A DNA stretch of 64,000 nucleotides from Brevibacterium luteolum (GTDB lineage: Bacteria > Actinomycetota > Actinomycetes > Actinomycetales > Brevibacteriaceae), in assembly GCF_013004595.1 (NCBI RefSeq), contig NZ_JABEMC010000002.1:310001-374000 (forward strand). Reading direction: 5' to 3'. The notes beneath the pieces were generated by a model. The model saw nothing but the letters and a program-made list of their open reading frames with translations. It made no database searches and was not told the origin of the DNA. The translations under genes were made by a program, and so were the position numbers. Within the stretch, counting starts at the first letter, position 1. Every line of letters starts with the position of its first letter. Below are positions 1 to 64,000 of the stretch, piece by piece.

Positions 1-866
1 AGATCTCCCTGGAGCGCTTCGGCTACACCGTCAGCGCGTTCGAAGACGGCCGCGACGGCTACGAGTTCGTCGCCTCCCACGGAGCTGACGTGGTACTGCT
101 CGACCTCATGCTGCCGACGATGAACGGCGCCTCGATCTGCCGGGCGATCCGCGAGAAGTCGACCGTTCCCGTCATCATCATCTCCGCCCGCTCTGAGCCG
201 ATCGATATCGTCCAGTCTCTTGAGGCCGGCGCCGACGACTACCTCGTCAAGCCTTTCGACATGCAGGTCCTCAACGCCCGCATTCGCGCCGTGGTGCGCC
301 GGTTCATCACCGCCGGCAACGAGCCGATGGGCTTCTCGCCCGACGAGATCGGCCCGCCAGCTGAGAAGACCGGCAGCGACGCCGGCACGACCGTCGGCCT
401 CGACGGGATTCCCGAGGTGCTCGGTCCCTCCCCGGGACTGTCGAACCCGGGTTCGCATAACGCCACCTCCGAATCCTCCCCAGCGTCGGTCGCCGCACCT
501 GCCGTCCCGACCGCTCCCATCGGGCCCCGCGCGGGCCAGGCGACCCCTGCCTCGGGAACGGATGCCGCCGACCGCGGGCACTACCGCACGCGGCTGGGTT
601 CGCTCGTGCTCGACAGCGCACGGCTGACAGTGCTCGTCGATGACAAGGAGGTGCATCTGACGCCGACCGAGCTGCGGGTGCTGCTCTTGCTGACCGAGGA
701 GCCGGGGCATGTGTACTCGCGGGAGAAGATCGCCTACACCGTGTGGGGATACGAGTGGGCCGGTGACTCGCGAGTTGTGGATGTCCACATCCAGCGGCTG
801 CGCAAGAAGATCGGCGCACGGATGATCGAGACGGTGCGCGGCTTCGGCTACAGGTTCGCCGGGTAG
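1..866 (+). CDS. OmpR/PhoB-family response regulator (5' end outside window)
   Basis: Cytoplasmic DNA-binding response regulator of a two-component system. The reading frame is open from base 3, so the true start lies upstream; the GTG at 90 is inside the receiver domain. The visible receiver part has the phospho-acceptor Asp in LLDLMLP, the SAR switch region and the conserved Lys in LVKPFD. A long Ala/Pro/Gly-rich linker of about 95 residues follows (roughly bases 330-590), much longer than usual for the family. A complete C-terminal winged helix follows (LTPTELRVLLLL to VRGFGYRF). The next gene, 9 bp downstream on the same strand, is a histidine kinase, so the two form a pair. The inducing signal cannot be read from the sequence. 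Confidence 0.93.
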   Translation, partial: ISLERFGYTVSAFEDGRDGYEFVASHGADVVLLDLMLPTMNGASICRAIREKSTVPVIIISARSEPIDIVQSLEAGADDYLVKPFDMQVLNARIRAVVRRFITAGNEPMGFSPDEIGPPAEKTGSDAGTTVGLDGIPEVLGPSPGLSNPGSHNATSESSPASVAAPAVPTAPIGPRAGQATPASGTDAADRGHYRTRLGSLVLDSARLTVLVDDKEVHLTPTELRVLLLLTEEPGHVYSREKIAYTVWGYEWAGDSRVVDVHIQRLRKKIGARMIETVRGFGYRFAG

Positions 867-874
867 GGGCGCGC

Positions 875-2164
875 GTGTCCCTCAGGTGGAAGATCGTCCT
901 CCTCATCGTCGTCTCCGTCATCATCGCGGTGCTGTCCTGCGGCGTGGTCGTGCGGCAGTCCGCGGCGGCTGCCGAGGACGACCGGATGCGACAGCGGGTC
1001 TCCGACCAGCTCGAAGACGCGATCTCGATCTACTCCGACACCGGTGTGCTGACCCTCAACGCCACCGTCGACGACCCCGAGCTTCCCGATGAGGCGCAGA
1101 CTGCCGCCCGCAAGGGCGAAAGCGTTACGATCCGCTCGACGGTCGACTGGCAGGAGACGATGTGGGCGGCCGCGCCGATCCAGGTCGGATCGCACACTGC
1201 GGTCATATCCGTGCGCAACTCGACGGAGGAGTCACAGAACCTGCTCAACGAGATCGACCGGGCGATCCTGCTCGGGATGATCGGCGCAGCCGTCGTCATC
1301 GGCGGCATCGGTTCGCTGGCTGCCGGGCAGATCTCCAGGCGCCTGACGCTCGGCGCGCAGGCGGCCCGCAAGATCGCCGGCGGGGACACCTCGGTGCGGA
1401 TCTCGGACGTCATCGAGGCTGGTGATGATGAGGTCGCCGCCTTCGCTGAAGCTGCCGACACCGCCGTGTCACGGCTGGTCGAACGACTGGACTCCGAACA
1501 GCGATTCACCGCTGACCTCGCACATGAGATGCGCACGCCGCTCACCGGTCTGGTGAATGCGGCGAACCTGCTGGAGGAGGATTCCCGTCCTGCTGAACTC
1601 GTCAAGGAGCGGGTGAGCCGGCTGCAGGTGCTCGTCGAGGACCTGCTGGAGGTCTCGCGCTTGGATGCGGGGCGGGCGACCCCGTCGATTGCGCCGATGA
1701 ACGTCGACAACTCCATCCGCTCGCTCGTCTCGACGCTGCAGGGCTCCGGTGCTCTGACCGGCCAGGAGATCGAGGTGGTCTGCGATTCCGACGGGCGGAC
1801 GGTGATGACCGATCAGCGGCGCTTCGAACGCATCATCACCAACCTCATCGTCAACTCCGTGCGTCACGGCACGGCGCCGATCGTGGTGCGGACGACCCCA
1901 AGCTCGGTCATCGTCAGCGATGCCGGATCCGGGTACCCGGCCGATATCCTCGCCTCGGGCCCGACCCGGTTCGTCTCCTCCGGTGGCGGCGGCATGGGCT
2001 TGGGGCTCGTCATCGCCCAGGGCCAGGCGAAGCTGCTGGGCATGCACCTGCTGTTCCGCAATGCGCCGGAGGGCGGGGCGGTCACCGAGGTGGTCTTCCC
2101 CGAGGCACGGGTTGAGGAGGAGATCGTCAAAACCCATACCGGCGCGCTGCCCGAGGTGGGCTGA
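875..2164 (+). CDS. Membrane sensor histidine kinase, partner of the upstream response regulator
   Basis: Sensor kinase of 429 residues starting at a GTG 9 bp after the regulator stop. TM1 lies at about residues 6-27, then an extracytoplasmic sensor of only about 100 residues, TM2 at about 130-150 and a HAMP-like segment. The HisKA box DLAHEMRTPLTG has the phosphorylated His near residue 216. The ATPase domain shows the N box (NLIVNSVRHG), a G1 box (VSDAGSGYP) and a Gly-rich G2 stretch (GGGGMGLGLV). It should autophosphorylate and phosphorylate the regulator at 1-866. The small sensor domain resembles no ligand-binding family I can name. The last codons lie in a 24-bp tandem repeat that continues past the stop, so the C-terminal tail may have been reshaped by the repeat. 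Confidence 0.93.
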   Translation: MSLRWKIVLLIVVSVIIAVLSCGVVVRQSAAAAEDDRMRQRVSDQLEDAISIYSDTGVLTLNATVDDPELPDEAQTAARKGESVTIRSTVDWQETMWAAAPIQVGSHTAVISVRNSTEESQNLLNEIDRAILLGMIGAAVVIGGIGSLAAGQISRRLTLGAQAARKIAGGDTSVRISDVIEAGDDEVAAFAEAADTAVSRLVERLDSEQRFTADLAHEMRTPLTGLVNAANLLEEDSRPAELVKERVSRLQVLVEDLLEVSRLDAGRATPSIAPMNVDNSIRSLVSTLQGSGALTGQEIEVVCDSDGRTVMTDQRRFERIITNLIVNSVRHGTAPIVVRTTPSSVIVSDAGSGYPADILASGPTRFVSSGGGGMGLGLVIAQGQAKLLGMHLLFRNAPEGGAVTEVVFPEARVEEEIVKTHTGALPEVG

Positions 2165-2219
2165 AGCGCCGGGCCCGAGGTGGGCTGAAGCGCCGGGCCC
2201 GAGGTGGGCGAAGCGCCGT
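2149..2219. repeat. 24-bp tandem repeat, three copies
   Basis: The unit GCCCGAGGTGGGCTGAAGCGCCGG occurs at 2149-2172 and 2173-2196; a third, slightly altered copy (one T missing) is at 2197-2219. Copy 1 contains the stop codon of the histidine kinase. Each unit carries the word CCGAGGTGG that recurs widely in this window. Confidence 0.9.
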
Positions 2220-2235
2220 GCCCGGGCGGGTCAGT

Positions 2236-2255
2236 GACGTCCCCGCGGGGACGTC
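2236..2255. repeat. Dispersed GC palindrome, copy 1 (20 bp)
   Basis: Perfect palindrome GACGTCCCCGCGGGGACGTC between the kinase gene and the acetyltransferase gene. It is one of five copies of the same core in the first 17 kb. Confidence 0.85.
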
Positions 2256-2310
2256 TGAGCGGGGGCGTCGGCACGGAGACGTCTCGCCTGGACGGCACAG
2301 AGGAGGCACC

Positions 2311-2823
2311 ATGAGCATGACAGCAGATGAGTACACCAATGGCGATCGCGCGCCCCGTGTGCGTGTTCGAGAGGTGGCTGAGGCGGACGAGCCGCAGTGG
2401 CGGCAGCTGTTCGCTGCCTACCGGGACTTCTACCGGCTCACTCCTGATGAGTCGGTCGTCGACCGGGTGTGGGCGTGGCTCAACGATGAGGGCCATGAGC
2501 TGCGCGGGCTGGTGGCTCTCACCGATTCTGCCGAATCCGCAGGCAGACGAGGTGAGTCGATTGTGGGGATCGGGCATTTCCGCCGGTTCGCCCGCCCTTC
2601 GACGGGTTCGGTCGGGTTGTGGCTCGATGATCTCTTCACCGCTCCCGAGGCCCGCGGGCTCGGCGCCGGCAGCGCGCTCATCGACCGGATCCGCGCCGAA
2701 GCGCGCGCACAGAGCTGCTCGGTCGTCCGGTGGATCACCGCCGAGGACAACTCAACTGCCCGGTCGCTGTACGACCAGTTGGCAGTTCAGACGAACTGGG
2801 TCACCTACGACACGCAGCCCTAG
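2311..2823 (+). CDS. GNAT-family N-acetyltransferase
   Basis: Predicted cytoplasmic acetyl-CoA-dependent N-acetyltransferase of 170 residues. The ATG at 2311 was chosen because AGGAGG lies at 2301-2306 with ideal spacing; the frame is open further upstream but only through repeat sequence. The GNAT acetyl-CoA-binding region is visible as LDDLFTAPEARGLGAGSALIDRI, preceded by the beta strands around VGIGHFRRF and followed by the VVRWITAEDNSTARSLYDQL segment typical of the fold. The substrate is unknown. It stands alone between the two-component genes and a convergent DUF222 gene. Confidence 0.85.
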   Translation: MSMTADEYTNGDRAPRVRVREVAEADEPQWRQLFAAYRDFYRLTPDESVVDRVWAWLNDEGHELRGLVALTDSAESAGRRGESIVGIGHFRRFARPSTGSVGLWLDDLFTAPEARGLGAGSALIDRIRAEARAQSCSVVRWITAEDNSTARSLYDQLAVQTNWVTYDTQP

Positions 2824-2850
2824 AGCAGGCGCGGTGGGAGAGCATCCTGG

Positions 2851-4530
2851 CTAGGCGGCTAAGCCGAGGTCATCCTGTGGTTTCTCGACGTCGAAGAGCC
2901 AGGAGACGCACTCTGCGAGATTGAAGCCGTAACCGCCGCCGAAGGTGCTGATGCGATCAGGTCCGTAGAGCTGCTCGAACGGGCAGGCCGTGAGATTCAG
3001 CGGCTCTGACATGACCTCGGTGACCTCGTCGAGGTCGTCGGGCGGGTGCTCCGACGGCGTCCAGTCGATGGTGTCCTGCGTGTGTCCTGGGGGTGCCAGG
3101 AGCAGATGGGTTTCGAACTTGCCGACATCCCGGCCGTCTTCGGTGAGGAAGACGAACCCGGTGCTTCCCTGCCGGGCCCCGGAGTGCGGTGCATCGGTGC
3201 GGGCGATGCGCAGGTGGTGCTCATGCACGGCGATGTGGTGGGAGCGGCACAGCAGGATGAGGTTGTCGAGGTCAGTCGGCCCTCCTTCCGACCAGGGCTG
3301 ACGGTGGTGCGCCTCCAGCCGGCGGCGTCTGCCGCAGCCGGGGAACTGGCACAGTCCCAGGTCTCGAACGCTGAGGGCCAGACGCTGTCGAGAGCTCGCC
3401 AGCCGCTTCGTCCGCCCGAGCACCAGCACGTCACCGAATCGGTCGAGTGCGGCACCGATGATCGCCGAGGTGCACGCCAGCCGGGCTGACGACTCCGCAG
3501 AGATCGCCCCGTACCCGTCGACATAGCTCTTCTGCTCTCCCGCAGACGTCCCCGCGGGGACGTCTCCGGCATCGTCGGGTACTGGCTGCGTCTGCACCTG
3601 CGTCTGTATCTGCGCCTGTTCCTGTGTCTGCACCTGTGCCTGCGCCTGCGCGAGGGTGTCGGGTGAGACGTGGACGACCATCGTCGCGCGGGCCGCATCG
3701 GTGCGTGAGCCGTTGGCTGCATCGGAGCCGCAGCGCACGAGCTCCATCAGCGCTTCGGCTTGGGTGGGGAAGCCGTCGGCGTGGACGCTGCTGGGGTTCT
3801 CCGGCACCTCTGGTTCCCCGGCAGCAGCTGCTTCCCCAGCGGCTTCGGCCTGCTCGCGGACGAGCCGGTCATGGGCGGCGTTGACCGCAGCGAGGATCTC
3901 CGCGGCCTCGGTCTCGGGCACGTCGATGAGGATCCGTGCCCGCCCCTGCCCGTTCGGCAGGACGGTGAACCGGTCCTTGTCCCCGCTGATGAGCTCCTGC
4001 CGCTCGTCATGCTTGACGAGCAGTGAGTACGTGCTCACCATCTTCGACAGCTGCTCGGCGGTGGCGAGGACGACGATCTCGGCCGCTCGCCTGCCGTCGA
4101 TGCGATCGGCGACCCGGGTGATCGCCCGGACCTTCGAATACGAGACCCGTCCGACGGCGAACAGCGAGGCCACCTCCGGCAGCTTGCGCAGCGCGCGCAT
4201 GACGCGCAGATATTCGCGTGCGGTGTGCACCTGCACTTCGCACACGAATGACACCCAGTGCGCCAGGCTGCGGATGCCGATCCAGCCTTCCCAGATGCGG
4301 GTGCGCTCGACCTCGTCGAGCAGCGCCAGCAGCCTGGCCTGACACTGCGAGACGTGCGCAATCGCCTGTTTGACGGCGAGCACGAGGGCATCCGGATCCT
4401 CACCGGCCACCCCCAGGGAGGGAAAGCCCTCGATCGTGCTCAGCCGTGCGCCGAGCTCATCGGCCCCGGTTGCTCTGCCTGTCGCGGTATCGATCTCGTC
4501 CGTCTCGGTCATATCCGTCATCGCCATCAC
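2851..4530 (-). CDS. DUF222 / HNH endonuclease-domain protein (13E12-repeat-like)
   Basis: Protein of 559 residues with an N-terminal DUF222 region (about residues 40-230) and a C-terminal HNH nuclease motif. The latter is visible as CQFPGC, then LEAHHRQPWSEGG, then NLILLCRSHHIAVHEH, with Cys pairs and catalytic His residues present. The family is common and multicopy in Actinobacteria and of uncertain function; nuclease activity is plausible but not proven here. A Gln-rich alternating stretch (Ala/Val/Thr-Gln pairs) and the peptide DVPAGTS, encoded by a dispersed palindrome, sit in the linker. The gene ends in GLAA, where the Leu is TTA inside the recurrent CGGCTTAGCCG word. The gene is monocistronic and convergent with the acetyltransferase. 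Confidence 0.9.
   Translation of the reverse strand: MMAMTDMTETDEIDTATGRATGADELGARLSTIEGFPSLGVAGEDPDALVLAVKQAIAHVSQCQARLLALLDEVERTRIWEGWIGIRSLAHWVSFVCEVQVHTAREYLRVMRALRKLPEVASLFAVGRVSYSKVRAITRVADRIDGRRAAEIVVLATAEQLSKMVSTYSLLVKHDERQELISGDKDRFTVLPNGQGRARILIDVPETEAAEILAAVNAAHDRLVREQAEAAGEAAAAGEPEVPENPSSVHADGFPTQAEALMELVRCGSDAANGSRTDAARATMVVHVSPDTLAQAQAQVQTQEQAQIQTQVQTQPVPDDAGDVPAGTSAGEQKSYVDGYGAISAESSARLACTSAIIGAALDRFGDVLVLGRTKRLASSRQRLALSVRDLGLCQFPGCGRRRRLEAHHRQPWSEGGPTDLDNLILLCRSHHIAVHEHHLRIARTDAPHSGARQGSTGFVFLTEDGRDVGKFETHLLLAPPGHTQDTIDWTPSEHPPDDLDEVTEVMSEPLNLTACPFEQLYGPDRISTFGGGYGFNLAECVSWLFDVEKPQDDLGLAA
2856..2866. repeat. CGGCTTAGCCG word, copy 1
   Basis: Inside the last codons of the DUF222 gene on the minus strand, read GGC-TTA-GCC (Gly-Leu-Ala). 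Confidence 0.7.
3544..3565. repeat. Dispersed GC palindrome, copy 2 (22 bp, in coding sequence)
   Basis: The same 20-bp palindrome as at 2236, extended by one matching base pair at each end. It is in frame in the DUF222 gene on the minus strand and encodes Asp-Val-Pro-Ala-Gly-Thr-Ser. Confidence 0.85.
3586..3655. repeat. Hexamer-type low-complexity repeat encoding alternating Gln
   Basis: About twelve imperfect six-base units of the form CTGYRY on the plus strand. On the minus strand they encode a run of (Ala/Val/Thr/Ile/Glu)-Gln pairs in the DUF222 protein linker. The unit length is a multiple of three, so copy-number change by slippage would keep the frame. Confidence 0.75.
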
Positions 4531-4654
4531 GGTCCCCTGTCACCGGGCAGTCACCTGCCCATTCGATACGTACATCCACGCTAGACTCCGGCACTGACAT
4601 CGTGGGCTGACCTGGGGCGATGATGGCGAGCGGGGAACCCGCCGGCCAGTCAGC

Positions 4655-5536
4655 TCAGCGGCGGCCACCACCTCGGGAACGGCCACCTCGGGAACGGCCA
4701 CCTCGGGAACGGTCGCCTTGGGAACCGGTGCCGCCACGCGGTGACCAGCCGCAGCCAGCGACCAGCGCGTAGAGGCCAGCCCACTGCTCAGCCGACAGGT
4801 CCTTGGGCAGGGTGCTCGCGCCGAGGCCCTCGCGGGCCAGCCAGCCCTTGACCGCCTGACGGGCGCGCTGCCCGACGATCCGGCTGAGGATCTCGGGCAG
4901 CCCGCGCCCGCGGCCGGTGAACACCGCGTGGACGAACCCGCGGTAGGCCCGCCGGTCGCTTTCGGCGAGCAGGGGCGCAGCGCGCCGGGTCATCCGCAGC
5001 ATCCCGCCGTCGACGCTCGGCATCGGCCGGAAGGCACTGCGAGGCACCCGGCCGAGCAGCGTGAAGTCGATCCACGGCCACCACTGGGCGGTCATCATCG
5101 AGGCACCGCCCACCCCGGCCCGGCGCCGGGCGACCTCCCACTGCACGAGGAGCACCGCCTCCTGCCAGTGCGGGATCGGCAGGATGTGGCGCAGCATCGC
5201 CGTCGTCAGGTGGTACGGCAGATTGCCGACGATGACGCATCTGCCGGCCGGCAGATGCCAGCGCAGGAAGTCGGCGGTGACGATCTCGACCGGCGGCCCG
5301 TCGCTGGGTGCGGTGAGCTCGCGGCGCAGCGCGGCGGCGTTGCGCGGGTCGATCTCCACCGCAGTGAGAGGCCGGCCGAGCGCGGCGAGCCGGTGTGTCA
5401 GGGCGCCGCGGCCGGGCCCGATCTCGATGATCGGTCCGCGGGATTCGGCGACGGCGCCGATGAGGGTGGTGATGGTGTGTGAGTCGATGAGGTAGTTCTG
5501 GCCGTGCTCATGACGGCCGCCACGATACGTGGGCAT
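4655..5536 (-). CDS. erm: Erm-type 23S rRNA (adenine-N6)-methyltransferase
   Basis: SAM-dependent rRNA methylase of 293 residues. Erm enzymes methylate A2058 of 23S rRNA and confer macrolide-lincosamide-streptogramin B resistance. Visible motifs are GQNYL (residues 12-16), the SAM loop IIEIGPGRGALT (36-47), the acidic VEID (60-63), ADF (88-90) and the catalytic NLPYH (105-109). The later WWPWIDFTLLGRVPRSAFRP region matches Erm proteins better than KsgA, whose adenosine dimethylase activity is related. The C-terminus ends in repeated Ser-Arg-Gly-Gly units, as in several actinomycete Erm proteins, here encoded by a 15-bp tandem repeat. No mobile element flanks it, so it looks like a resident chromosomal gene. 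Which drugs it protects against is not shown by the sequence. Confidence 0.88.
   Translation of the reverse strand: MPTYRGGRHEHGQNYLIDSHTITTLIGAVAESRGPIIEIGPGRGALTHRLAALGRPLTAVEIDPRNAAALRRELTAPSDGPPVEIVTADFLRWHLPAGRCVIVGNLPYHLTTAMLRHILPIPHWQEAVLLVQWEVARRRAGVGGASMMTAQWWPWIDFTLLGRVPRSAFRPMPSVDGGMLRMTRRAAPLLAESDRRAYRGFVHAVFTGRGRGLPEILSRIVGQRARQAVKGWLAREGLGASTLPKDLSAEQWAGLYALVAGCGWSPRGGTGSQGDRSRGGRSRGGRSRGGGRR
4668..4727. repeat. 15-bp tandem repeat in the erm tail
   Basis: Three exact copies of CCACCTCGGGAACGG at 4668-4682, 4683-4697 and 4698-4712 and a diverged fourth. On the minus strand they encode the Arg-Gly-Gly-Arg-Ser repeats at the end of the Erm protein. Confidence 0.9.
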
Positions 5537-5694
5537 GATGTGGGACGCTCCGAAGAAGTCTGGCGTCCGGGCAGCACAATGTCTCCGCCCGGCTGGTCAC
5601 AGCGGAGCGGCGAAACCTGGGAATGGGGAATTCGAAGCAGGGTCCGCCGCTCAGAAGCGGAGACGGCCCCAAACGATAGCCTCAGTTGCTGACA
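5537..5694 (-). promoter_or_regulatory. Upstream region of erm with a possible structured leader
   Basis: This 158-bp gap upstream of erm contains complementary 8-mers, GTCTCCGC at 5581-5588 and GCGGAGAC at 5657-5664, that could pair in the transcript. I found no ATG-started leader peptide; a GTG-started frame (GTG at about 5601 reading leftward) runs into erm out of frame. Attenuation of erm is only a possibility. Confidence 0.2.
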
Positions 5695-8469
5695 TCATGA
5701 TGACACTGATGATACCGGTCCCGAGGCGGTGGTGTCGATGTCGACCTCGTCGAGGCCGTCGTCGTCGAGTTCGGCATCGGAGGCCACATCGAGCAGCTCG
5801 TCGAGCTGCTGGGCAACACGGATGTAGCCCAGGTGCGAGTACGCCTGCGGGTGGTTGCCCAGGTGCTGTTCGGCGATCGGCTCGTACTCCTCGGGAAACA
5901 GGCCGGTGGGCCCCATGAGGTTGTCGAGCCGCCGGAACAGGTCGCGGGCATCGGCGATCCGCCCGACCTTGATGAAGGCCTCGATGAGCCAGGTGGTGCA
6001 GATGTGGAAGCCGCCTTCGAGTCCGGGCAGCCCGTCATCGTAGTGGTAGCGGAACACCGTCGGCCCGACCCGCAGGTCGCGTTCGATCGCGTCGACGGTG
6101 GCGATGAACCGCTCATCGTCTGCCGGCAGAAGGCCGGAGAGCCCGACGAACAGGCAGGCCGCGTCGAGGTCGTCCTCGCCGTAGGCCACCGTGTAGGCGC
6201 CGACCTTCTCATTCCAGCCGCGGGTGATGACGTCCTCGGCGATGGTTTCGCGCAGCCGCCGCCACGCCCCGGGCATCGTGCGGCCGAACCGCTCGGCGAT
6301 CCGGATCGCCCGGTCGACGGTCACCCAGCACATCACCTTCGTGTATACGTTGTGCTTCGGGGCCCGGCGGGCCTCCCAGATGCCGTGGTCGGGTTCGTGC
6401 CAGCGGCGCTCAACGGCAGTGACCATATCGCAGGTGAGCTTCCAGTTCTCCTCCGACAGCGTGCCGACGGCCGCGGTGAAGTCGTCGAGCAGCTCGGTGA
6501 CCGGGCCGAACACGTCGAGCTGCACCTGATGCTCAGCGGCGTTGCCCACCCGCACCGGCCGCGAGCCCGCATAGCCGGGCAGATGCTCCAGCACCGCCTC
6601 GGTCGTGAGCGCTGAGCCGTCGACGGCGTAGAGCGGGTGGAGCTGTTCGGGCCCGACCGTCATCTCCAGGATCCCGGCCAGCCATGCCAGGAAGCCCTCC
6701 GCCTCGGCGGTGGAGCCCAGGCTCAGCAGGGTGCGCACGGTCATCGAGCCGTCGCGCAGCCAGCAGTAGCGGTAGTCCCAGTTGCGGATGCCGCCGATCC
6801 CCTCGGGCAGGGAGGAGGTCGCGGCGGCGAGCACGCCGCCGGTGGGCACGTGGCACAGGGCGCGCAGGGTGATCGCCGAGCGGGTGACCTCGTCGGTCTT
6901 GAGTTCGGGCAGGGTGAGGCCGGTGACCCAGTTGCGCCAGTAGCCGGCCGCGCGCCGGCGCACGAAGGACTCTCCGCCGGCGAGCAGGTAGTCCGTATCG
7001 GCGAAGGACCCGCCGCACACGAGCACCAGCACGAGCTTGGCGCGCTCCTGCGTGGTCGGCACGACGCGGGCCACGGCGGTGTCGGAGCCGTCTTCGCTGA
7101 TGATGTCGAAGTCGACGCCGGGAGCGTGGAGCATCACCGGCTCCGAGGTGCCGAGCACCCGCACACCGTCGCCGACCTTCTCCAGCCGGATCGGGTACGA
7201 GCCGAAGTCCGGGCGCGGGGCGAACCGGATCTCGGCCTCGGCGTCGCCGGTGAGCACGCGCACGAGCACGGTGTCGAGGCTGTCCTCGGACACCGGGGCG
7301 AGGTAGTCGCGGGCGGTGAGCCCGGCCCACCGGGTCTCGACGATGGTGGTGTCGCGCTGATAGCGCTGGGTCAGCGACTTCTGCTTGCGGGCATCCGCGC
7401 CCGAGGCGGTGGCTGGGGCGACCGAGTAGTAGCCGGCGGCTGGGGAGCCGAGGATCTCGGAGAACAGGGAGGCCGAGTGGGGCAGTGGGTGCGGCATCCA
7501 GCAGATCCGGCCGCCGGGGTCGATGAGCGCGGTCGACTGCCCGTTGGCGAGTATCGAGTGCCGTTCGATCGGCACGGCGGTCTGGCCGAACAGCCAGGAG
7601 CGGCGCAGCTCGAAGATGCTCGAGAGCACGAGCGAGACGGTCTCGGGGTCGGCAAGCTGGAAGCCTGCGGCGGTGTCGACGCAGGGGCGGCCGGAGACGG
7701 CCTTGCGGCAGTCGAGCGGGGCGACCGTGATGCCCAGGTCGGTGCTCGTCAGGGTCTCCAGAGCCCGCTCATCTGAGGTGTCGTCGCCGATGTAGACGAC
7801 CGCGGCCGCTCCGAGGCGTTCGCGCAGCCCATTCAGCGCCTCGCCCTTGGTGGATTCGACGACGGTGAGGTCGGCGACCTCTTTGCCGCGGACCACGGAC
7901 ACGGCGACGTGCCGGGCCATCTGCGTGATGCCGGCTTCGACGACGGCCCGGGCATCGGGGTCGAGGCCGCGCAGATGCACGGCCACACCGGTGGGTTTGA
8001 GCTCGAACTGCGCCTCGGGCACCATCCGCGCCAAGGAGGCCACCGACTGCTGCAGGTCCTTCAGGGCCGCCTTCGCCTCGGCGTCGAGGGCGTCGATGGC
8101 GTCGATATCGGTCTCCGAGCCGTGGGAGCCGACGAGATGGACCTCACGCGGCAGCCGCGACATCGCTGCGAGGTCGCGCAGGGACCGGCCGGAGATGACC
8201 GCGGCGTTGGTGTCGGGCAGGGCGGCCAGTGCGCGCATGCTGATGAGGCTGATGGGCAGCGGATAGGCGTGGGTGGGCTTGTCGACGATCGGAGCGATGG
8301 TGCCGTCGTAGTCGGTAGCGATGAGCAGCTTGGGGGTCCGGGCCAGGCGGACGATCTCTGCGAACAGCTCGGCATCAAGGGTGCGGGCGGCCTCGGCGAG
8401 GTCGCCGAGCGGGCCCGAGGTGGGGGCTGCGGGATCCCAGGAGTCGAGCAGGTCGAGAGATGCGGTCAT
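5695..8469 (-). CDS. Trehalose-6-phosphate phosphatase fused to a GH15 glucan/trehalose hydrolase
   Basis: Two-domain protein of about 924 residues. The N-terminal HAD phosphatase domain (about residues 35-260) shows DYDGTIAPI with the nucleophile Asp, AVISGRSL, VGSHGSE and GDDTSDE, as in OtsB. The rest (about residues 300-910) is a GH15 (alpha/alpha)6 glycosidase of the glucoamylase/trehalase type, seen in GGIRNWDYRYCWLRDGS and LEGGFHICTTWLIEA. Such fusions are known in Actinobacteria. The phosphatase would yield trehalose, and the GH15 part may hydrolyse trehalose or an alpha-glucan. The ATG at 8469 is preferred because GAGGA lies just before it; an in-frame ATG at 8520 would add 17 residues. 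No otsA is nearby. Confidence 0.87.
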   Translation of the reverse strand: MTASLDLLDSWDPAAPTSGPLGDLAEAARTLDAELFAEIVRLARTPKLLIATDYDGTIAPIVDKPTHAYPLPISLISMRALAALPDTNAAVISGRSLRDLAAMSRLPREVHLVGSHGSETDIDAIDALDAEAKAALKDLQQSVASLARMVPEAQFELKPTGVAVHLRGLDPDARAVVEAGITQMARHVAVSVVRGKEVADLTVVESTKGEALNGLRERLGAAAVVYIGDDTSDERALETLTSTDLGITVAPLDCRKAVSGRPCVDTAAGFQLADPETVSLVLSSIFELRRSWLFGQTAVPIERHSILANGQSTALIDPGGRICWMPHPLPHSASLFSEILGSPAAGYYSVAPATASGADARKQKSLTQRYQRDTTIVETRWAGLTARDYLAPVSEDSLDTVLVRVLTGDAEAEIRFAPRPDFGSYPIRLEKVGDGVRVLGTSEPVMLHAPGVDFDIISEDGSDTAVARVVPTTQERAKLVLVLVCGGSFADTDYLLAGGESFVRRRAAGYWRNWVTGLTLPELKTDEVTRSAITLRALCHVPTGGVLAAATSSLPEGIGGIRNWDYRYCWLRDGSMTVRTLLSLGSTAEAEGFLAWLAGILEMTVGPEQLHPLYAVDGSALTTEAVLEHLPGYAGSRPVRVGNAAEHQVQLDVFGPVTELLDDFTAAVGTLSEENWKLTCDMVTAVERRWHEPDHGIWEARRAPKHNVYTKVMCWVTVDRAIRIAERFGRTMPGAWRRLRETIAEDVITRGWNEKVGAYTVAYGEDDLDAACLFVGLSGLLPADDERFIATVDAIERDLRVGPTVFRYHYDDGLPGLEGGFHICTTWLIEAFIKVGRIADARDLFRRLDNLMGPTGLFPEEYEPIAEQHLGNHPQAYSHLGYIRVAQQLDELLDVASDAELDDDGLDEVDIDTTASGPVSSVSS

Positions 8470-8573
8470 GGTGTCCTCGTGGTGCAGGTGGTGCGGGGGC
8501 GCCCGGTGGGCAAAGCGCATTCAGTGTAGTGGCTTGCCCGCGCCCAGGCGAACGGCCGCCTGCCGCCGGTGTC

Positions 8574-9053
8574 TCAGCGCCTGCCGAGCAGGTGGTCGGG
8601 GAAGCGGTCGCGTTCGTAGGTGACGGTGTCGTAACCGTGTTCGACGGGCCGGCCGTGCTCGTCGAGGCCGACGAAGACGATCTTGTCGATCGAGAGGATG
8701 ATCTCGCCGGTGATGATGTTGCGGACCTGGCAGCGCATCGTCAGGGAGGTGCGCCCGAACTTCACGGCCACCAGCCCGATCTCGATGATGTCGCCCTGGG
8801 TCGCGGAGGCAAGGAAGTTGATCTCGGAGATGAACTTCGTCACGATCCGCTGGTTGCCCAGCTGGATCATCGCGTAGACGACAGCTTCGTCGTCGATCCA
8901 GCGCAGCAGCGAGCCGCCGAACAGGGTGCCGTTGGCGTTGAGGTCTTCGGGCCGCACCCATTTGCGGGTGTGGAAGTTCATCGCCGGGCGGCCGGCCTCG
9001 TCGCGGGCAGTGGATTCGTCGGTGCCGAGCAGGGGATTCGTCGCGTCGCTCAT
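8574..9053 (-). CDS. Acyl-CoA thioesterase (hotdog fold, YciA-like)
   Basis: Cytoplasmic hotdog-fold thioesterase of 159 residues, expected to hydrolyse acyl-CoA to free acid and CoA. The family pattern is visible: LNANGTLFGGSLLRWIDDEAV (around residues 38-58, with the catalytic Asp region), FISEINFLASATQGDIIEI and FGRTSLTMRCQV. Length is normal for the family. The preceding gene on the same strand is a membrane protein 9 bp upstream, so the two are probably co-transcribed. Acyl-chain preference cannot be read. Confidence 0.88.
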   Translation of the reverse strand: MSDATNPLLGTDESTARDEAGRPAMNFHTRKWVRPEDLNANGTLFGGSLLRWIDDEAVVYAMIQLGNQRIVTKFISEINFLASATQGDIIEIGLVAVKFGRTSLTMRCQVRNIITGEIILSIDKIVFVGLDEHGRPVEHGYDTVTYERDRFPDHLLGRR

Positions 9054-9062
9054 GTGCCCAGT

Positions 9063-9758
9063 CTAGGCATCGGGGTTCGCGGCGGGGTCGGTGGCCGGTC
9101 CCGAGGCGGTGGTGCGGCGGGCCTGGGAGCGGCGGGAGTAGCCGCCGAGCATGTAGAGCACGCCGGAGGCGAGCATGCCGGCGCCGGTGAAGCCGATGAC
9201 GGTCAGTGCTCCCATATCGTCGCCGAAGGCGATGATGATGCCGATGAGGGCGTGGATGCCTCCGACGATGAGGAAGTCCGAGGAGCTCGGCAGGCTGCGC
9301 ACCAGCGACCACAGCCACAGTTCGCAGGCGGCGTGCAGCAGCGCCCACACCGCGACGGCGGCGCGCAGCTGGCCGGGCTGTTCGGCGAGGAACAGGAAGA
9401 TGATCGCCGGGATGACGATGACCGCCTGGCCGAGCACCGGGGTGCGGGCGGAGGTGGTGACGGCGCGGGCGAAGCCGAGGATGAGCAGACCCTGGACGAC
9501 GAGGTAGCCGATGAGCAGGTAGTCGGCGGTGTCGACGCGCAGGGCGAGCTGAGCGGGCCCGCCGATCTGCTCGCGGGGGAAGAAGACGGTGACGATGCCG
9601 AAGATGAATGCCGCGGCACCGCGGGCGAACATCCACGTGCCGCGGGCGGACTGACCGGCCCGGATCTCAGCTGGGCTGACCGCCTCATCTGCGCTGTGCG
9701 TCTCGTCTGCGCTGTGCGTCTCGTCGGGCTCTGGTGCTCCTGCGGGGGTATCAGACAT
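9063..9758 (-). CDS. Six- to seven-TM membrane protein of unknown function
   Basis: Hydrophobic protein of 231 residues with a short acidic N-terminal tail containing a duplicated DETHSA peptide, then about six or seven TM helices (from FARGAAAFIFGIVTVFF to GMLASGVLYMLGG) and a basic Ser/Thr-rich C-terminus. I do not recognise a named family; the layout is reminiscent of DUF308/HdeD-like proteins. The ATG at 9758 is chosen; a GTG lies immediately before it. On the minus strand TACACT (9773-9768) precedes the ATG by 9 bases, so the transcript is probably leaderless. It leads a two-gene unit with the thioesterase. Confidence 0.75.
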   Translation of the reverse strand: MSDTPAGAPEPDETHSADETHSADEAVSPAEIRAGQSARGTWMFARGAAAFIFGIVTVFFPREQIGGPAQLALRVDTADYLLIGYLVVQGLLILGFARAVTTSARTPVLGQAVIVIPAIIFLFLAEQPGQLRAAVAVWALLHAACELWLWSLVRSLPSSSDFLIVGGIHALIGIIIAFGDDMGALTVIGFTGAGMLASGVLYMLGGYSRRSQARRTTASGPATDPAANPDA

Positions 9759-9837
9759 CACCGCCCAAGTGTAGCGGCAGGCCCACGCGGTGCGGATGCC
9801 AGCGTCGACGGGCCTGACCCGCCCGACAAATCCGTAC

Positions 9838-9866
9838 TTTCAATAATTCCGTATTTCTTGTATAAC
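9838..9866 (+). promoter_or_regulatory. Promoter of the ArsR-like gene, probably leaderless
   Basis: Locally AT-rich stretch. The -10 TATAAC is at 9861-9866 and a weak -35 (TTTCAA) at 9838-9843, 17 bp apart. The ATG at 9873 falls where transcription should begin. Two copies of a CCGTA(C/T)TT(T)C word (9833 and 9849) flank the -10 side and could be operator half-sites. Confidence 0.5.
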
Positions 9867-9872
9867 TGGGGT

Positions 9873-10481
9873 ATGACCGATTCTGCTCCCGATGCACTGC
9901 GCGAGCGGCTCAGCGCGCTCGAAGACCGCATCGCCGCCCTCGAAGCACGCCAGCCCGGCACCGCCGCCGACCCAGCACCCGCCGACCCGGCACCGGGAGG
10001 CCCCGCTTCACCGTACGGATCTGAGGCAACGCCACACGGATCTGAAACGCCAGCACCGCCCGCGGTGGATCCGGCGCGCAGCTCGCTGTGGGCGCTCGAG
10101 GGTCTCAAACAGGCCACCGGCGGGGCCGGCGGGATCCTCTTCACCGGGGATCTGCCGCAGACTCCGGCCGGTCCGGTGTCCTGGCAGTACGGGCGGCCGG
10201 CCGGCTACATCGACGACCTCGACTTCACCGCCGCCGCCACCAGGCTCGACGCCCTCGGCCACCCCGTGCGGCTGGGACTGTTGCAGGAGATCTACCTCGG
10301 CACCACCTCGGTCGCGGGGCTCTCCGAGCTCGGCCGCTTCGGCTCGACCGGGCAGATCTACCACCACCTGCAGCAGCTGGCGAGCGCCGGCTGGCTCGAA
10401 TCACCGCAGCGCGGGCAGTGGCGCATACCCGTCGAGCGCGTCATCCCCGTCCTCACGATCATCATCGCCGCGGTCGGCTGA
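9873..10481 (+). CDS. ArsR-like winged-helix transcriptional regulator
   Basis: Regulator of 202 residues. The N-terminus has a short coiled coil (LRERLSALEDRIAALEAR) and a Pro/Ala-rich linker. The C-terminal half carries a helix-turn-helix of ArsR type: ALGHPVRLGLLQEIYLG, then VAGLSELGRFGSTGQIYHHLQQLASAGWL. No metal-binding Cys pair is visible, so it is not a classic arsenic or metal sensor. It is followed 55 bp downstream by a serine hydrolase and a small membrane protein on the same strand, which are its likely targets. The ATG at 9873 sits right after the -10 box. Confidence 0.8.
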   Translation: MTDSAPDALRERLSALEDRIAALEARQPGTAADPAPADPAPGGPASPYGSEATPHGSETPAPPAVDPARSSLWALEGLKQATGGAGGILFTGDLPQTPAGPVSWQYGRPAGYIDDLDFTAAATRLDALGHPVRLGLLQEIYLGTTSVAGLSELGRFGSTGQIYHHLQQLASAGWLESPQRGQWRIPVERVIPVLTIIIAAVG

Positions 10482-10536
10482 GCGCCGTCCTGCCACCGAC
10501 TCGCCGCTTTCCGTCAGCAACGCACAGGAGGGACGC

Positions 10537-11697
10537 ATGGCTTACCGCACCTCGCCCACCGAGCACCCGAACACCGAGCACCCGAACACCGCCCACCCGA
10601 GCACCGGCCGCACACCGCGGCGCTTGCTGTGGCCCGGCGCTGCCGCACTCGCCGTGGCGCTGCTGCTCACCGGTCTGTCCCCGCTGTTCCCGCGCCTCGG
10701 CGCACCGACCGGTGACCGCGCGCTCGGAGAAGCGGTCATCGAGGCCGTCGGCTCCCGCGACCGCCATCATGTCGCGATCGCGCAGGTGACGCCGGGTGGC
10801 GATGAGATCCGGTATGCCGGTTTCGGTGCAGATGCGCACACCGAGTTCGAGATCGGCTCGATCACGAAGACCTTCACCGCCGTGCTGTTCGCGCAGGCGA
10901 TCGAACGCGGCGAGGTCACCGCGGACACGACGCTCGGCGAACTGTTCGGCCCCGCGGCCGGCGCCGCCTCCGAGGTGACCCTGCTGCAGCTGGCGACCCA
11001 CACCTCGGGGCTGCCGCGGCTGCCACCGGGGAACCCGCTGCCGAATTTCGTCGCCGCGGTGCTGCACACCGATCCGTACACGGAATCCGCTGACGATCTG
11101 CTCGCCGGGCTCTCCGACATCAGCACCCCCACCGCCGTCGCAGCCGACGCCGCTGCAGGCGAGTACTCGAACTACGGCTACGCCCTGCTCGGCCTCGCAC
11201 TGGCCCAAGCGGCAGACACCGACTATCCGCGTCTGCTGCAGGAGCGGATCCTCACCCCGCTCGGCATGGACGATACATATCTGCCCGTCGAACGCGGCGG
11301 GTTGAGCGCCGGAGCCCCGCGCGGCCTGGCCGCCGGCGGCATCCCCGCCTCACCGTGGACGATGGCTGCCAGCGCACCGGCCGGGGGCATCCGCTCGACT
11401 GCAGCCGATATGGCCCGGTACCTGCAGGCGGTCATGACCACCGACCTGCCCGGCAGCGGCGACGCGACCACACCGCACGCCCTGCTCAATGAGGAGACGG
11501 AGATCGGATACGGCTGGCTCATCGAGGCCCAGGCGGATCCCGCACTGACATTCCACAACGGCGGCACCGGGGGTTTCCGCTCGGTAACCGGATTCACCGC
11601 CGACGGTGCCGGACTCGTCGTGCTCAGCGACACGACGCGCTCGGTCGATGCCGCACTCGATCTGCTGAGCACGCCGGCCGGGAAGGAGACCTCATGA
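10537..11697 (+). CDS. Membrane-anchored serine hydrolase (beta-lactamase / class C PBP fold)
   Basis: Protein of 386 residues with a cytoplasmic tail containing a degenerate repeat (EHPNT, EHPNT, AHPST), one TM helix (about residues 30-48, WPGAAALAVALLLTGL) and an extracytoplasmic beta-lactamase-fold domain. The catalytic SITK (Ser-x-x-Lys) is near residue 107. YSNYGY supplies the Tyr motif, and HNGGTGG replaces the Lys-Thr-Gly triad, as is common in this esterase/peptidase branch. It may be a D,D-peptidase, esterase or peptidase; the sequence does not decide. The start at 10537 has GGAGG 7 bp upstream. The stop overlaps the next start (ATGA), so translation is coupled. Confidence 0.88.
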   Translation: MAYRTSPTEHPNTEHPNTAHPSTGRTPRRLLWPGAAALAVALLLTGLSPLFPRLGAPTGDRALGEAVIEAVGSRDRHHVAIAQVTPGGDEIRYAGFGADAHTEFEIGSITKTFTAVLFAQAIERGEVTADTTLGELFGPAAGAASEVTLLQLATHTSGLPRLPPGNPLPNFVAAVLHTDPYTESADDLLAGLSDISTPTAVAADAAAGEYSNYGYALLGLALAQAADTDYPRLLQERILTPLGMDDTYLPVERGGLSAGAPRGLAAGGIPASPWTMAASAPAGGIRSTAADMARYLQAVMTTDLPGSGDATTPHALLNEETEIGYGWLIEAQADPALTFHNGGTGGFRSVTGFTADGAGLVVLSDTTRSVDAALDLLSTPAGKETS

Positions 11698-12074
11698 CCC
11701 TGTACGCGACCATCGTCTTCCTCGGACTCATCGTCTTCTACGCCGCCGTGGCGGTATGGCGAGCGCGGCAGGCCAGCCGCGCAGCCGCGTCGGTCTCGCG
11801 CCTCGGGCTCATCGTCTCGATCGCGGCAGCCCTGGCGGTCTTCGTCTTCCAGTGGATGCTCGTGAGCCTGCCCAGCTGGGCGTATCTCATCTGGGTGCCG
11901 GCAGCCCTGGCCCTCGTCTACGCCACGTTCGAGGCCGTGCGCATCGGTCCGCAGCTGCCGTGGCTCAGGCCCGGCCACCGGCGCTCTGACATAGCCGCAG
12001 CGCTGGCTGAAGGGACGTTCGCGCTGCTCGTCATCGCAGCCGTGGTCGCCTCTGTCGTCCTGGCGCTGCAGTGA
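11694..12074 (+). CDS. Small four-TM membrane protein coupled to the serine hydrolase
   Basis: Hydrophobic protein of 126 residues with about four TM helices (LYATIVFLGLIVFYAAVAVW, LGLIVSIAAALAVFVFQWML, WAYLIWVPAALALVYA and FALLVIAAVVASVVLAL). Its ATG overlaps the hydrolase stop codon, with AAGGAG just before, so it is translated with its neighbour and may act with it. I do not recognise the family. Confidence 0.75.
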   Translation: MTLYATIVFLGLIVFYAAVAVWRARQASRAAASVSRLGLIVSIAAALAVFVFQWMLVSLPSWAYLIWVPAALALVYATFEAVRIGPQLPWLRPGHRRSDIAAALAEGTFALLVIAAVVASVVLALQ

Positions 12075-12078
12075 AACC

Positions 12079-12498
12079 TCAGGCGTCTCCGGTCATGCTG
12101 ATCGTCAGCTCATCGCCTGACTGCGTGATCTTCGCGGCGGCTAAGCCGGTTTCGGCTGGGCCGGAGAGCGGCTCTCCGGTCTTCGGGTCGAACCGGGAGC
12201 TGTGACAGGGGCAGATGATCTCCTCTTCCGTCACCGTCTGCACCAAGCAGCCCTGGTGCGGGCAGATCGCGTTGAACGCGTGGAAGTCCCCCTCGGTGGG
12301 CTGGGCGACGACGTACCGGTCGTCGACGACGACACCTGAGCCGACCGGCACCTCGGCCGCGGCCACGGTCGAGGGCTCGACGATGTCGTCGTCAGTGCCC
12401 GAGCAGCCTGACAGCGCTGCAGTCCCGCCGATGCTGGCGGCACCACCGGCCAGGGCTGACAGCTGCACCATGCGCCTGCGGCTCATCTCGTTGCTCAT
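12079..12498 (-). CDS. Rieske [2Fe-2S] Tat-type lipoprotein
   Basis: Exported protein of 139 residues. The N-terminus has a twin-arginine signal (SRRRMVQLSALAGG) followed by a lipobox (LSGC), so it should be exported folded and lipid-anchored. The Rieske cluster ligands are all present: CPHQGC and CPCHSSRF (Cys-x-His ... Cys-x-x-His), and SRFDP and GEPLSGPAE are typical of the fold. It is a short stand-alone Rieske protein, not the QcrA subunit. The start overlaps the stop of the DUF421 gene by 4 bp (ATGA), making it the last gene of a coupled three-gene unit. A CGGCTTAGCCG word encodes Gly-Leu-Ala near the end. Confidence 0.9.
   Translation of the reverse strand: MSNEMSRRRMVQLSALAGGAASIGGTAALSGCSGTDDDIVEPSTVAAAEVPVGSGVVVDDRYVVAQPTEGDFHAFNAICPHQGCLVQTVTEEEIICPCHSSRFDPKTGEPLSGPAETGLAAAKITQSGDELTISMTGDA
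12138..12148. repeat. CGGCTTAGCCG word, copy 2
   Basis: In frame in the Rieske gene on the minus strand as GGC-TTA-GCC. Confidence 0.7.
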
Positions 12499-13166
12499 GC
12501 GTTCTCTTCTCCTGTCCTGCTCTTCCCTCGCGGGGTCACGGTGTCCTCGATGACGAGCCTGCCGCTGCCGCCGGGGCTCGTCCATTTCCCGCGCAGCGCA
12601 TCGGCTTCGTCGACGCCCTGCATCATCGTGCGGTCGACCGGCGTGCCGACGGGGATGACGCTCAGCGTCCCGCTCGGCTCCAGGATGACACACTGGGCGT
12701 CCTGCAGCCGTCCCAGCCCCGCCCTGCGCACGGCGATCTGCACATCATCGGCGGTGACGTGCACGCGCCGCATCACCCGGGTGAGCATCGCGCCGTGGGC
12801 GACGATGAGGATCGGCTGGTTGTTCAGCGCCCGGTGCATCGGCAGAGAACTGCGCAGCGCCCCGAACAGCGCCTCCAGGCACATGAGGGTGACGAGCCCG
12901 ATCGCACCGGCGGAGACCGTCGGCGGGTGTCCGATGATGACCCGGCCGGCGACCGCACCGACCATGATGGCGACCACAGCGTCGAAGCTCGTGATGCCGG
13001 AGAGGACGCGGGCGCCGAAGATCCGCAGCAGGATGACGAAGACGGCGTAGATGAGGATCGCGGAGACGATGACGACGGGGATCCGCCACAGTTCGATGCC
13101 GAGCGTCTCGAGCAGCGCCGCCTGCCAGCCCTGCGGCGGAGTCAGGGACACGACGGCAGGGGTCAT
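12495..13166 (-). CDS. DUF421 (YetF-type) membrane protein
   Basis: Inner-membrane protein of 223 residues with three N-terminal TM helices (WRIPVVIVSAILIYAVFVILL, the FDAVVAIMVGAVAGRVI region and AIGLVTLMCLEALFGAL), then a cytoplasmic domain with PILIVAHGAMLTRVMRR and a conserved DDVQIAVRRAGL stretch. This matches the DUF421/YetF family, whose biochemical role is unclear. Its start overlaps the kinase stop by 4 bp and its stop overlaps the Rieske start by 4 bp, so three unlike proteins are translationally coupled. Confidence 0.88.
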   Translation of the reverse strand: MTPAVVSLTPPQGWQAALLETLGIELWRIPVVIVSAILIYAVFVILLRIFGARVLSGITSFDAVVAIMVGAVAGRVIIGHPPTVSAGAIGLVTLMCLEALFGALRSSLPMHRALNNQPILIVAHGAMLTRVMRRVHVTADDVQIAVRRAGLGRLQDAQCVILEPSGTLSVIPVGTPVDRTMMQGVDEADALRGKWTSPGGSGRLVIEDTVTPRGKSRTGEENA

Positions 13167-14260
13167 CGGAGCACCTCGCGCAGCACCGGCCAGGTGCGCT
13201 TCATCCGTTCCCGTCCGTAGGCGGCGCGCGGATCATCGGCCCGGGCGGTGAGTGTGCGGGAGGTCCAGATGCAGGCATTGAGGCACAGCCGGGTGAACGC
13301 GGCGTGCTCGATGAGGCCGAGCTCGGTTCCCGTCAGCTCGGCGGGCGTGCCGGCGACAGCAGTCTGATAGGCGGCCACGGCCTGGCGCAGTGCTGTCAGC
13401 GGCCGGTCCGTGCCGAGCATCGTGTAGGCCGCAGCGATCGCCAGCTCGGCCACCCGTGGGGCGGTGCGCGCATCGCCGAAGTCGATGATCCCGGTGATCT
13501 TCCCGTCGCCGACGAGCAGATTGAAGTCATTGAGGTCCTGGTGGACGACCTGCCTCTCAAGCCCGTCCAGCTGCGGGACGATGTCGGCCTCGAAGCGCTG
13601 CGCGGCCGCCCGGGCCAGGGCGAGGTCGCCGGAGAGCTGGCCGCTGACCTCGGCCGCAACCTGTCCGGCGGCTTCGAGGCTGGCGATGCGCTGACAGGCG
13701 AAGAGGACGTTGGCACCGGTGGTCTCGAACGACCAGGGGTGCACCATGGGACCGGGTTCCCCGGCCATGCCAGCCAGTGCGTTGACCACCGCAGCTGCCG
13801 TCCGGCCCACCTGGGCGGGGTAGTTCTCGGGCAGGTGAGCGCCGGCAGCGACCCGGCCGGGCAGGTACTCCTGGATGCGTATGAGCGCCGGCTGCGTCCC
13901 CGCGGGGACGTCGACGCTGGCGACGAACGGCCGGTGCTCCTCCCCTGCCCGGGTGTGGCCCGCCTCGGCGACCCCCGCGTCGGCAGCGGCGTCTGTCAGG
14001 GCCGGGACCTGGCCGGCGACCGGCAGGCAGGCCCGGGCAGCGGTCTCCTGCACGCGGGTGATCCAGTCGATGTGGCCCGGGCTCATCGTGCGGGTGGGGT
14101 ATTCGGCCTTGAGCACGTAGTCGCGGCCGGCGGCGCGCAGGCGCACGTTGATGGCGATCTCGCCGGGCAGGAACTCGCCGACCTCGGCGTCGAGGCCGAA
14201 GTGGGTGCGGCAGATCTCGGTGAGCTCTGCGGCGGTGAGCGTGTGCAGCGGCCGGTTCAT
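13163..14260 (-). CDS. APH/choline-kinase-fold small-molecule kinase (hydroxylysine-kinase-like)
   Basis: Soluble kinase of 365 residues with the aminoglycoside-phosphotransferase fold. The catalytic loop is VVHQDLNDFN with the catalytic Asp, and the metal-binding IIDFGD follows. The ATG at 14260 gives a normal N-terminus (MNRPLHTLTAAEL). The gene is divergent, 70 bp away, from a class III aminotransferase of the phospho-lyase subgroup. In vertebrates a kinase of this fold and a lyase of that subgroup act in sequence on hydroxylysine, so a kinase/phospho-lyase pair acting on an amino alcohol is my inference. The peptide DVPAGT is encoded by a dispersed palindrome in the middle. Aminoglycoside resistance is unlikely from context. 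Confidence 0.82.
   Translation of the reverse strand: MNRPLHTLTAAELTEICRTHFGLDAEVGEFLPGEIAINVRLRAAGRDYVLKAEYPTRTMSPGHIDWITRVQETAARACLPVAGQVPALTDAAADAGVAEAGHTRAGEEHRPFVASVDVPAGTQPALIRIQEYLPGRVAAGAHLPENYPAQVGRTAAAVVNALAGMAGEPGPMVHPWSFETTGANVLFACQRIASLEAAGQVAAEVSGQLSGDLALARAAAQRFEADIVPQLDGLERQVVHQDLNDFNLLVGDGKITGIIDFGDARTAPRVAELAIAAAYTMLGTDRPLTALRQAVAAYQTAVAGTPAELTGTELGLIEHAAFTRLCLNACIWTSRTLTARADDPRAAYGRERMKRTWPVLREVLR
13895..13910. repeat. Dispersed GC palindrome, copy 3 (16-bp core, in coding sequence)
   Basis: CGTCCCCGCGGGGACG in frame in the kinase gene (minus strand), contributing Val-Pro-Ala-Gly-Thr. Confidence 0.8.
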
Positions 14261-14330
14261 ATGTTCAGGGTATCGGTTCGGGCCGGTGGAATCTGTACCG
14301 TCCGGGCTGAGGATGTGGGACGCTGGGGCC

Positions 14331-15632
14331 ATGGCGCAGATGCACATGGCCAACGCCTTCGATCCCGAATCCGCTCCCGAGGTGCCGGCGCGCACGGCTG
14401 CCCTGCTCGCCCGGCGCGACGCGGCGCTGTCATCGAGCTACCGGCTGTTCTACCGGGAGCCGGTCGAGGTCGTGCGCGCCGAGGGCGCGTGGCTGTACGG
14501 CTCGGACGGCCGCCCGCACCTGGACATGTACAACAACGTCCCGGCGATCGGGCATGCGCATCCGGCCGTGACCGAGGCGGTGACCCGGCAGCTGGGCCGG
14601 CTCAACACGCACACCCGGTATCTGACCGAGGGGATCCTCGACTACTCCGAGGCCCTGCTGGCGACCTTCCCGGCGGCGCTGGACCAGGTCACCTATGCCT
14701 GCTCCGGGTCCGAGGCGGTGGACCTGGCGGTCCGGATGGCCCGGTTCGCCACCGGTCGTGAGGGTGTCATCATCTCCGCCAACGCCTACCACGGCACAAC
14801 GGCGCTGGCAGCGAGCCTGTCGCCGAGCCTGGGGGTCAACAATCCCATCGCCGAGGCGGTGGCGAGAGTCGACATGCGTCCGGGGATGAGCGTGGAGACG
14901 CTGGCCGCTGAGGTGCGGGCGGCAGCAGCCGATCTGGAGGCGCGCGGGCACGGGGTGGCGGCGGTGATCTTCGATTCGATCTTCTCCTCTGATGGGGTGC
15001 TACCCGAACCGGTGGGCGGCTTAGCCGCTGCTGCAGATGTGGTGCGGGCCTTCGGCGGGTGTGTCATCGCCGATGAGGTGCAGGCCGGGTTCGGGCGCAC
15101 CGGTACGATGTGGGGGTTCTCCCGGCACGGCATGGAGCCGGATCTCGTGGTGCTCGGCAAGCCGATGGGCAACGGGATGCCGATCTCCGCGGTCGTCAGC
15201 CGGCGGGAGATCTCCGATGCGTTCGGCGCGAGTGTGCGCTATTTCAACACCTTCGGCGGCAATCCGGTGTGCATCGCGGCAGCCCAGGCAGTCCTCGATG
15301 TCATCACCGGGTCGCTGCTGGCCCGGCATGCAGAGCAGCTCGGGCAGGTGCTCGCCGACGGCTTAGCCGTTCGTGCCGGGCGCACCGACCTGCTCGGGGA
15401 TGTGCGAGCGGCCGGGCTGTTCGTCGGCGTCGATGTGCGCGGGTCCGCTGCGCGGCCACCGGCTGAGGCCGCTGCGGCGATCGTCAACGGGCTGCGCCAA
15501 CGCCGGGTGCTCATCTCCGCCTCGGGACCGGGCGCCGATGTGCTCAAGATCCGCCCGCCGCTGGTCTTCGATGAGCCCGAGGCCGAGGTGTTCTTCGCAG
15601 CACTCGACGACACGCTCGACGAGCTGAGCTGA
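14331..15632 (+). CDS. Class III PLP aminotransferase, phospho-lyase (AGXT2L)-like
   Basis: PLP enzyme of 433 residues. The PLP Lys is in VVLGKPMGNGMP and the cofactor Asp in VIADEVQAGFGRTG. The N-terminal pattern YREPVEVVRAEG, then YNNVPAIGHAHP and LNTHTRYL, resembles the ethanolamine-phosphate and phosphohydroxylysine phospho-lyases (AGXT2L1/AGXT2L2) more than ornithine or 4-aminobutyrate aminotransferases. The likely reaction is elimination of phosphate and ammonia from a phosphorylated amino alcohol. A kinase of the matching type is divergently encoded at 13163-14260. The gene carries two CGGCTTAGCCG words. The start at 14331 is the first ATG after the intergenic gap; a second in-frame ATG lies nine bases later. 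Confidence 0.82.
   Translation: MAQMHMANAFDPESAPEVPARTAALLARRDAALSSSYRLFYREPVEVVRAEGAWLYGSDGRPHLDMYNNVPAIGHAHPAVTEAVTRQLGRLNTHTRYLTEGILDYSEALLATFPAALDQVTYACSGSEAVDLAVRMARFATGREGVIISANAYHGTTALAASLSPSLGVNNPIAEAVARVDMRPGMSVETLAAEVRAAAADLEARGHGVAAVIFDSIFSSDGVLPEPVGGLAAAADVVRAFGGCVIADEVQAGFGRTGTMWGFSRHGMEPDLVVLGKPMGNGMPISAVVSRREISDAFGASVRYFNTFGGNPVCIAAAQAVLDVITGSLLARHAEQLGQVLADGLAVRAGRTDLLGDVRAAGLFVGVDVRGSAARPPAEAAAAIVNGLRQRRVLISASGPGADVLKIRPPLVFDEPEAEVFFAALDDTLDELS
15017..15027. repeat. CGGCTTAGCCG word, copy 3
   Basis: In frame in the aminotransferase gene as GGC-TTA-GCC. Confidence 0.7.
15359..15369. repeat. CGGCTTAGCCG word, copy 4
   Basis: Second copy in the same aminotransferase gene, again read GGC-TTA-GCC. 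Confidence 0.7.
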
Positions 15633-15641
15633 TCCGGCGAC

Positions 15642-15659
15642 ACGTCCCCGCGGGGACGT
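15642..15659. repeat. Dispersed GC palindrome, copy 4 (18 bp, between convergent stops)
   Basis: ACGTCCCCGCGGGGACGT fills most of the 26-bp gap between the aminotransferase stop and the convergent TRIC gene stop. In this place it could act as a bidirectional terminator stem. Confidence 0.8.
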
Positions 15660-16483
15660 CACCTGCCGGCACTGGGCGGGCGGCCATCGTCGCCGGTCTC
15701 CCCCGCCTCGGGCGCGGTGTCCGTTTTCGAGGCGGTGGTGTCCTCGGAGGTGACCTCGTCGATGACCTCGCGGGCGACCTCTCGGGCGGTTTCCTTGGCC
15801 CGGCGCACCGGTGCGCGGAAGGCTGAGGCGGTGCGCTTCATGCCGGCGCCCACCCCGCGGTAGCTCCATCCGCGGATGCTGCCTGGGGCCCGCCAGCCGC
15901 GGAGCCAGGCGGTGAGCCGGAAGGCGAAGACGACGCTGGCGGCGGCAATCGTCACCCACACGTTCCAGATGCTCGTCTGCTGGCCGAGTGCTGCCAGCAG
16001 TGCACCGCAGAAGGCGGGGATGATGTAGAGCTCGGAGCCGGAGAACACGGCCGGGATCTCGTTGGCGACGACATCACGCATCAGCCCGCCGCCGACGGCG
16101 GTGATGATGCCGAGCATAATCGAGCCGTAGACGTTCATGCCGTGCTCCAAGGCGATGATCGTGCCGGTGGTGCAGAACAGCGCGAGGCCGGCGGCGTCGA
16201 AGATGACGATCGGCAGACGGGCGCGTTCAGTGTGCCGGCCGATGAAGTAGACGAGGAGGGCGGCCAGCAGCGGGATGAGCAGGTAGATCGGCTCGCGCAG
16301 CGACGTCGGCACCTCACCGAGGACGACATCGCGGATGATGCCGCCGCCCAGGCTGGCAAGGTAGCCGAGCACCACCCCGCCGGTGATGTCGAAGTCCTTG
16401 CGCGCGGCGAGCAGGTTGCCCGAGATCGCGAAGGCGAAGACGCCGACGAGTTCTAAGATGAACAGTGCGACTGAGACGTTCAC
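15659..16483 (-). CDS. TRIC-family (UPF0126/YadS) cation-channel-like membrane protein
   Basis: Membrane protein of 274 residues made of two repeats of three TM helices. Each repeat has the TRIC signature: GGGIIRDVVLGEVP in the first half and GGGLMRDVVANEIP in the second. Bacterial TRIC homologues form trimeric cation channels. After the seventh helix a basic, then acidic, hydrophilic C-terminal tail of about 75 residues follows; it is unusual for the family and may be a lineage extension. The stop faces that of the aminotransferase. Confidence 0.9.
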   Translation of the reverse strand: MNVSVALFILELVGVFAFAISGNLLAARKDFDITGGVVLGYLASLGGGIIRDVVLGEVPTSLREPIYLLIPLLAALLVYFIGRHTERARLPIVIFDAAGLALFCTTGTIIALEHGMNVYGSIMLGIITAVGGGLMRDVVANEIPAVFSGSELYIIPAFCGALLAALGQQTSIWNVWVTIAAASVVFAFRLTAWLRGWRAPGSIRGWSYRGVGAGMKRTASAFRAPVRRAKETAREVAREVIDEVTSEDTTASKTDTAPEAGETGDDGRPPSAGR

Positions 16484-16532
16484 GGCCTCAGCCTACGTCA
16501 CGCGTCACATGCTCGGTCACCGGCTGCTCCTG

Positions 16533-16548
16533 CGTCCCCGCGGGGACG
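16533..16548. repeat. Dispersed GC palindrome, copy 5 (16 bp)
   Basis: CGTCCCCGCGGGGACG in the gap between the TRIC gene start and the end of the cyclodeaminase-like gene. Confidence 0.8.
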
Positions 16549-16583
16549 TGGTTGGGGCGTCGAACGATCTGGAAAGTCGGTAC

Positions 16584-17507
16584 TCAGCCGTCGACGGCGT
16601 CGGCGAGCGCGGTGAGGAGGGCGACCTCGGTGCCGGCTAAGCCGCGGGAGAGGTACACGCGGCGGCCGTCGGTGCGCGGGCGGACCTCGTTGTTGGCGAT
16701 CTGGCCGAGCGGGATGATCGCCTCGGCCCCGCCGGGCGGCAGCAGCGCCTCTGGGTCGGCCAGGTGCTGGTCGCGTGCGTCGGTGACGACGTAGGCGCCG
16801 GTGAGCAGGTCGTCAGGGATCTCCGAGCCCGAGGCGGCGGCTGGCCCGAGAGTGGAGATGAGGCAGTCCTCGGCAAGCCAGCTGGTGTCGATGACCGGGG
16901 TCTGGGAGGTGGTGGCGAGAATGACGATGCTTGCCTCGCGCACCGCCTCTTCGGCGGTCTCCACGGCCGTGGCGGTGAGACCGTAGCTGCTGGCGGCATG
17001 TTCAGCCAGTTCAGCGCGGCGTTTGAGAGTCGGCGCGTAGATGCGCACGTCCTCGATCCCGACGACTGCGCGCAGCGCCCACAGCTGCTGGGCGGCCTGC
17101 CGGCCGGCGCCGATGAGTGCGACCCGGTGCGGGCCATCGCCTGCGACATAGCGGGCGGCCGCACCGCCGAGCGCGCCGGTGCGGCGGTTGCCGAGCAGGG
17201 AGCCCACCGCGATCGCCTCGAGCGCGCCGGTCTCCCGGTTGAAGGCCGTGACGAGCTGCTCTTCTTCTGCGCCACCGGGAAGCTGCCGGTCGCGCACATA
17301 GGACCGGTAGCCCAGATGCGTGGTGGTCGCACCGGCTGTGATGACGAGGGTGCCAGCATCGAGGCCGGCCGCCTGCAGCGGTGCGCGCAGCCGGGGCGGG
17401 CAGGCGAACTCGTCTCGTCCATCGGCGGCGAGCGCGGCGCACATCGTGTCGACGGCCAGGCGCGGGGTCAGGCGGGTGCGGATATCGGCGTCGGTGAAGA
17501 TGCGCAT
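16584..17507 (-). CDS. Ornithine cyclodeaminase / mu-crystallin family protein
   Basis: NAD(P)-dependent enzyme of 307 residues from the ornithine cyclodeaminase, alanine dehydrogenase and ketimine reductase superfamily. Visible are the Rossmann loop (HRVALIGAGRQAAQQLWAL), the substrate-side GYRSYV and the later VILATTSQTPVI and LGPAAASGSEIPDDLL segments. The substrate is uncertain. The start is ATG 17507 (MRIFTDADIR), the usual N-terminus of the family. A CGGCTTAGCCG word encodes Gly-Leu-Ala near the C-terminus. Together with the phospho-lyase and kinase it suggests local amino-acid catabolism, but no operon link is visible. Confidence 0.87.
   Translation of the reverse strand: MRIFTDADIRTRLTPRLAVDTMCAALAADGRDEFACPPRLRAPLQAAGLDAGTLVITAGATTTHLGYRSYVRDRQLPGGAEEEQLVTAFNRETGALEAIAVGSLLGNRRTGALGGAAARYVAGDGPHRVALIGAGRQAAQQLWALRAVVGIEDVRIYAPTLKRRAELAEHAASSYGLTATAVETAEEAVREASIVILATTSQTPVIDTSWLAEDCLISTLGPAAASGSEIPDDLLTGAYVVTDARDQHLADPEALLPPGGAEAIIPLGQIANNEVRPRTDGRRVYLSRGLAGTEVALLTALADAVDG
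16634..16644. repeat. CGGCTTAGCCG word, copy 5
   Basis: In frame in the cyclodeaminase-like gene on the minus strand as GGC-TTA-GCC. Confidence 0.7.
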
Positions 17508-17688
17508 GCCACTGAGTCTAGGCCGCTGCCAGGAACCCGGCCAGACTGTCCGACCAGGCTGTCCGGCCAGGGAACTCTGAGGTTCGGCTGACTGATATTC
17601 CAGCTTCGCTTGCTTGTGTGGGTCATGGCCGGTCACCCACGGCCGGTCGGAGAACGCACAGATCCCAAGTCGTCAGAAAGGTGGATCC

Positions 17689-18408
17689 ATGTCCTCCGCA
17701 ATCCCCGCCCCCTCGACCACAACCCCCTCGACCACGGCGCCGACCCAGCGCCGCCGCACCTTTCTCGCCGCAGCAGTCGGCACCGCTGCAGGCATCGGCC
17801 TGCTCGCCGGTGGGCTCTCCCCTGCCGCCGCCCACGCTGCCCAGGCGACCACCGCCTCGGGAACGGTCGCCGAGCAGTCAGCCGAACAGGCCGCCGAACG
17901 CACCTACAGCTCACCGGTGCCGGCCGGTGCCGGCGCCCCGACCAGCGTGTTCGGCCCACGCGGCGACTCCTTCCACCTCGGCACCGATTACGGGGTGGCC
18001 ACCGGCACCCCGATCACCGCGGTGACCGACGGCGAGGTGCTGCGCGTCGAGACCGGCAAGAAGGTCGGCGACACGAGCCCGAGCTCCGCGCTCAAGCACC
18101 ACACCGGCAACGGTGTCGTCGTCAAGCACGGCGAGATCAGCGGTGATGAGATGTACAGCTACTACGGCCACCTGAGCGAGGTCGACGTCAAGCCCGGTGA
18201 CAAGGTCAAGGCCGGTTCGGTCGTCGGCAAGGCCGGCAACACCGGCAACAGCACCGGCCCGCACCTGCACTTCGGCGTCATGGTCAACAGCGATGAGCCG
18301 AACGGCGCGAAGTGGAAGTCCGCGACGAACACCGGGTTCATAGACCCGCACGACTGGCTCAAGCGCAAGGGCGTCAACGCCGGCTCCGATGCGCCGGTGA
18401 CCCCGTAA
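17689..18408 (+). CDS. Tat-exported M23 (LytM) metallopeptidase
   Basis: Secreted peptidoglycan hydrolase or factor of 239 residues. The N-terminus has a Thr/Pro-rich lead and a twin-arginine-like signal (QRRRTFLAAAVGTAAGIGLLAGG), followed by AHA and a probable cleavage region near residue 50. The M23 zinc ligands are visible as HLGTDYG (His-x3-Asp) and HLHFG, so the domain is predicted active. Lysis of peptide cross-links in peptidoglycan is expected. The start at 17689 has AAAGG 7 bp upstream. The 181-bp upstream gap contains a GTGGGT/ACCCAC inverted repeat of unknown meaning. Confidence 0.9.
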   Translation: MSSAIPAPSTTTPSTTAPTQRRRTFLAAAVGTAAGIGLLAGGLSPAAAHAAQATTASGTVAEQSAEQAAERTYSSPVPAGAGAPTSVFGPRGDSFHLGTDYGVATGTPITAVTDGEVLRVETGKKVGDTSPSSALKHHTGNGVVVKHGEISGDEMYSYYGHLSEVDVKPGDKVKAGSVVGKAGNTGNSTGPHLHFGVMVNSDEPNGAKWKSATNTGFIDPHDWLKRKGVNAGSDAPVTP

Positions 18409-18443
18409 CCTGCACATACCCGCGCACGCTGTGTGCATGAGAC

Positions 18444-18476
18444 CCGCGCCCGAGGTGGGACCCGCCTCGGGCGCGG
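18444..18476. terminator. Bidirectional hairpin terminator
   Basis: Perfect 12-bp inverted repeat (CCGCGCCCGAGG and CCTCGGGCGCGG) with an 8-9 base loop between the convergent M23 and acetyltransferase genes. No U tract is visible. The arms contain the recurrent CCGAGG word. Confidence 0.7.
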
Positions 18477-18503
18477 TCGTGTCTTCAGACGAGATGGCGG
18501 GGT

Positions 18504-19004
18504 TCAGGTGAGCAGCAGCTTGTAACCGGTGTGGCTGGCAGTGAAGCCGAGGCGGTCGTAGAAGCGGTGGGCGTCAGCGCGGGAGTGATCGGTGGTGAGC
18601 TGGACGAGACCACAGCCGCGGGAGCGGGCGTGGGCGATCGCCCACGTGAAGAGCGCCGTGCCCAGGCCCTGTCCGCTGTGGTCGGCGCGGATGCGCACGG
18701 CTTCGATCTGGGCACGCAGCATGCCGTGCCGGGAGATGCCGGGAATGAAGGTCAGCTGGCAGGTGCCCACCACCTCGGGCGCGGGGCCAGGAGTTTCGAT
18801 CACGAGGAGGAGCTGACCGGGGTCGGCATCGACAGCGTCGAAGGCCTGCCGGTAAGCGTCATCGACAGTAGCGGACTCGCGTGACTGCCCGAGCGGGTCG
18901 TCGGCAAGCAGCGCGACGATCGCTGGAAGGTCTCCTGCGCTGGCGCGACGGACGGTGAACTCTGCACCATCGCGAGTGGTCAGGCGGGTGAGCGACTCGG
19001 TCAT
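18504..19004 (-). CDS. GNAT-family N-acetyltransferase
   Basis: Acetyltransferase of 166 residues. The acetyl-CoA pyrophosphate loop is IRADHSGQGLGTALF (around residues 104-118), the preceding strand is AQIEAVRI, and HRFYDRLGFTASHTGYKL is the typical GNAT C-terminal motif. The start at ATG 19004 gives MTESLTRLTTRDG. The substrate is unknown. It is downstream of, and probably co-transcribed with, the YjiH gene (22-bp gap). Confidence 0.9.
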   Translation of the reverse strand: MTESLTRLTTRDGAEFTVRRASAGDLPAIVALLADDPLGQSRESATVDDAYRQAFDAVDADPGQLLLVIETPGPAPEVVGTCQLTFIPGISRHGMLRAQIEAVRIRADHSGQGLGTALFTWAIAHARSRGCGLVQLTTDHSRADAHRFYDRLGFTASHTGYKLLLT

Positions 19005-19026
19005 GGCATCAGTGTCGCACGCCTGG

Positions 19027-20346
19027 TCAGAGCAGCAGGTGGGCCAGCGGGGCGGCGATGAGGATCGATAGGGCGACGCGTTCGAACCAGATGACCACGA
19101 GGTGCCACAGCTTGATCGGGATGTCGGTGGCGAGGATCGACGGCACCATGGCGGAGAAGAAGATGATGCCTGAGACCGAGATGATGCCGACGACGAAGCG
19201 GGTGACGAGCGACTCGACATCGGCGACCTGGGTGGAGGGCAGGAACATCTCGACGAGGCCGAGCGAAAGCGCCTGGCCGGCCAGCAGCGGTTCGCTCATC
19301 CGGGTGATCCAGGTGAACGGGTAGAACAGGTAGCCGAACCATTCGAAGAGCGGCGTGTGCTTTGCCAGCAGCAGGCCGATGAGCCCGACCGACAGGATCG
19401 AGGGCAGGATCGAGGCGGCCATGTAGATGCCGTCGCGGAAGTTCAGCAAGATGTTGCGCCCGAAGCTCGGCGCACGGTCGAGCGCCTCAAGGGCTTCACC
19501 CCAGGCCGCGCGCAGGCGGGATCCGGCAGGCTTCTCCTCCGGCTGCGGGGTCGCTTCATGCCAGTAGTCGTGCGGGATCGTCGACAGCGGCGGGATGCGC
19601 ACGGTGATCGCGGTGACGAGGAAGGTGACGAACAGGGTGGTGAAGAAGTACAGCAGCCAGTGGTCCATGAGATCGAGCGCACTGGCGACGATGATCATGA
19701 AAGTCGCTGACACCGTCGAGAAGCCGGTGGCGATGATCGCGGCCTCACGGCCGGTGTACTTGCCCTGGTGGTAGACGCGGTTGGTGATGAGCAGGCCGAG
19801 GGAATAGGACCCGACGAAGGAGGCGACCGCGTCGATCGCCGAGCGGCCGGGAGTGCGCCAGACCGGGCGCATGATCGGCTGGACGAGCACGCCGATGAAC
19901 TCCATGAGCCCGTAGCCGACGAGCATCGCCAGGAAGATCGCACCGACCGGGACGATGAGACCCACGGAGATGACGAGCTTCTCCCACAGGAACGGCCCGA
20001 TGTCCTCAGCCGCCAGCCAGGCCGGCGGGGAGGTGAGGATGAGGATCGCGACGATAAGACCTGCGATGTTGAGGAAGGAGAACACGGTGCGGGTCGGCGA
20101 GTCCCGCCAGCTGCCGGTCAGGAACGGGCGTACAGTGCCCAGCAGGATGAGAGCCAGCACGATGAACGGCACGACCGGTGCGGCGTAGGTCTTGATGCCG
20201 GTGACGATGTGGTCGAGTGGGATCGTGTTGGTGCCGGCAATGGTGATCGGCACGAAGAACATGAAGATGCCGATGGCCGAGAAGACGAAGATGCGCCAGA
20301 TGCCCCGCGGCCGGGTCGGGGAGCTCGGTTCGGTGCGTGCCGTCAT
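19027..20346 (-). CDS. YjiH-family membrane protein with nucleoside-recognition (Gate) domain
   Basis: Polytopic membrane protein of 439 residues with about ten TM helices. The pattern FVGSYSLGLLITNRVYHQGKYTGREAAIIATGFSTVSATF is characteristic of YjiH/Gate-domain proteins and includes the conserved Asn-Arg and Gly-Phe-Ser-Thr segments. The family is presumed to transport a solute; the substrate is not established. The ATG at 20346 is preferred over an upstream start at 20403 because a GGAG lies 8 bp before it. It is followed by a GNAT gene on the same strand. Confidence 0.87.
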   Translation of the reverse strand: MTARTEPSSPTRPRGIWRIFVFSAIGIFMFFVPITIAGTNTIPLDHIVTGIKTYAAPVVPFIVLALILLGTVRPFLTGSWRDSPTRTVFSFLNIAGLIVAILILTSPPAWLAAEDIGPFLWEKLVISVGLIVPVGAIFLAMLVGYGLMEFIGVLVQPIMRPVWRTPGRSAIDAVASFVGSYSLGLLITNRVYHQGKYTGREAAIIATGFSTVSATFMIIVASALDLMDHWLLYFFTTLFVTFLVTAITVRIPPLSTIPHDYWHEATPQPEEKPAGSRLRAAWGEALEALDRAPSFGRNILLNFRDGIYMAASILPSILSVGLIGLLLAKHTPLFEWFGYLFYPFTWITRMSEPLLAGQALSLGLVEMFLPSTQVADVESLVTRFVVGIISVSGIIFFSAMVPSILATDIPIKLWHLVVIWFERVALSILIAAPLAHLLL

Positions 20347-20561
20347 GGTCGGTTCTCCGCGGAGGTTCAGTGGAGCTTTCCCGCTCACTGTAACGCACGT
20401 CACCTGTGCTATGAGCGCCCGGGCATGGTTCGCTGTCCGATATCGCGGAATTCCGGCTGGCGTGCCGGGCCGATACTCACAGGCGGGAATGAGCGATTCT
20501 CAGCTCGAATGTCAGCGGTGTTGTTTATGCTTGGGTCAGGGGAGCGAGAAAGGTGAAAGCC

Positions 20562-20906
20562 ATGACGCCGCAGATCCAATGGGAAGACTGTCTCGACAAC
20601 CAATCCATCCTCAACGACCTCACCGAAGCCGCTGAGCAGTCCCGGCGCGAAGTCGCCCGCTGCGAACAGTGCCTGCGCATCACGGCCGGTGATCCGAACC
20701 TCGACGGCGATGAACGCGAAACCCTCATCGAAGCCGCTGACGAAGCCCGCGAATCCCACGCCGAACTCCTCGCCGAACGGCTGCTGCTGGAGGAGAAGCT
20801 CCATTCCGACATCGCGCATCTGACGCGCGAGGCGATCGACGAGTTCGTCCTCGTCTACGGCGAGCGCCAGACGGACTCACCCGGCAGCCCGTCGGCCGGC
20901 GTCTGA
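20562..20906 (+). CDS. Small acidic coiled-coil protein, unknown function
   Basis: Soluble protein of 114 residues, very rich in Glu, Ala and Leu, with two long helices predicted to pair (NDLTEAAEQSRREVARCEQCL and ETLIEAADEARESHAELLAERLLLEEKL). No TM segment, signal or catalytic motif is visible. The ATG at 20562 is preferred, with AAAGG 8 bp upstream; a GTG at 20553 would add three residues. It is not in an obvious operon. I do not recognise the family. Confidence 0.7.
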   Translation: MTPQIQWEDCLDNQSILNDLTEAAEQSRREVARCEQCLRITAGDPNLDGDERETLIEAADEARESHAELLAERLLLEEKLHSDIAHLTREAIDEFVLVYGERQTDSPGSPSAGV

Positions 20907-20935
20907 CAAACACCGCCGCTGCCATCGCCGAACCG

Positions 20936-20967
20936 CTACACTGACCCAGGTGCTGCCGCCTGGGGGT
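20936..20967 (+). promoter_or_regulatory. Promoter -10 and 5' hairpin of the SMR pair
   Basis: TACACT at 20936-20941 fits a -10 box. The transcript would begin near a hairpin, CCCAGG (20945-20950) pairing with CCTGGG (20959-20964), in a leader of about 75 bases before the GTG at 21025. I could not match it to a guanidine riboswitch consensus. Confidence 0.3.
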
Positions 20968-21024
20968 CGCGTGATGCCCGGGCTGTGCACCTGAGATGAC
21001 GCTGCACATGACGGGAGGATTCCG

Positions 21025-21420
21025 GTGGCCGGGACGGCTGAAGCACCACGGCGGCTGCGCGGCTGGATGCTGCTCATCGTCGCGATCATCGCCGAGGTGT
21101 CCGGGTCGCTGTCGCTCAAGGGCGCGCTGACCCACCCGGCGCTCTACGCCGTCGTGGTGGCCGGCTTCCTCATCGCTTTCACGTGCCTGGCCGGGGTGCT
21201 GCGCGCCGGCATCAGCCTGGGGGTCGCCTACAGCGTGTGGGCGGCCTTCGGAGTCGCGCTCACCGCGGTGCTCTCGGTCATCATCTACGCCGAGCCGTTC
21301 TCCTGGCTCATGGGTGCAGGCATCATCGTCATCATCGCCGGGGTGCTGTGCATCGAACTCGGCGCCCACGCCGCGAACCGTTCAGTCGATGGGCTCGGAA
21401 CCGCTGAGGGGCCGGCATGA
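21025..21420 (+). CDS. SMR-family efflux subunit, first of a pair
   Basis: Small multidrug resistance family membrane protein of 131 residues with four TM helices. The membrane-embedded Glu that couples proton exchange is in IIAEVSGSL (TM1). LGVAYSVWAAFGVALTAVLS is the conserved TM3 region. The start is GTG 21025, with GGGAGG 8 bp upstream. A polar tail follows TM4. Its stop overlaps the ATG of a second SMR gene, so the two are translated together and probably form a heterodimer like EbrAB or YkkCD. The substrate is undetermined. Confidence 0.92.
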   Translation: MAGTAEAPRRLRGWMLLIVAIIAEVSGSLSLKGALTHPALYAVVVAGFLIAFTCLAGVLRAGISLGVAYSVWAAFGVALTAVLSVIIYAEPFSWLMGAGIIVIIAGVLCIELGAHAANRSVDGLGTAEGPA

Positions 21421-21731
21421 TCGCCTGGGTGTTCCTCACCGCTGCGATCGTCTCCGAGGTCGCCGGCACCCTGTGCCTGCGCATGGCCGTCACCGGCGGC
21501 CGCATCTGGTACGCCGCCGTCGGCCTCGGCTATGTCATCGCGTTCTCGTGCCTGTCGCTCACACTTGCCAGCGGCATGGATCTGGCCGTCGCCTACGGCA
21601 TCTGGGCCGCCGGGGGTGTCGCCCTGACCGCGCTGCTGTCTCACCTGCTCTTCCGCGAACCGCTCACCTGGGTGATGGGATTGGGCATTGTGCTCGTGGC
21701 AACCGGTGTGCTGATGGTTGAACTCGGATAG
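21417..21731 (+). CDS. SMR-family efflux subunit, second of a pair
   Basis: SMR protein of 104 residues with four TM helices and almost no extra tail. The coupling Glu is in AAIVSEVAGTLCL (TM1), and MDLAVAYGIWAAGGVALTALLS marks TM3. The 4-bp ATGA overlap with the previous gene and the difference in tail length support a heteromeric pair with opposite topologies. Confidence 0.92.
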   Translation: MIAWVFLTAAIVSEVAGTLCLRMAVTGGRIWYAAVGLGYVIAFSCLSLTLASGMDLAVAYGIWAAGGVALTALLSHLLFREPLTWVMGLGIVLVATGVLMVELG

Positions 21732-21803
21732 GGGCTGAGTACCCCGCCGCCGAGGTGGTCCTGGCGCAGTCTGGCAGCATGCCGTCAGCGTCCGGTCCCG
21801 TCG

Positions 21804-22343
21804 TTGCAGAGGCAGCCAGGACCGTGCACGATCTTCGGTGCTCGGGTTCCCGAGTCCGTTCCTGCGGTGGTCTGGTCAGCTGGCCGCGATCTCAACCCCC
21901 TCGACGTCACCGGCGAGTCGGATCTGCGATGGCTGGAGTCGCTCGTCTGGCCCGAGCACGAGGCTCGAAGGCAACGGCTGCGGGCAGCCGCTCAGATCGT
22001 CGCCGCAGACCCGCCGCGAATTGTCACCGGGAATCTGCTCACCGACCTCGATTCCCTCATCGCCGAGGCTCCGGCAGAAGCGACCGTCGTTGTGTTCCAC
22101 TCGGCGGTGCTCGCCTACGTGCATGCAGAAGCCCGCCGAAAGTTTGCTGATTCGATGGCCGCGCAGCCCTCAGTGGTGTGGATCAGCAATGAAGGCGCAG
22201 GCGCGTTCCCGGAATTCGATGAAAGCGTCGCCCAGCAGGCCAAGGGACGGTTCGTCCTCGCAGTCGACGGCGAACCCGTCGCATTCACTGGACCGCATGG
22301 TCAGTCGTACCGGGGACTCACCCCGAGACCCGCCGACTTCTAG
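21804..22343 (+). pseudogene. Truncated DUF2332 family gene (C-terminal part only)
   Basis: The frame encodes the C-terminal half of a DUF2332 protein: SAGRDLNPLDVTGESDLRWLESLVWPE, then TVVVFHSAVLAYV and VVWISNEGAGAFPE. DUF2332 proteins are normally about 320-350 residues, and the N-terminal half is absent. Bases 21732-21850 upstream show no matching frame, and there is no clear ribosome-binding site. It looks like a 5'-deleted remnant, although a short functional protein cannot be excluded. Confidence 0.65.
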
Positions 22344-22415
22344 GCAAGACCCACAGCCGCTACCCCGGGTCTATTGCCGACGCTCAAGATAGAGAAATTC
22401 CTCTTCCCTCAAAGC

Positions 22416-22432
22416 GTATTACGTAATACAAT
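22416..22432 (+). promoter_or_regulatory. Operator palindrome over the -10 of the toxin-antitoxin module
   Basis: Perfect 14-bp palindrome GTATTACGTAATAC (22416-22429) overlapping a -10 box TACAAT (22427-22432), 7 bp before the ATG. This is the expected place for autorepression by a ribbon-helix-helix antitoxin. The surrounding 60 bp are clearly AT-richer than the rest of the region. Confidence 0.65.
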
Positions 22433-22439
22433 AAGAAGT

Positions 22440-22700
22440 ATGTCGAAGCGCATTATCAATGGACACGAAGTCTCGGACGAGCAAGTACAGGCCTGGGCAG
22501 ACGAAGCAGAAGCCGGTTACGACGTCGATCAGCTGAAGCGGCGCTGGGGACGGCCACCCCGTGCTGAGAAGGCCTCCCAGGTCATTCCGACACGCTTTTC
22601 CGACTCCGAGCTGGCAGAGCTGATGGAGCGCGCGGATCGCGAGGGCATGGACCGCTCGACCGCAATCCGCACTGCAGTGCGAGAGTGGTCAGCAAAGTGA
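22440..22700 (+). CDS. Ribbon-helix-helix (CopG-like) antitoxin
   Basis: Protein of 86 residues. The C-terminal part is a ribbon-helix-helix DNA-binding domain (QVIPTRFSDSELAELMERADREGMDRSTAIRTAVREW); the N-terminus (VSDEQVQAWADEAEAGYDVDQLKRRWGRPPR) would contact the toxin. The ATG is 7 bp from a -10 box, so the mRNA is almost leaderless. The toxin gene overlaps the stop by 4 bp. It probably represses its own operon through the palindrome at 22416. Confidence 0.8.
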   Translation: MSKRIINGHEVSDEQVQAWADEAEAGYDVDQLKRRWGRPPRAEKASQVIPTRFSDSELAELMERADREGMDRSTAIRTAVREWSAK

Positions 22701-22936
22701 TCATCTCGCCATCGGCTCGAAAGCACGGGATCAGCGATGAAGACGCCTTGTGCGCCGCGACGGCAGTTCTCGCCGGTGGCCCACTGGATGACGAGCACCC
22801 GCGACGGGAACTGCGCATCGGTCTCGACATTAAGGGAAGACTCCTCGAAATTGTGGTGCTCATATGGGACGACGGAGAGATTGAGATCATCCATGCGATG
22901 AAGGCACGAGCCGAATATCGCCGCCTCGTGTTCTGA
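22697..22936 (+). CDS. Small toxin-like protein paired with the RHH antitoxin
   Basis: Protein of 79 residues when started at the GTG overlapping the antitoxin stop (GTGA); another GTG at 22685 is possible. It has a beta-rich core (ELRIGLDIKGRLLEIVVLIWDDGEIEIIHAMKARAEYRRLV) resembling small toxin-like partners of CopG-type antitoxins and, loosely, BrnT. An RNase-type toxin is an inference; no catalytic residue can be assigned with confidence. Confidence 0.7.
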   Translation: MIISPSARKHGISDEDALCAATAVLAGGPLDDEHPRRELRIGLDIKGRLLEIVVLIWDDGEIEIIHAMKARAEYRRLVF

Positions 22937-23020
22937 CGTCACGGCAGCCAGATCGGTGACGGCTTCGCGATCCACGACGCGTTTCACGACTTCTGTTCGC
23001 CCGCCGACCGCAACGCCCCG

Positions 23021-24367
23021 TCAGTGCGGCATGTTCGCAAAGCGCGAGCGCGCACCCTGGAAGGCGACCTTGATCTCGCCGGTCGGGCCGTTGCGGTGCT
23101 TGGCGACGATGATGTCGGCCTCACCGGCGTGCGGGGACTCCGGATCGTACATGTCCTCACGGTGGATCAGCAGCACCATATCGGCATCCTGCTCGATCGA
23201 ACCGGACTCGCGCAGATCCGAGATCATCGGCCGCTTGTCGGTGCGCTGCTCAGAGGACCGGTTGAGCTGCGAGAGCGCGATGACCGGAACCTCGAGCTCC
23301 TTGGCCAGCAGCTTGAGCGACCGGGAGAACTCCGAGACCTCCTGCTGACGCGACTCCACACGTTTGCCGGATGACATCAGCTGCAGGTAGTCGATGACGA
23401 TGAGCTGCAGATCGTGCTGCTGTTTGAGCCGGCGGCACTTCGCGCGGATCTCGGTCAGCGCCATGTTCGGCGAGTCGTCGATGTACAGCGGCGCATCGTG
23501 CATCCGCGACATCTTCGCCGCCAGCGTCGTCCAGTCCTGTTCGGAGACCTCACCCCGGCGCAGGTTCTGCAGCGGCACCCCGGATTCGGCGCTGAGCAGG
23601 CGCATCGACAGCTCCTGCTTGCCCATCTCCAGGGAGAAGATGACGGTGCACTGACGCGCGGCGATCGCCGCCGAGCGGGCCATATCGAGGGCCAGCGTCG
23701 ACTTGCCAACGCCAGGGCGGGCAGCGATGACGATCATCTGGCCCGGATGCAGACCGTTGGTGAGGTCATCGAACTCGGTGAAGCCGGTCGGCACGCCCAC
23801 GGTGTCATCGCCGTGCTCGCCCATCCGCTCGATCTCGTTGGCAGTGCTCTCCATGATCTCGCCGAGGCGCACATAGTCCTCAGCGGTGCGCCGCTCGGTG
23901 ACCTGGTAGATCTCGGCCTGCGCGCGATTGACCAGATCGTCGGTGTCGCCCTCGGCGTCGTAGCCCATCTGCACGATCCGGGTGCCGGCTTCGACCAGCT
24001 TGCGCAGCATCGCGCGTTCGCGCACGATCTGGGCATAGTAGCCGGCGTTCGCCGCAGTCGGCACCGAGGCGATGAGCGTGTGCAGGTAGGTTGCCCCGCC
24101 CACTCGGGCCAGCGACCCGGCCTTCTGCAGGGCGTTGGCGACGGTGACCGCGTCGGCGGGCTCACCGCGGGCGTAGAGGTCGAGGATGACGTCGTAGATC
24201 GTCTCGTTGGCCGGCTTGTAGAAGTCCTCGCCGCGCACCGTTTCGACAACGTCTGCGATCGCGTCCTTCGACAGCATCATGCCACCGAGGATCGACTCCT
24301 CGGCATCGAGATCCTGGGGCGGGGTCCGCATTCCGGCCTCTGCCCGCTGCCACTGATCGTCTGTCAT
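23021..24367 (-). CDS. dnaB: Replicative DNA helicase DnaB
   Basis: Hexameric 5'-3' helicase of 448 residues that unwinds DNA at the replication fork. The N-terminal domain (DLDAEESILGGMMLS) binds primase. The RecA-like domain has Walker A ARPGVGKST, Walker B LIVIDYLQLM, the arginine-finger region and the C-terminal VAKHRNGPTG. No intein is present. The start at ATG 24367 has AAAGG 8 bp upstream; an upstream in-frame start at 24427 is less likely. The gene stands alone here, some 10 kb from the rpsF-ssb-rpsR-rplI operon with which it often clusters. Its probable loader, DciA, is at 60816. Confidence 0.97.
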   Translation of the reverse strand: MTDDQWQRAEAGMRTPPQDLDAEESILGGMMLSKDAIADVVETVRGEDFYKPANETIYDVILDLYARGEPADAVTVANALQKAGSLARVGGATYLHTLIASVPTAANAGYYAQIVRERAMLRKLVEAGTRIVQMGYDAEGDTDDLVNRAQAEIYQVTERRTAEDYVRLGEIMESTANEIERMGEHGDDTVGVPTGFTEFDDLTNGLHPGQMIVIAARPGVGKSTLALDMARSAAIAARQCTVIFSLEMGKQELSMRLLSAESGVPLQNLRRGEVSEQDWTTLAAKMSRMHDAPLYIDDSPNMALTEIRAKCRRLKQQHDLQLIVIDYLQLMSSGKRVESRQQEVSEFSRSLKLLAKELEVPVIALSQLNRSSEQRTDKRPMISDLRESGSIEQDADMVLLIHREDMYDPESPHAGEADIIVAKHRNGPTGEIKVAFQGARSRFANMPH

Positions 24368-24460
24368 CGGCGCCTTTCCATCAGCTGTCTGCTGTCCCAC
24401 TGTAGCCGCTCGGGAACCAGCCGACATATCGCCCGCAGGCGGGTGTGAACGGCCCGCACG

Positions 24461-24498
24461 CGAGGTGCCGGTCGCGTGTGGACGCGACCGGCACCTCG
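24461..24498 (-). terminator. Strong hairpin terminator after the cytochrome b gene
   Basis: Perfect 17-bp inverted repeat (CGAGGTGCCGGTCGCGT and its complement) with a GTGG loop, 39 bp past the stop of the minus-strand cytochrome gene and before dnaB. Confidence 0.85.
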
Positions 24499-24536
24499 GC
24501 GACGGCGACTGTGGAGACTGGCTGCGCCAGCCGGAA

Positions 24537-25511
24537 TCAGCGCGTGGTGACCTTGCCCGACATCTGCGCGACCGGCTGCAGGAACAGTGGGCGGGCGGCG
24601 ATCCAGCCGACGGCCAGGACGATCATCGCGATGGCGAACATGATGAAGCCCCACCAGCTGGTGGCGTTGTCACCGGTCCACGAGAACATCATGTTGAGGT
24701 TGTGCCGCATGCCGGTGGTGAAGACGAGCAGCACGTGGATGACGATGAAGGCCACGAAGTAGAACATCACCGGCAGGTGGATGGCACGCGCGACCGGAGC
24801 CGGGTAGGCCTTGGAGATCGGCCAGGTGTTCTGCCAGATCGGCGACATCCGCACACCGGAGATCGCTGCCAGCGGGGCGGCGATGAAGATCGTGACGAAG
24901 TAGGCCATCACCTGCAGGGCGTTGTAATTGACCCAGGCCATCTCCTGTGGCCAGTCGAACGACAGGTACTGCAGGCCGGCTGAGACCATGTTCGGGAAGA
25001 TGTCCCAGCTGACCGGCACGACGCGCGCCCAGTGGCCGCTGGCGAACAGCAGAATGACGAAGATGAAGCCGTTGAGCAGCCACAGCACATCGAGGCTCAG
25101 GTGCAACCACAGGTAGATGCTCATCTTCGTCGGTTCGGCTGCGCCCTTCTTCCGCTTCTTCACGGTCCGCGTCCAGTAGGCCTCCGGCTTCTGCTGCACG
25201 CGCACGAGCCACCCGGAGCGGATGATGAGGACCATGAGGAAGATGTTGAAGAAGTGCTGCCACTGCGCCCACCACGGGAAGCCCTCCGGGGTGCCTGCAG
25301 GCAGCTCTGAGTGGCCGGGATACTTGGCGAGGAACTCCTGGCCGCTGGCCGAGCCCAGGAACATGCGCGCGAGCACGCCGGCAATCGCCAATACGACGAG
25401 TGCGATCGGGACGATCCAGACGAGCTTGAAGAACGGCGATTCGCGGAACGGGGTGCCGCCGCTCTTCTTCTTTTTCTTCTTGCGCTTCTTCTTGCTGTCC
25501 GCTGCTGCCAT
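24537..25511 (-). CDS. Cytochrome b/b561-type membrane protein
   Basis: Membrane protein of 324 residues with five or six TM helices. Candidate haem ligands are His residues in WAQWQHFFNIFLM, LWLHLSLDVLW, RAIHLPVMFYF and IVIHVLLVF, as expected for a di-haem cytochrome b subunit that passes electrons across the membrane. The N-terminus has a very basic run (KKKRKKKKKK). No catalytic molybdoenzyme or sulphur-reductase partner is adjacent, so the electron acceptor is unknown. GGAGGAG lies 6 bp before the ATG. A strong terminator follows. Confidence 0.8.
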   Translation of the reverse strand: MAAADSKKKRKKKKKKSGGTPFRESPFFKLVWIVPIALVVLAIAGVLARMFLGSASGQEFLAKYPGHSELPAGTPEGFPWWAQWQHFFNIFLMVLIIRSGWLVRVQQKPEAYWTRTVKKRKKGAAEPTKMSIYLWLHLSLDVLWLLNGFIFVILLFASGHWARVVPVSWDIFPNMVSAGLQYLSFDWPQEMAWVNYNALQVMAYFVTIFIAAPLAAISGVRMSPIWQNTWPISKAYPAPVARAIHLPVMFYFVAFIVIHVLLVFTTGMRHNLNMMFSWTGDNATSWWGFIMFAIAMIVLAVGWIAARPLFLQPVAQMSGKVTTR

Positions 25512-25547
25512 GAGGGTCTCCTCCGCCGAAGTTCCACAGCCTGATGG

Positions 25548-25904
25548 TCATTGACTCTGACACCTGACTTTAGCGCCTGTCATCGCCCGACGGAGCATCG
25601 GGTCCCGTTCCCGAGGTGCAGACCAGGCTGCCAGCGCCATCCTCCCCTGCAGCGGCCGGGTCAAGGACAGGCTGGCGCGCACGATGAGTGCACCGAGGAC
25701 GACCGAAGCGGGCATGGTCGCCATCGTGACAGGTGAGAGAACCATCGCGAGTCCGGCAGGCGGGGCGACGAGCAGCAGTCCGATCGACGCCGCGGCTGCT
25801 GATCTTGCAGGGCTGCCGACCGCGATGCCGGCCAGGGTCACGGCGCGGCCGGTGACGGGGATGATGCCGATCAACGCGTGCGCGGTGAGGATCGGTGTGT
25901 TCAT
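25548..25904 (-). CDS. Small putative membrane protein
   Basis: Possible protein of 118 residues with two or three hydrophobic stretches (ALIGIIPVTGRAVTLAGIAVG, SIGLLLVAPPAGLAMVLSPV and PASVVLGALIVRASLSL) and a basic C-terminus. The ATG at 25904 has GGAG about 9 bp upstream. It precedes the cytochrome gene on the same strand. No family recognised; it could be a spurious frame, hence the low confidence. Confidence 0.4.
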   Translation of the reverse strand: MNTPILTAHALIGIIPVTGRAVTLAGIAVGSPARSAAAASIGLLLVAPPAGLAMVLSPVTMATMPASVVLGALIVRASLSLTRPLQGRMALAAWSAPRERDPMLRRAMTGAKVRCQSQ

Positions 25905-26166
25905 ATTCCCAGTCTCCGCCTGTGGCCGGCTGAGCAGAATGCGGTTCTCCCTGCAGCCCGGTCCGGAAATCCCCACCCTCGGCACCACCGGTGACCCCCA
26001 CCTCGGGAGCGGGAACTGCAGCGGCACGCATCCCCCATCGGCCCCTGACAGCACGGGCAGGCAGTGCTAGGGTCGAATGTGCGGCAGGTCACACCCCAGG
26101 TCCTTCCGCCCGGACGGCGCCGTCCGGCAGACATCACATCCCCACCCCGAAGGACACCCCTCCGAC

Positions 26167-27081
26167 ATGCCCCCGACTCATCCCCACTCCCGTTCCGGTG
26201 CCGCGCGCCTGACGCTGCTGCCCGCGCTGGCCTTCATCGCCGCCCTCCTGCTCGGTGCTGAACTCCTCACCAGCCCAGCCGCAGCTGCCCAGACTGCCCC
26301 GCTGCGCGTGCCGGTGACCTCGATGTCCGACGAGGCGGGCAGCCAGGCCGTCCTCATCGCCGACCCTGTGCCGCTGCCGGCAGGCGCCACCACCTCGCAG
26401 CTCGAACTCGACCTGCCCGGAGGCTGCCACCTGGGCGAGGGCGCCGAGCTCACCTGCACTGACAGCTCCTTCACCTTCACCGCGATGATCGCCACCCCAG
26501 ACGGGTTCAGCGACCCGGCCGTGAGCGCCACTGACACCGGTGTCGAGGTCACGACCGCCGAGCCGGCCGGTGAAGGCGAGCTGCTCGTGCCGATCTTCAG
26601 CCCCGCCGGGCTCGATGTCGATGACACCGCCTCGAAGCAGATGCTCGCCGAGCTGGTCCTCGGCAATGGCACCGCCGCGGCGCCTGACACGGCCGAGACC
26701 GCCGGCGCACCGCCGAGCCTGGCCCCGTATGCCGAGGCGATCGAGCGCCCGGAGCAGGTCACGGTTCCCAGCGACTACATCTACGACCCGGATCATGTGC
26801 AGAAGGCGCTGCACGACTACTGCACCTGGTCGCCGGACGCGTGGGGCAAGGCCGACTTCCGCGGGCCGTGCGCCCGGCACGACATGTGCATCGAGGTCGA
26901 CCTCGACCTGCCGCGCCCGGAGCGCAGGGAGCGCCGCAAGATCTGCGACAGCACTTTCCTCGACCATCTCGTGCAGAACTGCGACTACGGCTACTACGAT
27001 GCCGGCGTCAAACGCCGCGGCTGCCGAGTGATCGCCGGCCACTACTATGTCGCCGTGGCCGGGAAGACCGCGATCTCGTGA
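26167..27081 (+). CDS. Secreted prokaryotic phospholipase A2-domain protein
   Basis: Exported protein of 304 residues. The signal peptide is about residues 12-40 (LTLLPALAFIAALLLGAELLTSPAAAAQ). A middle beta-rich region of about 150 residues precedes a C-terminal bacterial PLA2 domain. The catalytic His-Asp pair is in FRGPCARHDMC, and four further Cys residues (DYCTW, KICDS, NCDYG and GCRV) suggest two or three disulphides. It would hydrolyse the sn-2 ester of phospholipids outside the cell. The long extra middle domain is more than Streptomyces PLA2 has. The stop overlaps the next start (GTGA). The start at 26167 is chosen from the signal peptide; an upstream ATG at 26077 is possible. Confidence 0.83.
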   Translation: MPPTHPHSRSGAARLTLLPALAFIAALLLGAELLTSPAAAAQTAPLRVPVTSMSDEAGSQAVLIADPVPLPAGATTSQLELDLPGGCHLGEGAELTCTDSSFTFTAMIATPDGFSDPAVSATDTGVEVTTAEPAGEGELLVPIFSPAGLDVDDTASKQMLAELVLGNGTAAAPDTAETAGAPPSLAPYAEAIERPEQVTVPSDYIYDPDHVQKALHDYCTWSPDAWGKADFRGPCARHDMCIEVDLDLPRPERRERRKICDSTFLDHLVQNCDYGYYDAGVKRRGCRVIAGHYYVAVAGKTAIS

Positions 27082-27470
27082 CCGGACGGATCCTGCCGCC
27101 GGTGCTCGTGGCCGCCTCGGTGGCGCTCATGTTCATCGGCGGGGCCATGCCGAGCCGGGCTGGGCTCGTCGTCGTCGACCTGCTGGCGATCGCGGCGGTG
27201 GCGGCTGCTGCCGGTCTCATCCTCATGCTGAGTCTGCGCGCCGCGCGCGAGGCGGTGGCTGGCGAGCGCTGGCTGCGGCGGGGAATCGCCGGGGTCGCGG
27301 TCGCCGCGGCGATCGGTGCGGTCGTGGCGATCGGGATGAACATCGCCGATCCGCTCGGCATCAGCTTCGCTGTGCCGATCATCTGGCTGCCCGCCTCGCT
27401 CGTGCTGCTGACGACCTCGCTCCTCGTCCTCGCACTGCCGAGTGGGCCGGCGCCGAGATGGCAATTGTGA
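27078..27470 (+). CDS. Small four-TM membrane protein coupled to the PLA2 gene
   Basis: Hydrophobic protein of 130 residues starting at a GTG overlapping the PLA2 stop. Four TM helices are visible (LPPVLVAASVALMFIGG, LVVVDLLAIAAVAAAAGLILML, GIAGVAVAAAIGAVVAIGM and IIWLPASLVLLTTSLLVLAL). Translational coupling suggests a role tied to the lipase, perhaps immunity or export, but this is conjecture. Family not recognised. Confidence 0.7.
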   Translation: MTGRILPPVLVAASVALMFIGGAMPSRAGLVVVDLLAIAAVAAAAGLILMLSLRAAREAVAGERWLRRGIAGVAVAAAIGAVVAIGMNIADPLGISFAVPIIWLPASLVLLTTSLLVLALPSGPAPRWQL

Positions 27471-27484
27471 CGCCGACCCATCGA

Positions 27485-27790
27485 TCACTCTCTATCGCCG
27501 GCGGCGTTGCGCCGGGATAACCGGCTTGCGCGTCTCATCCTGAGGAGAAGTCCGCAGACACCAGCAGCGATCCACAGCAGCACAATGGCTGTATACCCGC
27601 CCGTCGACACCGTCGCCGCACCGGCCGGGCTCTCACGCAGCCAGAACCCGGCTCCGAACACCGCAAGGCCAACCGGCAACATGATCAGGGTCGTGCGCCA
27701 GCGCGCGACGAGCCGGGCTGCGGCGTACCAAAACCAGCCGAAGAGAAATGCAAGCGGCAGCGCTCCTAGCACCAGCAAGATAGTCGACAT
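27485..27790 (-). CDS. Small three-TM membrane protein, unknown
   Basis: Protein of 101 residues with three TM helices (ILLVLGALPLAFLFGWFWY, TTLIMLPVGLAVFGAGFWL and AIVLLWIAAGVCGLLL) and a basic tail. The ATG at 27790 has GAGGGAG 6 bp upstream. It is convergent with the PLA2-linked gene; the two stops are 14 bp apart. Family not recognised. Confidence 0.65.
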   Translation of the reverse strand: MSTILLVLGALPLAFLFGWFWYAAARLVARWRTTLIMLPVGLAVFGAGFWLRESPAGAATVSTGGYTAIVLLWIAAGVCGLLLRMRRASRLSRRNAAGDRE

Positions 27791-27939
27791 GACTCCCTCA
27801 TCTCCTGAGATTCTTTACAATCGCGCCGCATGACCCGAGCCCAAAGAAGTTGGCATCTTCGCCGCTGCGAAGTGCCGTGGATTGCCGCGCGTGGTGTGAT
27901 TCGCAATGAGCGGAATCCTGCTGCTGCCGCGGCCTCGGG

Positions 27940-29253
27940 CTACGGCAGCAGCAGAATCACCCCGTGCAGGAACAGTCCGACGAGCGCGCCGATGACGGTG
28001 CCGTTGATGCGGATGTACTGCAGGTCCTTGCCGACGTAGAGCTCGATGCGCTCGGAAGCCTCCTTCGCATCCCAGCCGGCGATCGTATCGGAGATGACGC
28101 TGGCGATCTCCGGGCCGAAGGACTCGGCCAGGTCGCCGACGGTGATCGCGAGCCGATTGTCGATCGCGTGGGAGAACTCTGCGTCTTCGACCATCCGGGT
28201 CGCGGTCTGGTTGAGCAGCGCACGCAGCCGCTGGTGCACCTCGCCGGAGGTGTCGAGCACCGCCCCGCGCAGCAGCCGCTTGAGCGAGGACCACACATCG
28301 AGGACGGCTTGGACGACGCCCTCTTCGCGCAGCAGGTCGTCGATGACGTTCTCGGCGCGCTTCGCGATCGAGGTGTCCTCGCGCAGGTTGGCGGCGAGTT
28401 CGAGCAGCCACCGGTCGAGGGCCTGCCGGGCCTTGTGGTAGCGGTTGTCGCGCACATCGGAGATCCATTCGAGGACTTCGCGGCGCAGCCGGCGCGCGAC
28501 CCCTTCGTTGACGAAGGCCGGCACCCAGTCCGGGGCCTTCTGCGCGACCACGTCGTCGATGACCTGCGGGTTGGCCGCCAGCCACGTGTACGCCTCCCCG
28601 ACGACGAGGTCGACGAGCCGGTGGTGGGCCCCGTCCTGCACGATCTCGTGGACGAGCCGGCCGAGCACCGGCGACTTGTGCGTATCGACGAGCTTGGGCA
28701 CCAGCACCTCGCGGGTCAGCGCCTCGATCGCATCATCATCGACGCGCCTGAGCACATACTCCAGGCCCTGCCCGGCACGGGTGACGACGATCTCCTGGTT
28801 GCCCGGCTCCTTCAGCCAGCCGCCGATGCGCGCGGTCACCTGGGCGTTGCGGATCTTCGCGGCGACGGTGACGGAGGTGAGGAAGTTCGCGGCGACGAAG
28901 TTCGACATGCTCTCGCCCAGCACGTCCTTCTTGCGCGGGATGATCGCCGTGTGCGGGATCGGCAGCCCGAGCGGGTGGCGGAAGAGCGCGGTGACCGCGA
29001 ACCAGTCGGCGATCGCCCCGATCATCGCCGCCTCGGACCCGCGGGCGACGAACCCCCACACGCCGGTCAGGTCGGTGAAGACGTGGGTGAGAACGAAGAT
29101 GCACGCCGCCAGCACGAGCAGCGCGGTCGCCAGCTGGCGCATCTTCCTCAGCGCACGCGCCCGCTCGAGGTCGCCGAAGGTGTCGTCGATGCGCGCCGGT
29201 GCGGTCGGTCCGGTGGATCCGGCCGCCGCCGAGGTGGTGGGCGAGTGAGTCAT
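27940..29253 (-). CDS. DUF445 family membrane protein
   Basis: Protein of 437 residues with TM helices near both ends and a long helical middle. The DUF445 signature is clear near residue 80: AMIGAIADWFAVTALFRHPLGLPIPHTAIIPRKK. The C-terminus (VGKDLQYIRINGTVIGALVGLFLHGVILLL) is also typical. The family is widespread and its function is unknown; an envelope or transport role is often suggested. Length is usual. The start at 29253 is followed by a Ser/Ala-rich cytoplasmic tail. Confidence 0.92.
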   Translation of the reverse strand: MTHSPTTSAAAGSTGPTAPARIDDTFGDLERARALRKMRQLATALLVLAACIFVLTHVFTDLTGVWGFVARGSEAAMIGAIADWFAVTALFRHPLGLPIPHTAIIPRKKDVLGESMSNFVAANFLTSVTVAAKIRNAQVTARIGGWLKEPGNQEIVVTRAGQGLEYVLRRVDDDAIEALTREVLVPKLVDTHKSPVLGRLVHEIVQDGAHHRLVDLVVGEAYTWLAANPQVIDDVVAQKAPDWVPAFVNEGVARRLRREVLEWISDVRDNRYHKARQALDRWLLELAANLREDTSIAKRAENVIDDLLREEGVVQAVLDVWSSLKRLLRGAVLDTSGEVHQRLRALLNQTATRMVEDAEFSHAIDNRLAITVGDLAESFGPEIASVISDTIAGWDAKEASERIELYVGKDLQYIRINGTVIGALVGLFLHGVILLLP

Positions 29254-29877
29254 GTCCCTATTCTGACACCTCGGCCCGGACTCCCCACCCGGAAGACACG
29301 ACTGCCCGCTCTCGCCCTTGCCGCCTCGATCGCGGTGCTCGGCACCGCCTGCTCAGCACCTTCGCACAGCGGCGGATCCTCAGCAGCTGCCGGTGCAGAT
29401 CAGCAGGCGGCCTCGGAATCCGCCCGCGCGCTCAGTGAGAAGATCGCCGCGCACTGGCCGCTGGTGGCGAAGGCCCGGCCCGGGACGGACTGCTCCGGCC
29501 ACGTCGCAGTCCTCTTCCACCGCGACGACAAGGGCGAGATCGTCACAGGGGCCTGACACCTCGGGCACCCGGAAGCTCGCCGACTCCGAACGCACCGGCC
29601 TCACCTCTCCCCCGGGCGGGCGGGTGCAGCCCGGGTGAGTTCGGCGGCAAGCCGGCAGTTCTGCTGGCTTGCCGCCGATCAGCAGATGCTGGATGACCCT
29701 CGAGCTGAGGAGTTCTGCCTGCTCGCCACGCATGGGCTCGGGCGGTGCGCACTTCATCGTCGTCGACGGCAGGGAAGTCACCACCGGCTTCACCAACACC
29801 TATCCGATGGGGTATCGGCGGAGAGAACCACCGATGCCGATGGCCGGGCCGTCTATACGGTCACGGCCACCGGCTGA
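29245..29877 (+). pseudogene. Decayed lipoprotein gene
   Basis: The plus strand encodes a lipoprotein-like start: basic KTRLP, hydrophobic ALALAASIAVLG, lipobox TAC and an Ala/Ser-rich spacer, then SARALSEKIAAHWPLVAKARPGTDCSGHVAVLFHRDDKG. The frame stops at 29556. Protein-like pieces continue in another frame (GTRKLADSERTGL; GGAHFIVVDGREVTTGFTNTYPMG) and again in the first frame (ERTTDADGRAVYTVTATG, stop 29877). At least two or three frameshifts would be needed to rejoin them. It looks like a recently decayed secreted protein gene; sequencing error cannot be excluded. Confidence 0.5.
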
Positions 29878-29886
29878 GGCCGGAAC

Positions 29887-30681
29887 TCACTGCCATTCGG
29901 CAGTCTCCGGGTCCACACCTCGGGCGAAGGCGCCGGCAGCGATCACCTCGACGAGCCAGGCGGCTAAGCCGTCTGCGCGCTCATCGTAGTGCGCGGCGAA
30001 GCGCGGGTCGCTGACGTAGAGGCGCGAGATGCACACCTGCTTCTCGATGGTCATGTCGAACCACTGGCCGATCGAGGCGCGGTGCCGCTCGGCCAGCATG
30101 TTCGCCTCCTGGCTGCCGGGCTCGACTCCGCGCGTGAACGCGGCGACGAGTTCTGCCTCGAAGGCGTCCATGTCGTTCTTGACCTGCTGCCAGTCGGCGG
30201 CGGTCATCTTCTGCTTGATCGACTCGGACTGGGCCCATTCGTCGGTTTGGCCCCAGCGCTGCTGCGCTTCGGCCTCCCACTCGGGGTTCCAGTTCGGGCC
30301 GAGGATCTCAGCCTGCTGGGCTGCTGTCAGTTTCTCCATAGTGGTGGTCTCCATCATCCGTTCGACTGCAGAGACAACTCTCTGCAGCTGGTCGATACGT
30401 GTCAGGAGGGATTCCCGCTGTTCAGCCAGCTCTGCTGCCAGGTCGATGTCCGGATCGTCGAGGATCCGGCCGATCTCTGCCAGCGGCAGGCCGAGTTCGC
30501 GGAAGATGAGCACGCGGCGCAGCCGCTGCATATCGGCTGCCGTGTAGATGCGGTAGTCGGCCCACGTGCGTTCGCTCGGGCTGGCCAGCCCGATGGCGTC
30601 CCAGTGGTGCAGGGTTCGCACGCTGACGTCAAGCAGCCGGGCGGCCGCGCCGACTGTCAGCTCCGTGGTGTGCTCGTCCAT
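29887..30681 (-). CDS. MerR-family regulator with TipAS-like C-terminal domain
   Basis: Regulator of 264 residues. The MerR winged helix is at the N-terminus (LTVGAAARLLDVSVRTLHHWDAIGL, YRIYTAADMQRLRRVLIFRELGLPLAEI), followed by a coiled-coil dimerisation helix. The C-terminal half matches the TipAS antibiotic-recognition domain of TipAL: AEILGPNWNPEWEAEAQQRWG, WAQSESIKQKMTAADW and FDMTIEKQVCISRLYVSDPRFAAHYD. Such proteins bind thiopeptides or related drugs and activate promoters. No exporter gene is adjacent; the divergent neighbour is the rplI end. The start at ATG 30681 is the usual N-terminus. A CGGCTTAGCCG word encodes Gly-Leu-Ala near the C-terminus. Confidence 0.9.
   Translation of the reverse strand: MDEHTTELTVGAAARLLDVSVRTLHHWDAIGLASPSERTWADYRIYTAADMQRLRRVLIFRELGLPLAEIGRILDDPDIDLAAELAEQRESLLTRIDQLQRVVSAVERMMETTTMEKLTAAQQAEILGPNWNPEWEAEAQQRWGQTDEWAQSESIKQKMTAADWQQVKNDMDAFEAELVAAFTRGVEPGSQEANMLAERHRASIGQWFDMTIEKQVCISRLYVSDPRFAAHYDERADGLAAWLVEVIAAGAFARGVDPETAEWQ
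29961..29971. repeat. CGGCTTAGCCG word, copy 6
   Basis: In frame in the MerR gene on the minus strand as GGC-TTA-GCC. Confidence 0.7.
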
Positions 30682-30753
30682 TCCCTCAGTATCGTCCACA
30701 TCCACCACGTTCGGCCCTGACGCAGCGTGAGGGTCAAGTCCGACCCACACGCG

Positions 30754-30795
30754 CACAGGCCCCGGAACCGCGTGGGGCGGGTTCCGGGGCCTGTG
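30754..30795 (-). terminator. Terminator of the rpsF-ssb-rpsR-rplI operon
   Basis: Perfect 16-bp inverted repeat (CACAGGCCCCGGAACC and complement) with a 10-base GC-rich loop, 38 bp beyond the rplI stop. No U tract follows, as is common in high-GC Actinobacteria. Confidence 0.88.
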
Positions 30796-30832
30796 AGAGC
30801 TGCGTCAGCTCAGTGGCAGTTCAGCGAGCGGC

Positions 30833-31291
30833 TCAGCGCTTGCCGATGACGTCGAACTTCGCGTTCGCGGTGATCTCGTCGTGCACGCGCACGGTGGCGG
30901 TGTAGCTGCCGGGCTCCTTGACGTGGCCGGGCAGGGCGATCTGCCGGCGATCGAAGGTGGTGCCGTGTGCCTCGGTCAGTGCGTCGGCGACGAGTGCGGC
31001 GGTGACAGCGCCGAAGAGGCGGTTGTTCTGTCCGGCCTTCATCTCGATCTTCGCCGAGCTGCCCTCGAGCTTCTCCTTGAGTGCGAGTGCTTCGTCGCGG
31101 TCGGCCAGCTGGCGGGCCTGGCGCGACTTGCGCAGCGACTCGATCTGCTTCTCAGCACCTGCGGACCAGGTGGTGGCCCAGCCGCGCGGGATCAGCAGGT
31201 TCCGGGCGTAGCCGGCCTTGACCTCGACGACGTCGCCGGCGGCTCCGAGGCCGTCGACTTCCTGGTTGAGAATGACCTTCTTGGTAGCCAT
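30833..31291 (-). CDS. rplI: 50S ribosomal protein L9
   Basis: Ribosomal protein of 152 residues, last gene of the rpsF-ssb-rpsR-rplI operon. The N-terminal globular domain (KVILNQEVDGLGAAGDVVEVKAGYARNLLIPRGWA) is the L9 signature. It is joined by a long helix to the C-terminal RNA-binding domain (RLFGAVTAALVADAL). Length is standard. A strong hairpin terminator follows. Confidence 0.98.
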   Translation of the reverse strand: MATKKVILNQEVDGLGAAGDVVEVKAGYARNLLIPRGWATTWSAGAEKQIESLRKSRQARQLADRDEALALKEKLEGSSAKIEMKAGQNNRLFGAVTAALVADALTEAHGTTFDRRQIALPGHVKEPGSYTATVRVHDEITANAKFDVIGKR

Positions 31292-31309
31292 TGTTCTACT
31301 CCCCTCGTC

Positions 31310-31549
31310 TTATCGGGTCGAGCCCGAGTAGGGCAGCAGCGCCATCTCGCGGGCGTTCTTGACGGCCTTGGCGATGATGCGCTGTTCCTGCACGTTGACA
31401 CCAGTCACGCGACGAGCGCGGATCTTGCCGCGGTCGGAGATGAACTTGCGCAGGGTTGCGGTGTCCTTGTAGTCGATCTGGGCTGCCTCGCCGAACTTCA
31501 GCGGGTTCGCCTTCTTCTTGATGGGCTTCCGGGGATCCGGCTTTGCCAT
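31310..31549 (-). CDS. rpsR: 30S ribosomal protein S18
   Basis: Ribosomal protein of 79 residues with the S18 core [33 protein letters not shown]. It binds S6 on the small-subunit platform. No CXXC zinc motif is visible at the N-terminus, which suggests the zinc-independent form. It lies 18 bp upstream of rplI in the same operon. Confidence 0.97.
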
Positions 31550-31609
31550 GATGTGCTCCTGTCAGAAAATCTGTTGATCAGCGGCAGGCACGCGCCTGCC
31601 GGGGTGTGA

Positions 31610-32197
31610 TCAGAATGGTGGTTCGTCCGAGGTCGGGCTGCCCCAGCCTCCGCCGGGGTTGGCCTGCGGGTTCGAGCTGGCCCACGGGTCGTTCGACTGA
31701 CCCTGGCCGCCCTGCTGCCCGCCGAAGCCGCCGGGGTTCTGTCCCCAGCCGCCGCCCTGCTGCTGACCGCCGCCTTGCTGTCCGCCACCGGAGAATCCTC
31801 CCTGGCCGCCTCCTGAGAAGCCGCCGCCGGAGAACTCCTTCTTCGTCACGTTGGCCGTGGCGTAGCGCAGGCTCGGGCCGATCTCGTCGACGTCGAGCTC
31901 GAAGACGGTCCGGCGTTCGCCTTCCTTCGTCTCGAAGCTGCGCGACTTCAGCCGGCCCTGCACGATCGTGCGGGTGCCGCGCTGCAGGGTCTCGGTGACG
32001 TTCTCAGCAAGATCCCGCCACGCGTTGCAGCGCAGGAACAGGGTCTCGCCGTCTTTCCATTCGTTGCTCTTGCGGTCGAACATGCGCGGGGTCGACGCCA
32101 CTGTGAAGTTCGCGACCGCAGCCCCGTTGGGCGTGTAGCGCAGTTCGGGGTCGGCGGTGAGGTTTCCCACCACAGTGATGATCGTGTCGCCTGCCAT
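31610..32197 (-). CDS. ssb: Single-stranded DNA-binding protein
   Basis: Protein of 195 residues. The OB fold (about residues 1-115) starts [25 protein letters not shown] and contains [16 protein letters not shown] long Gly/Gln-rich linker (FSGGGQGG type repeats) leads to the acidic C-terminal tip DEPPF, which recruits replication partners. It coats ssDNA at forks and in repair. It is the second gene of the ribosomal operon, and the linker-coding DNA is repetitive. Confidence 0.97.
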
Positions 32198-32248
32198 GAT
32201 GCTCCTTACAGCGTGGGGGTCAGCGGTTCCGAGCTCGGATCTGCTGGA

Positions 32249-32539
32249 TTACTTCGCGTCGGGACGCAGGATCTTCGAGCGCAGAACGGTCTCGTTGAGG
32301 CCGAGCTGGCGGTCGAGTTCCTTGGTCGTGTCGGGCTTGGCGTGGAAGTTCACCACAACGTAGGTGCCTTCGGCCTTCTTGTTGATCTCGTAGGCGAAGC
32401 GGCGACGGCCCCACACATCGACATTGTCGACGGTGCCGCCGTCAGCGGGAACCACCTTCAGCAGCTTTTCGACAGTGGTGTCAACGGAACGGTCTTCGAG
32501 TTCCGGATCCAGAATGAGCATCAGCTCGTAATGACGCAC
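32249..32539 (-). CDS. rpsF: 30S ribosomal protein S6
   Basis: Ribosomal protein of 96 residues, first gene of the operon, starting at a GTG with a strong GAGGAGG 10 bp upstream. The S6 core is visible as [18 protein letters not shown] and [25 protein letters not shown]. It forms a heterodimer with S18. Confidence 0.97.
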
Positions 32540-32649
32540 GTGTCACCCACCTCCTCTGGTCTCAGCGGCCATGGTCGGTCCATGGCAGGAGGGTATATGC
32601 GTTGCGTCTGGCCGGGTGCGGAATCGGTCCGCAGCGGACACAGACTGGT

Positions 32650-33978
32650 TCATTCTAGTGTGTTCGCGCCCGCCTCGCCAGCTGAGGCGCCGGCTTCCGT
32701 GCCCGAGGCGGTGGTCGCCGTGCCCGAGGCGGGGCTCACCTCGGACTCGGGGGCCGGCTGGGGGCTGCGGTCGAGTTCGAGAGCGGCGGCGGTGATGACG
32801 GCGACGACGGCCGCCAGTCTCAGGCAGGTGAAGAGCAGCAGCCAGGCTGGGGAGAGTCCCTTGCTGGCTTCGAAGGCGGTGATGTCGGAGAGGTTGACGG
32901 CGATGACGAGGGCCGCCTCGGCCAGTGCCCAGGCGATGAAGACCCACAGCCGGCGGATCGCCAGTGCTGCGAAGGGCAGCAGCCACAGGGCGTGGGTGAT
33001 TGGGGCTGAGGGCAGTGTGACAACGGCGAGCCCGAGCACCACCGTGAGTGCGGCGTACAGGTTCGGCCGGGGCCTGCGGGTGATGTAGGCGAGTGCTGCG
33101 ATGACGGCGATCGCGCAGGCGGCGAGGCTGACAGCGGCCAGCAGCTGCGGATCGGTGCCGTCGCCGTAGGCGAGCAGGGAGACGAGTGAGCCGCGGTCGA
33201 TCGGCTCCTGCCACCACATGGTCAGCCGGTAGAAGATGAGCCCGTCGATGGCGAGGAGGAGGCCGACGGTGATGAGGGCCGCCCCGCCGATCGACAGCAG
33301 GTCGGAGCTCTGCCCGGCCCGCCACAGCAGGACGATGACGGTCAGCAGTGCGAGGATGCCGAGCGGGTTGATAAGGGCGGCGATGGCGAAGAGCACTCCG
33401 GCCCCGAGGTTCGAGTGGGGGCCGGCCGCGGTCGGATTGAGCAGCACGAGCGCCCACACGAGGCAGGCCACACCGACGGGGTCAAACGACTGACCCATCG
33501 AGAAGATGATCGCCGGGGAGATGCAGGCGACCGGCAGCCAGGCGAGCGTGCGCATGAGCACGGCGACGCCGAGTGCCATGGCGGCTATGGCGATGGTGTT
33601 GATGACGAGCAGGAAGGCCATCATGTCCCCGGCCCCCAGGCCGGCACTGAGCATGAAGCCGAGTTCGACGAACCATCCGGTCACCGGGTCGAGCGCGGCA
33701 GGTGCGCCGGTGGCCCGGCCGGGTCCGGCGGGGAACTCGGTGCCGGTGAGCGCATTGGCCACCGGTGAGGCGCACATCCGCGCCGAGGCGCCGGGCAGCT
33801 CGTAGCCGGGCATGCACGCCCCGTGCAGCAGGATACCGATCCCGGCGGTGCCGAAGGCGGCCAGCATGCACATGAGCGCGGCCGTCGTCCGGAACGGCGA
33901 GGGGCCCGACGCCGCATGGGCGCCGGGCCTGCCGCCGAGCAGCGGCTCAGCAGCTCTGAGGGGGCTCACACCTGGCAT
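32650..33978 (-). CDS. Polytopic membrane protein, GT87/mannosyltransferase-like
   Basis: Membrane protein of 442 residues with about ten TM helices. Its place, between the PBP gene and rpsF, is where many Actinobacteria carry a GT87 (DUF2029) polyprenyl-phosphate-dependent mannosyltransferase, and the overall layout (C-type GT with large first loop) agrees. Only limited motif support is visible: an acidic residue in the loop after TM1 and ISPAIIFSMGQSFDPVGVACLVWAL in the middle. A role in glycan assembly on the outer membrane face is an inference. The C-terminal tail carries CCGAGGCGG words, read as Ala/Ser/Thr-rich sequence. It lies 19 bp downstream of the PBP gene, so probably co-transcribed. 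Confidence 0.72.
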   Translation of the reverse strand: MPGVSPLRAAEPLLGGRPGAHAASGPSPFRTTAALMCMLAAFGTAGIGILLHGACMPGYELPGASARMCASPVANALTGTEFPAGPGRATGAPAALDPVTGWFVELGFMLSAGLGAGDMMAFLLVINTIAIAAMALGVAVLMRTLAWLPVACISPAIIFSMGQSFDPVGVACLVWALVLLNPTAAGPHSNLGAGVLFAIAALINPLGILALLTVIVLLWRAGQSSDLLSIGGAALITVGLLLAIDGLIFYRLTMWWQEPIDRGSLVSLLAYGDGTDPQLLAAVSLAACAIAVIAALAYITRRPRPNLYAALTVVLGLAVVTLPSAPITHALWLLPFAALAIRRLWVFIAWALAEAALVIAVNLSDITAFEASKGLSPAWLLLFTCLRLAAVVAVITAAALELDRSPQPAPESEVSPASGTATTASGTEAGASAGEAGANTLE

Positions 33979-33997
33979 GCGCCTAGGCTATCGCGCC

Positions 33998-36310
33998 TCA
34001 CAGGACGCTGACGGTTCCCTGGCGGATGAAGCCGGGCATGATGAAGCCTGCCCCTTGGAAGCCACCGTTCTTCTTGTCTTCCTTATCCTTCTTGTTCTCG
34101 TCCTTGGGCGGCTCTGGCTTCTGCGTCGGAGGCCTCGGCGGATCGACCGTCGGAGGATCGTTCTTCGGCGGCTCCGATGGCTTCGGATCCTCCTTCGGCT
34201 TCTCCTCTTCCTTGGTCTCGTCGTCCTTCGGCTCCTCGTCCTTCGGCTTGTCGTCCTTGGGCTTGTCGTCCTTCGGCTTCTCGTCCTGCGTGGTCTTCGG
34301 CTTCGGCGACGGCTTGGGCTTCGGGCGCTGGTTCGGCACGCCGGACTTCGGCTTCGGCTTCTCCACCTGCGGCAGCTTGCCACGCTTGGGGAACTGTTTG
34401 ACCGGTTCGTCCTTGAGCGCGTCCTTCATGTACTTCGTCCACGTCTGGGTCGGGAACGAACCACCGGTGATCGAACCGCGGCCGCCGTAGGGACCGATCT
34501 CGACCGGATTGCCCTCTCCGTCATCGCGGAAGATCGACACCGTGGTCGTGAGGTTCGGGGTGTAACCGGCGAACCAGGCCGAGTAGTTGTCCTGCGAAGT
34601 ACCGGTCTTGCCGGCTGCCGGACGGCCCAGCGTCGAGGCGTACGAGCCCGAACCACCGGTCACCACGCGCGAGAGCGCGTAGGTGGTCTCGGCCATGACG
34701 TTCTTGTCGAAGTTCCGCTTACCCTCAGTATCGGGCTCGTAGAGCTTCTCACCCTCCGGGGTGACCGCGGCCTTGACGGTGTGCGGCGTGTGCGTGATGC
34801 CGTTAGAGGCGAACGTGTTGTAGGCCGTGGCCATGTCCTTGACCGTCGGGCTAGCGGTGCCGAGCACGTTGGCGGCGTTCTTCTCCAGGCCCTCGGTGTC
34901 CTTCGGCAGGCCGGCACGCTCAGCCACGTCGACCGTCTTCTCCGGGCCGACCTCGATGTTGAGCTGCGCGTAGGCGGTGTTGACCGAGCTCTGGGTCGCC
35001 TTGAGCAGGCTGACCGGGCCGTAGCTGGCGCCGCCGTAGTTCTTCGGGCTCCAGCGGGTTCCCTCGTAGTTCATCGGGGTGCCCGAGGTGCCGGTCAGGT
35101 AGTCGGTGAGGCGGTAGCCGTTCTCCAGGCCGGCCACCAGCGTGAACGGCTTGAACGTCGAACCGGCCTGGGTGATGTCCTCGGTCGCAGCACTGTGCTG
35201 GCGCTCGAGGAAGTCCTTGCCGCCGTACATCGCCACGATGCCGCCGGTCTCCGGGTCCATCGACACGAGTCCGACGTGCATGCCCTCCTTGAGCTTCGGC
35301 AGGTCCTCGACGGCCTCGATCGCCGCGTCCATCTTCTTCTTCGAGAAGGTGGTGGTGATCTCGAGCCCGCCGCGGTCGATGACCTCGTCCTCGATGCCGT
35401 TGCGCTTGAGCTCCTTGCGCACCTCATCGAGCAGATAGCCGTTGGGGCCGGCGAACTGGTTGTCGGTCTGCGCGGCCCGGACCTCGGGCATCTCAGTGCT
35501 GGCGGCCTCATCCTCGGTGATGTAGCCGAGTTCGGCCATGTTCCCCAGCACATACTTGAAGCGGTCCTCGTACTTGCCGGGGTCCTCAGCCGGGTCCGCC
35601 AGACCCGGACGCTGGATCATCGCAGCCAGCAGTGCGCTTTCGGCCACGTCGAGTTCGCTGGCCGGCTTGTCGAAGTAGTTCTTCGAAGCGACCTCGATGC
35701 CGTACGATTGGCGGCCGAGGTAGATGGTGTTGAGGTAGTTGGCGAGGATCTCGTCCTTCGACAGCTCCTGGTCGATCTTGAGCGCGATGAACATCTCCTT
35801 GACCTTGCGGTCGAGGGTGCGCTCATTGGTGAGGTAGAAGTTCTTGACGTACTGCTGGGTGATCGTCGAACCGCCGCCGGCGTAATTGTCAGTGGCCACA
35901 CCGATGACCGCACGCGACAGGCCCTTGATGGAGATGCCGCGGTTCTCGTAGAAGCTGTTGTCCTCAGCGGCGATGGCGGCCTGCTGCATCGGTGTCGAGA
36001 TCTTGTCGATCGTGACGTTCTTGCGGTCCTCGGTCTTGAAGGACCCGAGCACGGTCTCGCCGTCGTCGTAGTAGACCGTCGAGGTCTGTCCGGCGGCTTC
36101 CTTGTTCGGTTCGGGGACGTCGGTGACGGCATAACCGATGCTGAAGAGGCCGATGACGACGACGCAGGCGGTGAGGATGCCGACGCCGATGAGCCGCAGC
36201 GAGGGCAGCCAGCGAGTCCAGCCGGTCACGCCCTGGCGCGGATAGTTGAGCAGGCCTTTGTTCACGTCCCGGCGCGCGCTTCGGCTCGCCTTCGGTGCGG
36301 TTTTGGCCAC
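33998..36310 (-). CDS. Class A penicillin-binding protein (glycosyltransferase + transpeptidase)
   Basis: Bifunctional peptidoglycan synthase of 770 residues. A cytoplasmic basic tail and one TM helix (IGVGILTACVVVIGLFSIGYAV) precede the GT51 domain, with catalytic Glu in AAEDNSFYENRG and GGSTITQQYVKN. The transpeptidase has AGSTFKPF (Ser-x-x-Lys), SSVN and GKTGTS. A long Lys/Pro/Asp/Glu-rich tail of about 110 residues follows (repeats of KPKDD), ending in a short hydrophobic GFIMPGFIRQGTVSVL. The GTG at 36310 is preferred because GGGGGA precedes it by 2-7 bp; a TTG at 36352 is in frame. It corresponds to the PonA position in other Actinobacteria. Confidence 0.95.
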   Translation of the reverse strand: MAKTAPKASRSARRDVNKGLLNYPRQGVTGWTRWLPSLRLIGVGILTACVVVIGLFSIGYAVTDVPEPNKEAAGQTSTVYYDDGETVLGSFKTEDRKNVTIDKISTPMQQAAIAAEDNSFYENRGISIKGLSRAVIGVATDNYAGGGSTITQQYVKNFYLTNERTLDRKVKEMFIALKIDQELSKDEILANYLNTIYLGRQSYGIEVASKNYFDKPASELDVAESALLAAMIQRPGLADPAEDPGKYEDRFKYVLGNMAELGYITEDEAASTEMPEVRAAQTDNQFAGPNGYLLDEVRKELKRNGIEDEVIDRGGLEITTTFSKKKMDAAIEAVEDLPKLKEGMHVGLVSMDPETGGIVAMYGGKDFLERQHSAATEDITQAGSTFKPFTLVAGLENGYRLTDYLTGTSGTPMNYEGTRWSPKNYGGASYGPVSLLKATQSSVNTAYAQLNIEVGPEKTVDVAERAGLPKDTEGLEKNAANVLGTASPTVKDMATAYNTFASNGITHTPHTVKAAVTPEGEKLYEPDTEGKRNFDKNVMAETTYALSRVVTGGSGSYASTLGRPAAGKTGTSQDNYSAWFAGYTPNLTTTVSIFRDDGEGNPVEIGPYGGRGSITGGSFPTQTWTKYMKDALKDEPVKQFPKRGKLPQVEKPKPKSGVPNQRPKPKPSPKPKTTQDEKPKDDKPKDDKPKDEEPKDDETKEEEKPKEDPKPSEPPKNDPPTVDPPRPPTQKPEPPKDENKKDKEDKKNGGFQGAGFIMPGFIRQGTVSVL

Positions 36311-36473
36311 AGATCCCCCAAGAGTGAGTGTGCGGTGTGTCGATTCAGCCAAACATTCAAAGATTGGAAGTCGATGAAGATCACCTGACGCCGGTCACAG
36401 CGCAGGCAGGCCGCATGCGCGTGCTTGTCCGAATCGCACTGCATGTGACCTGCAATTTTAGCGCACAACCCGA

Positions 36474-36509
36474 CGCACCGACCAGACCATGGGTCATCTG
36501 ATCGGTGCG
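36474..36509 (-). terminator. Imperfect hairpin after the acyl-CoA synthetase gene
   Basis: CGCACCGACCAGA and TCTGATCGGTGCG form a 13-bp stem with one mismatch and a 10-base loop, about 60 bp past the minus-strand stop at 36569. The rest of the 36311-36568 gap shows no further convincing gene; short frames there lack family features. Confidence 0.6.
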
Positions 36510-36568
36510 CCGGGACGTGAGCAATCACACGTCGGCAGGGCAGGGATGCTCAGCTGACAGCCGGTTCC

Positions 36569-38281
36569 TCAGCCCTTGAGGTCGGGGAAGTCAGTGTCGG
36601 CCCACTCCTGATGCTCAACGGTCGCAGTGCCCTCGAAGGGGTGGAGTTCGCGTTCGCGGGCACGCAGCTCGACACGGCGGATCTTGCCCGAGATCGTCTT
36701 CGGCAGCTCGGTGAATTCGATGCGCCGGATCCGCTTGTAGGGGGCGAGGTTCTCGCGGCAGAAGCGCAGGATGTCCTTGGCGGTGTCGGCATCGGGTCGC
36801 CAGCCGGCGGTGAGCACGACATAGGCCTTCGGCACCGCCAGGCGCACCGGGTCCGGGGACGGCACGACGGCGGCTTCGGCGACGGCTTCGTGTTCGATGA
36901 GCACGCTTTCGAGTTCGAAGGGCGAGAGCCGGTAGTCGCTGGCCTTGAACACGTCGTCGGCCCGGCCGACGTAGGTGATGTAGCCGTTCGCGTCGCGGCT
37001 GGCGACATCGCCGGTGTGGTAGACGCCGTCGGCGAACGCCTCGGCGGTCTTGGCCTCGTCTCCCCAGTAGCCCTGGGTCAGGCCGGCCGGGCGGGGGTCG
37101 AGCTGCAGGCAGATCTCCCCCTCATCACCGATCTCCCCGGTCGCCGGGTCACGCAGGATGACGTCGTAGCCGGGCAACGGCTTGCCCATCGAGCCGTAGA
37201 CGATCGGCTCCCCGGGCGGGTTGCCGATCTGCAGGGTCGTCTCGGTCTGGCCGAAGCCGTCGCGGATGTCGACGTTCCAGTGCTTCTTGACCCGGTCGAT
37301 GACCTCGGGGTTGAGCGGCTCACCGGCGCCGAGCGCCTTGACCGGCGGGTTCGTCAGCTGAGACAGGTCGGCCTGGATGAGCATCCGCCACACCGTCGGC
37401 GGGGCGCAGAAGCTCGTGACGCCCACCCGGCCCATCGTCTCCATCATCGCTGTCGCATCGAAGCGAGTGTAGTTGTACAGGAACACGCAGGCTTCGGCGA
37501 TCCACGGGGTGAAGATGTTCGACCAGGCGTGCTTGGCCCAGCCGGGTGAGGCGACGTTGAGGTGGATGTCGCCGGGCTCCAGGCCCATCCAGTACATCGT
37601 CGACAGGTGGCCGACCGGGTACGAGGTGTGGGTGTGGGCGACCATCTTCGCCTTCGAGGTCGTGCCCGAGGTGAAGTACAGCAGCAGCAGGTCATCGGCC
37701 GGGGTCGGGCCGTCGGGTTCGAAGGTCTCGGGGAAATCCGCAGCCGAGGTGTAGGCGAGGTCGTTCTCGCGGGCCGGCTCGGCGCCGACGACGATCCGGG
37801 TGAGGTCGACGTCGACCTCGTCGAACTTCGCGGCATCGGCGGCACCGGCGATGACGAAGGAGGCTTCACCGCGTTCGGCGCGGTCGGTCAGGTCGATGGG
37901 GCCCAGCTGGGTGGTCGTCGGCAGCAGCACGGCGCCGAGCTTGATCCCGGCGAGCATCGACTCCCACAGCTCGACCTGGTTGCCGAGCATCACCATGACG
38001 TGGCTGCCGCGGGTGACGCCGGCAGCGCGGAGCATGTTGGCCACCTGGTTCGACCGGCGGGAGAGCTGGGAGAAGCTGTAGATGTTCTCGGTGCCGTCCT
38101 GTTCGCAGATCCACAGGGCCGGCTTGTCGTTGCCCTCGGCGATCCCGTCGAACCAGTCGAGGCCGAAGTTGAAGTGCTCGAAGCGCGGCCACTGGAATTC
38201 GTCCTTCGCCTGCGCGTAGTCCAGGCGCAGCTCCAGCAGCCGGTCGCGTGCCGCCCGGTACTGTTCGGTCACGGTCGTCAT
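36569..38281 (-). CDS. AMP-forming acyl-CoA synthetase (medium-chain type)
   Basis: Adenylate-forming enzyme of 570 residues that activates a carboxylic acid with ATP and CoA. Visible motifs are the P-loop-like LYFTSGTTSKAKMV (about residue 210), GFGQTETT (about 347), YHTGD (about 421) and the C-terminal Lys in LPKTISGKIRR. The pattern fits the benzoate/medium-chain acyl-CoA synthetase branch better than acetyl-CoA synthetase. No partner genes for beta-oxidation are adjacent. The gene is preceded by a good ribosome-binding site (GAGGCACC ATG). Confidence 0.92.
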   Translation of the reverse strand: MTTVTEQYRAARDRLLELRLDYAQAKDEFQWPRFEHFNFGLDWFDGIAEGNDKPALWICEQDGTENIYSFSQLSRRSNQVANMLRAAGVTRGSHVMVMLGNQVELWESMLAGIKLGAVLLPTTTQLGPIDLTDRAERGEASFVIAGAADAAKFDEVDVDLTRIVVGAEPARENDLAYTSAADFPETFEPDGPTPADDLLLLYFTSGTTSKAKMVAHTHTSYPVGHLSTMYWMGLEPGDIHLNVASPGWAKHAWSNIFTPWIAEACVFLYNYTRFDATAMMETMGRVGVTSFCAPPTVWRMLIQADLSQLTNPPVKALGAGEPLNPEVIDRVKKHWNVDIRDGFGQTETTLQIGNPPGEPIVYGSMGKPLPGYDVILRDPATGEIGDEGEICLQLDPRPAGLTQGYWGDEAKTAEAFADGVYHTGDVASRDANGYITYVGRADDVFKASDYRLSPFELESVLIEHEAVAEAAVVPSPDPVRLAVPKAYVVLTAGWRPDADTAKDILRFCRENLAPYKRIRRIEFTELPKTISGKIRRVELRARERELHPFEGTATVEHQEWADTDFPDLKG

Positions 38282-38405
38282 GGTGCCTCCTCACGGCGTG
38301 TCCCATTCATTGGTCTCAAGGTAACAGGCCCCTGTGGCAGTCAGGTGAACCGGGTCACAGTGCAGCCGTATGCGGCAGCCCGCTGCCCAGTCCGCCGGGG
38401 CCGGG

Positions 38406-40028
38406 TCACTGCGGCTGCGAGGAGCCGCCGTCCTGTTCGGCCCACCACTGGCGCAGCACCTCTTCGGCGCGCTGCTGACCGAGCGGGCCGTGTTCCATCC
38501 GCTGGGCGAGCAGAAACTGATAGGCCTGCCCGACCGCCGGACCGGGGCTGATGCCGAGGATGTCCATGATCTGCCGGCCGTCGAGGTCCGGGCGCACGGC
38601 ATCGAGCTTCTCGCGTTCGGCCAGCTTCTCGATCCGGTGCTCGAGGTCGTCGTAGGCGTGGGCGAGGCGTTCGGCCTTGCGCCGGTTGCGGGTGGTGACA
38701 TCGGAGCGGGTGAGGATGTGCAGGCGGGTGAGCAGCTCACCGGCATCGGTGACGTAGCGGCGCACTGCCGAGTCGGTCCAGCCGGCATCGCCGTAACCGT
38801 AGAAGCGCAGGTGCAGCTCGACGAGCCGGCTGACGGCCTTCGTCGTGGCCTTGTCGAAGCGCAGCGCCTTCATCCGCTTGCGCGTCATCTTCGCTCCGAC
38901 GACATCGTGGTGGTAGAAGGTCACCGCCCCGTCAGGGGTGAATCGGCGGGTCGAGGGCTTGCCGATGTCGTGCATGAGGGCAGCGAACCGGACGATGAAA
39001 TCAGGCACGGCGATGCGCTGGGTGTCCTCGGCGACCGCAGTGACCGGCCCGGCAGGCGCGTCCTGTGCCCCGGCGCCCTCCGCCCCGGGCGCGGCGCCCG
39101 GCGGCGTGGACTCTGCCTCCTCGGCAGTCTTCTCAGTGCCGGTCTTCTCGGCGGCGGTCTTCTCGGCGGCCGCCGCGGCCTGGCGGGCGGCGTAGACAGC
39201 CTCGAGGTCGACGGCCTGGTCGAGGACGGTAAGGCTGTGCTGGTAGACGTCCTTGTGCCGGTGATGCTCGTCGCGTTCGAGCTGCATGTCGGTGACCTCG
39301 GGCAGGATCCGCTCGGCGATCCCGGTCTCGACGAGCAGTTCGATGCCGGCCCGCGGCCGGATCCCGCAGATGAGCTTGACGAGTTCGTCGCGGACGCGCT
39401 CAGCGGAGATGATGTCGATGCGCTCAGCCATCTGGGTCATCGCCTCACGCACCTCAGCGTCGACGCCGAAGCCGAGCTGGGAGACGAAGCGGGCGGCGCG
39501 CATCATGCGCAGCGGGTCATCGGAGAAGCTGTCGACGGCCTTGCCCGGCGTGCGCACAAGCCCGTTCGTCAGGTCGGCGAGTCCGCCGAAGGGGTCGGCG
39601 AAGACGCGCTCGGGCAGCCGGACGGCCATCGCCCCGATCGTGAAGTCCCGGCGGACGAGGTCGTCATCGAGGTCGTCGCCGAAGGCCACCGTCGGCTTGC
39701 GAGAATCCGGGTCATAGGCCTCGGCGCGGTAGGTGGTGATCTCGATCTGCAACTCGTCCTTGAGCAGCCCGATGGTGCCGAATGCCCGGCCGATCTCCCA
39801 CACCGCATCGGCCCACGGATTCACGATCGCCAGGATCGCATCCGGGTCGGCGTCGGTGGTGAAGTCGAGATCGGGCATCGGCCGGCCGAGCAGCCCGTCG
39901 CGCACCGAACCGCCGACGAGGGCGAGCTCCCGACCGGCAGCGGAGAACATCCGGCCCAGCGGCTCGAGGATGTGCTCGTGCGCATCAAGGGCGGTGAGCA
40001 GGCGTGCATGGGCTTCGGCCAGGGACAC
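38406..40028 (-). CDS. CCA tRNA nucleotidyltransferase
   Basis: Enzyme of 540 residues that adds or repairs the 3' CCA of tRNA. The nucleotidyltransferase motif is LVGGSVRDGLLGRPMPDLDFTTDA, with catalytic DxD, followed by RRDFTIGAMA, DPFGG and DPLRMMRAARF. An HD domain follows, with HRHKDVYQHSL and MHDIGKP. Between these two HD motifs lies a low-complexity insertion of about 55 residues (Ala/Glu/Lys/Thr repeats such as AAEKT) not usual in the family. It is divergent from the Nudix gene; the pcnA-Nudix-DUF6049-murJ order is conserved in Actinobacteria. Confidence 0.94.
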   Translation of the reverse strand: MSLAEAHARLLTALDAHEHILEPLGRMFSAAGRELALVGGSVRDGLLGRPMPDLDFTTDADPDAILAIVNPWADAVWEIGRAFGTIGLLKDELQIEITTYRAEAYDPDSRKPTVAFGDDLDDDLVRRDFTIGAMAVRLPERVFADPFGGLADLTNGLVRTPGKAVDSFSDDPLRMMRAARFVSQLGFGVDAEVREAMTQMAERIDIISAERVRDELVKLICGIRPRAGIELLVETGIAERILPEVTDMQLERDEHHRHKDVYQHSLTVLDQAVDLEAVYAARQAAAAAEKTAAEKTGTEKTAEEAESTPPGAAPGAEGAGAQDAPAGPVTAVAEDTQRIAVPDFIVRFAALMHDIGKPSTRRFTPDGAVTFYHHDVVGAKMTRKRMKALRFDKATTKAVSRLVELHLRFYGYGDAGWTDSAVRRYVTDAGELLTRLHILTRSDVTTRNRRKAERLAHAYDDLEHRIEKLAEREKLDAVRPDLDGRQIMDILGISPGPAVGQAYQFLLAQRMEHGPLGQQRAEEVLRQWWAEQDGGSSQPQ

Positions 40029-40084
40029 GTGATCTCCATTCGAGGGGGTCGGTTCAGCATAAGGTTATCGTCAGGTTGCGGATA

Positions 40085-40090
40085 TACAGT
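40085..40090 (+). promoter_or_regulatory. -10 box of the Nudix-DUF6049 unit (leaderless)
   Basis: TACAGT 7 bp before the ATG at 40098, with a weak TTATCG near 40062 as a -35. The transcript would start at or next to the start codon. Confidence 0.45.
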
Positions 40091-40097
40091 AGAAGCT

Positions 40098-40601
40098 ATG
40101 CCTCGACCATTGCCGAAGCCGGGGGTCATGCCGGCACGTTCGAACACCGTGGAGGAGGTCTCCGCGGGCGGCGTCATGGTCGACTTCGATTCGCCCACCT
40201 TCGAGGTGGCGATCATTGCACGCATCAACCGGGCCGGCAGGCTCGAATGGTGTCTGCCGAAGGGTCACCTGGAACTCGGCGAGACACCCGCCCAGGCGGC
40301 CCGTCGCGAGGTGGCTGAGGAGACCGGCGTGCACGGCGATGTCGTCACCGCCCTCGGCAGCGTCGACTACTGGTTCTCCGTCGGCGGCTACCGCATCCAC
40401 AAGCTCGTCCACCATTTCCTGCTGCGCGCCACCGGCGGCTACCTCACCGTCGTGAACGACCCGGACCAGGAGGCCGTCGACGCCGCCTGGATCCCGCTTG
40501 ATGCGCTGCCGGAGCACCTGTCCTTCGCCAATGAACGGCGCATCGTCGCCGCTGCCCGCTCCGTGCTGCCGTACTACCATTCCGTCATCCAGTCGACGTG
40601 A
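40098..40601 (+). CDS. Nudix (MutT-type) hydrolase
   Basis: Hydrolase of 167 residues acting on nucleoside-diphosphate-linked substrates. The full Nudix box is present: GHLELGETPAQAARREVAEETGV (G-x5-E-x7-REVxEExGV). It is the first gene of a block running into DUF6049 and murJ. Its stop overlaps the next start (GTGA), which couples translation. The substrate cannot be named from sequence; in this neighbourhood mutT4-like genes are typical. Confidence 0.93.
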   Translation: MPRPLPKPGVMPARSNTVEEVSAGGVMVDFDSPTFEVAIIARINRAGRLEWCLPKGHLELGETPAQAARREVAEETGVHGDVVTALGSVDYWFSVGGYRIHKLVHHFLLRATGGYLTVVNDPDQEAVDAAWIPLDALPEHLSFANERRIVAAARSVLPYYHSVIQST

Positions 40602-43150
40602 TCTCCGCCCGCCGCCTGCCCCACCCGCGCCGCTGTGCGGCGCTGGCTGCTGTCTGCACCCTCATCGCGGTGCTGCTGGGCACCGGAGTGCCCACCGCCT
40701 CGGCGACGGCCGCCCCCACCCAGCCGAGCTTCCCCTCCCCCGTCCCGGCAGCACCCGGAGACGGTACGGACGAGGAGACCGCTGGGTCGCCCGGAGACAG
40801 CGACATCGCCGCAGCCGGAGTGGAGCTGGCCTTCGACGAGATCAGCCCGGTTCTCACAGCCGAGGGCACGCTGACGATCAAGGGCCGGATCATCAACTCC
40901 AGTGCCGTGGAGATCCCCGAGCCGCGCCTGGACTTCCGCATCAGCCGTCGGGTGCTCGACTCCCGCGATGCGATCAACGAGTGGAAGGACCAGCCGGCGC
41001 GCTACCGGCAGCTCGGTGACACCGCCTCCGCGGCTGCCCAGCAGGACACCGCCGGTGGCGCCGAGGACGCCGACGACGCCCCGAGGATGGACATCGAGAC
41101 GCTGCCGGAGTCAGTCGCGCCCAAGAGCGAGGCGGCGTTCACCCTCACCGCCGATGCCGAGACGCTCGGGCTGCCGCGCAGCCAGCCGCTGACCTCGTGG
41201 GGGGCCTACGGGCTGGCCGTCAAGCTCAGCAGCGAAGCAGCAGCAGCCAGCGCGCAGCCGTCGCTGTCACTGACCCGCACCGCCTTCACCACCTGGTATC
41301 CCGATCCGCAGCTGCTGCCGAGCAAGGTGACGTTCCTCGTGCCGGTCACGCTGCCGGGCTTCGACCCCAGCGGGCAGGTCGCAGCCGACACGCTCGAGCA
41401 GGCCGCCGGTCCCGAGGGGCAGCTCACCTCGGCATTGGCCGCCGTCACTGCCGCTGACGAGGTGGCCCTCGCCATCGACCCGCGGCTCATCGGCAGCATC
41501 GAGGACGTGCTCGGCGTCGACCGCCCAGAGGCCGACCCAGACGATGGAGCCGGCGATCCCGCTGACGACGGCACCGAGGAGGGCACTGAGGAGAGTACTG
41601 AAAAGGGCGCGGATCCGGCCGAACCGGGCGCAGCACCGGCGGACGAGACGCCCGCTGATGCCACCGAGGCCCCAGAGGGTGACGACGGCGAGGAGACCAC
41701 TGCCCCCGGTGAAGACACCAGCGGTGAGCAGACCGCGCCAGCGCCGAGCCCGCAGGCCGATCGCTACCCGCAGCTCAACGAGTGGTACACCTCCTTCGTC
41801 GCCGCCGCCGAGCAGCGCACCGTCATCGCCCTGCCCTACGCCGATGCCGACCTCACCGCGCTGAGCGCTGCTGATGAGTCGGTGCTCGCACGCGCGGCCG
41901 AAGCCGCCGCCGATGACCTGCGGGCCACACTGCCCGAAGCCCGCACCGACATCACCTGGCCGGCTTCCGGCAGCCTCACCCCCGACTTCGCCGAACGCGC
42001 CGCACAGGCTGGGGCGAAGACGATGCTCGTCTCCGACATCCAGCAGCCGAGCGTGCGCAGCTACACCTCCTCAGCCCCCTCCACCCTGCCGGTCGGTGAG
42101 GATCAGCACGGCCTCAACTCCCTGGCCGTCGACACCGGCCTGTCGGAGGCCGCCGAACTCGCCGGCCATGACGACACACGCGTGCTCGGGCTCAGCGAGC
42201 TCATCGCCGAAAGCTCGGCGATCACCACCGAGCGGCCGTTCGACCCGCGCAGCCTGCTCATCACCCTCCCCCGCCGGGCCGCCGACCCGCACTGGGCCGA
42301 GGCGATCAGGCAGACCGCGGCAGCACCGTGGATCGACCTGCAGAGCCTGGCGGACCTGAGCGAATCCGAACCGGTCCAGCGCGCCCCGCTGACCGAACCC
42401 ACCCGCGAGGCCGGGGATCGGGCCGCCGGTCTGAACCGCCTCGGCGAGGTGCACTCCACCGGCGCTGAGGCGTCGACCGCCTTCGCCGATCCCGAGGCGG
42501 TGGCCACCCGCCTGAGCCGGGCCACCCTGACGTGCACGTCGACGGCCTGGGGTGAGACGGCCAATGACGGCGGCTTCTCCTCCTGTGTCGACGCGGCCGC
42601 CGATGAGGTCAGCTCACTCACCGGCGGGGTGAAGCCCGAGGAGGGCTCGGCTGTGCTGCTGGTGACCGGTGAGAAGACGACGATCCCGGTGCGCATCGAC
42701 AATACGACCGCCGAGTCCGCCCATGTCATGGTCCGGGTGGTGCCGGCGACCCCGCAGCTGCGCACGCAGGTGTCCGAACCGGTCGTCGTCAGCCCCGGTG
42801 AGCAGGCCCGCGTCGAGGTCCCGGTCGAAGGATTGGCCAATGCCGATGTGCAGACCCGCATCGAACTCGTCGCCGCCACCCCGCCCGGCGACAGCGATTC
42901 CACAGCCACGACGGAAACCGGTCCGGGCCCGGCGGCGGCTGCCGGGCATTTCGTGCTGCCGGAGACGACCTCGCTGACGGTGCGCGTGCGCACCGACTGG
43001 GAGAACATCGGGGCTGCGGTGATCGGGGCCGGTCTCGTCATCGTGCTGCTCATCGGCCTGTATTCGTCTGTCTCCCGCGGACGGCGTAAGATTCCCAAGA
43101 GCCAGCTGGACGCCGCCGTCGCGCGAGCGCACGAGAACGACCCGGGCTGA
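40598..43150 (+). CDS. DUF6049 family exported membrane-anchored protein
   Basis: Protein of 850 residues with a signal sequence (about residues 13-38), a large extracytoplasmic region and one C-terminal TM helix (IGAAVIGAGLVIVLLIGLY) before a basic tail. It corresponds in position to Mycobacterium Rv3909, next to mviN. An extremely acidic Asp/Glu/Pro-rich stretch (about residues 308-390) splits the ectodomain. It probably supports MurJ-related cell-wall assembly, but no enzymatic motif is visible. It starts at a GTG overlapping the Nudix stop; murJ follows after 57 bp. Confidence 0.85.
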   Translation: MISARRLPHPRRCAALAAVCTLIAVLLGTGVPTASATAAPTQPSFPSPVPAAPGDGTDEETAGSPGDSDIAAAGVELAFDEISPVLTAEGTLTIKGRIINSSAVEIPEPRLDFRISRRVLDSRDAINEWKDQPARYRQLGDTASAAAQQDTAGGAEDADDAPRMDIETLPESVAPKSEAAFTLTADAETLGLPRSQPLTSWGAYGLAVKLSSEAAAASAQPSLSLTRTAFTTWYPDPQLLPSKVTFLVPVTLPGFDPSGQVAADTLEQAAGPEGQLTSALAAVTAADEVALAIDPRLIGSIEDVLGVDRPEADPDDGAGDPADDGTEEGTEESTEKGADPAEPGAAPADETPADATEAPEGDDGEETTAPGEDTSGEQTAPAPSPQADRYPQLNEWYTSFVAAAEQRTVIALPYADADLTALSAADESVLARAAEAAADDLRATLPEARTDITWPASGSLTPDFAERAAQAGAKTMLVSDIQQPSVRSYTSSAPSTLPVGEDQHGLNSLAVDTGLSEAAELAGHDDTRVLGLSELIAESSAITTERPFDPRSLLITLPRRAADPHWAEAIRQTAAAPWIDLQSLADLSESEPVQRAPLTEPTREAGDRAAGLNRLGEVHSTGAEASTAFADPEAVATRLSRATLTCTSTAWGETANDGGFSSCVDAAADEVSSLTGGVKPEEGSAVLLVTGEKTTIPVRIDNTTAESAHVMVRVVPATPQLRTQVSEPVVVSPGEQARVEVPVEGLANADVQTRIELVAATPPGDSDSTATTETGPGPAAAAGHFVLPETTSLTVRVRTDWENIGAAVIGAGLVIVLLIGLYSSVSRGRRKIPKSQLDAAVARAHENDPG

Positions 43151-43207
43151 TTCGATCCCCGCGCGCGACCAACGCGCCAACGCCCCTGAGACCGGCAAGG
43201 AGCCGCA

Positions 43208-44986
43208 TTGTCCTCCACCGACCCCTCCGAGACCGCACCGGACCGCGCCGCTGACGCGCACGCGGCCGGCGGTGCCGGCAGCACCGCAGCCGGCGCTGTG
43301 ACTCCGGAGACGGCCGGGCACCCGGAAGCCGAAGCCACCGCCGAGGCGCCGGGCGGGGGTGCGAAGCTGAGCTCGCTGGCGAAGTCCTCAGCGATCATGA
43401 CCGCCGGCACTCTCGTGTCGCGGGTGCTCGGATTCGTCAAAGCCGGCATGCTCGCCTTGGCGATCGGCGTCACCTACGGCGGGGTCGCTGACGCCTTCGA
43501 CGTGGCGAACAAGGTGCCGAACAACCTGTACATGCTGCTCGCCGGCGGCATCCTCAATGCGGTCCTCGTCCCCCAGATCGTGCGCGCCACCCGGCGGCCC
43601 GACGGCGGGAGGGACTTCACCAACCGGCTGCTGACTCTGGCGATCCTCATCCTGTTCGGCGTCACCGTGCTCGCCACGGCCGCCGCTCCCCTGCTCGTGC
43701 GCGTGTACTCCTCGTCGACCTGGAGCAGCGAGCAGACCGCCCTGGCGGTGGCGTTCGCGTTCTGGTGCCTGCCGCAGATCTTCTTCTACGGCCTGTACAC
43801 GATGCTCGGGCAAGTCCTCAACGCCCACTCGTCGTTCGGGCCGTACATGTGGGCGCCGGTCATCAACAACCTCGTCTCCGTCGCCGGGCTCGGCATCTTC
43901 ATCGCCCTCTTCGGCACCGGTGAGTACGGTGAGCACGCGATCGACACCTGGGACGTCACCAAGATCGCCGTGCTCGCCGGATCCGCCACCCTGGGCGTCG
44001 TCTGCCAGGCGCTCGTGCTGATCTGGCCGCTGCGTCGCATCGGCTTCCGCTTCACCCCGACCTTCGGGTTCCGCGGTGTCGGCCTCGGCACCGCCGGCAA
44101 GGTCGCCTCCTGGACCTTCGGTGCGGTGCTCATCGGCCAGCTCGGCTTCATCGTCATCTCGCAGGTCGCCTCTCTGGCCTCAGCGACCGCCGACAGCGGC
44201 CCGAGCCCATCGAACGCCGCCTACACGTACAGCTACCTCATCTTCATGCTCCCCCATTCGCTCATCGCGGTGTCGCTGGCGACCGCACTGTTCACCTCGA
44301 TGAGCACCTCGGCTGCCGACCGCGACACCGAGGCGGTGCGCGCCTCCTTCGGCCTCGGCGTCCGGCTCGTCGGCTTCGTCAACGTCTTCGCCACCGTCGC
44401 CTTCATGACACTCGGCGCCCAGACAGCGATGGTCCTCGCCCGCGGCTCGGTCGAGCAGGCCGTCTCGCTCAGCGTCGTCATCGCCGCCATGATCCTCGGA
44501 CTCGTCCCGTTCTCGGCCAACTACCTGTTACAGCGGGTGTTCTACGCCTATGAGGACGCCCGCACCCCGTTCTGGGTGCAGGTCCCGCAGGTCGCCCTCA
44601 CCTCCGCCGGGGTCATCGCGTCTGGCCTGCTGCTGCCCAAGCACTACATCGTCGCCGGCATCGGCCTGTCGATGAGCCTGGGCTACGGTCTCGCCTGCCT
44701 CATCAGCGCCTGGCTGCTGCGCCGCCGCCTGCACCACCTCGGGACCAAGCGGATCCTGCTGGCCCACCTGAAGTTCGTCATCGCCGGTGCGCTGGCCGGC
44801 ATCGTCGGCGTGTTCATCGTCCGCGCGATCGGCACCGATGCCTGGGACACCCGGACGACCGCGTTCATCACGATCGCGTGGGTCGGGCCGGTCATGCTTG
44901 CGGTCTATCTGGTCGTCTGCTGGATCCTCCGTGTGAGCGAGCTGCGCAGCCTTGCCGAGACTGTCCGGCGGAAATTGAAGCGCTAG
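43208..44986 (+). CDS. murJ: Lipid II flippase MurJ (MviN)
   Basis: Polytopic protein of 592 residues with about 14 TM helices, expected to flip lipid II to the outer membrane face. The family N-terminus is clear after a Ala/Gly/Glu-rich tail of about 60 residues: SAIMTAGTLVSRVLGFVKAGMLA, then ADAFDVANKVPNNLYMLLAGG, then ALVPQIVR-like VLVPQIVRATRR. The start is a TTG at 43208 with AAGGAG 6 bp upstream. Unlike mycobacterial MviN it has no C-terminal pseudokinase; that domain is encoded by the next gene. Confidence 0.95.
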   Translation: MSSTDPSETAPDRAADAHAAGGAGSTAAGAVTPETAGHPEAEATAEAPGGGAKLSSLAKSSAIMTAGTLVSRVLGFVKAGMLALAIGVTYGGVADAFDVANKVPNNLYMLLAGGILNAVLVPQIVRATRRPDGGRDFTNRLLTLAILILFGVTVLATAAAPLLVRVYSSSTWSSEQTALAVAFAFWCLPQIFFYGLYTMLGQVLNAHSSFGPYMWAPVINNLVSVAGLGIFIALFGTGEYGEHAIDTWDVTKIAVLAGSATLGVVCQALVLIWPLRRIGFRFTPTFGFRGVGLGTAGKVASWTFGAVLIGQLGFIVISQVASLASATADSGPSPSNAAYTYSYLIFMLPHSLIAVSLATALFTSMSTSAADRDTEAVRASFGLGVRLVGFVNVFATVAFMTLGAQTAMVLARGSVEQAVSLSVVIAAMILGLVPFSANYLLQRVFYAYEDARTPFWVQVPQVALTSAGVIASGLLLPKHYIVAGIGLSMSLGYGLACLISAWLLRRRLHHLGTKRILLAHLKFVIAGALAGIVGVFIVRAIGTDAWDTRTTAFITIAWVGPVMLAVYLVVCWILRVSELRSLAETVRRKLKR

Positions 44987-45052
44987 ACTGAGAAGCGAAG
45001 GACTATTCGCCCTGCACAGCTCACCTGTGCAGCGCATTCACAAGGGGGTCTG

Positions 45053-47452
45053 GTGATCGGCATCGAACGCGGAACGGTTGTCGCCGAGCGCTATGTGGTC
45101 TCCGACATCGTCCGCCCCTGGTTCGCCGACCACCCCGACAGCGGCACCGTCTGCATCGCCCTCGACGCCATCCTCGACATGGCCGTCACCCTCTACGTCG
45201 CGCCCTCGGAGACCTCCGGCGACCTGCTCGATGCCGCCCGCCGCTCAGCGCTGCTGACCGATCCGCGGATCCCCACCGTCCTTGACGTCGGACGCGCTGA
45301 CGGACTCGACTTCGTCGTCTTCGAACGCTCCTTCGCCACTCCCCTGCCGGCCATCCTGCGCAACGGCCCGCTGGCTCCCGAGGCGGCACGCGCCTTCGTC
45401 GGCGAGCTCGCCACCGCACTGGCCCACGCCAGCTCCCGCGGCCTGTACCACCTGTGCCTCGGCCCCGAGTGCGTGGGGCTGAAGGACAACTTCGACGCCA
45501 CCGTCACCGGAGTCGCCATCGACGCCGCTGTCGCCCACACCGCCTACGGCCTCGATCTTGAGGCGATGCCGACAGCAGCGAAGAAGCGCGAGGACGCGCT
45601 GGCGCTCATGAACATCTTCTACGCCGCGCTCACCGGTCACTGGCCCAGCGATGAGCCGCGCGCCGGCCTGCCGGTGGCCCAGCGGCGCAACAACCGCTTT
45701 GTGCGCGTCTCCGAGCTCGTCGACGGGGTGCCGAGTGACCTGGAGGAGTTCGTCTCCGGCGTCGTCATGAAGATCGAGCCCGGCCCGCGCTCAGCCAGCG
45801 AGGTGGTGCGCTTCCTCGACGAATGGGACGTCCACCAGCTGCGCCAGCTCTCGACGGGCAGCCCGCGCCCGGACGGCGATGAGCTGCGCCGCACCGAGGA
45901 CGAGAAGTTCTCCGGCACCGAGGCGGCCACCGGCGCGTCCTCGGCCCGCCCGACGACCAAGGCCGACCCGGCCACCGCCTCGGGAGCGGCTGCTCTCACC
46001 CCACCACGGCCGGCCACGCCGCCTGCAGCGGCAGGTGCCCCAGCACCGGAGAAGCGGGCGACACCCGCCCAGCTGCGGGCCGCGCTCACTCGCATCGGCC
46101 TCACCCGGCCCGGCGCCTCGGGCCTGGCAGCCGGCCGGTTGGCTGACAGCGAGACCCCGTATGACGACCGGATGCAGATGCGGCAGGCGGCCGTCTTCCC
46201 GATCTCCTGCGAACAGCTCGCCTCGGCTGAAACCGATGAGTGGCAGCCCGAGGACACTTTCGCCTCCTATGAGCAGTACGCCGATGCCGAGGCCGACGCG
46301 AACGAAACCCAGCGCATCGCCGATCGTTCGCGCATGTTCACCAGCGACGAGGAGCTCAGCGTCGACGATACGCAGGTCATCAGCATCGACCAGGAAGCCG
46401 TTGAGGACCCTGAAGCCGACGAGGACGAGGACGATGGTTCCTGGTTCCTCGGCGGCATGTTCACCACCCGCGAGGAAGAGCTCGAACGCCAGCGCGCCGA
46501 GTACGAGCGCGAGCGCCGCCTGCAGCAGGAAGCTGAGGAGCGGGCACGCGCCCAGGAGCAGTCGCGCCGGAAGTCCGCTGCAGCGCCTGCCGCCGGCCTG
46601 GGCGCCGATCTCGCAGACGACACCGCACAGTCCGATGCCACCGAACGCGAGAGCGACCAGCAGCCCGCGAATCCTGCTCCCGCTGCTGCTGGCAGCGAGA
46701 GCAAGCCGAAGAGTGGCCCCGGCCGGAAGCCGAATGCCACGGGTGGTGCTGCCACTTCCGCTGCCGCAGCCGCGCCCGCTGCTGCGGCTGGTGGCTCCGG
46801 TGGCAAGGGATCCCGCCCACCGGCTGAGGATGATGCGTCTGCCGACAAGCCGTCTCGGCCCCTGGTCCCGATTCTTATCGGCGTCCTGGCACTGCTGGTC
46901 GTCGGCGCGCTCATCGTCGGGATCATCGTCGGCACGCAGGGCGATGATGAGCCCACCGCTGAGGAGCCGACGGCCGAGACCGAACCGACTGAGGAGCAGC
47001 CTCCGACCGAAGAGGAGCCGCAGGGCCCGAAGCCGGTGATCGCCGATGTGTCCGCCCTTGATCCTGAAGGCGACGAGACCGAGAACGACGATGCGGCATC
47101 GAATGTCCTCGATGACGATGATTCGGCGTGGCGGACCGACCGCTACAATTCCTCGAAGTTCGGCAACCTCAAATCGGGTGTCGGCCTGGCACTCGAGCTC
47201 GAAGAGTCAGCCACCGTCTCCCAGGTTGAGCTGACCTCCGATCACGAGGGAAGCGACTTCGAGGTCCGGATCGGCGACTCCGATGACCCGGAGGACGCCA
47301 CGGTTGTCGGCAAGGGAACGACGGAGGACGGAAAGACCACCGTCGACCTCGATGACGGCGCCGAGGGATCTGTCGTCATCATCTGGTTCACCGAGCTCGG
47401 CTCTGCCGACGGTGGATACCGCGCGTACGTCAGCCACGTCGGACTGTCCTGA
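45053..47452 (+). CDS. Membrane pseudokinase linked to MurJ
   Basis: Protein of 799 residues. The first 260 residues follow a Ser/Thr-kinase fold (VVAERYVVSDIV, LDVGRADGLDFVVFE, ALMNIFYAALTGHWP), but the HRD catalytic loop is replaced by YHLCLGPECVGL and no DFG is visible, so it is a pseudokinase. A long Ala/Glu-rich, partly coiled-coil linker leads to a TM helix (VPILIGVLALLVVGALIVGIIVG, about residue 615). An extracytoplasmic C-terminal beta domain resembles discoidin-type carbohydrate-binding modules. In mycobacteria the matching pseudokinase is fused to MviN and binds the FHA protein FhaA; here it is separate. It starts at GTG 45053 with AAGGGGG upstream. Confidence 0.85.
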   Translation: MIGIERGTVVAERYVVSDIVRPWFADHPDSGTVCIALDAILDMAVTLYVAPSETSGDLLDAARRSALLTDPRIPTVLDVGRADGLDFVVFERSFATPLPAILRNGPLAPEAARAFVGELATALAHASSRGLYHLCLGPECVGLKDNFDATVTGVAIDAAVAHTAYGLDLEAMPTAAKKREDALALMNIFYAALTGHWPSDEPRAGLPVAQRRNNRFVRVSELVDGVPSDLEEFVSGVVMKIEPGPRSASEVVRFLDEWDVHQLRQLSTGSPRPDGDELRRTEDEKFSGTEAATGASSARPTTKADPATASGAAALTPPRPATPPAAAGAPAPEKRATPAQLRAALTRIGLTRPGASGLAAGRLADSETPYDDRMQMRQAAVFPISCEQLASAETDEWQPEDTFASYEQYADAEADANETQRIADRSRMFTSDEELSVDDTQVISIDQEAVEDPEADEDEDDGSWFLGGMFTTREEELERQRAEYERERRLQQEAEERARAQEQSRRKSAAAPAAGLGADLADDTAQSDATERESDQQPANPAPAAAGSESKPKSGPGRKPNATGGAATSAAAAAPAAAAGGSGGKGSRPPAEDDASADKPSRPLVPILIGVLALLVVGALIVGIIVGTQGDDEPTAEEPTAETEPTEEQPPTEEEPQGPKPVIADVSALDPEGDETENDDAASNVLDDDDSAWRTDRYNSSKFGNLKSGVGLALELEESATVSQVELTSDHEGSDFEVRIGDSDDPEDATVVGKGTTEDGKTTVDLDDGAEGSVVIIWFTELGSADGGYRAYVSHVGLS

Positions 47453-47516
47453 GTCTGCAGCTCCTCTGTATCGGATATCCGCGTGAACTGCCCAGTGTCC
47501 TCCGGGGACATAGGGT

Positions 47517-47543
47517 GGAATAAACCTGCCGAACCCCAGTGTT
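47517..47543 (+). promoter_or_regulatory. SigR/SigH-type promoter of trxB
   Basis: GGAAT at 47517-47521 and GTT at 47541-47543, 19 bp apart, match the thiol-stress ECF sigma consensus GGAAT-N18/19-GTT. The position fits trxB, a classic target of Streptomyces SigR. Confidence 0.55.
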
Positions 47544-47577
47544 CGGGTTAACGGAAACATCCCCAAGAGGAGGCTTT

Positions 47578-48504
47578 ATGACAGCTCAGCGACTCGTCAT
47601 CGTCGGATCGGGTCCAGCCGGCTACACCGCTGCCGTGTATGCAGCTCGTGCCAGCCTGGAACCGATCGTCATCGCCGGTTCCGTCACCGCTGGCGGCGAG
47701 CTGATGAATACGACAGATGTTGAGAACTTCCCCGGATTTCCTGCCGGGATCCAGGGCCCTGAGCTCATGGAGAACATGCGCCAGCAGGCAGAGCGCTTCG
47801 GCGCGACCGTCATCTACGACGACGTACAGGAACTCGTCCTGCAGCCGGGAGCTCACAAGATCACCACGGCTCTCGGCGAGAGCTACACCGCCGAGGCGGT
47901 CATCCTCGCCACCGGCTCGGCCTACCGAAAGCTGGGCCTGCCCAACGAGGACAAGCTCTCCGGCCACGGTGTCAGCTGGTGCGCCACCTGTGACGGCTTC
48001 TTCTTTAAGGACAAGCACATCGCCGTCGTCGGCGGCGGAGATTCAGCTATGGAGGAGGCGACCTTCCTGACGAAGTTCGCATCCAAGGTCTCCGTCATCC
48101 ACCGCCGTCAGGAGCTGCGCGCTTCGCAGGCGATGCAGGACCGTGCGAAAGCCGATCCGAAGATCGAGTTCATCCTCGATTCGGAGATCTCCGAGATCCA
48201 TGGAGATGACGCACTGACCGGAGTGACTGTCCGCAACGTCGTCACCGGTGAAGAGTCGCCGCTTGATGTCACCGGCCTGTTCATCGCCATCGGATCGGAT
48301 CCGCGCACCGAGCTCTTCGCCGATCAGCTCGAACTGCGCCCCGACGGCTACCTCAAGGTCGACGGACGCGCTTCGCTGACGAACGTCGAAGGAGTCTTCG
48401 CAGCCGGCGACCTCATTGACCCGGTCTATCGCCAGGCGATCACCGCAGCCGGATCCGGATGTTCGGCTGCCATCGACGCCGAACACTACCTGTCCAACCG
48501 CTGA
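47578..48504 (+). CDS. trxB: Thioredoxin-disulfide reductase
   Basis: FAD/NADPH enzyme of 308 residues that reduces thioredoxin. Visible are the FAD loop (VIVGSGPAGYTAAVYAARA), the redox-active WCATC (Cys-x-x-Cys), the NADPH loop (VVGGGDSAMEEATFL) and the C-terminal FAD motif (GVFAAGDLIDPVYRQAITAAGSG). GAGGAGG precedes the ATG. It forms an operon with trxA 82 bp downstream. Confidence 0.97.
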   Translation: MTAQRLVIVGSGPAGYTAAVYAARASLEPIVIAGSVTAGGELMNTTDVENFPGFPAGIQGPELMENMRQQAERFGATVIYDDVQELVLQPGAHKITTALGESYTAEAVILATGSAYRKLGLPNEDKLSGHGVSWCATCDGFFFKDKHIAVVGGGDSAMEEATFLTKFASKVSVIHRRQELRASQAMQDRAKADPKIEFILDSEISEIHGDDALTGVTVRNVVTGEESPLDVTGLFIAIGSDPRTELFADQLELRPDGYLKVDGRASLTNVEGVFAAGDLIDPVYRQAITAAGSGCSAAIDAEHYLSNR

Positions 48505-48586
48505 CGTTGTCACTCGACGACCCAGCCTGTCCAACCAAGTCGTTCAACCCCGGCCGGCCGGCCGGCCAATCACGTAAGGAGCAGCA

Positions 48587-48907
48587 ATGACTGCAGATGT
48601 CACTGACGCAAACTTTGAGGCCGAGGTCCTCCAGGCAGACAAGCCCGTCCTCGTCGACTTCTGGGCGCCGTGGTGCGGACCGTGCCGCATGGTCTCCCCC
48701 ATCGTCGACGAGATCGGTGAGGAGAACGCCGACAAGCTCAAGGTCGTCAAGGTCAACACCGACGAAAATATGCAGACCGCCTCGACCTACGGCATCACCT
48801 CGATCCCGGCACTGTACGTCTTTAAGGACGGCCAGGTGGCCAAAACGATCATCGGTGCCCAGCCGAAGCCCATGCTGATGCAGCAGCTCGAGGAGTTCCT
48901 CGGCTGA
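48587..48907 (+). CDS. trxA: Thioredoxin
   Basis: Thioredoxin of 106 residues with the active site [13 protein letters not shown] and the cis-Pro region [14 protein letters not shown]. It is reduced by TrxB from the preceding gene and supplies electrons to ribonucleotide reductase and other targets. Start ATG 48587 with AAGGAG upstream. A strong hairpin follows. Confidence 0.97.
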
Positions 48908-48925
48908 CCCTCCTATCAGCTAACA

Positions 48926-48961
48926 CACTGGCGCCTGTTGTAGTATCAACAGGCGCCAGTG
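48926..48961 (+). terminator. Terminator of trxBA
   Basis: Perfect 15-bp inverted repeat (CACTGGCGCCTGTTG and complement) around a TAGTAT loop, with an outer CTAACA/TGTTAG pairing that lengthens the stem. Confidence 0.9.
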
Positions 48962-49020
48962 GCTGTTAGGCCTACCAGCAACAACCCAGTCAATCCCGAC
49001 TCCTAGCCCAGCGAGACGAT

Positions 49021-50154
49021 ATGACCTCACCATCTGCCTACCCCACCCTCACACGGGGCGACTCCAGCACAGTCTTGCTGGCCACTAAGGCACAGCTGGA
49101 TCGCCTGGGAATCAAGGTCGGCGATGTGGCGTCGCCCGAATTCGATCGCACGTTCGAATTAGCGATTCTCGCTTTCCAGCAGAGTCGCGGCATCACGACG
49201 GACGGGATCTTAGGCCCGGAGACATTCGAGCAGATTGAACTCGCACGCTACCGCTTCGGCGATCGCGTGCTGCGCTTCGACCCTGTCCGGCCACTCGTCG
49301 GAGACGACGTCGGTACCCTTCAAAAGCGCTTGTCGAAGCTCGGGGTCTACACCGATCGCATCGACAGTGTCTTTGCGGAGGGCACTGATGCCGCCGTCCG
49401 GGAGATCCAGAGCGGACTGGGTCTGCGCACCGACGGCGTTGTCGGTCCGAACACCATCTCTGGCCTTGACTCGATCAACCGGAATCACAGTACCGGGAAC
49501 CTCTACGCGCTGAGAGAGCACGCTCGCGTCACATCCTCGGGTCCTTCGCTTGCAGGACGTGTCATCGTCATCGAAGCTGCAACGTCCGCACGAGATTTCA
49601 AGGCCACGCCCTATACCTCCGAGCAGCGACGACTCGAAGAAGAGTACTCGATCGACATCGCCCGCCGCCTCGACGGCCGTCTGAGCGCCCTTGGCGCTGC
49701 GACAGTACTCGTCAGCTCCCCCGTGGCACACCAGACACTCGCCGACGAGCTCGGAGCCTCCGCAGTCGTGACGATCACGCAGGACTCCTCGCTGTCAGAA
49801 TCAGCGAACGGAGTCGCAACCTTCTATTTCGGTCGTGCAGACGACGACGAGGTCTACTCCCCCGTCGGCAAACGGCTAGCCGAACTCGTGCAGAAGGAAG
49901 TCAAAGCCCGAACGGACTTCCTCGACTGCCGAACTCACGCCCGGACCTGGCAGAGCCTGGCCGCAGTACGCAGCCCGAAGGTCCACGTTGTCGCCGGCTA
50001 CGTCAGCCATGAACGCGATCGCGAAATGCTCGCTGACGACCTCACCCGGGATCGGATTGCAGATGGCATCGCCGCGGCGCTCCAGCGCCTTTACCTCGCT
50101 CGGGATTCCGATCCCGAGACGGGGGCATTGAACATCCAGTCGATCACGAACTGA
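49021..50154 (+). CDS. CwlM-like peptidoglycan-binding/amidase-fold protein, probably not an active amidase
   Basis: Cytoplasmic-looking protein of 377 residues with no signal peptide. Two peptidoglycan-binding type 1 repeats lie at about residues 8-75 (LAFQQSRGITTDGILGPETF) and 90-155 (VREIQSGLGLRTDGVVGPNTI), followed by an amidase_3-like domain. The zinc-ligand positions appear degenerate: the usual DPGHGG region reads VIVIEAATSARD and the usual S-x-H-x-N region reads VTITQDSSLSESANG. It corresponds in position to mycobacterial CwlM, which regulates MurA rather than cutting peptidoglycan. The start is ATG 49021, directly after GAGACGAT. Confidence 0.85.
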   Translation: MTSPSAYPTLTRGDSSTVLLATKAQLDRLGIKVGDVASPEFDRTFELAILAFQQSRGITTDGILGPETFEQIELARYRFGDRVLRFDPVRPLVGDDVGTLQKRLSKLGVYTDRIDSVFAEGTDAAVREIQSGLGLRTDGVVGPNTISGLDSINRNHSTGNLYALREHARVTSSGPSLAGRVIVIEAATSARDFKATPYTSEQRRLEEEYSIDIARRLDGRLSALGAATVLVSSPVAHQTLADELGASAVVTITQDSSLSESANGVATFYFGRADDDEVYSPVGKRLAELVQKEVKARTDFLDCRTHARTWQSLAAVRSPKVHVVAGYVSHERDREMLADDLTRDRIADGIAAALQRLYLARDSDPETGALNIQSITN

Positions 50155-50158
50155 TCTC

Positions 50159-50172
50159 GTTTCACGTGAAAC
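50159..50172. promoter_or_regulatory. parS site 1
   Basis: Exact GTTTCACGTGAAAC core, binding site of ParB, just after the CwlM-like gene. Confidence 0.95.
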
Positions 50173-50349
50173 ACCCATCAGAGCTGCCATCATTGTTGCT
50201 TCGATGAACTGATGTACCGACCGCGCAGTTAGTGCAAGCCCATCCCTGGTGGATGTAGCTCGTGATGACCCTAGCCTCGCTGCCATCGTCGACCGGAATA
50301 CAAACGGCTCGCTCTCGTCAGCGTTCTATGCGGCCGACAGCCGAAAGAT

Positions 50350-50363
50350 GTTTCACGTGAAAC
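50350..50363. promoter_or_regulatory. parS site 2
   Basis: Exact GTTTCACGTGAAAC core (TGTTTCACGTGAAACG) next to the terminator beyond parB. Confidence 0.95.
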
Positions 50364-50365
50364 GG

Positions 50366-50393
50366 AAGGGCCCCGGCATGTGCCGGGGCCCTT
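50366..50393. terminator. Hairpin between parB and the CwlM-like gene
   Basis: AAGGGCCCCGGCA and its exact complement, separated by two bases, in the convergent gap 21 bp beyond the parB stop. On the minus strand the stem is bordered by A and T runs of two; it can serve both directions. Confidence 0.8.
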
Positions 50394-50414
50394 CGTGTAT
50401 CTAGCTGTATTGTG

Positions 50415-51605
50415 TTAGGCCTCGTCTTCGATGCCAAGAGCAGTGAGGATTCGCTTCAAATCGTCTTGATTCGCAAACTCCACGCTGATTCTGCCTTTGC
50501 GCTTGCCCATGACGATGTTCACACGAGTATCGAGCTTATCCCCCACACGGTCTGCGATCTGCGCCAGTTCCGGCGAAAGCTGCTTCGTTTCACGTGAAAC
50601 GCGTGGCTTCTCGCCACGGTTCAGCAACACGACAGCTTCTTCAGTTGCCCGTACCGAGAGGCCTTCAGCCACAATGCGCTGAGCCAGAACTTCCATATTC
50701 GCCGGATCCTCGACTCCGAGGATCGCACGTGCGTGTCCCTGCGAGATGACTCCGGCGGCGACCCTCCTCTGGACCAGCGGCGGCAGCCGCAACAGGCGCA
50801 GCGTATTCGAGATCTGCGGACGCGACCGACCGATCCGTTCAGACAGCTCCTCCTGAGTACACTGGAAGTCGCTCAGCAGCTGCTCATAGGCCGCGGCTTC
50901 TTCGAGTGGGTTGAGGTCAGAACGGTGCAGGTTCTCGAGAAGTGCGTCACGAAGCAGCTCGGTGTCTTCGACTGCTCTGATGATCGCCGGAATTGTTGTG
51001 GTTCCAGCAAGCTCTGACGCCCGGAAACGCCGTTCACCCATGATGAGCTCGTAGGAAGGCTTCTTTTCATCGACAAGGCGCACCACGACAGGCTGAAGCA
51101 CACCGACTTCACGGATCGATTGCACCAGCTCATCAAGGGCGTCTTCATCAAATACCTGGCGCGGCTGCCGTGGGTTAGGGCTGATCTGCTCCAGGGGGAT
51201 CAGACCGAAAGCTGTGCCGGGGACTTCCTGCAGGACTGTTTCACGTGAAACATCCGACGTGCCGAGGGTGACCGAATCCGTTCCGGACTCACTTGGAATG
51301 ACCGTTGACTTCTTCGTCGGTGCCCCTTTCGAATCGGCCCGCTGGGTCTTCTTCGCAGCTGTGGGCGCAGAGTTCTTTACCGCGGGGGAGGAGCCCTTCT
51401 TCGCCGGCTTCGCAGAGGTCCGCTTCGCAGCCCGCGCCTTCCGCATGCCTTCAGCCGGATCCTTCGAACGCGGTGTTTCACGTGAAACATCGGTTTCTTG
51501 TTCGCCTTGCTGCCCGAAGAAAACGTCTACCGGACGCTCATCAGTCACAACATCCGGGATGAGGGCTCCCAGACCCCGACCCAATCCTCGTTTACGCTCA
51601 GCCAT
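50415..51605 (-). CDS. parB: Chromosome partitioning protein ParB
   Basis: CTPase clamp protein of 396 residues that loads at parS and spreads to form the partition complex. Visible are the N-terminal RKRGLGRGLGALI motif that contacts ParA, a Lys/Ala-rich linker of about 90 residues, the ParB/Srx domain (NPRQPRQVFDEDALDELVQSI, GERRFRAS) and a helix-turn-helix (CTQEELSERIGRSRPQISNTLRLLRL). The coding sequence itself contains three parS sites, each read as Val-Ser-Arg-Glu-Thr. Its start overlaps the parA end by 8 bp. Confidence 0.97.
   Translation of the reverse strand: MAERKRGLGRGLGALIPDVVTDERPVDVFFGQQGEQETDVSRETPRSKDPAEGMRKARAAKRTSAKPAKKGSSPAVKNSAPTAAKKTQRADSKGAPTKKSTVIPSESGTDSVTLGTSDVSRETVLQEVPGTAFGLIPLEQISPNPRQPRQVFDEDALDELVQSIREVGVLQPVVVRLVDEKKPSYELIMGERRFRASELAGTTTIPAIIRAVEDTELLRDALLENLHRSDLNPLEEAAAYEQLLSDFQCTQEELSERIGRSRPQISNTLRLLRLPPLVQRRVAAGVISQGHARAILGVEDPANMEVLAQRIVAEGLSVRATEEAVVLLNRGEKPRVSRETKQLSPELAQIADRVGDKLDTRVNIVMGKRKGRISVEFANQDDLKRILTALGIEDEA
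50587..50600. promoter_or_regulatory. parS site 3 (inside parB)
   Basis: Exact GTTTCACGTGAAAC; in frame in parB as Val-Ser-Arg-Glu-Thr. Confidence 0.95.
51239..51252. promoter_or_regulatory. parS site 4 (inside parB)
   Basis: Full 16-bp consensus TGTTTCACGTGAAACA at 51238-51253; in frame as Val-Ser-Arg-Glu-Thr. Confidence 0.96.
51475..51488. promoter_or_regulatory. parS site 5 (inside parB)
   Basis: Full 16-bp consensus at 51474-51489; in frame in the parB linker as Val-Ser-Arg-Glu-Thr. Confidence 0.96.
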
Positions 51606-52497
51606 GATCTGTTACTCCTCGATGTGCAATTTCTTCGGCTGCTTCCCGATAGGACAGAGCGCCGGACGATGAAGGTTCATAGGTAATGACAGTTTGTCCG
51701 TAACTCGGAGCCTCGGAGATTCGGACAGATCGGGGGATAGTCACCTCAAGTACTTGGTTCGGGAAGTGCGCCCGTACATCATCAGCAACCTGACGGCTGA
51801 GATTGGTGCGCCCATCAAACATGGTGAGCAGAATCGTCGAGATCTCCAGAGCTGGATTCAGATGCTTCTGGATCAGCTGAATATTCTTCAACAGCTGGCT
51901 CAAGCCCTCAAGAGCATAGTATTCGCACTGAATTGGAATGAGCACCTCATTTGCCGCAACAAACGCGTTGACCGTCAGCAAGCCCAACGATGGGGGACAG
52001 TCAATGATGACGTAGTCGACCCGATCTCCCGCATCTTCGCGCTCCTTAAGATACGCCCGAAGCGCTCGGGCGAGACGCTGCTCGCGCGCAACAAGAGAGA
52101 CGAGTTCAATCTCGGCCCCGGCCAGATCGATGGTCGCCGGCACGCACGTGAGAGTTTCGATGTCGGAACATTGCGCCACGGCTTCCGAGACGGGCAGATC
52201 CTCGATCAGGACGTCGTAGATACTGTTGACCTCTGTCGAATGCTCAATGCCGAGAGCTGTACTCGCATTGCCCTGGGGATCAATGTCGATGACGAGAACC
52301 TTCAGGCCCTGGGCAGCGAGTGCTGCAGCGATATTCACCGCCGTGGTGGTCTTGCCCACCCCGCCCTTCTGGTTGGCGACGGTGAAGATCCGTGTCGAAT
52401 CGGGGGGTGGAAATGTCGTCGCCGCGAGGCGCTCTGCGCGACGGTGGTCCCGCGCGATCTGAGCACCCAACGGAGTCGACTCATCCATGATGGGCAT
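51598..52497 (-). CDS. parA: Chromosome partitioning ATPase ParA
   Basis: Deviant-Walker ATPase of 299 residues that moves ParB-bound origins. Visible are VANQKGGVGKTTTAVNIA (Walker A with signature Lys), VLVIDIDPQGNAST and DYVIIDCPPSLGLLTVNAF. The start is ATG 52497; GCATACAGAACTCCG upstream holds a GGAG. It is transcribed with parB and lies after rsmG on the same strand, separated by a 246-bp gap containing a parS site. Confidence 0.97.
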   Translation of the reverse strand: MPIMDESTPLGAQIARDHRRAERLAATTFPPPDSTRIFTVANQKGGVGKTTTAVNIAAALAAQGLKVLVIDIDPQGNASTALGIEHSTEVNSIYDVLIEDLPVSEAVAQCSDIETLTCVPATIDLAGAEIELVSLVAREQRLARALRAYLKEREDAGDRVDYVIIDCPPSLGLLTVNAFVAANEVLIPIQCEYYALEGLSQLLKNIQLIQKHLNPALEISTILLTMFDGRTNLSRQVADDVRAHFPNQVLEVTIPRSVRISEAPSYGQTVITYEPSSSGALSYREAAEEIAHRGVTDHG

Positions 52498-52659
52498 ACA
52501 GAACTCCGTTCATCAACAAGAGCCGACTGGCTCGCAAACCGTCTCTAAGTCTACCCAAGTACAAGGACATCAGCAGACAAGAATGACGCGACTTCAGGCG
52601 TCAAAACGAACGACTCTAGGCGAAGCGCCGATCGTCCACCGGAGCAACTGGAATTCGAT

Positions 52660-52673
52660 GTTTCACGTGAAAC
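52660..52673. promoter_or_regulatory. parS site 6 (between rsmG and parA)
   Basis: Full TGTTTCACGTGAAACA consensus (52659-52674) in the 246-bp rsmG-parA gap. Otherwise that gap shows only a mildly AT-rich stretch likely to hold the parAB promoter. Confidence 0.95.
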
Positions 52674-52743
52674 ACGACTGCCCTTCGGCTCCACCCGCGG
52701 ACCGAAGAGCACCACCTATTCGAACGCTATTAGAACGAGCGGT

Positions 52744-53412
52744 TCATCGGCGCCGCAGTTCAAGTACCGTAGTAGGGACCTCGAGGAACTCTGTCCCGAG
52801 GGTGTGAACCTTCGGCTGGGACAATCGATAGCGCTTGATGTGCTTAGCGGCCTTCTTGATCTCGGCTTCGTAGGACTGGCCCTTGATCGCGAGCAGACGA
52901 CCATCCGGGCCGAGGACTGGGGTGCACCATTCGATGAGCACCGGCAGTGATTTCACGGCACGTGCCGTAGCGACGGTGAAGATCTCCTCGTCAACGAGCT
53001 CTTCGACTCGGGAACGGACGATCCTGACGTTGTCGAGGTCCAAGTCGTCGACGACCATCTGCAGCCATTCGACGCGCCGCTCCATCGCCTCCACGAGCAC
53101 GAAACGAGTGTTGGGTCGCGCGATAGCCAGGGCAATGCCGGGCAGGCCGGCGCCGGAGCCGATATCGCCGACCACGTCGCTGTCGTCGAGGAGTTCGGCC
53201 ATGACGGCGCAGTTGAGGATATGGCGGCTCCACAGACGAGGGAGCTCGCGGGGACCGAGAAGACCCCACTCGACTCCGGTGGTTGCCAGGTGGCCGGCGA
53301 AGCGGCGTGCGAGCTCAATGCGATCACCGAAGATCTCGGCAGCTGCCTGGGGTTCGGACTCGATGTTCTCGAGTTCCGGCGCTTCGCCGGCGGGGGAGTG
53401 GGTGCTGTCCAT
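52744..53412 (-). CDS. rsmG: 16S rRNA (guanine-N7)-methyltransferase RsmG
   Basis: SAM-dependent enzyme of 222 residues that methylates N7 of G527 in 16S rRNA. Visible are VVGDIGSGAGLPGIALAIARP (SAM loop), FVLVEAMERRVEWLQ and VATARAVKSLPVLIEW. It follows the KH/R3H gene by 12 bp on the same strand. Confidence 0.96.
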   Translation of the reverse strand: MDSTHSPAGEAPELENIESEPQAAAEIFGDRIELARRFAGHLATTGVEWGLLGPRELPRLWSRHILNCAVMAELLDDSDVVGDIGSGAGLPGIALAIARPNTRFVLVEAMERRVEWLQMVVDDLDLDNVRIVRSRVEELVDEEIFTVATARAVKSLPVLIEWCTPVLGPDGRLLAIKGQSYEAEIKKAAKHIKRYRLSQPKVHTLGTEFLEVPTTVLELRRR

Positions 53413-53424
53413 CAGCGTGCCAAC

Positions 53425-54018
53425 TCAGGCTGTCTGGATGACCACACGACGACGATCGCCTTCGCCGGCGGATTCGGAGTACAGTCCGGCCTTGGCGACT
53501 TCGTCGTGCACGACCTTGCGTTCGAAGGAGTTCATCGGCTGGCACTCGAACGAGTCACCGGACTGCTTGACCTTCTCGATGCCCTTGCGAGCGATCTCGC
53601 GGACGTCTTCCTTCCGCTGGTCGCGGTAGCCGTCGATATCGAGCATCAGCCAGGAACGCTGTCCCGTCGCCGTCTGCACTGCTAAGCGGGTGAGCTCCTG
53701 CAGCGCCGAGAGCGTACGACCCTGCTTGCCGACCAGAGTCGACAGGTTGCTGTCGCCCTCGTCGCAGACGATGGCGACCTCTGCACGGCTGTCGGCGACA
53801 TCGATGTCGATGTCCCCGTCGATATCGGCGATATCGAGCAGCTCTTCAAGGTAGTCGGCCGCGATCTCGCCCTCTTCTTCGAGCAGCTCCGCGCGGGTCG
53901 GCTTGGTCTCTTCGACCTGCCCGTCGGCGTTGTCGCCACCGTTGGCGGTGTCAACGGACTGGTCTGTGTCCGTCGTGCTGAGTTCGTCGGCGGTGTTGAC
54001 CATCGAGTCTTCGGACAT
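53425..54018 (-). CDS. KH/R3H-domain RNA-binding protein (Jag/KhpB family)
   Basis: RNA-binding protein of 197 residues without the N-terminal Jag domain. An acidic N-terminus (about 65 residues) is followed by a KH domain (LVGKQGRTLSALQELTRLA) and an R3H domain (MNSFERKVVHDEVAKAGLYSESAGEGDRRRVVI). It is always found between yidC and rsmG in Actinobacteria. The start at 54018 (MSEDSM) is preferred; an ATG five codons later is possible. It is 9 bp downstream of yidC. Confidence 0.93.
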   Translation of the reverse strand: MSEDSMVNTADELSTTDTDQSVDTANGGDNADGQVEETKPTRAELLEEEGEIAADYLEELLDIADIDGDIDIDVADSRAEVAIVCDEGDSNLSTLVGKQGRTLSALQELTRLAVQTATGQRSWLMLDIDGYRDQRKEDVREIARKGIEKVKQSGDSFECQPMNSFERKVVHDEVAKAGLYSESAGEGDRRRVVIQTA

Positions 54019-54027
54019 GCGTCGGCT

Positions 54028-54984
54028 CTACCTCTTCCTCTTCTTCTTCTGGCGTGCCTTGCCGACCGGCTGCTTGCGCTGGCCTGAGGCAGGCTGGGGG
54101 TTCTGGGGTTCCTCGCTGATCGGCTTTGAGCCCGGCAGCGGAGACTTGCCCTTGCGGGCGCGGCGCTCCATGAGCTCCTTTTCGGCGCGCGAGCCGGGAG
54201 CAGGCATGTTGCGGATGACGATGAACTGCTGAACCATCGTCCAGGAGTTCGACACGAGCCAGTAGATGAGCACACCGAGCGGGAAGTACACACCGCCGAC
54301 GGCGAAGACCACGGGCATGATGTAGAGCAGCATCTTCTGCTGCTGCATGAACGGGTTGTTCATGGCAGCTTCCGACATGTTCTTGCTCATCATCTGCTTC
54401 TGGGTGATGAATTGGGTCGCGCCCATGATGATGATGAGGATCGCAGTGAGGATCTTGACTGAGATGTCACCGGTGAGGAAGGTCTCGGACAGCTGCACAC
54501 CGAAGATGGTGGCGCGCTCGGCCTCCTGGGCCAGTGACTGCGTCAGACCGCCGATGGGGTCGGTCTCACCGCGGGCAACCATCGGCATGTTGAAGATGAC
54601 GCGGTACAGCGAGAAGAAGATCGGCAGCTGTGCCAGCAGCGGCAGGCACGAAGCCCACGGATTGGTGCCGTGCTTCTTGAACAGGGCCATCTGCTCTTCG
54701 GCCATGGCCTGGCGGGAGAACTGATCCTTCTTGCCCTTGTACTTCGCCTGCAGGCGCTGCACATCCGGCTGCAGCAGCTGCATCTTGCGCTGCGACTTGA
54801 TCTGGTAGACGAAGAGAGGAATGAGGACCGCCCGCACGACCATCGTCATGCATGCAATCGACAGCACCCAGGTCCACCCGCTGTCCGAGGGCATGCCGAG
54901 CATCTCGAAGATCTGGTGGAAGATTGTCAGAATCCAGGCTATGACCCACTTCAGTGGCCATAGAACACTGTCAATCCAGTTCAT
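54028..54984 (-). CDS. yidC: Membrane protein insertase YidC
   Basis: Insertase of 318 residues with five TM helices and the positively charged groove. The family core is visible: MTMVVRAVLIPLFVYQIKSQRKMQLLQPDVQRLQAKYKGK, WASCLPLLAQLPIFFSLYRVI and the late GVLIYWLVSNSWTMVQQF. The tail is Lys/Arg-rich (ARQKKKRKR) and may touch ribosomes. It follows yidD/rnpA on the same strand. Confidence 0.96.
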   Translation of the reverse strand: MNWIDSVLWPLKWVIAWILTIFHQIFEMLGMPSDSGWTWVLSIACMTMVVRAVLIPLFVYQIKSQRKMQLLQPDVQRLQAKYKGKKDQFSRQAMAEEQMALFKKHGTNPWASCLPLLAQLPIFFSLYRVIFNMPMVARGETDPIGGLTQSLAQEAERATIFGVQLSETFLTGDISVKILTAILIIIMGATQFITQKQMMSKNMSEAAMNNPFMQQQKMLLYIMPVVFAVGGVYFPLGVLIYWLVSNSWTMVQQFIVIRNMPAPGSRAEKELMERRARKGKSPLPGSKPISEEPQNPQPASGQRKQPVGKARQKKKRKR

Positions 54985-55066
54985 TCATTCTCTCCTCGAC
55001 CGCGGCCGATGCACGGTCTGCTGGTTCTATATCTCGTATATTGTGCCACTATTGTGGCGCCGACCA

Positions 55067-55450
55067 TCAATCGCCTGATCGGCTGCGGTGCCGTTCCCGG
55101 CCGGCCGCTGTTCCCTTATTCAGAAGCTCCGACTGCTGCTCCAGAACAGAGCCGGAGACGTAGTCGATTCCGCCGGGGGAGAAGGGGTTGCAGCGCAGCA
55201 GCCGCCAGATCGTCATGACTGTGCCGCGCACGGCTCCCTTGACCTCGAAGGCATCGAGTGCGTACTTCGAGCAGCTGGGGTAGTAGCGGCAGACCTGGCC
55301 GTACAGCGGCGAGATCGCCAGCCGGTACAGCCGCATGAACCACACGAACGGCATCCGCGGGGCGATGCGCAACCAATGCAGGGTCCTGGCGCCGGTTCCC
55401 GCCGGCGCCAGCGGCAGGGAGGAGCGGGTGTGCTCAGCTGAGTGCTTCAT
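55067..55450 (-). CDS. yidD: Membrane protein insertion efficiency factor YidD
   Basis: Protein of 127 residues. The conserved core is FMRLYRLAISPLYGQVCRYYPSCSKYALDAFEVKGAVRGTVMTIWRLLRCNPFSPGGIDYV with the three conserved Cys. An N-terminal extension of about 35 residues precedes it; starts further in are possible. The gene overlaps the end of rnpA by 17 bp. Confidence 0.94.
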   Translation of the reverse strand: MKHSAEHTRSSLPLAPAGTGARTLHWLRIAPRMPFVWFMRLYRLAISPLYGQVCRYYPSCSKYALDAFEVKGAVRGTVMTIWRLLRCNPFSPGGIDYVSGSVLEQQSELLNKGTAAGRERHRSRSGD

Positions 55451-55814
55451 GCCGGCTGCGCCTTTTCTCCTCGCTGGTCAGTCCGAGCCTGTCCATGCCC
55501 TTGGTCAGGGCACGCTCGAGTGCGGCGAAGTCCGCGTCGGCCGCGGCCGGCAGCGCACGGATGACGAGCAGCGTGCCGTTCCCGAGGTGGTGAAGCCGCG
55601 GGCGCATGAGCTCCCGCAGCCGGCGTTTGACTCGGTTGCGGACCACAGCGTTGCCCACTGCCTTGGAAACGACGAAACCCACGCGTGGAGCGTGGGCGTC
55701 GTCGGAAGTCCGCAGGCAGTGGACGACCAGCTGACGGGATCCGGCTTTGGTGCCCGCACGGAAGACCGACCGAAACTCATCGGGCAGTCGCATACGGTTC
55801 ACCGCAGGGAGCAC
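55434..55814 (-). CDS. rnpA: Ribonuclease P protein component
   Basis: Protein subunit of RNase P, 126 residues, GTG start. The RNA-binding signature is VVRNRVKRRLRELMR, preceded by FRSVFRAGTKAGSRQLVVHCL and VGFVVSKAVGNAV. It lies between rpmH and yidD as usual, on the same strand. Confidence 0.96.
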   Translation of the reverse strand: MLPAVNRMRLPDEFRSVFRAGTKAGSRQLVVHCLRTSDDAHAPRVGFVVSKAVGNAVVRNRVKRRLRELMRPRLHHLGNGTLLVIRALPAAADADFAALERALTKGMDRLGLTSEEKRRSRHEALS

Positions 55815-55890
55815 AGGGTCCTCAGATCCCCGAACCCGTACCTGCGCATGCGCAGGAGTGAGGGTGCGGCAGGGTCGTCGACTGTGGCGC

Positions 55891-56028
55891 TCAGGCCGAG
55901 AGGGCCTTGCGTCCCTTGCGGCGGCGGGCAGCCAGAACGGCGCGGCCGGCGCGGGTGCGCATGCGCAGGCGGAAGCCGTGCTTCTTCGAGCGCTTGCGGT
56001 TGTTGGGCTGGAAGGTGTGCTTGCTCAC
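55891..56028 (-). CDS. rpmH: 50S ribosomal protein L34
   Basis: Ribosomal protein of 45 residues starting at GTG 56028: [11 protein letters not shown], then [20 protein letters not shown] and ending [11 protein letters not shown]. Very short and very basic, as expected. It heads the rpmH-rnpA-yidD-yidC-khpB-rsmG series and is divergent from dnaA. Confidence 0.97.
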
Positions 56029-56203
56029 AAGTGTCTCCGTCTATCTGTTGTTGCTTTCAGCCGCCGCAGGAATGCGGGCGGTTCGCACGCAGCTGGTCTC
56101 AGCTCTTGCGAGCGCAGCTGGTGGTGACGCTCCTGCGCCGAGTGGCCAAACGGGGAAGTTCGCTCAATCACAACTCAAGTGGGCCCGCAACACAGGACAC
56201 TCA

Positions 56204-56233
56204 AGTCTACGAGCGCCTGCTGGGCAGGGTCAA
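56204..56233 (-). promoter_or_regulatory. Promoter of rpmH
   Basis: On the minus strand TTGACC (56233-56228) and TAGACT (56209-56204) are separated by 18 bp, a good housekeeping promoter. It lies 176 bp from the start codon, giving a long leader. Confidence 0.6.
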
Positions 56234-56339
56234 ACTCGGTTGCACCGGGGGATGAACGGGACATTCCGGCGTCACACCGCGGTCAACCTGAATCCACATA
56301 GTGCCATGAACAACCACGTCCACAACTCACAACGATGTA

Positions 56340-56445
56340 TTTTCCACACGTTTCTCCACCGATGTGGATGATTCCGGCACCGTTGTCGTTTTTTTCCACC
56401 GTCTGTGGAAAACTATGTGGAAGTGATGTCCCCTTGTTATCCACA
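56340..56445. other. DnaA-box cluster upstream of dnaA (oriC candidate)
   Basis: Five DnaA-box-like 9-mers in about 105 bp: TTTTCCACA (56340-56348), TGTGGATGA (56363-56371), TGTGGAAAA (56404-56412), TGTGGAAGT (56416-56424) and a perfect TTATCCACA (56437-56445). The stretch also contains a run of T (about 56389-56396). It can serve in initiation and in autoregulation of dnaA. The whole gap 56029-56463 holds these boxes, the rpmH promoter and leader, and no other gene. Confidence 0.75.
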
Positions 56446-56463
56446 GCTGAGGAGGGAGTGTTC

Positions 56464-57996
56464 ATGCCCGAGAACACGGACACCGAGCACCTGCTGACCA
56501 CCTGGCACACGGTGCTGGCGAATCTGCTGAACGACCCGACGATCACAGCCCAGCAGAAGGGCTTCCTGCAGCTGGCAGTGCCCAAGGCAATGGTCGGGGA
56601 CAATCTCGTGGTCCTCTCAGTCCGCGATGACCTCACCCGCTCCACCCTCGAGCGGAACCTCCGCGAGCCGCTGGCGGCCGAGTTCTCCTCCGTCCTCGGT
56701 CACGATGTCAGCTTCGCCATCGCGATCGAACCGGATCTCGATCCGCCGCTGGCCACCCGCGAGAGCCCCGGCGAAACCCCAGCTGAGACTTCCCCTGCCG
56801 AACCCACGGGGCCGGCCACCCCAACCGCTCCGACTGCCAACGCGCCCACCGCCTCGGGCACGGAGACTGCCGCTGCGACCAGCGATGAGATCGACGACGC
56901 AGCCATCGAACAGGTGCTCACACCTGCCCCGGAAGACCAGGCCGGGGGAGTAAGCCAGCTGAATGAGAAGTACACCTTCGACACCTTCGTCATCGGCTCG
57001 TCGAACCGCTTCGCCCACGCCGCTGCCTTCGCCGTGGCCGAATCGCCGGCCAAGGCCTACACCCCGCTGTTCATCTACGGCGATTCGGGACTGGGCAAAA
57101 CCCACCTGCTGCATGCGATCGGGCACTACGCCGCGCAGCTCTACCCGAATATCCGGGTCAAATACGTCTCCAGCGAGGAGTTCGTCAACGACTTCATCAA
57201 CACCATCGGCTCCTCGACGTCTGGTTCGCTGCGCCCGAAGTTCCAGCGCCGGTACCGCGAAGTCGACATCCTCATGATTGATGACATCCAGTTCCTGCAG
57301 GGCAAGGACGCCACCGTCGAGGAGTTCTTCCATACCTTCAACGCCCTGCACAACGAGCACAAGCAGGTCGTCATCACCTCCGACCAGCCGCCGAAGATGC
57401 TCAAGGGCTTTGAGGAGCGGCTGCGCTCGCGCTTCGAGTGGGGGCTGCTGACCGATGTGCAGCCGCCGGACCTCGAGACCCGGTTTGCGATTCTGCGCAA
57501 CAAGTCGATCGCCGAGGGCCTGCAGGTGCCTGACAACGTTCTGGAGTACATCGCCTCGCGGGTGTCCTCGAACATCCGCGAACTCGAGGGCGCGCTCGTG
57601 CGGCTGACGGCTTTCGCCAATCTCAACGACCAGGAGATCGACATGTCCCTGGCTGAGACGGTGCTTAAGGACTACATCACCCATGAGGACACCCCGGAGA
57701 TCACCGCGACCGACATCATGGGCCAGACCGCGGCGTACTTCGGGCTCACGCTCGAGGATCTGTGCGGCTCGAGCCGGTCACGGACGCTGACGACTGCCCG
57801 GCAGATCGCGATGTACCTGTGCCGTGAGCTCACTGATCTGTCGCTGCCGAAGATCGGCCAGGAGTTCGGCGGCCGTGACCACACGACAGTCATGCATGCC
57901 AACAAGAAGATCCGCACGCAGATGGCCGAGCGGCGCAATCTCTACACGCAGGTCACCGAACTGACAAACCGCATCAAACAGCAGCACCGTCTCTGA
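56464..57996 (+). CDS. dnaA: Chromosomal replication initiator DnaA
   Basis: AAA+ initiator of 510 residues. The N-terminal domain I (about 1-90) is followed by an Ala/Pro/Thr-rich domain II of about 75 residues. Domain III has FVIGSSNRFAHAA, Walker A GDSGLGKTHLLHA and Walker B ILMIDDIQFL; domain IV has DLCGSSRSRTLTTARQIAMYLCREL and GGRDHTTVMHA for DnaA-box binding. The ATG at 56464 has GAGGAGGGA upstream. It is flanked on both sides by DnaA boxes. Confidence 0.98.
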   Translation: MPENTDTEHLLTTWHTVLANLLNDPTITAQQKGFLQLAVPKAMVGDNLVVLSVRDDLTRSTLERNLREPLAAEFSSVLGHDVSFAIAIEPDLDPPLATRESPGETPAETSPAEPTGPATPTAPTANAPTASGTETAAATSDEIDDAAIEQVLTPAPEDQAGGVSQLNEKYTFDTFVIGSSNRFAHAAAFAVAESPAKAYTPLFIYGDSGLGKTHLLHAIGHYAAQLYPNIRVKYVSSEEFVNDFINTIGSSTSGSLRPKFQRRYREVDILMIDDIQFLQGKDATVEEFFHTFNALHNEHKQVVITSDQPPKMLKGFEERLRSRFEWGLLTDVQPPDLETRFAILRNKSIAEGLQVPDNVLEYIASRVSSNIRELEGALVRLTAFANLNDQEIDMSLAETVLKDYITHEDTPEITATDIMGQTAAYFGLTLEDLCGSSRSRTLTTARQIAMYLCRELTDLSLPKIGQEFGGRDHTTVMHANKKIRTQMAERRNLYTQVTELTNRIKQQHRL

Positions 57997-58535
57997 AACG
58001 ACACAGAACACGATCTTCACAGCTGTGGAAAAGTCTGTGTGTAAGGGGGTTCACACCGGGGTGCGACCGGTGTACGATTCCGGGTCGTCGGTGGACGCGT
58101 GTGGAAGCACATCGGTGTGATTTACAGGGTGTGGAGCGCCGTGTGCAGTTTGTCAACAGCTCATCCACCGGGCTGAATCGGACCTCGACCGCCTGGATGC
58201 TCGATGACATCGATGTGATTACACAGGATCCACAGGTGCTACTGACACGACTGCCTATTCATCTATCGAGCTTCCGAAGCGCACCGCTCATTGCTCGGCG
58301 GGCTGTGGATGAGCGAACGACCGGACAGGGGAGTGACATGCTGACTGCGGTGTGACATGGTGCTTCGCACGGCAGCAATGACAAAGCTCCTGGTCAAGCA
58401 CGATTTCGGCCTCCATGCAATTGCCCACGCCGATAGCCCGGTGTAAAGTTTCAGTGCGCTGTCGTGTCCGCATCCAGGGCACGGCAGAAGACCATTCACC
58501 ACACCGGCCAGCACCCTCGATACCGCAGGAGAACC
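57997..58535. other. dnaA-dnaN intergenic region with DnaA-box-like sites (oriC candidate)
   Basis: A 539-bp gap without a convincing gene. DnaA-box-like words: TGTGGAAAA (58024-58032), TGTGGAAGC (58100-58108), GGATCCACA (58226-58234) and TGTGGATGA (58304-58312), none a perfect TTATCCACA. In mycobacteria and Streptomyces oriC lies between dnaA and dnaN, so this gap is the expected origin. The dnaN promoter is at its right end. Confidence 0.65.
58421..58449 (+). promoter_or_regulatory. Promoter of dnaN
   Basis: TTGCCC (58421-58426), 17 bp, TAAAGT (58444-58449); housekeeping type. It predicts a leader of about 80 bases before the dnaN GTG. Confidence 0.6.
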
Positions 58536-59681
58536 GTGAACACCGACGCAGCGCAGCCCGTGAAGTTCAAAGTCGATCGCGACGTCCTGGCCGAGGCTGT
58601 CACCTGGGCGACCAAGAGCCTCCCACAGCGTCCCGCTGTTCCCGTCCTCACCGGTATCCTCATCACCGCCGATGCCAGCGGCTCGGTGCAGTTGGCCGTC
58701 TTCGACTACGAGGTCTCCTCGCGTGCCGAGATCGCCGCTGAGGTCGAATCCGCCGGCACCGTGCTCGTCTCCGGCCGGCTGCTCGCCGAGATCGCCAAGG
58801 CGCTGCCGAACCAGCCGGTGATCCTCGAGCAGCAGGACAACAAGGTGTCCCTGACCTGCGGTTCCTCCCGGTTCGCACTCATGACGATGCCCGTCGAGGA
58901 GTACCCGGCCCTGCCGGAGATCCCCGAGACTTCGGGCATGGTCGCCTCCAGCGACTTCCAGCACGCCGTCTCCCAGGCCACCATCGCCACCTCCAAGGAC
59001 GACACGCTGCCGATCCTCACCTCGGTCCGCGTCGAGATCGAAGGCGAGACGATCACCCTGCTGGCCACCGACCGCTACCGCCTGGCCGTGCGCGAATTCA
59101 CCTGGAACCCGCGCCGACCGGACTTCTCGGCCACGGCCCTGGTCAGGGGCCGGACCCTCTCAGACGCCGCGAAGGCGATGGGCGGGGACGTCGAGATCGC
59201 CCTGGCCGAATCCGGTGGCAAGGAGATGCTGGCCTTCTCCGCCAACGGCAGGGTCACCACCTCTCTGCTCGTCGAGGGCGACTACCCGAAGGTCCGCTCG
59301 CTGTTCCCCAAGGACGTCGCCATCACCGCCGTGTGCGAGACCGCCACGCTGCGGGAGGCGGTGCGCCGCGTCAGCCTCGTCGCCGAGCGCAACACCCCGA
59401 TCAAGTTCGAGTTCGCCGACGGTGCACTCACCCTGCGCGCCGGCGCCGGCGACGACGCCCAGGCCAGCGAATCGCTGCCGGTCGACATCAGCGGTGAGGA
59501 CATCTCCACCGGCTTCAACCCGCACTTCATCGCCGAGGGCCTGGCCGCCATCGACAAGCCCTACGTCCGGTTCTCCATGACCGAGCCGAAGAAGCCGGTC
59601 GTCATCTCCGGCCAGGACGAAGCCGACAGCGAACTCGACACCTCTTACCGCTACCTGCTCATGCCGGTCATGCGGTTCTGA
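58536..59681 (+). CDS. dnaN: DNA polymerase III beta subunit (sliding clamp)
   Basis: Ring-shaped clamp of 381 residues that tethers polymerase to DNA. The start is GTG 58536 with CAGGAGA upstream. Recognisable segments are the N-terminal FKVDRDVLAEAVTWATKSLPQRPAVPVLTGILI, the middle TLLATDRYRLAVREF and the C-terminal VRFSMTEPKKPVVI and YRYLLMPVMR. The stop overlaps the recF ATG (TGATG). Confidence 0.98.
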   Translation: MNTDAAQPVKFKVDRDVLAEAVTWATKSLPQRPAVPVLTGILITADASGSVQLAVFDYEVSSRAEIAAEVESAGTVLVSGRLLAEIAKALPNQPVILEQQDNKVSLTCGSSRFALMTMPVEEYPALPEIPETSGMVASSDFQHAVSQATIATSKDDTLPILTSVRVEIEGETITLLATDRYRLAVREFTWNPRRPDFSATALVRGRTLSDAAKAMGGDVEIALAESGGKEMLAFSANGRVTTSLLVEGDYPKVRSLFPKDVAITAVCETATLREAVRRVSLVAERNTPIKFEFADGALTLRAGAGDDAQASESLPVDISGEDISTGFNPHFIAEGLAAIDKPYVRFSMTEPKKPVVISGQDEADSELDTSYRYLLMPVMRF

Positions 59682-60829
59682 TGTGGGTTTCGCGACTTCT
59701 TCTCCGCAACTTCCGCTCCTACCCGCAGCTCAGCCTTGATCTGCAGCCGGGTGTGACGACCTTCGTCGCACCCAACGGCTGGGGGAAGACGAATCTCGTC
59801 GAATCGATCGGCTACCTCGCAGCCCTGCGCTCCCACCGGGTGGCCGGCGATCAGCCGCTCGTGCGCACCGGTGCCGAGCAGGCGACGATCTCCGCTCTGG
59901 CCCACCGCGGGCCCCGCCAGGTCACCCTCGAGGTCACGATCCGGTCCAAGGGTGCCAACCTTGCCCGCATCAACCGCTCACCGGTGCGCGCCCGCGATGT
60001 CCTCGGCCTCGTCCGCGCCGTCGTCTTCGCCCCGGAGAACCTCGCCCTCGTCAAGGGCGACCCGGCCGAGCGCCGCCAGTACCTCGATGACCTGCTCATC
60101 GCCCGCCAGCCGCGCTTCGCCGGGGTCATCGCCGATCACCAGCGAGCATTACGCCAGCGCAACGCGCTGCTCAAGAGCCTGCGCTCCAACCGCGATCCCG
60201 GTCTCGAGGCCACCCTCGACATCTGGGATGAGGCATTCGCCGAGGCCAACGCGCAGCTCGTCCTCGGCCGCCGGCAGCTGCTCGAAGAGCTGCGCGCACC
60301 GGTCACGGCCGCCTTCGCCCACATCGCCTCCGGTGCCGCCGAGGCCCGCCAGCAGGTCGACCTCGACTACACCTCACGTCTCGACTACCGCGGCATCGAC
60401 GATGCCCGTGCCGCCGCCGAGGTGGTCGTCGCGGGGCTCGCCCAGCGCCGCCGCGTCGAGATCGAGCGCGGGCTCACCCTCGTCGGCGCTCAGCGCGATG
60501 ACGTCGAGCTGCTCATCGGGGGAGTGCCGGCCAAGGGCTATGCCTCACACGGGGAATCATGGTCACTGGCCCTGGCGCTCCAGCTGGCCGGCTGGGAGCT
60601 GCTCAGCGGCGAGGACGGGTCACCGGACGATCAGCCAGTGCTCGTGCTCGATGACGTCTTCGCCGAACTCGACGCCGATCGCCGCCGCCGGCTCGCCGAA
60701 CGGATCGACGGCGCCGAACAGGTGCTCATCACCGCCGCCGTCGCCGGCGACATCCCGGACAATCTCAGCGGGCGCATCGTCGACCTGCCCGCACACGTCG
60801 CCGAGGCGGCAGGCAATGAGCAGTCCTGA
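59681..60829 (+). CDS. recF: DNA replication and repair protein RecF
   Basis: SMC-like ATPase of 382 residues that loads RecA at gaps. Visible are LLLRNFRSYPQ, Walker A APNGWGKTNLVE, the signature region and Walker B VLVLDDVFAELDADRRRRLAERI. It is translationally coupled to dnaN, and its end overlaps the start of dciA by 14 bp. Confidence 0.97.
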   Translation: MWVSRLLLRNFRSYPQLSLDLQPGVTTFVAPNGWGKTNLVESIGYLAALRSHRVAGDQPLVRTGAEQATISALAHRGPRQVTLEVTIRSKGANLARINRSPVRARDVLGLVRAVVFAPENLALVKGDPAERRQYLDDLLIARQPRFAGVIADHQRALRQRNALLKSLRSNRDPGLEATLDIWDEAFAEANAQLVLGRRQLLEELRAPVTAAFAHIASGAAEARQQVDLDYTSRLDYRGIDDARAAAEVVVAGLAQRRRVEIERGLTLVGAQRDDVELLIGGVPAKGYASHGESWSLALALQLAGWELLSGEDGSPDDQPVLVLDDVFAELDADRRRRLAERIDGAEQVLITAAVAGDIPDNLSGRIVDLPAHVAEAAGNEQS

Positions 60830-61334
60830 GCACCTCGTGCCCGTCGCCAGCCTGGAGGCACTCGACCGGATCCGGCGGATGGCCGATTCCGAGTTTAGGC
60901 CGCTTCACCGCGGGCCGCGCCGCAGCCTGGCCGGAATGCGGCGAGCGGAGATCGCCTACACGTCTGCCCGGCCGGACTCGCGTGATCCGCAGCCGCTCGA
61001 TGCCAGCCTCAAGGCGCTGGTGAAGAACCAGGGCTGGACGAACAACCTCGACGTCGGCGCGGTGCTCGGCCGCTGGGACGAGCTCGTCGGCAAGAACGTC
61101 GCCGCCCACTGCACCCCGGAGAAGTTCGACCCACCGGTGCTCGTCATCCGCGCCTCCTCGACGACGTGGGCGACCCAGCTGACGATCCTGCGCACACAAC
61201 TGCTCGATCGGTTCGAACGCGAACTCGGCCGCCGCATCATCGACGACATCGAGATCATCGGACCGGTGCAGCGGTCGTGGAAACACGGCAGACGCTCAGT
61301 CAAAGGTCGGGGACCTCGCGACACCTACGGATAG
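60816..61334 (+). CDS. dciA: DciA-type (DUF721) helicase-associated protein
   Basis: Protein of 172 residues with a basic N-terminus and a DUF721 domain (LGRWDELVGKNVAAHCTPEKFDPPVLVIRASSTTWATQLTILRTQLLDRF). DciA is the ancestral loader or operator of DnaB in bacteria lacking DnaC/DnaI, which fits the dnaB gene at 23021. It starts inside the recF end and is followed by an M50 peptidase. Confidence 0.9.
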   Translation: MSSPEHLVPVASLEALDRIRRMADSEFRPLHRGPRRSLAGMRRAEIAYTSARPDSRDPQPLDASLKALVKNQGWTNNLDVGAVLGRWDELVGKNVAAHCTPEKFDPPVLVIRASSTTWATQLTILRTQLLDRFERELGRRIIDDIEIIGPVQRSWKHGRRSVKGRGPRDTYG

Positions 61335-61347
61335 ACTCCGGATCGAT

Positions 61348-62094
61348 ATGCCTGCCACCATCCTCCTTGCCCAGACGCGCACCGGCGAGCTGCTCGAGCG
61401 CCTGAGCGCCCACACCCCGCCGGCCCACGGCACACTCATCTTCCTGCTCATCGGCGCGATCATCGCCGCCGTCCTCGTCATCCCGCGCGGCATGTGGCGG
61501 CTCACCGGCCTCATCGTCACCATCGTCCACGAACTCGGCCACGGATTCGCCGGACTCATGCTCGGCCGCAGATCCCTGGCGATCCGCATCTCACCTGACC
61601 AATCCGGCCTCGCGCTCTCCCGCGGGACCGGCACCTCGGCGCCGTGGATGACCTTCTGGGGATATCCGGCACCGGCACTCATCGGCTCCCTGCTCATCTT
61701 CGCCGCCCTCTTCGGCTATCCGGCCCCAGCCCTGGCAGCAGCTGCCGTGCTGCTGATCATCTCGCTCGTCTTCATGCGCGGGTTCCTCGCCGTGGCCGTC
61801 ACCGCACTGACCGCCGTGATCGCCGGGTTGCTCGTGTTCTGGGCGCCGCCGGTCATCGCCTCCTATGCCGCGCTCGGCGCGGGGCTGTTCCTGCTGCTCG
61901 GGGCATGGAAGGCCTTCGGCAACCTGCTCGGTGCCCACGCCCGGGGTGATCGCGGCCAGTCCGATGCCGCGATCCTCGCCCGCGCCACCCGCGTGCCGGC
62001 AGGCGTATGGATCGTGCTCATGCTCCTGGCGATGGCCGGATTCACCGCCCTGAGCGCCTGGGGTGTGTGGCACCATCTCCAGGTCCTGGGCTGA
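61348..62094 (+). CDS. M50-type membrane metallopeptidase
   Basis: Membrane protein of 248 residues with about six TM helices. The zinc motif HELGH is in IVTIVHELGHGFAGLMLG (about residue 55). The pattern fits the small M50B-like proteins found between recF/dciA and gyrB in Micrococcales. A second ligand Asp is not obvious. TAGACT at 61332-61337 precedes the ATG by 10 bp, so a leaderless promoter is likely. The substrate is unknown. Confidence 0.85.
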   Translation: MPATILLAQTRTGELLERLSAHTPPAHGTLIFLLIGAIIAAVLVIPRGMWRLTGLIVTIVHELGHGFAGLMLGRRSLAIRISPDQSGLALSRGTGTSAPWMTFWGYPAPALIGSLLIFAALFGYPAPALAAAAVLLIISLVFMRGFLAVAVTALTAVIAGLLVFWAPPVIASYAALGAGLFLLLGAWKAFGNLLGAHARGDRGQSDAAILARATRVPAGVWIVLMLLAMAGFTALSAWGVWHHLQVLG

Positions 62095-62247
62095 GCTGAA
62101 ATCGAGCGCCCAGACCGAGTCCGCAGACCGCGTTGAGAGCCGCTGAGAGCCCCTGAGACGAGTCGGAGTACGTTTGCAGGCCTGAAAACATGGAAAAAGG
62201 CCGATTGCGGGCCGCGCAGGGCATAATCTCGCCGCGCGAGCAGGTAG

Positions 62248-64000
<1,753 letters not shown>

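What the first reader, a model, noticed from the sequence alone, without database searches (positions are those of the whole stretch)
2856..29971. Six copies of CGGCTTAGCCG, all inside genes and all read GGC-TTA-GCC
Copies at 2856, 12138, 15017, 15359, 16634 and 29961 occur in five unrelated genes on both strands, and every one is in the same codon phase, giving Gly-Leu-Ala with the rare codon TTA. In high-GC Actinobacteria TTA codons are scarce and in Streptomyces depend on bldA tRNA. The near-palindrome could be a DNA-binding or modification site tolerated only in this frame, or a spreading element; it also places TTA codons in accessory genes, which could link them to one translational control.
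Basis: partly seen in the sequence, partly recalled or inferred. Interest (0 to 1): 0.7.

Follow-up and report, generated by a model that had tools for sequence, protein, structure and literature searches.

The report
Origin-centred palindrome hidden inside genes
A sharp 11-letter DNA palindrome sits inside unrelated genes around the replication origin of this bacterium and of a close relative, and behaves like a docking site for a still unknown protein that marks or organises that part of the chromosome.

Summary
In detail: six CGGCTWAGCCG copies in five genes, all read GGC-TTA-GCC. It is not chance. The genome has 15 copies; a codon-aware null expects 0.9 in genes. Sister G045 has 18, G055 8 (five in repeat-like sequence), 54 other congeners 0-2. 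The window holds dnaA, parAB and six parS. Ten of 15 copies are on the oriC contig; by synteny with one congener all 15 lie within about -478 to +267 kb of oriC. Thirteen of 15 are intact in G045; TTA is kept at 13 of 14 in-frame sites versus 59 of 200 other rare Leu codons, though versus non-motif TTA alone (5 of 8) the difference is not significant.
TTA is not the point: one shared copy spans a stop codon and a G045 copy reads Ala-Lys-Pro. The uniform phase mostly follows from where synonymous codons can spell the word (92 of 109 slots).
Best reading: a DNA-level binding site for an unidentified protein acting on the origin domain, working like matS, Noc or SlmA sites. Binder and function are inferred.

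The parts
2856..2866 (-). motif copy in the DUF222/HNH gene 2851-4527; TTA is codon 556 of 559 (stop included); intact in G045
12138..12148 (-). motif copy in the Rieske-domain gene (called 12079-12498; ORF runs to 12693); intact in G045; three congener homologues have Leu CTG, CTC, CTG here
15017..15027 (+). motif copy in class-III aminotransferase gene (called 14313-15632); intact in G045, with the same 342-bp spacing to the next copy
15359..15369 (+). second motif copy in the same aminotransferase gene; intact in G045
16634..16644 (-). motif copy in ornithine cyclodeaminase/mu-crystallin family gene (called 16584-17507, ORF to 17636); intact in G045; congener G003 has GGG-CTC-GCC with the same residues
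29961..29971 (-). motif copy in MerR-TipAS gene (called 29887-30708); G045 has CGGCTTAGCAG (TTA kept, one base changed)
50160..52672 (.). six exact parS-type sites (TTTCACGTGAAA), the only exact ones in the genome
50415..52497 (-). parB (50415-51605) and parA (51598-52497)
56458..57996 (+). dnaA; oriC is inferred to lie at about window 56-58 kb

Best explanation
CGGCTWAGCCG is the recognition site of a sequence-specific DNA-binding protein, probably a symmetric dimer, that works on the origin-proximal domain of the chromosome, for example by marking, organising or tethering it or by coupling its segregation to division. The sites are placed mainly in coding DNA by synonymous substitutions, which is why nearly all read Gly-Leu-Ala with TTA. 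Shown: enrichment, sharp 11-bp footprint, concentration around oriC, retention in the sister species, turnover by substitution. Inferred: the protein, its dimeric nature and the chromosome-maintenance role.
For: Number: 15 copies against 0.93 expected in genes from codon usage; 18 in sister G045, 0-2 in 54 other congeners. Location: 10 of 15 on the 444-kb contig that carries oriC (P 8e-6, including the six copies that drew attention); synteny with complete congener G003 puts the contigs of the other five beside it, so all 15 lie in about 745 of 2966 kb; counting the six window copies as one point, the chance is about 4e-5. By alignment or contig linkage the five G045-only copies fall in the same domain. 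Selection: TTA kept at 13 of 14 in-frame sites versus 59 of 200 other rare Leu codons (P 3e-6); exact word kept at 13 of 15 sites. Footprint: in 20 distinct sites the flanks reach at most 0.65 bits per position, against 1.57-2.62 inside; words differing at one of the eight outer positions total 6 in the 574-kb sample, about as expected. DNA level: one copy present in both species spans a stop codon and one G045 copy reads Ala-Lys-Pro in a MoaC-family gene. By the gene calls none of the 15 is intergenic.
Against: No binding protein was found. Against non-motif TTA codons only (5 of 8 kept) the conservation difference is not significant (P 0.12), and exact-word conservation against other CGGCNNNGCCG words is 13/15 versus 53/81 (P 0.09). 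Without the six window copies the oriC contig holds 4 of 9 (P 0.03). Contig order rests on synteny with one congener; in two more distant complete congeners the MoaA-like gene of C19 lies far from dnaB. One central neighbour, CGGCTTCGCCG, is also above expectation (20 vs 8.9), probably as an ordinary Gly-Phe-Ala coding word. Fifteen sites is fewer than the 24-52 of SlmA or about 70 of Noc. In a near/far k-mer comparison of 374 kb other words show equal contrast. Fifteen of 15 in genes is itself unremarkable in a gene-dense genome.
Confidence: 0.55

Rival explanations
1. The word is the operator of an ordinary transcription factor whose regulon happens to lie near the origin, acting from inside genes.
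For: A sharp, retained palindrome fits any dimeric regulator. The tightest cluster (four copies within 4.5 kb) lies among metabolic and transport genes.
Against: All 15 copies are inside called genes or at a stop codon, from codon 13 of 115 to codon 556 of 559; the Pfam families show no shared function. A regulon would not need an origin-centred range.
Confidence: 0.2
2. TTA codons in these genes place them under one translational control, as with bldA in Streptomyces (recalled).
For: TTA is very rare (53 of 15,859 Leu codons in the 574-kb sample, itself enriched for motif sites) and 14 of 15 copies use it.
Against: The outer C and G, beyond the three codons, are part of the word; a copy present in both species spans a stop codon and one G045 copy reads GCT-AAG-CCG; TTA occurs also in genes of RecF, MurJ and KhpB/Jag families, and motif copies in FtsW/RodA-family and MoaA-like genes.
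Confidence: 0.04
3. Mutational product: symmetric C-to-T change (for example deamination of a methylated CGGCCWGGCCG site on both strands) turns GGC-CTG-GCC into GGC-TTA-GCC.
For: Both changes are synonymous in this frame; CGGCCWGGCCG is the second most enriched odd 11-bp palindrome in the own sample (26 vs 8.5).
Against: Single-change intermediates are nearly missing (in frame with outer C and G: TTG 1, CTA 0, TTA 14); CGGCCWGGCCG shows no clear origin bias (4.7 per 100 kb near, 3.6 on C1, 6.0 in other distal stretches) and is not among the five top 11-bp palindromes listed for G045; counterparts at private sites include CTC, GGT-CTG and other words.
Confidence: 0.06
4. A spreading palindromic element or repeat.
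For: Copies number 15-18 in two sister species and 0-2 in 54 congeners; five of eight G055 copies do lie in repeat-like sequence.
Against: In own and G045 the copies share nothing beyond the 11 bp, and aligned counterparts of private or changed sites differ by substitutions, not insertion.
Confidence: 0.03
5. Selected by eye from very many words; a statistical fluke.
For: Many words recur in a 64-kb window; this one ranks 15th of 71 by a fourth-order Markov score and lower by fifth order.
Against: Genome count, sister-species count, retention, and the place of the nine copies outside the window were not used to choose it and agree.
Confidence: 0.02

Closest known systems
matS sites bound by MatP (E. 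coli Ter macrodomain)
   Same: Short word over-represented in one large chromosome domain; matS itself came from a screen of all 11-mers for words enriched in one domain (PMC4786541, passages seen).
   Different: Here the domain is the origin side and the word is unrelated; no MatP homologue was looked for. MatP-dependent ter organisation is called unique to enterobacteria (PMC7174722, passages seen).
Noc binding sites (B. subtilis) and SlmA binding sites (E. coli), nucleoid occlusion
   Same: Dispersed palindromes, under-represented in the terminus region; about 70 NBS with a 14-bp palindromic consensus and 24-52 SBS (PMC4726725, passages seen).
   Different: 15-18 sites in about a quarter of the chromosome; binder unknown; no link to division shown. 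Noc is a ParB-family and SlmA a TetR-family protein (same passages); neither was searched for here. C. glutamicum work speaks of bacteria lacking recognisable Min and nucleoid occlusion (PMC3566199, title and start of abstract in a listing).
parS / ParB
   Same: Origin-proximal palindrome; present in the same window.
   Different: parS here is the standard TTTCACGTGAAA, six copies in 2.5 kb; the present word is different and spread over hundreds of kb.
RefZ binding motifs of Bacillus (sites recalled; RefZ as a TetR-like regulator of FtsZ is mentioned in PMC4726725, passages seen)
   Same: Recalled: few origin-proximal sites at conserved positions.
   Different: Other phylum, sequence and number (recalled); not tested here.
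bldA / TTA regulation in Streptomyces (recalled)
   Same: Rare TTA codons in a high-GC actinobacterium.
   Different: The constraint is on the DNA word, not the codon.

Membership tests
Chromosome-domain binding motif (matS-like) | Word over-represented in the genome | tested here: met
   15 versus 0.93 expected in coding DNA; 0-2 in 54 congeners
Chromosome-domain binding motif (matS-like) | Confined to one chromosome domain | tested here: met
   10 of 15 on the oriC contig; all 15 in an origin-centred arc if the synteny order holds; draft assembly
Chromosome-domain binding motif (matS-like) | Bound by a dedicated protein | not testable with these tools
   no candidate identified (the gene comparison was inconclusive)
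Noc/SlmA nucleoid occlusion sites | Palindromic sites scarce in the terminus region | tested here: met
   all 15 copies on C12, C17 and C19, which synteny places around oriC; the terminus itself was not located
Noc/SlmA nucleoid occlusion sites | Bound by a ParB-family (Noc) or TetR-family (SlmA) protein that inhibits division | not tested
   no genome-wide search for a second ParB or for SlmA was run; one parB seen in the window
Noc/SlmA nucleoid occlusion sites | Consensus of Noc or SlmA sites | tested here: not met
   the word resembles neither consensus (both recalled)
parS | parS consensus | tested here: not met
bldA-type TTA control | Effect tied to the TTA codon | tested here: not met
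   stop-codon and Ala-Lys-Pro copies; TTA in RecF-, MurJ- and KhpB/Jag-family genes
Mobile palindromic repeat | Insertions with shared sequence | tested here: not met
   substitutions in aligned counterparts; no shared flanks
Restriction-modification target | Methylated or cut by a resident enzyme (depletion is only a tendency, recalled) | tested here: inconclusive
   the word is enriched and origin-centred, which argues against it; no methylation data

The most novel reading that the evidence does not exclude
A recently evolved origin-domain system found in two sister species of one actinobacterial genus: a protein with a new 11-bp specificity marks about a quarter of the chromosome around oriC, perhaps a functional stand-in for nucleoid occlusion or macrodomain factors in a group described as lacking recognisable ones, caught while its sites are still being gained and lost by mostly synonymous substitution.
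Probability: 0.35. Interest if true: 0.82.

Novelty: new variant of a known kind. Interest (0 to 1): 0.62.

Why it matters
Domain-marking DNA sites are known from a few model bacteria, and how such a system arises is open. Here two sister species carry many copies and 54 of the other 55 congeners held have two or fewer, so birth, drift and loss of sites can be read directly, and the binder can be sought by pulldown with a defined 11-bp bait. It also shows how a rare-codon pattern that suggests translational control can instead reflect selection on DNA.

Tried and rejected
Double deamination of CGGCCWGGCCG on both strands: looked attractive, disfavoured for lack of intermediates and of clear origin bias. 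Translational control and mobile element: disfavoured as above. General quasi-palindrome correction: rejected, since near-palindromes such as CGGCATCGCCG stay common. Search for an equivalent word near the origin of G003: only intergenic GCGCAATTGCGC repeats emerged. G055's eight copies: seven of eight lie outside called genes (a caller trained on another genome) and five of eight in ttagccg-rich, repeat-like sequence, so probably not the same thing. Search for clade-specific DNA-binding genes near the sites: inconclusive, because G003 was fetched only in part. Near/far k-mer comparison in 374 kb: the word is one of several with 8:0 contrast, so that test alone has little power. The genome-contig scan with the aminotransferase gave only distant genomes (best 58% protein identity) and was not used further. 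Ascertainment: the own sample of 574 kb holds all 15 sites by design; the first G045 stretches were chosen because they hold or flank G045 copies; the counterpart of the remaining own site was fetched later, lacks the word, and is included in the 13 of 15 and 13 of 14 counts; the 59 of 200 comparison and the 93.6% identity come from the first set only, with alignments under 78% identity or 400 bp dropped. Literature searches covered open-licence papers only; one search found none.

Full report
OBSERVATION. One search confirms six copies of CGGCTWAGCCG at the stated places. A codon-usage gene caller trained on this genome puts them in five genes, all in frame as GGC-TTA-GCC. The genes are unrelated by Pfam: DUF222/HNH, Rieske, class-III aminotransferase (two copies), ornithine cyclodeaminase family and MerR-TipAS.

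WHERE THE WINDOW IS. The window carries dnaA (56458-57996), parA and parB, ssb, ribosomal protein L9 and dnaB, and the only six exact parS-type sites of the genome. It is the replication origin region of a 2.97-Mb, 21-contig genome.

GENOME-WIDE. The word occurs 15 times; the reversed control pattern occurs 9 times, but congeners carry 0-35 of that control, so the control is not a good yardstick. Fourteen copies are GGC-TTA-GCC in sense frame; the fifteenth (C19:111391) contains the TAG stop of an aminotransferase gene. In a 574-kb sample that includes all 15 by design the word is the most over-represented odd 11-bp palindrome (15 vs 0.6, fourth-order Markov). Words that differ at one of the eight outer positions total 6, about as expected; of the central neighbours only CGGCTTCGCCG stands out (20 vs 8.9), a plausible Gly-Phe-Ala coding word. 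A codon-aware expectation is 0.18 in the sample, 0.93 scaled to the genome. Twenty distinct sites from two species (15 own, 5 only in G045) share no fixed base outside the 11; flank information is at most 0.65 bits per position.

PHASE. The uniform phase looked like the strangest part. Counting all places in 485 called genes where synonymous codons alone could spell the word gives 109 slots, 92 of them Gly-Leu-Ala read with TTA; 14 of 14 then has P 0.09. Under chance from codon usage the Ala-Lys-Pro frame would be commoner (0.102 versus 0.069 expected), so the data fit sites placed by selection through silent changes better than chance words. One search printed eight alignments of site positions to congeners G002, G003, G004 and G009: all eight have Leu (CTG or CTC); six are for the Rieske, cyclodeaminase and MerR genes, two for a 30%-identical aminotransferase paralogue; the HNH gene had no counterpart there.

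LOCATION. Ten of 15 copies are on the 444-kb contig C12, which holds oriC (P 8e-6; 4 of 9 without the window copies, P 0.03). The others are on C17 (2) and C19 (3). Protein synteny with the one-contig congener G003 orders C17-C12-C2-C19-C21-C1, so the copies lie from about -478 to +267 kb of oriC, by adding contig lengths; gaps are unknown. No copy is in C1 (759 kb) or any other contig. Counting the window copies as one point, the chance that the other nine fall in such an arc is about 4e-5. Against this: in two more distant congeners the best match of the MoaA-like gene of C19 (54-55% identity) lies far from dnaB, so the order rests on G003.

RELATIVES. In 57 genomes of the genus the counts are 15 (own), 18 (G045), 8 (G055) and 0-2 in the other 54. 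In 297 genomes of the order three have 10 or more: own, G045, and G269 with 11, not followed up. Of G055's copies seven of eight are outside called genes and five lie in repeat-like sequence. G045 is a close sister (93.6% identity over the 156 kb that aligned at 78% or better), with parS on the contig that carries ten of its copies. Of its 18 copies 16 are in the TTA frame, one is at the same stop codon as in the own genome, and one lies in a MoaC-family gene, read on the gene strand as GCT-AAG-CCG.

EVOLUTION. Thirteen of the 15 own copies are intact in G045; one has a changed base with TTA kept (window 29961), one reads GGT-CTG-GCC (C17:140578). Of five G045-only copies four have own counterparts: CGGGTTGAGCG (in a region only 72-76% identical), TGGCTTAGCCG, CGGCTTGTCCG (moaC, Asp-Lys-Pro in own) and CGGCCTCGCCG; one, in a FecCD-family gene, has none in the fetched sequence. 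Which state is ancestral was not tested. TTA is kept at 13 of 14 in-frame sites, against TTG 13/73, CTA 6/15, CTT 35/104 and non-motif TTA 5/8 (59 of 200 together, P 3e-6; against TTA alone P 0.12). Exact-word conservation against other CGGCNNNGCCG words is 13/15 against 53/81, P 0.09.

MECHANISM. The sum points to a DNA-binding site. Concentration around the origin, scatter through unrelated genes and lack of intergenic copies favour a chromosome-maintenance protein over a regulator. It works like matS or the Noc and SlmA sites, but membership in none is shown: no binder was found, and no search for a second ParB or for SlmA was run. A division or segregation role is inference.

LITERATURE. 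One search looked for the word and its 9-bp core: 114 papers hold one of five spellings, 15 were listed, and one of these (PMC11026511, a mycobacterial Fur-like regulator paper, listing only) holds the exact CGGCTAAGCCG once. I found no description of it as a chromosomal motif, which cover open-licence papers only. From PMC4786541, PMC7174722 and PMC4726725 I saw passages; of the others only listings.

Noticed in passing
window 2238-2253, 3547-3562, 13895-13910, 15643-15658, 16533-16548: A second palindrome, CGTCCCCGCGGGGACG, has 10 perfect copies in the genome and only 2 with one mismatch, five of them in this stretch; 20 of 25 other congeners searched have 1-23 copies, with clusters visible in the capped listing for G001, G010 and G012. 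Intergenic and intragenic; four of five window copies are intact in G045. Looks like a genus-wide operator or domain site.
   Followed up: partly
G000:C2:72099-72148 (L120:5000-5049): Two copies of the second palindrome start 34 bp apart, just beside the 3' end of a large transketolase-type (PDH E1-like) gene on the minus strand.
   Followed up: no
own sample and G045 sample: GGCGATCGCC, which contains the HIP1-type octamer GCGATCGC (name recalled), is over-represented (42 vs 18; 24 vs 8).
   Followed up: no
G003 stretches L146, L172, L173, L178, L180, L184: Seven copies of GCGCAATTGCGC outside called genes, within longer inverted repeats, in the fetched part of G003.
   Followed up: no
L216, L218, L219, L222 (G055): Sequence rich in ttagccg words, outside called genes, that holds five of G055's eight motif copies.
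   Followed up: partly
order member G269: Eleven copies of CGGCTWAGCCG in a genome of another family; positions not listed.
   Followed up: no
own sample, in-frame GGC-Leu-GCC: CTC is scarce in this context (5, versus 42 CTG) although CTC and CTG are about equally common overall (7595 and 7418).
   Followed up: no
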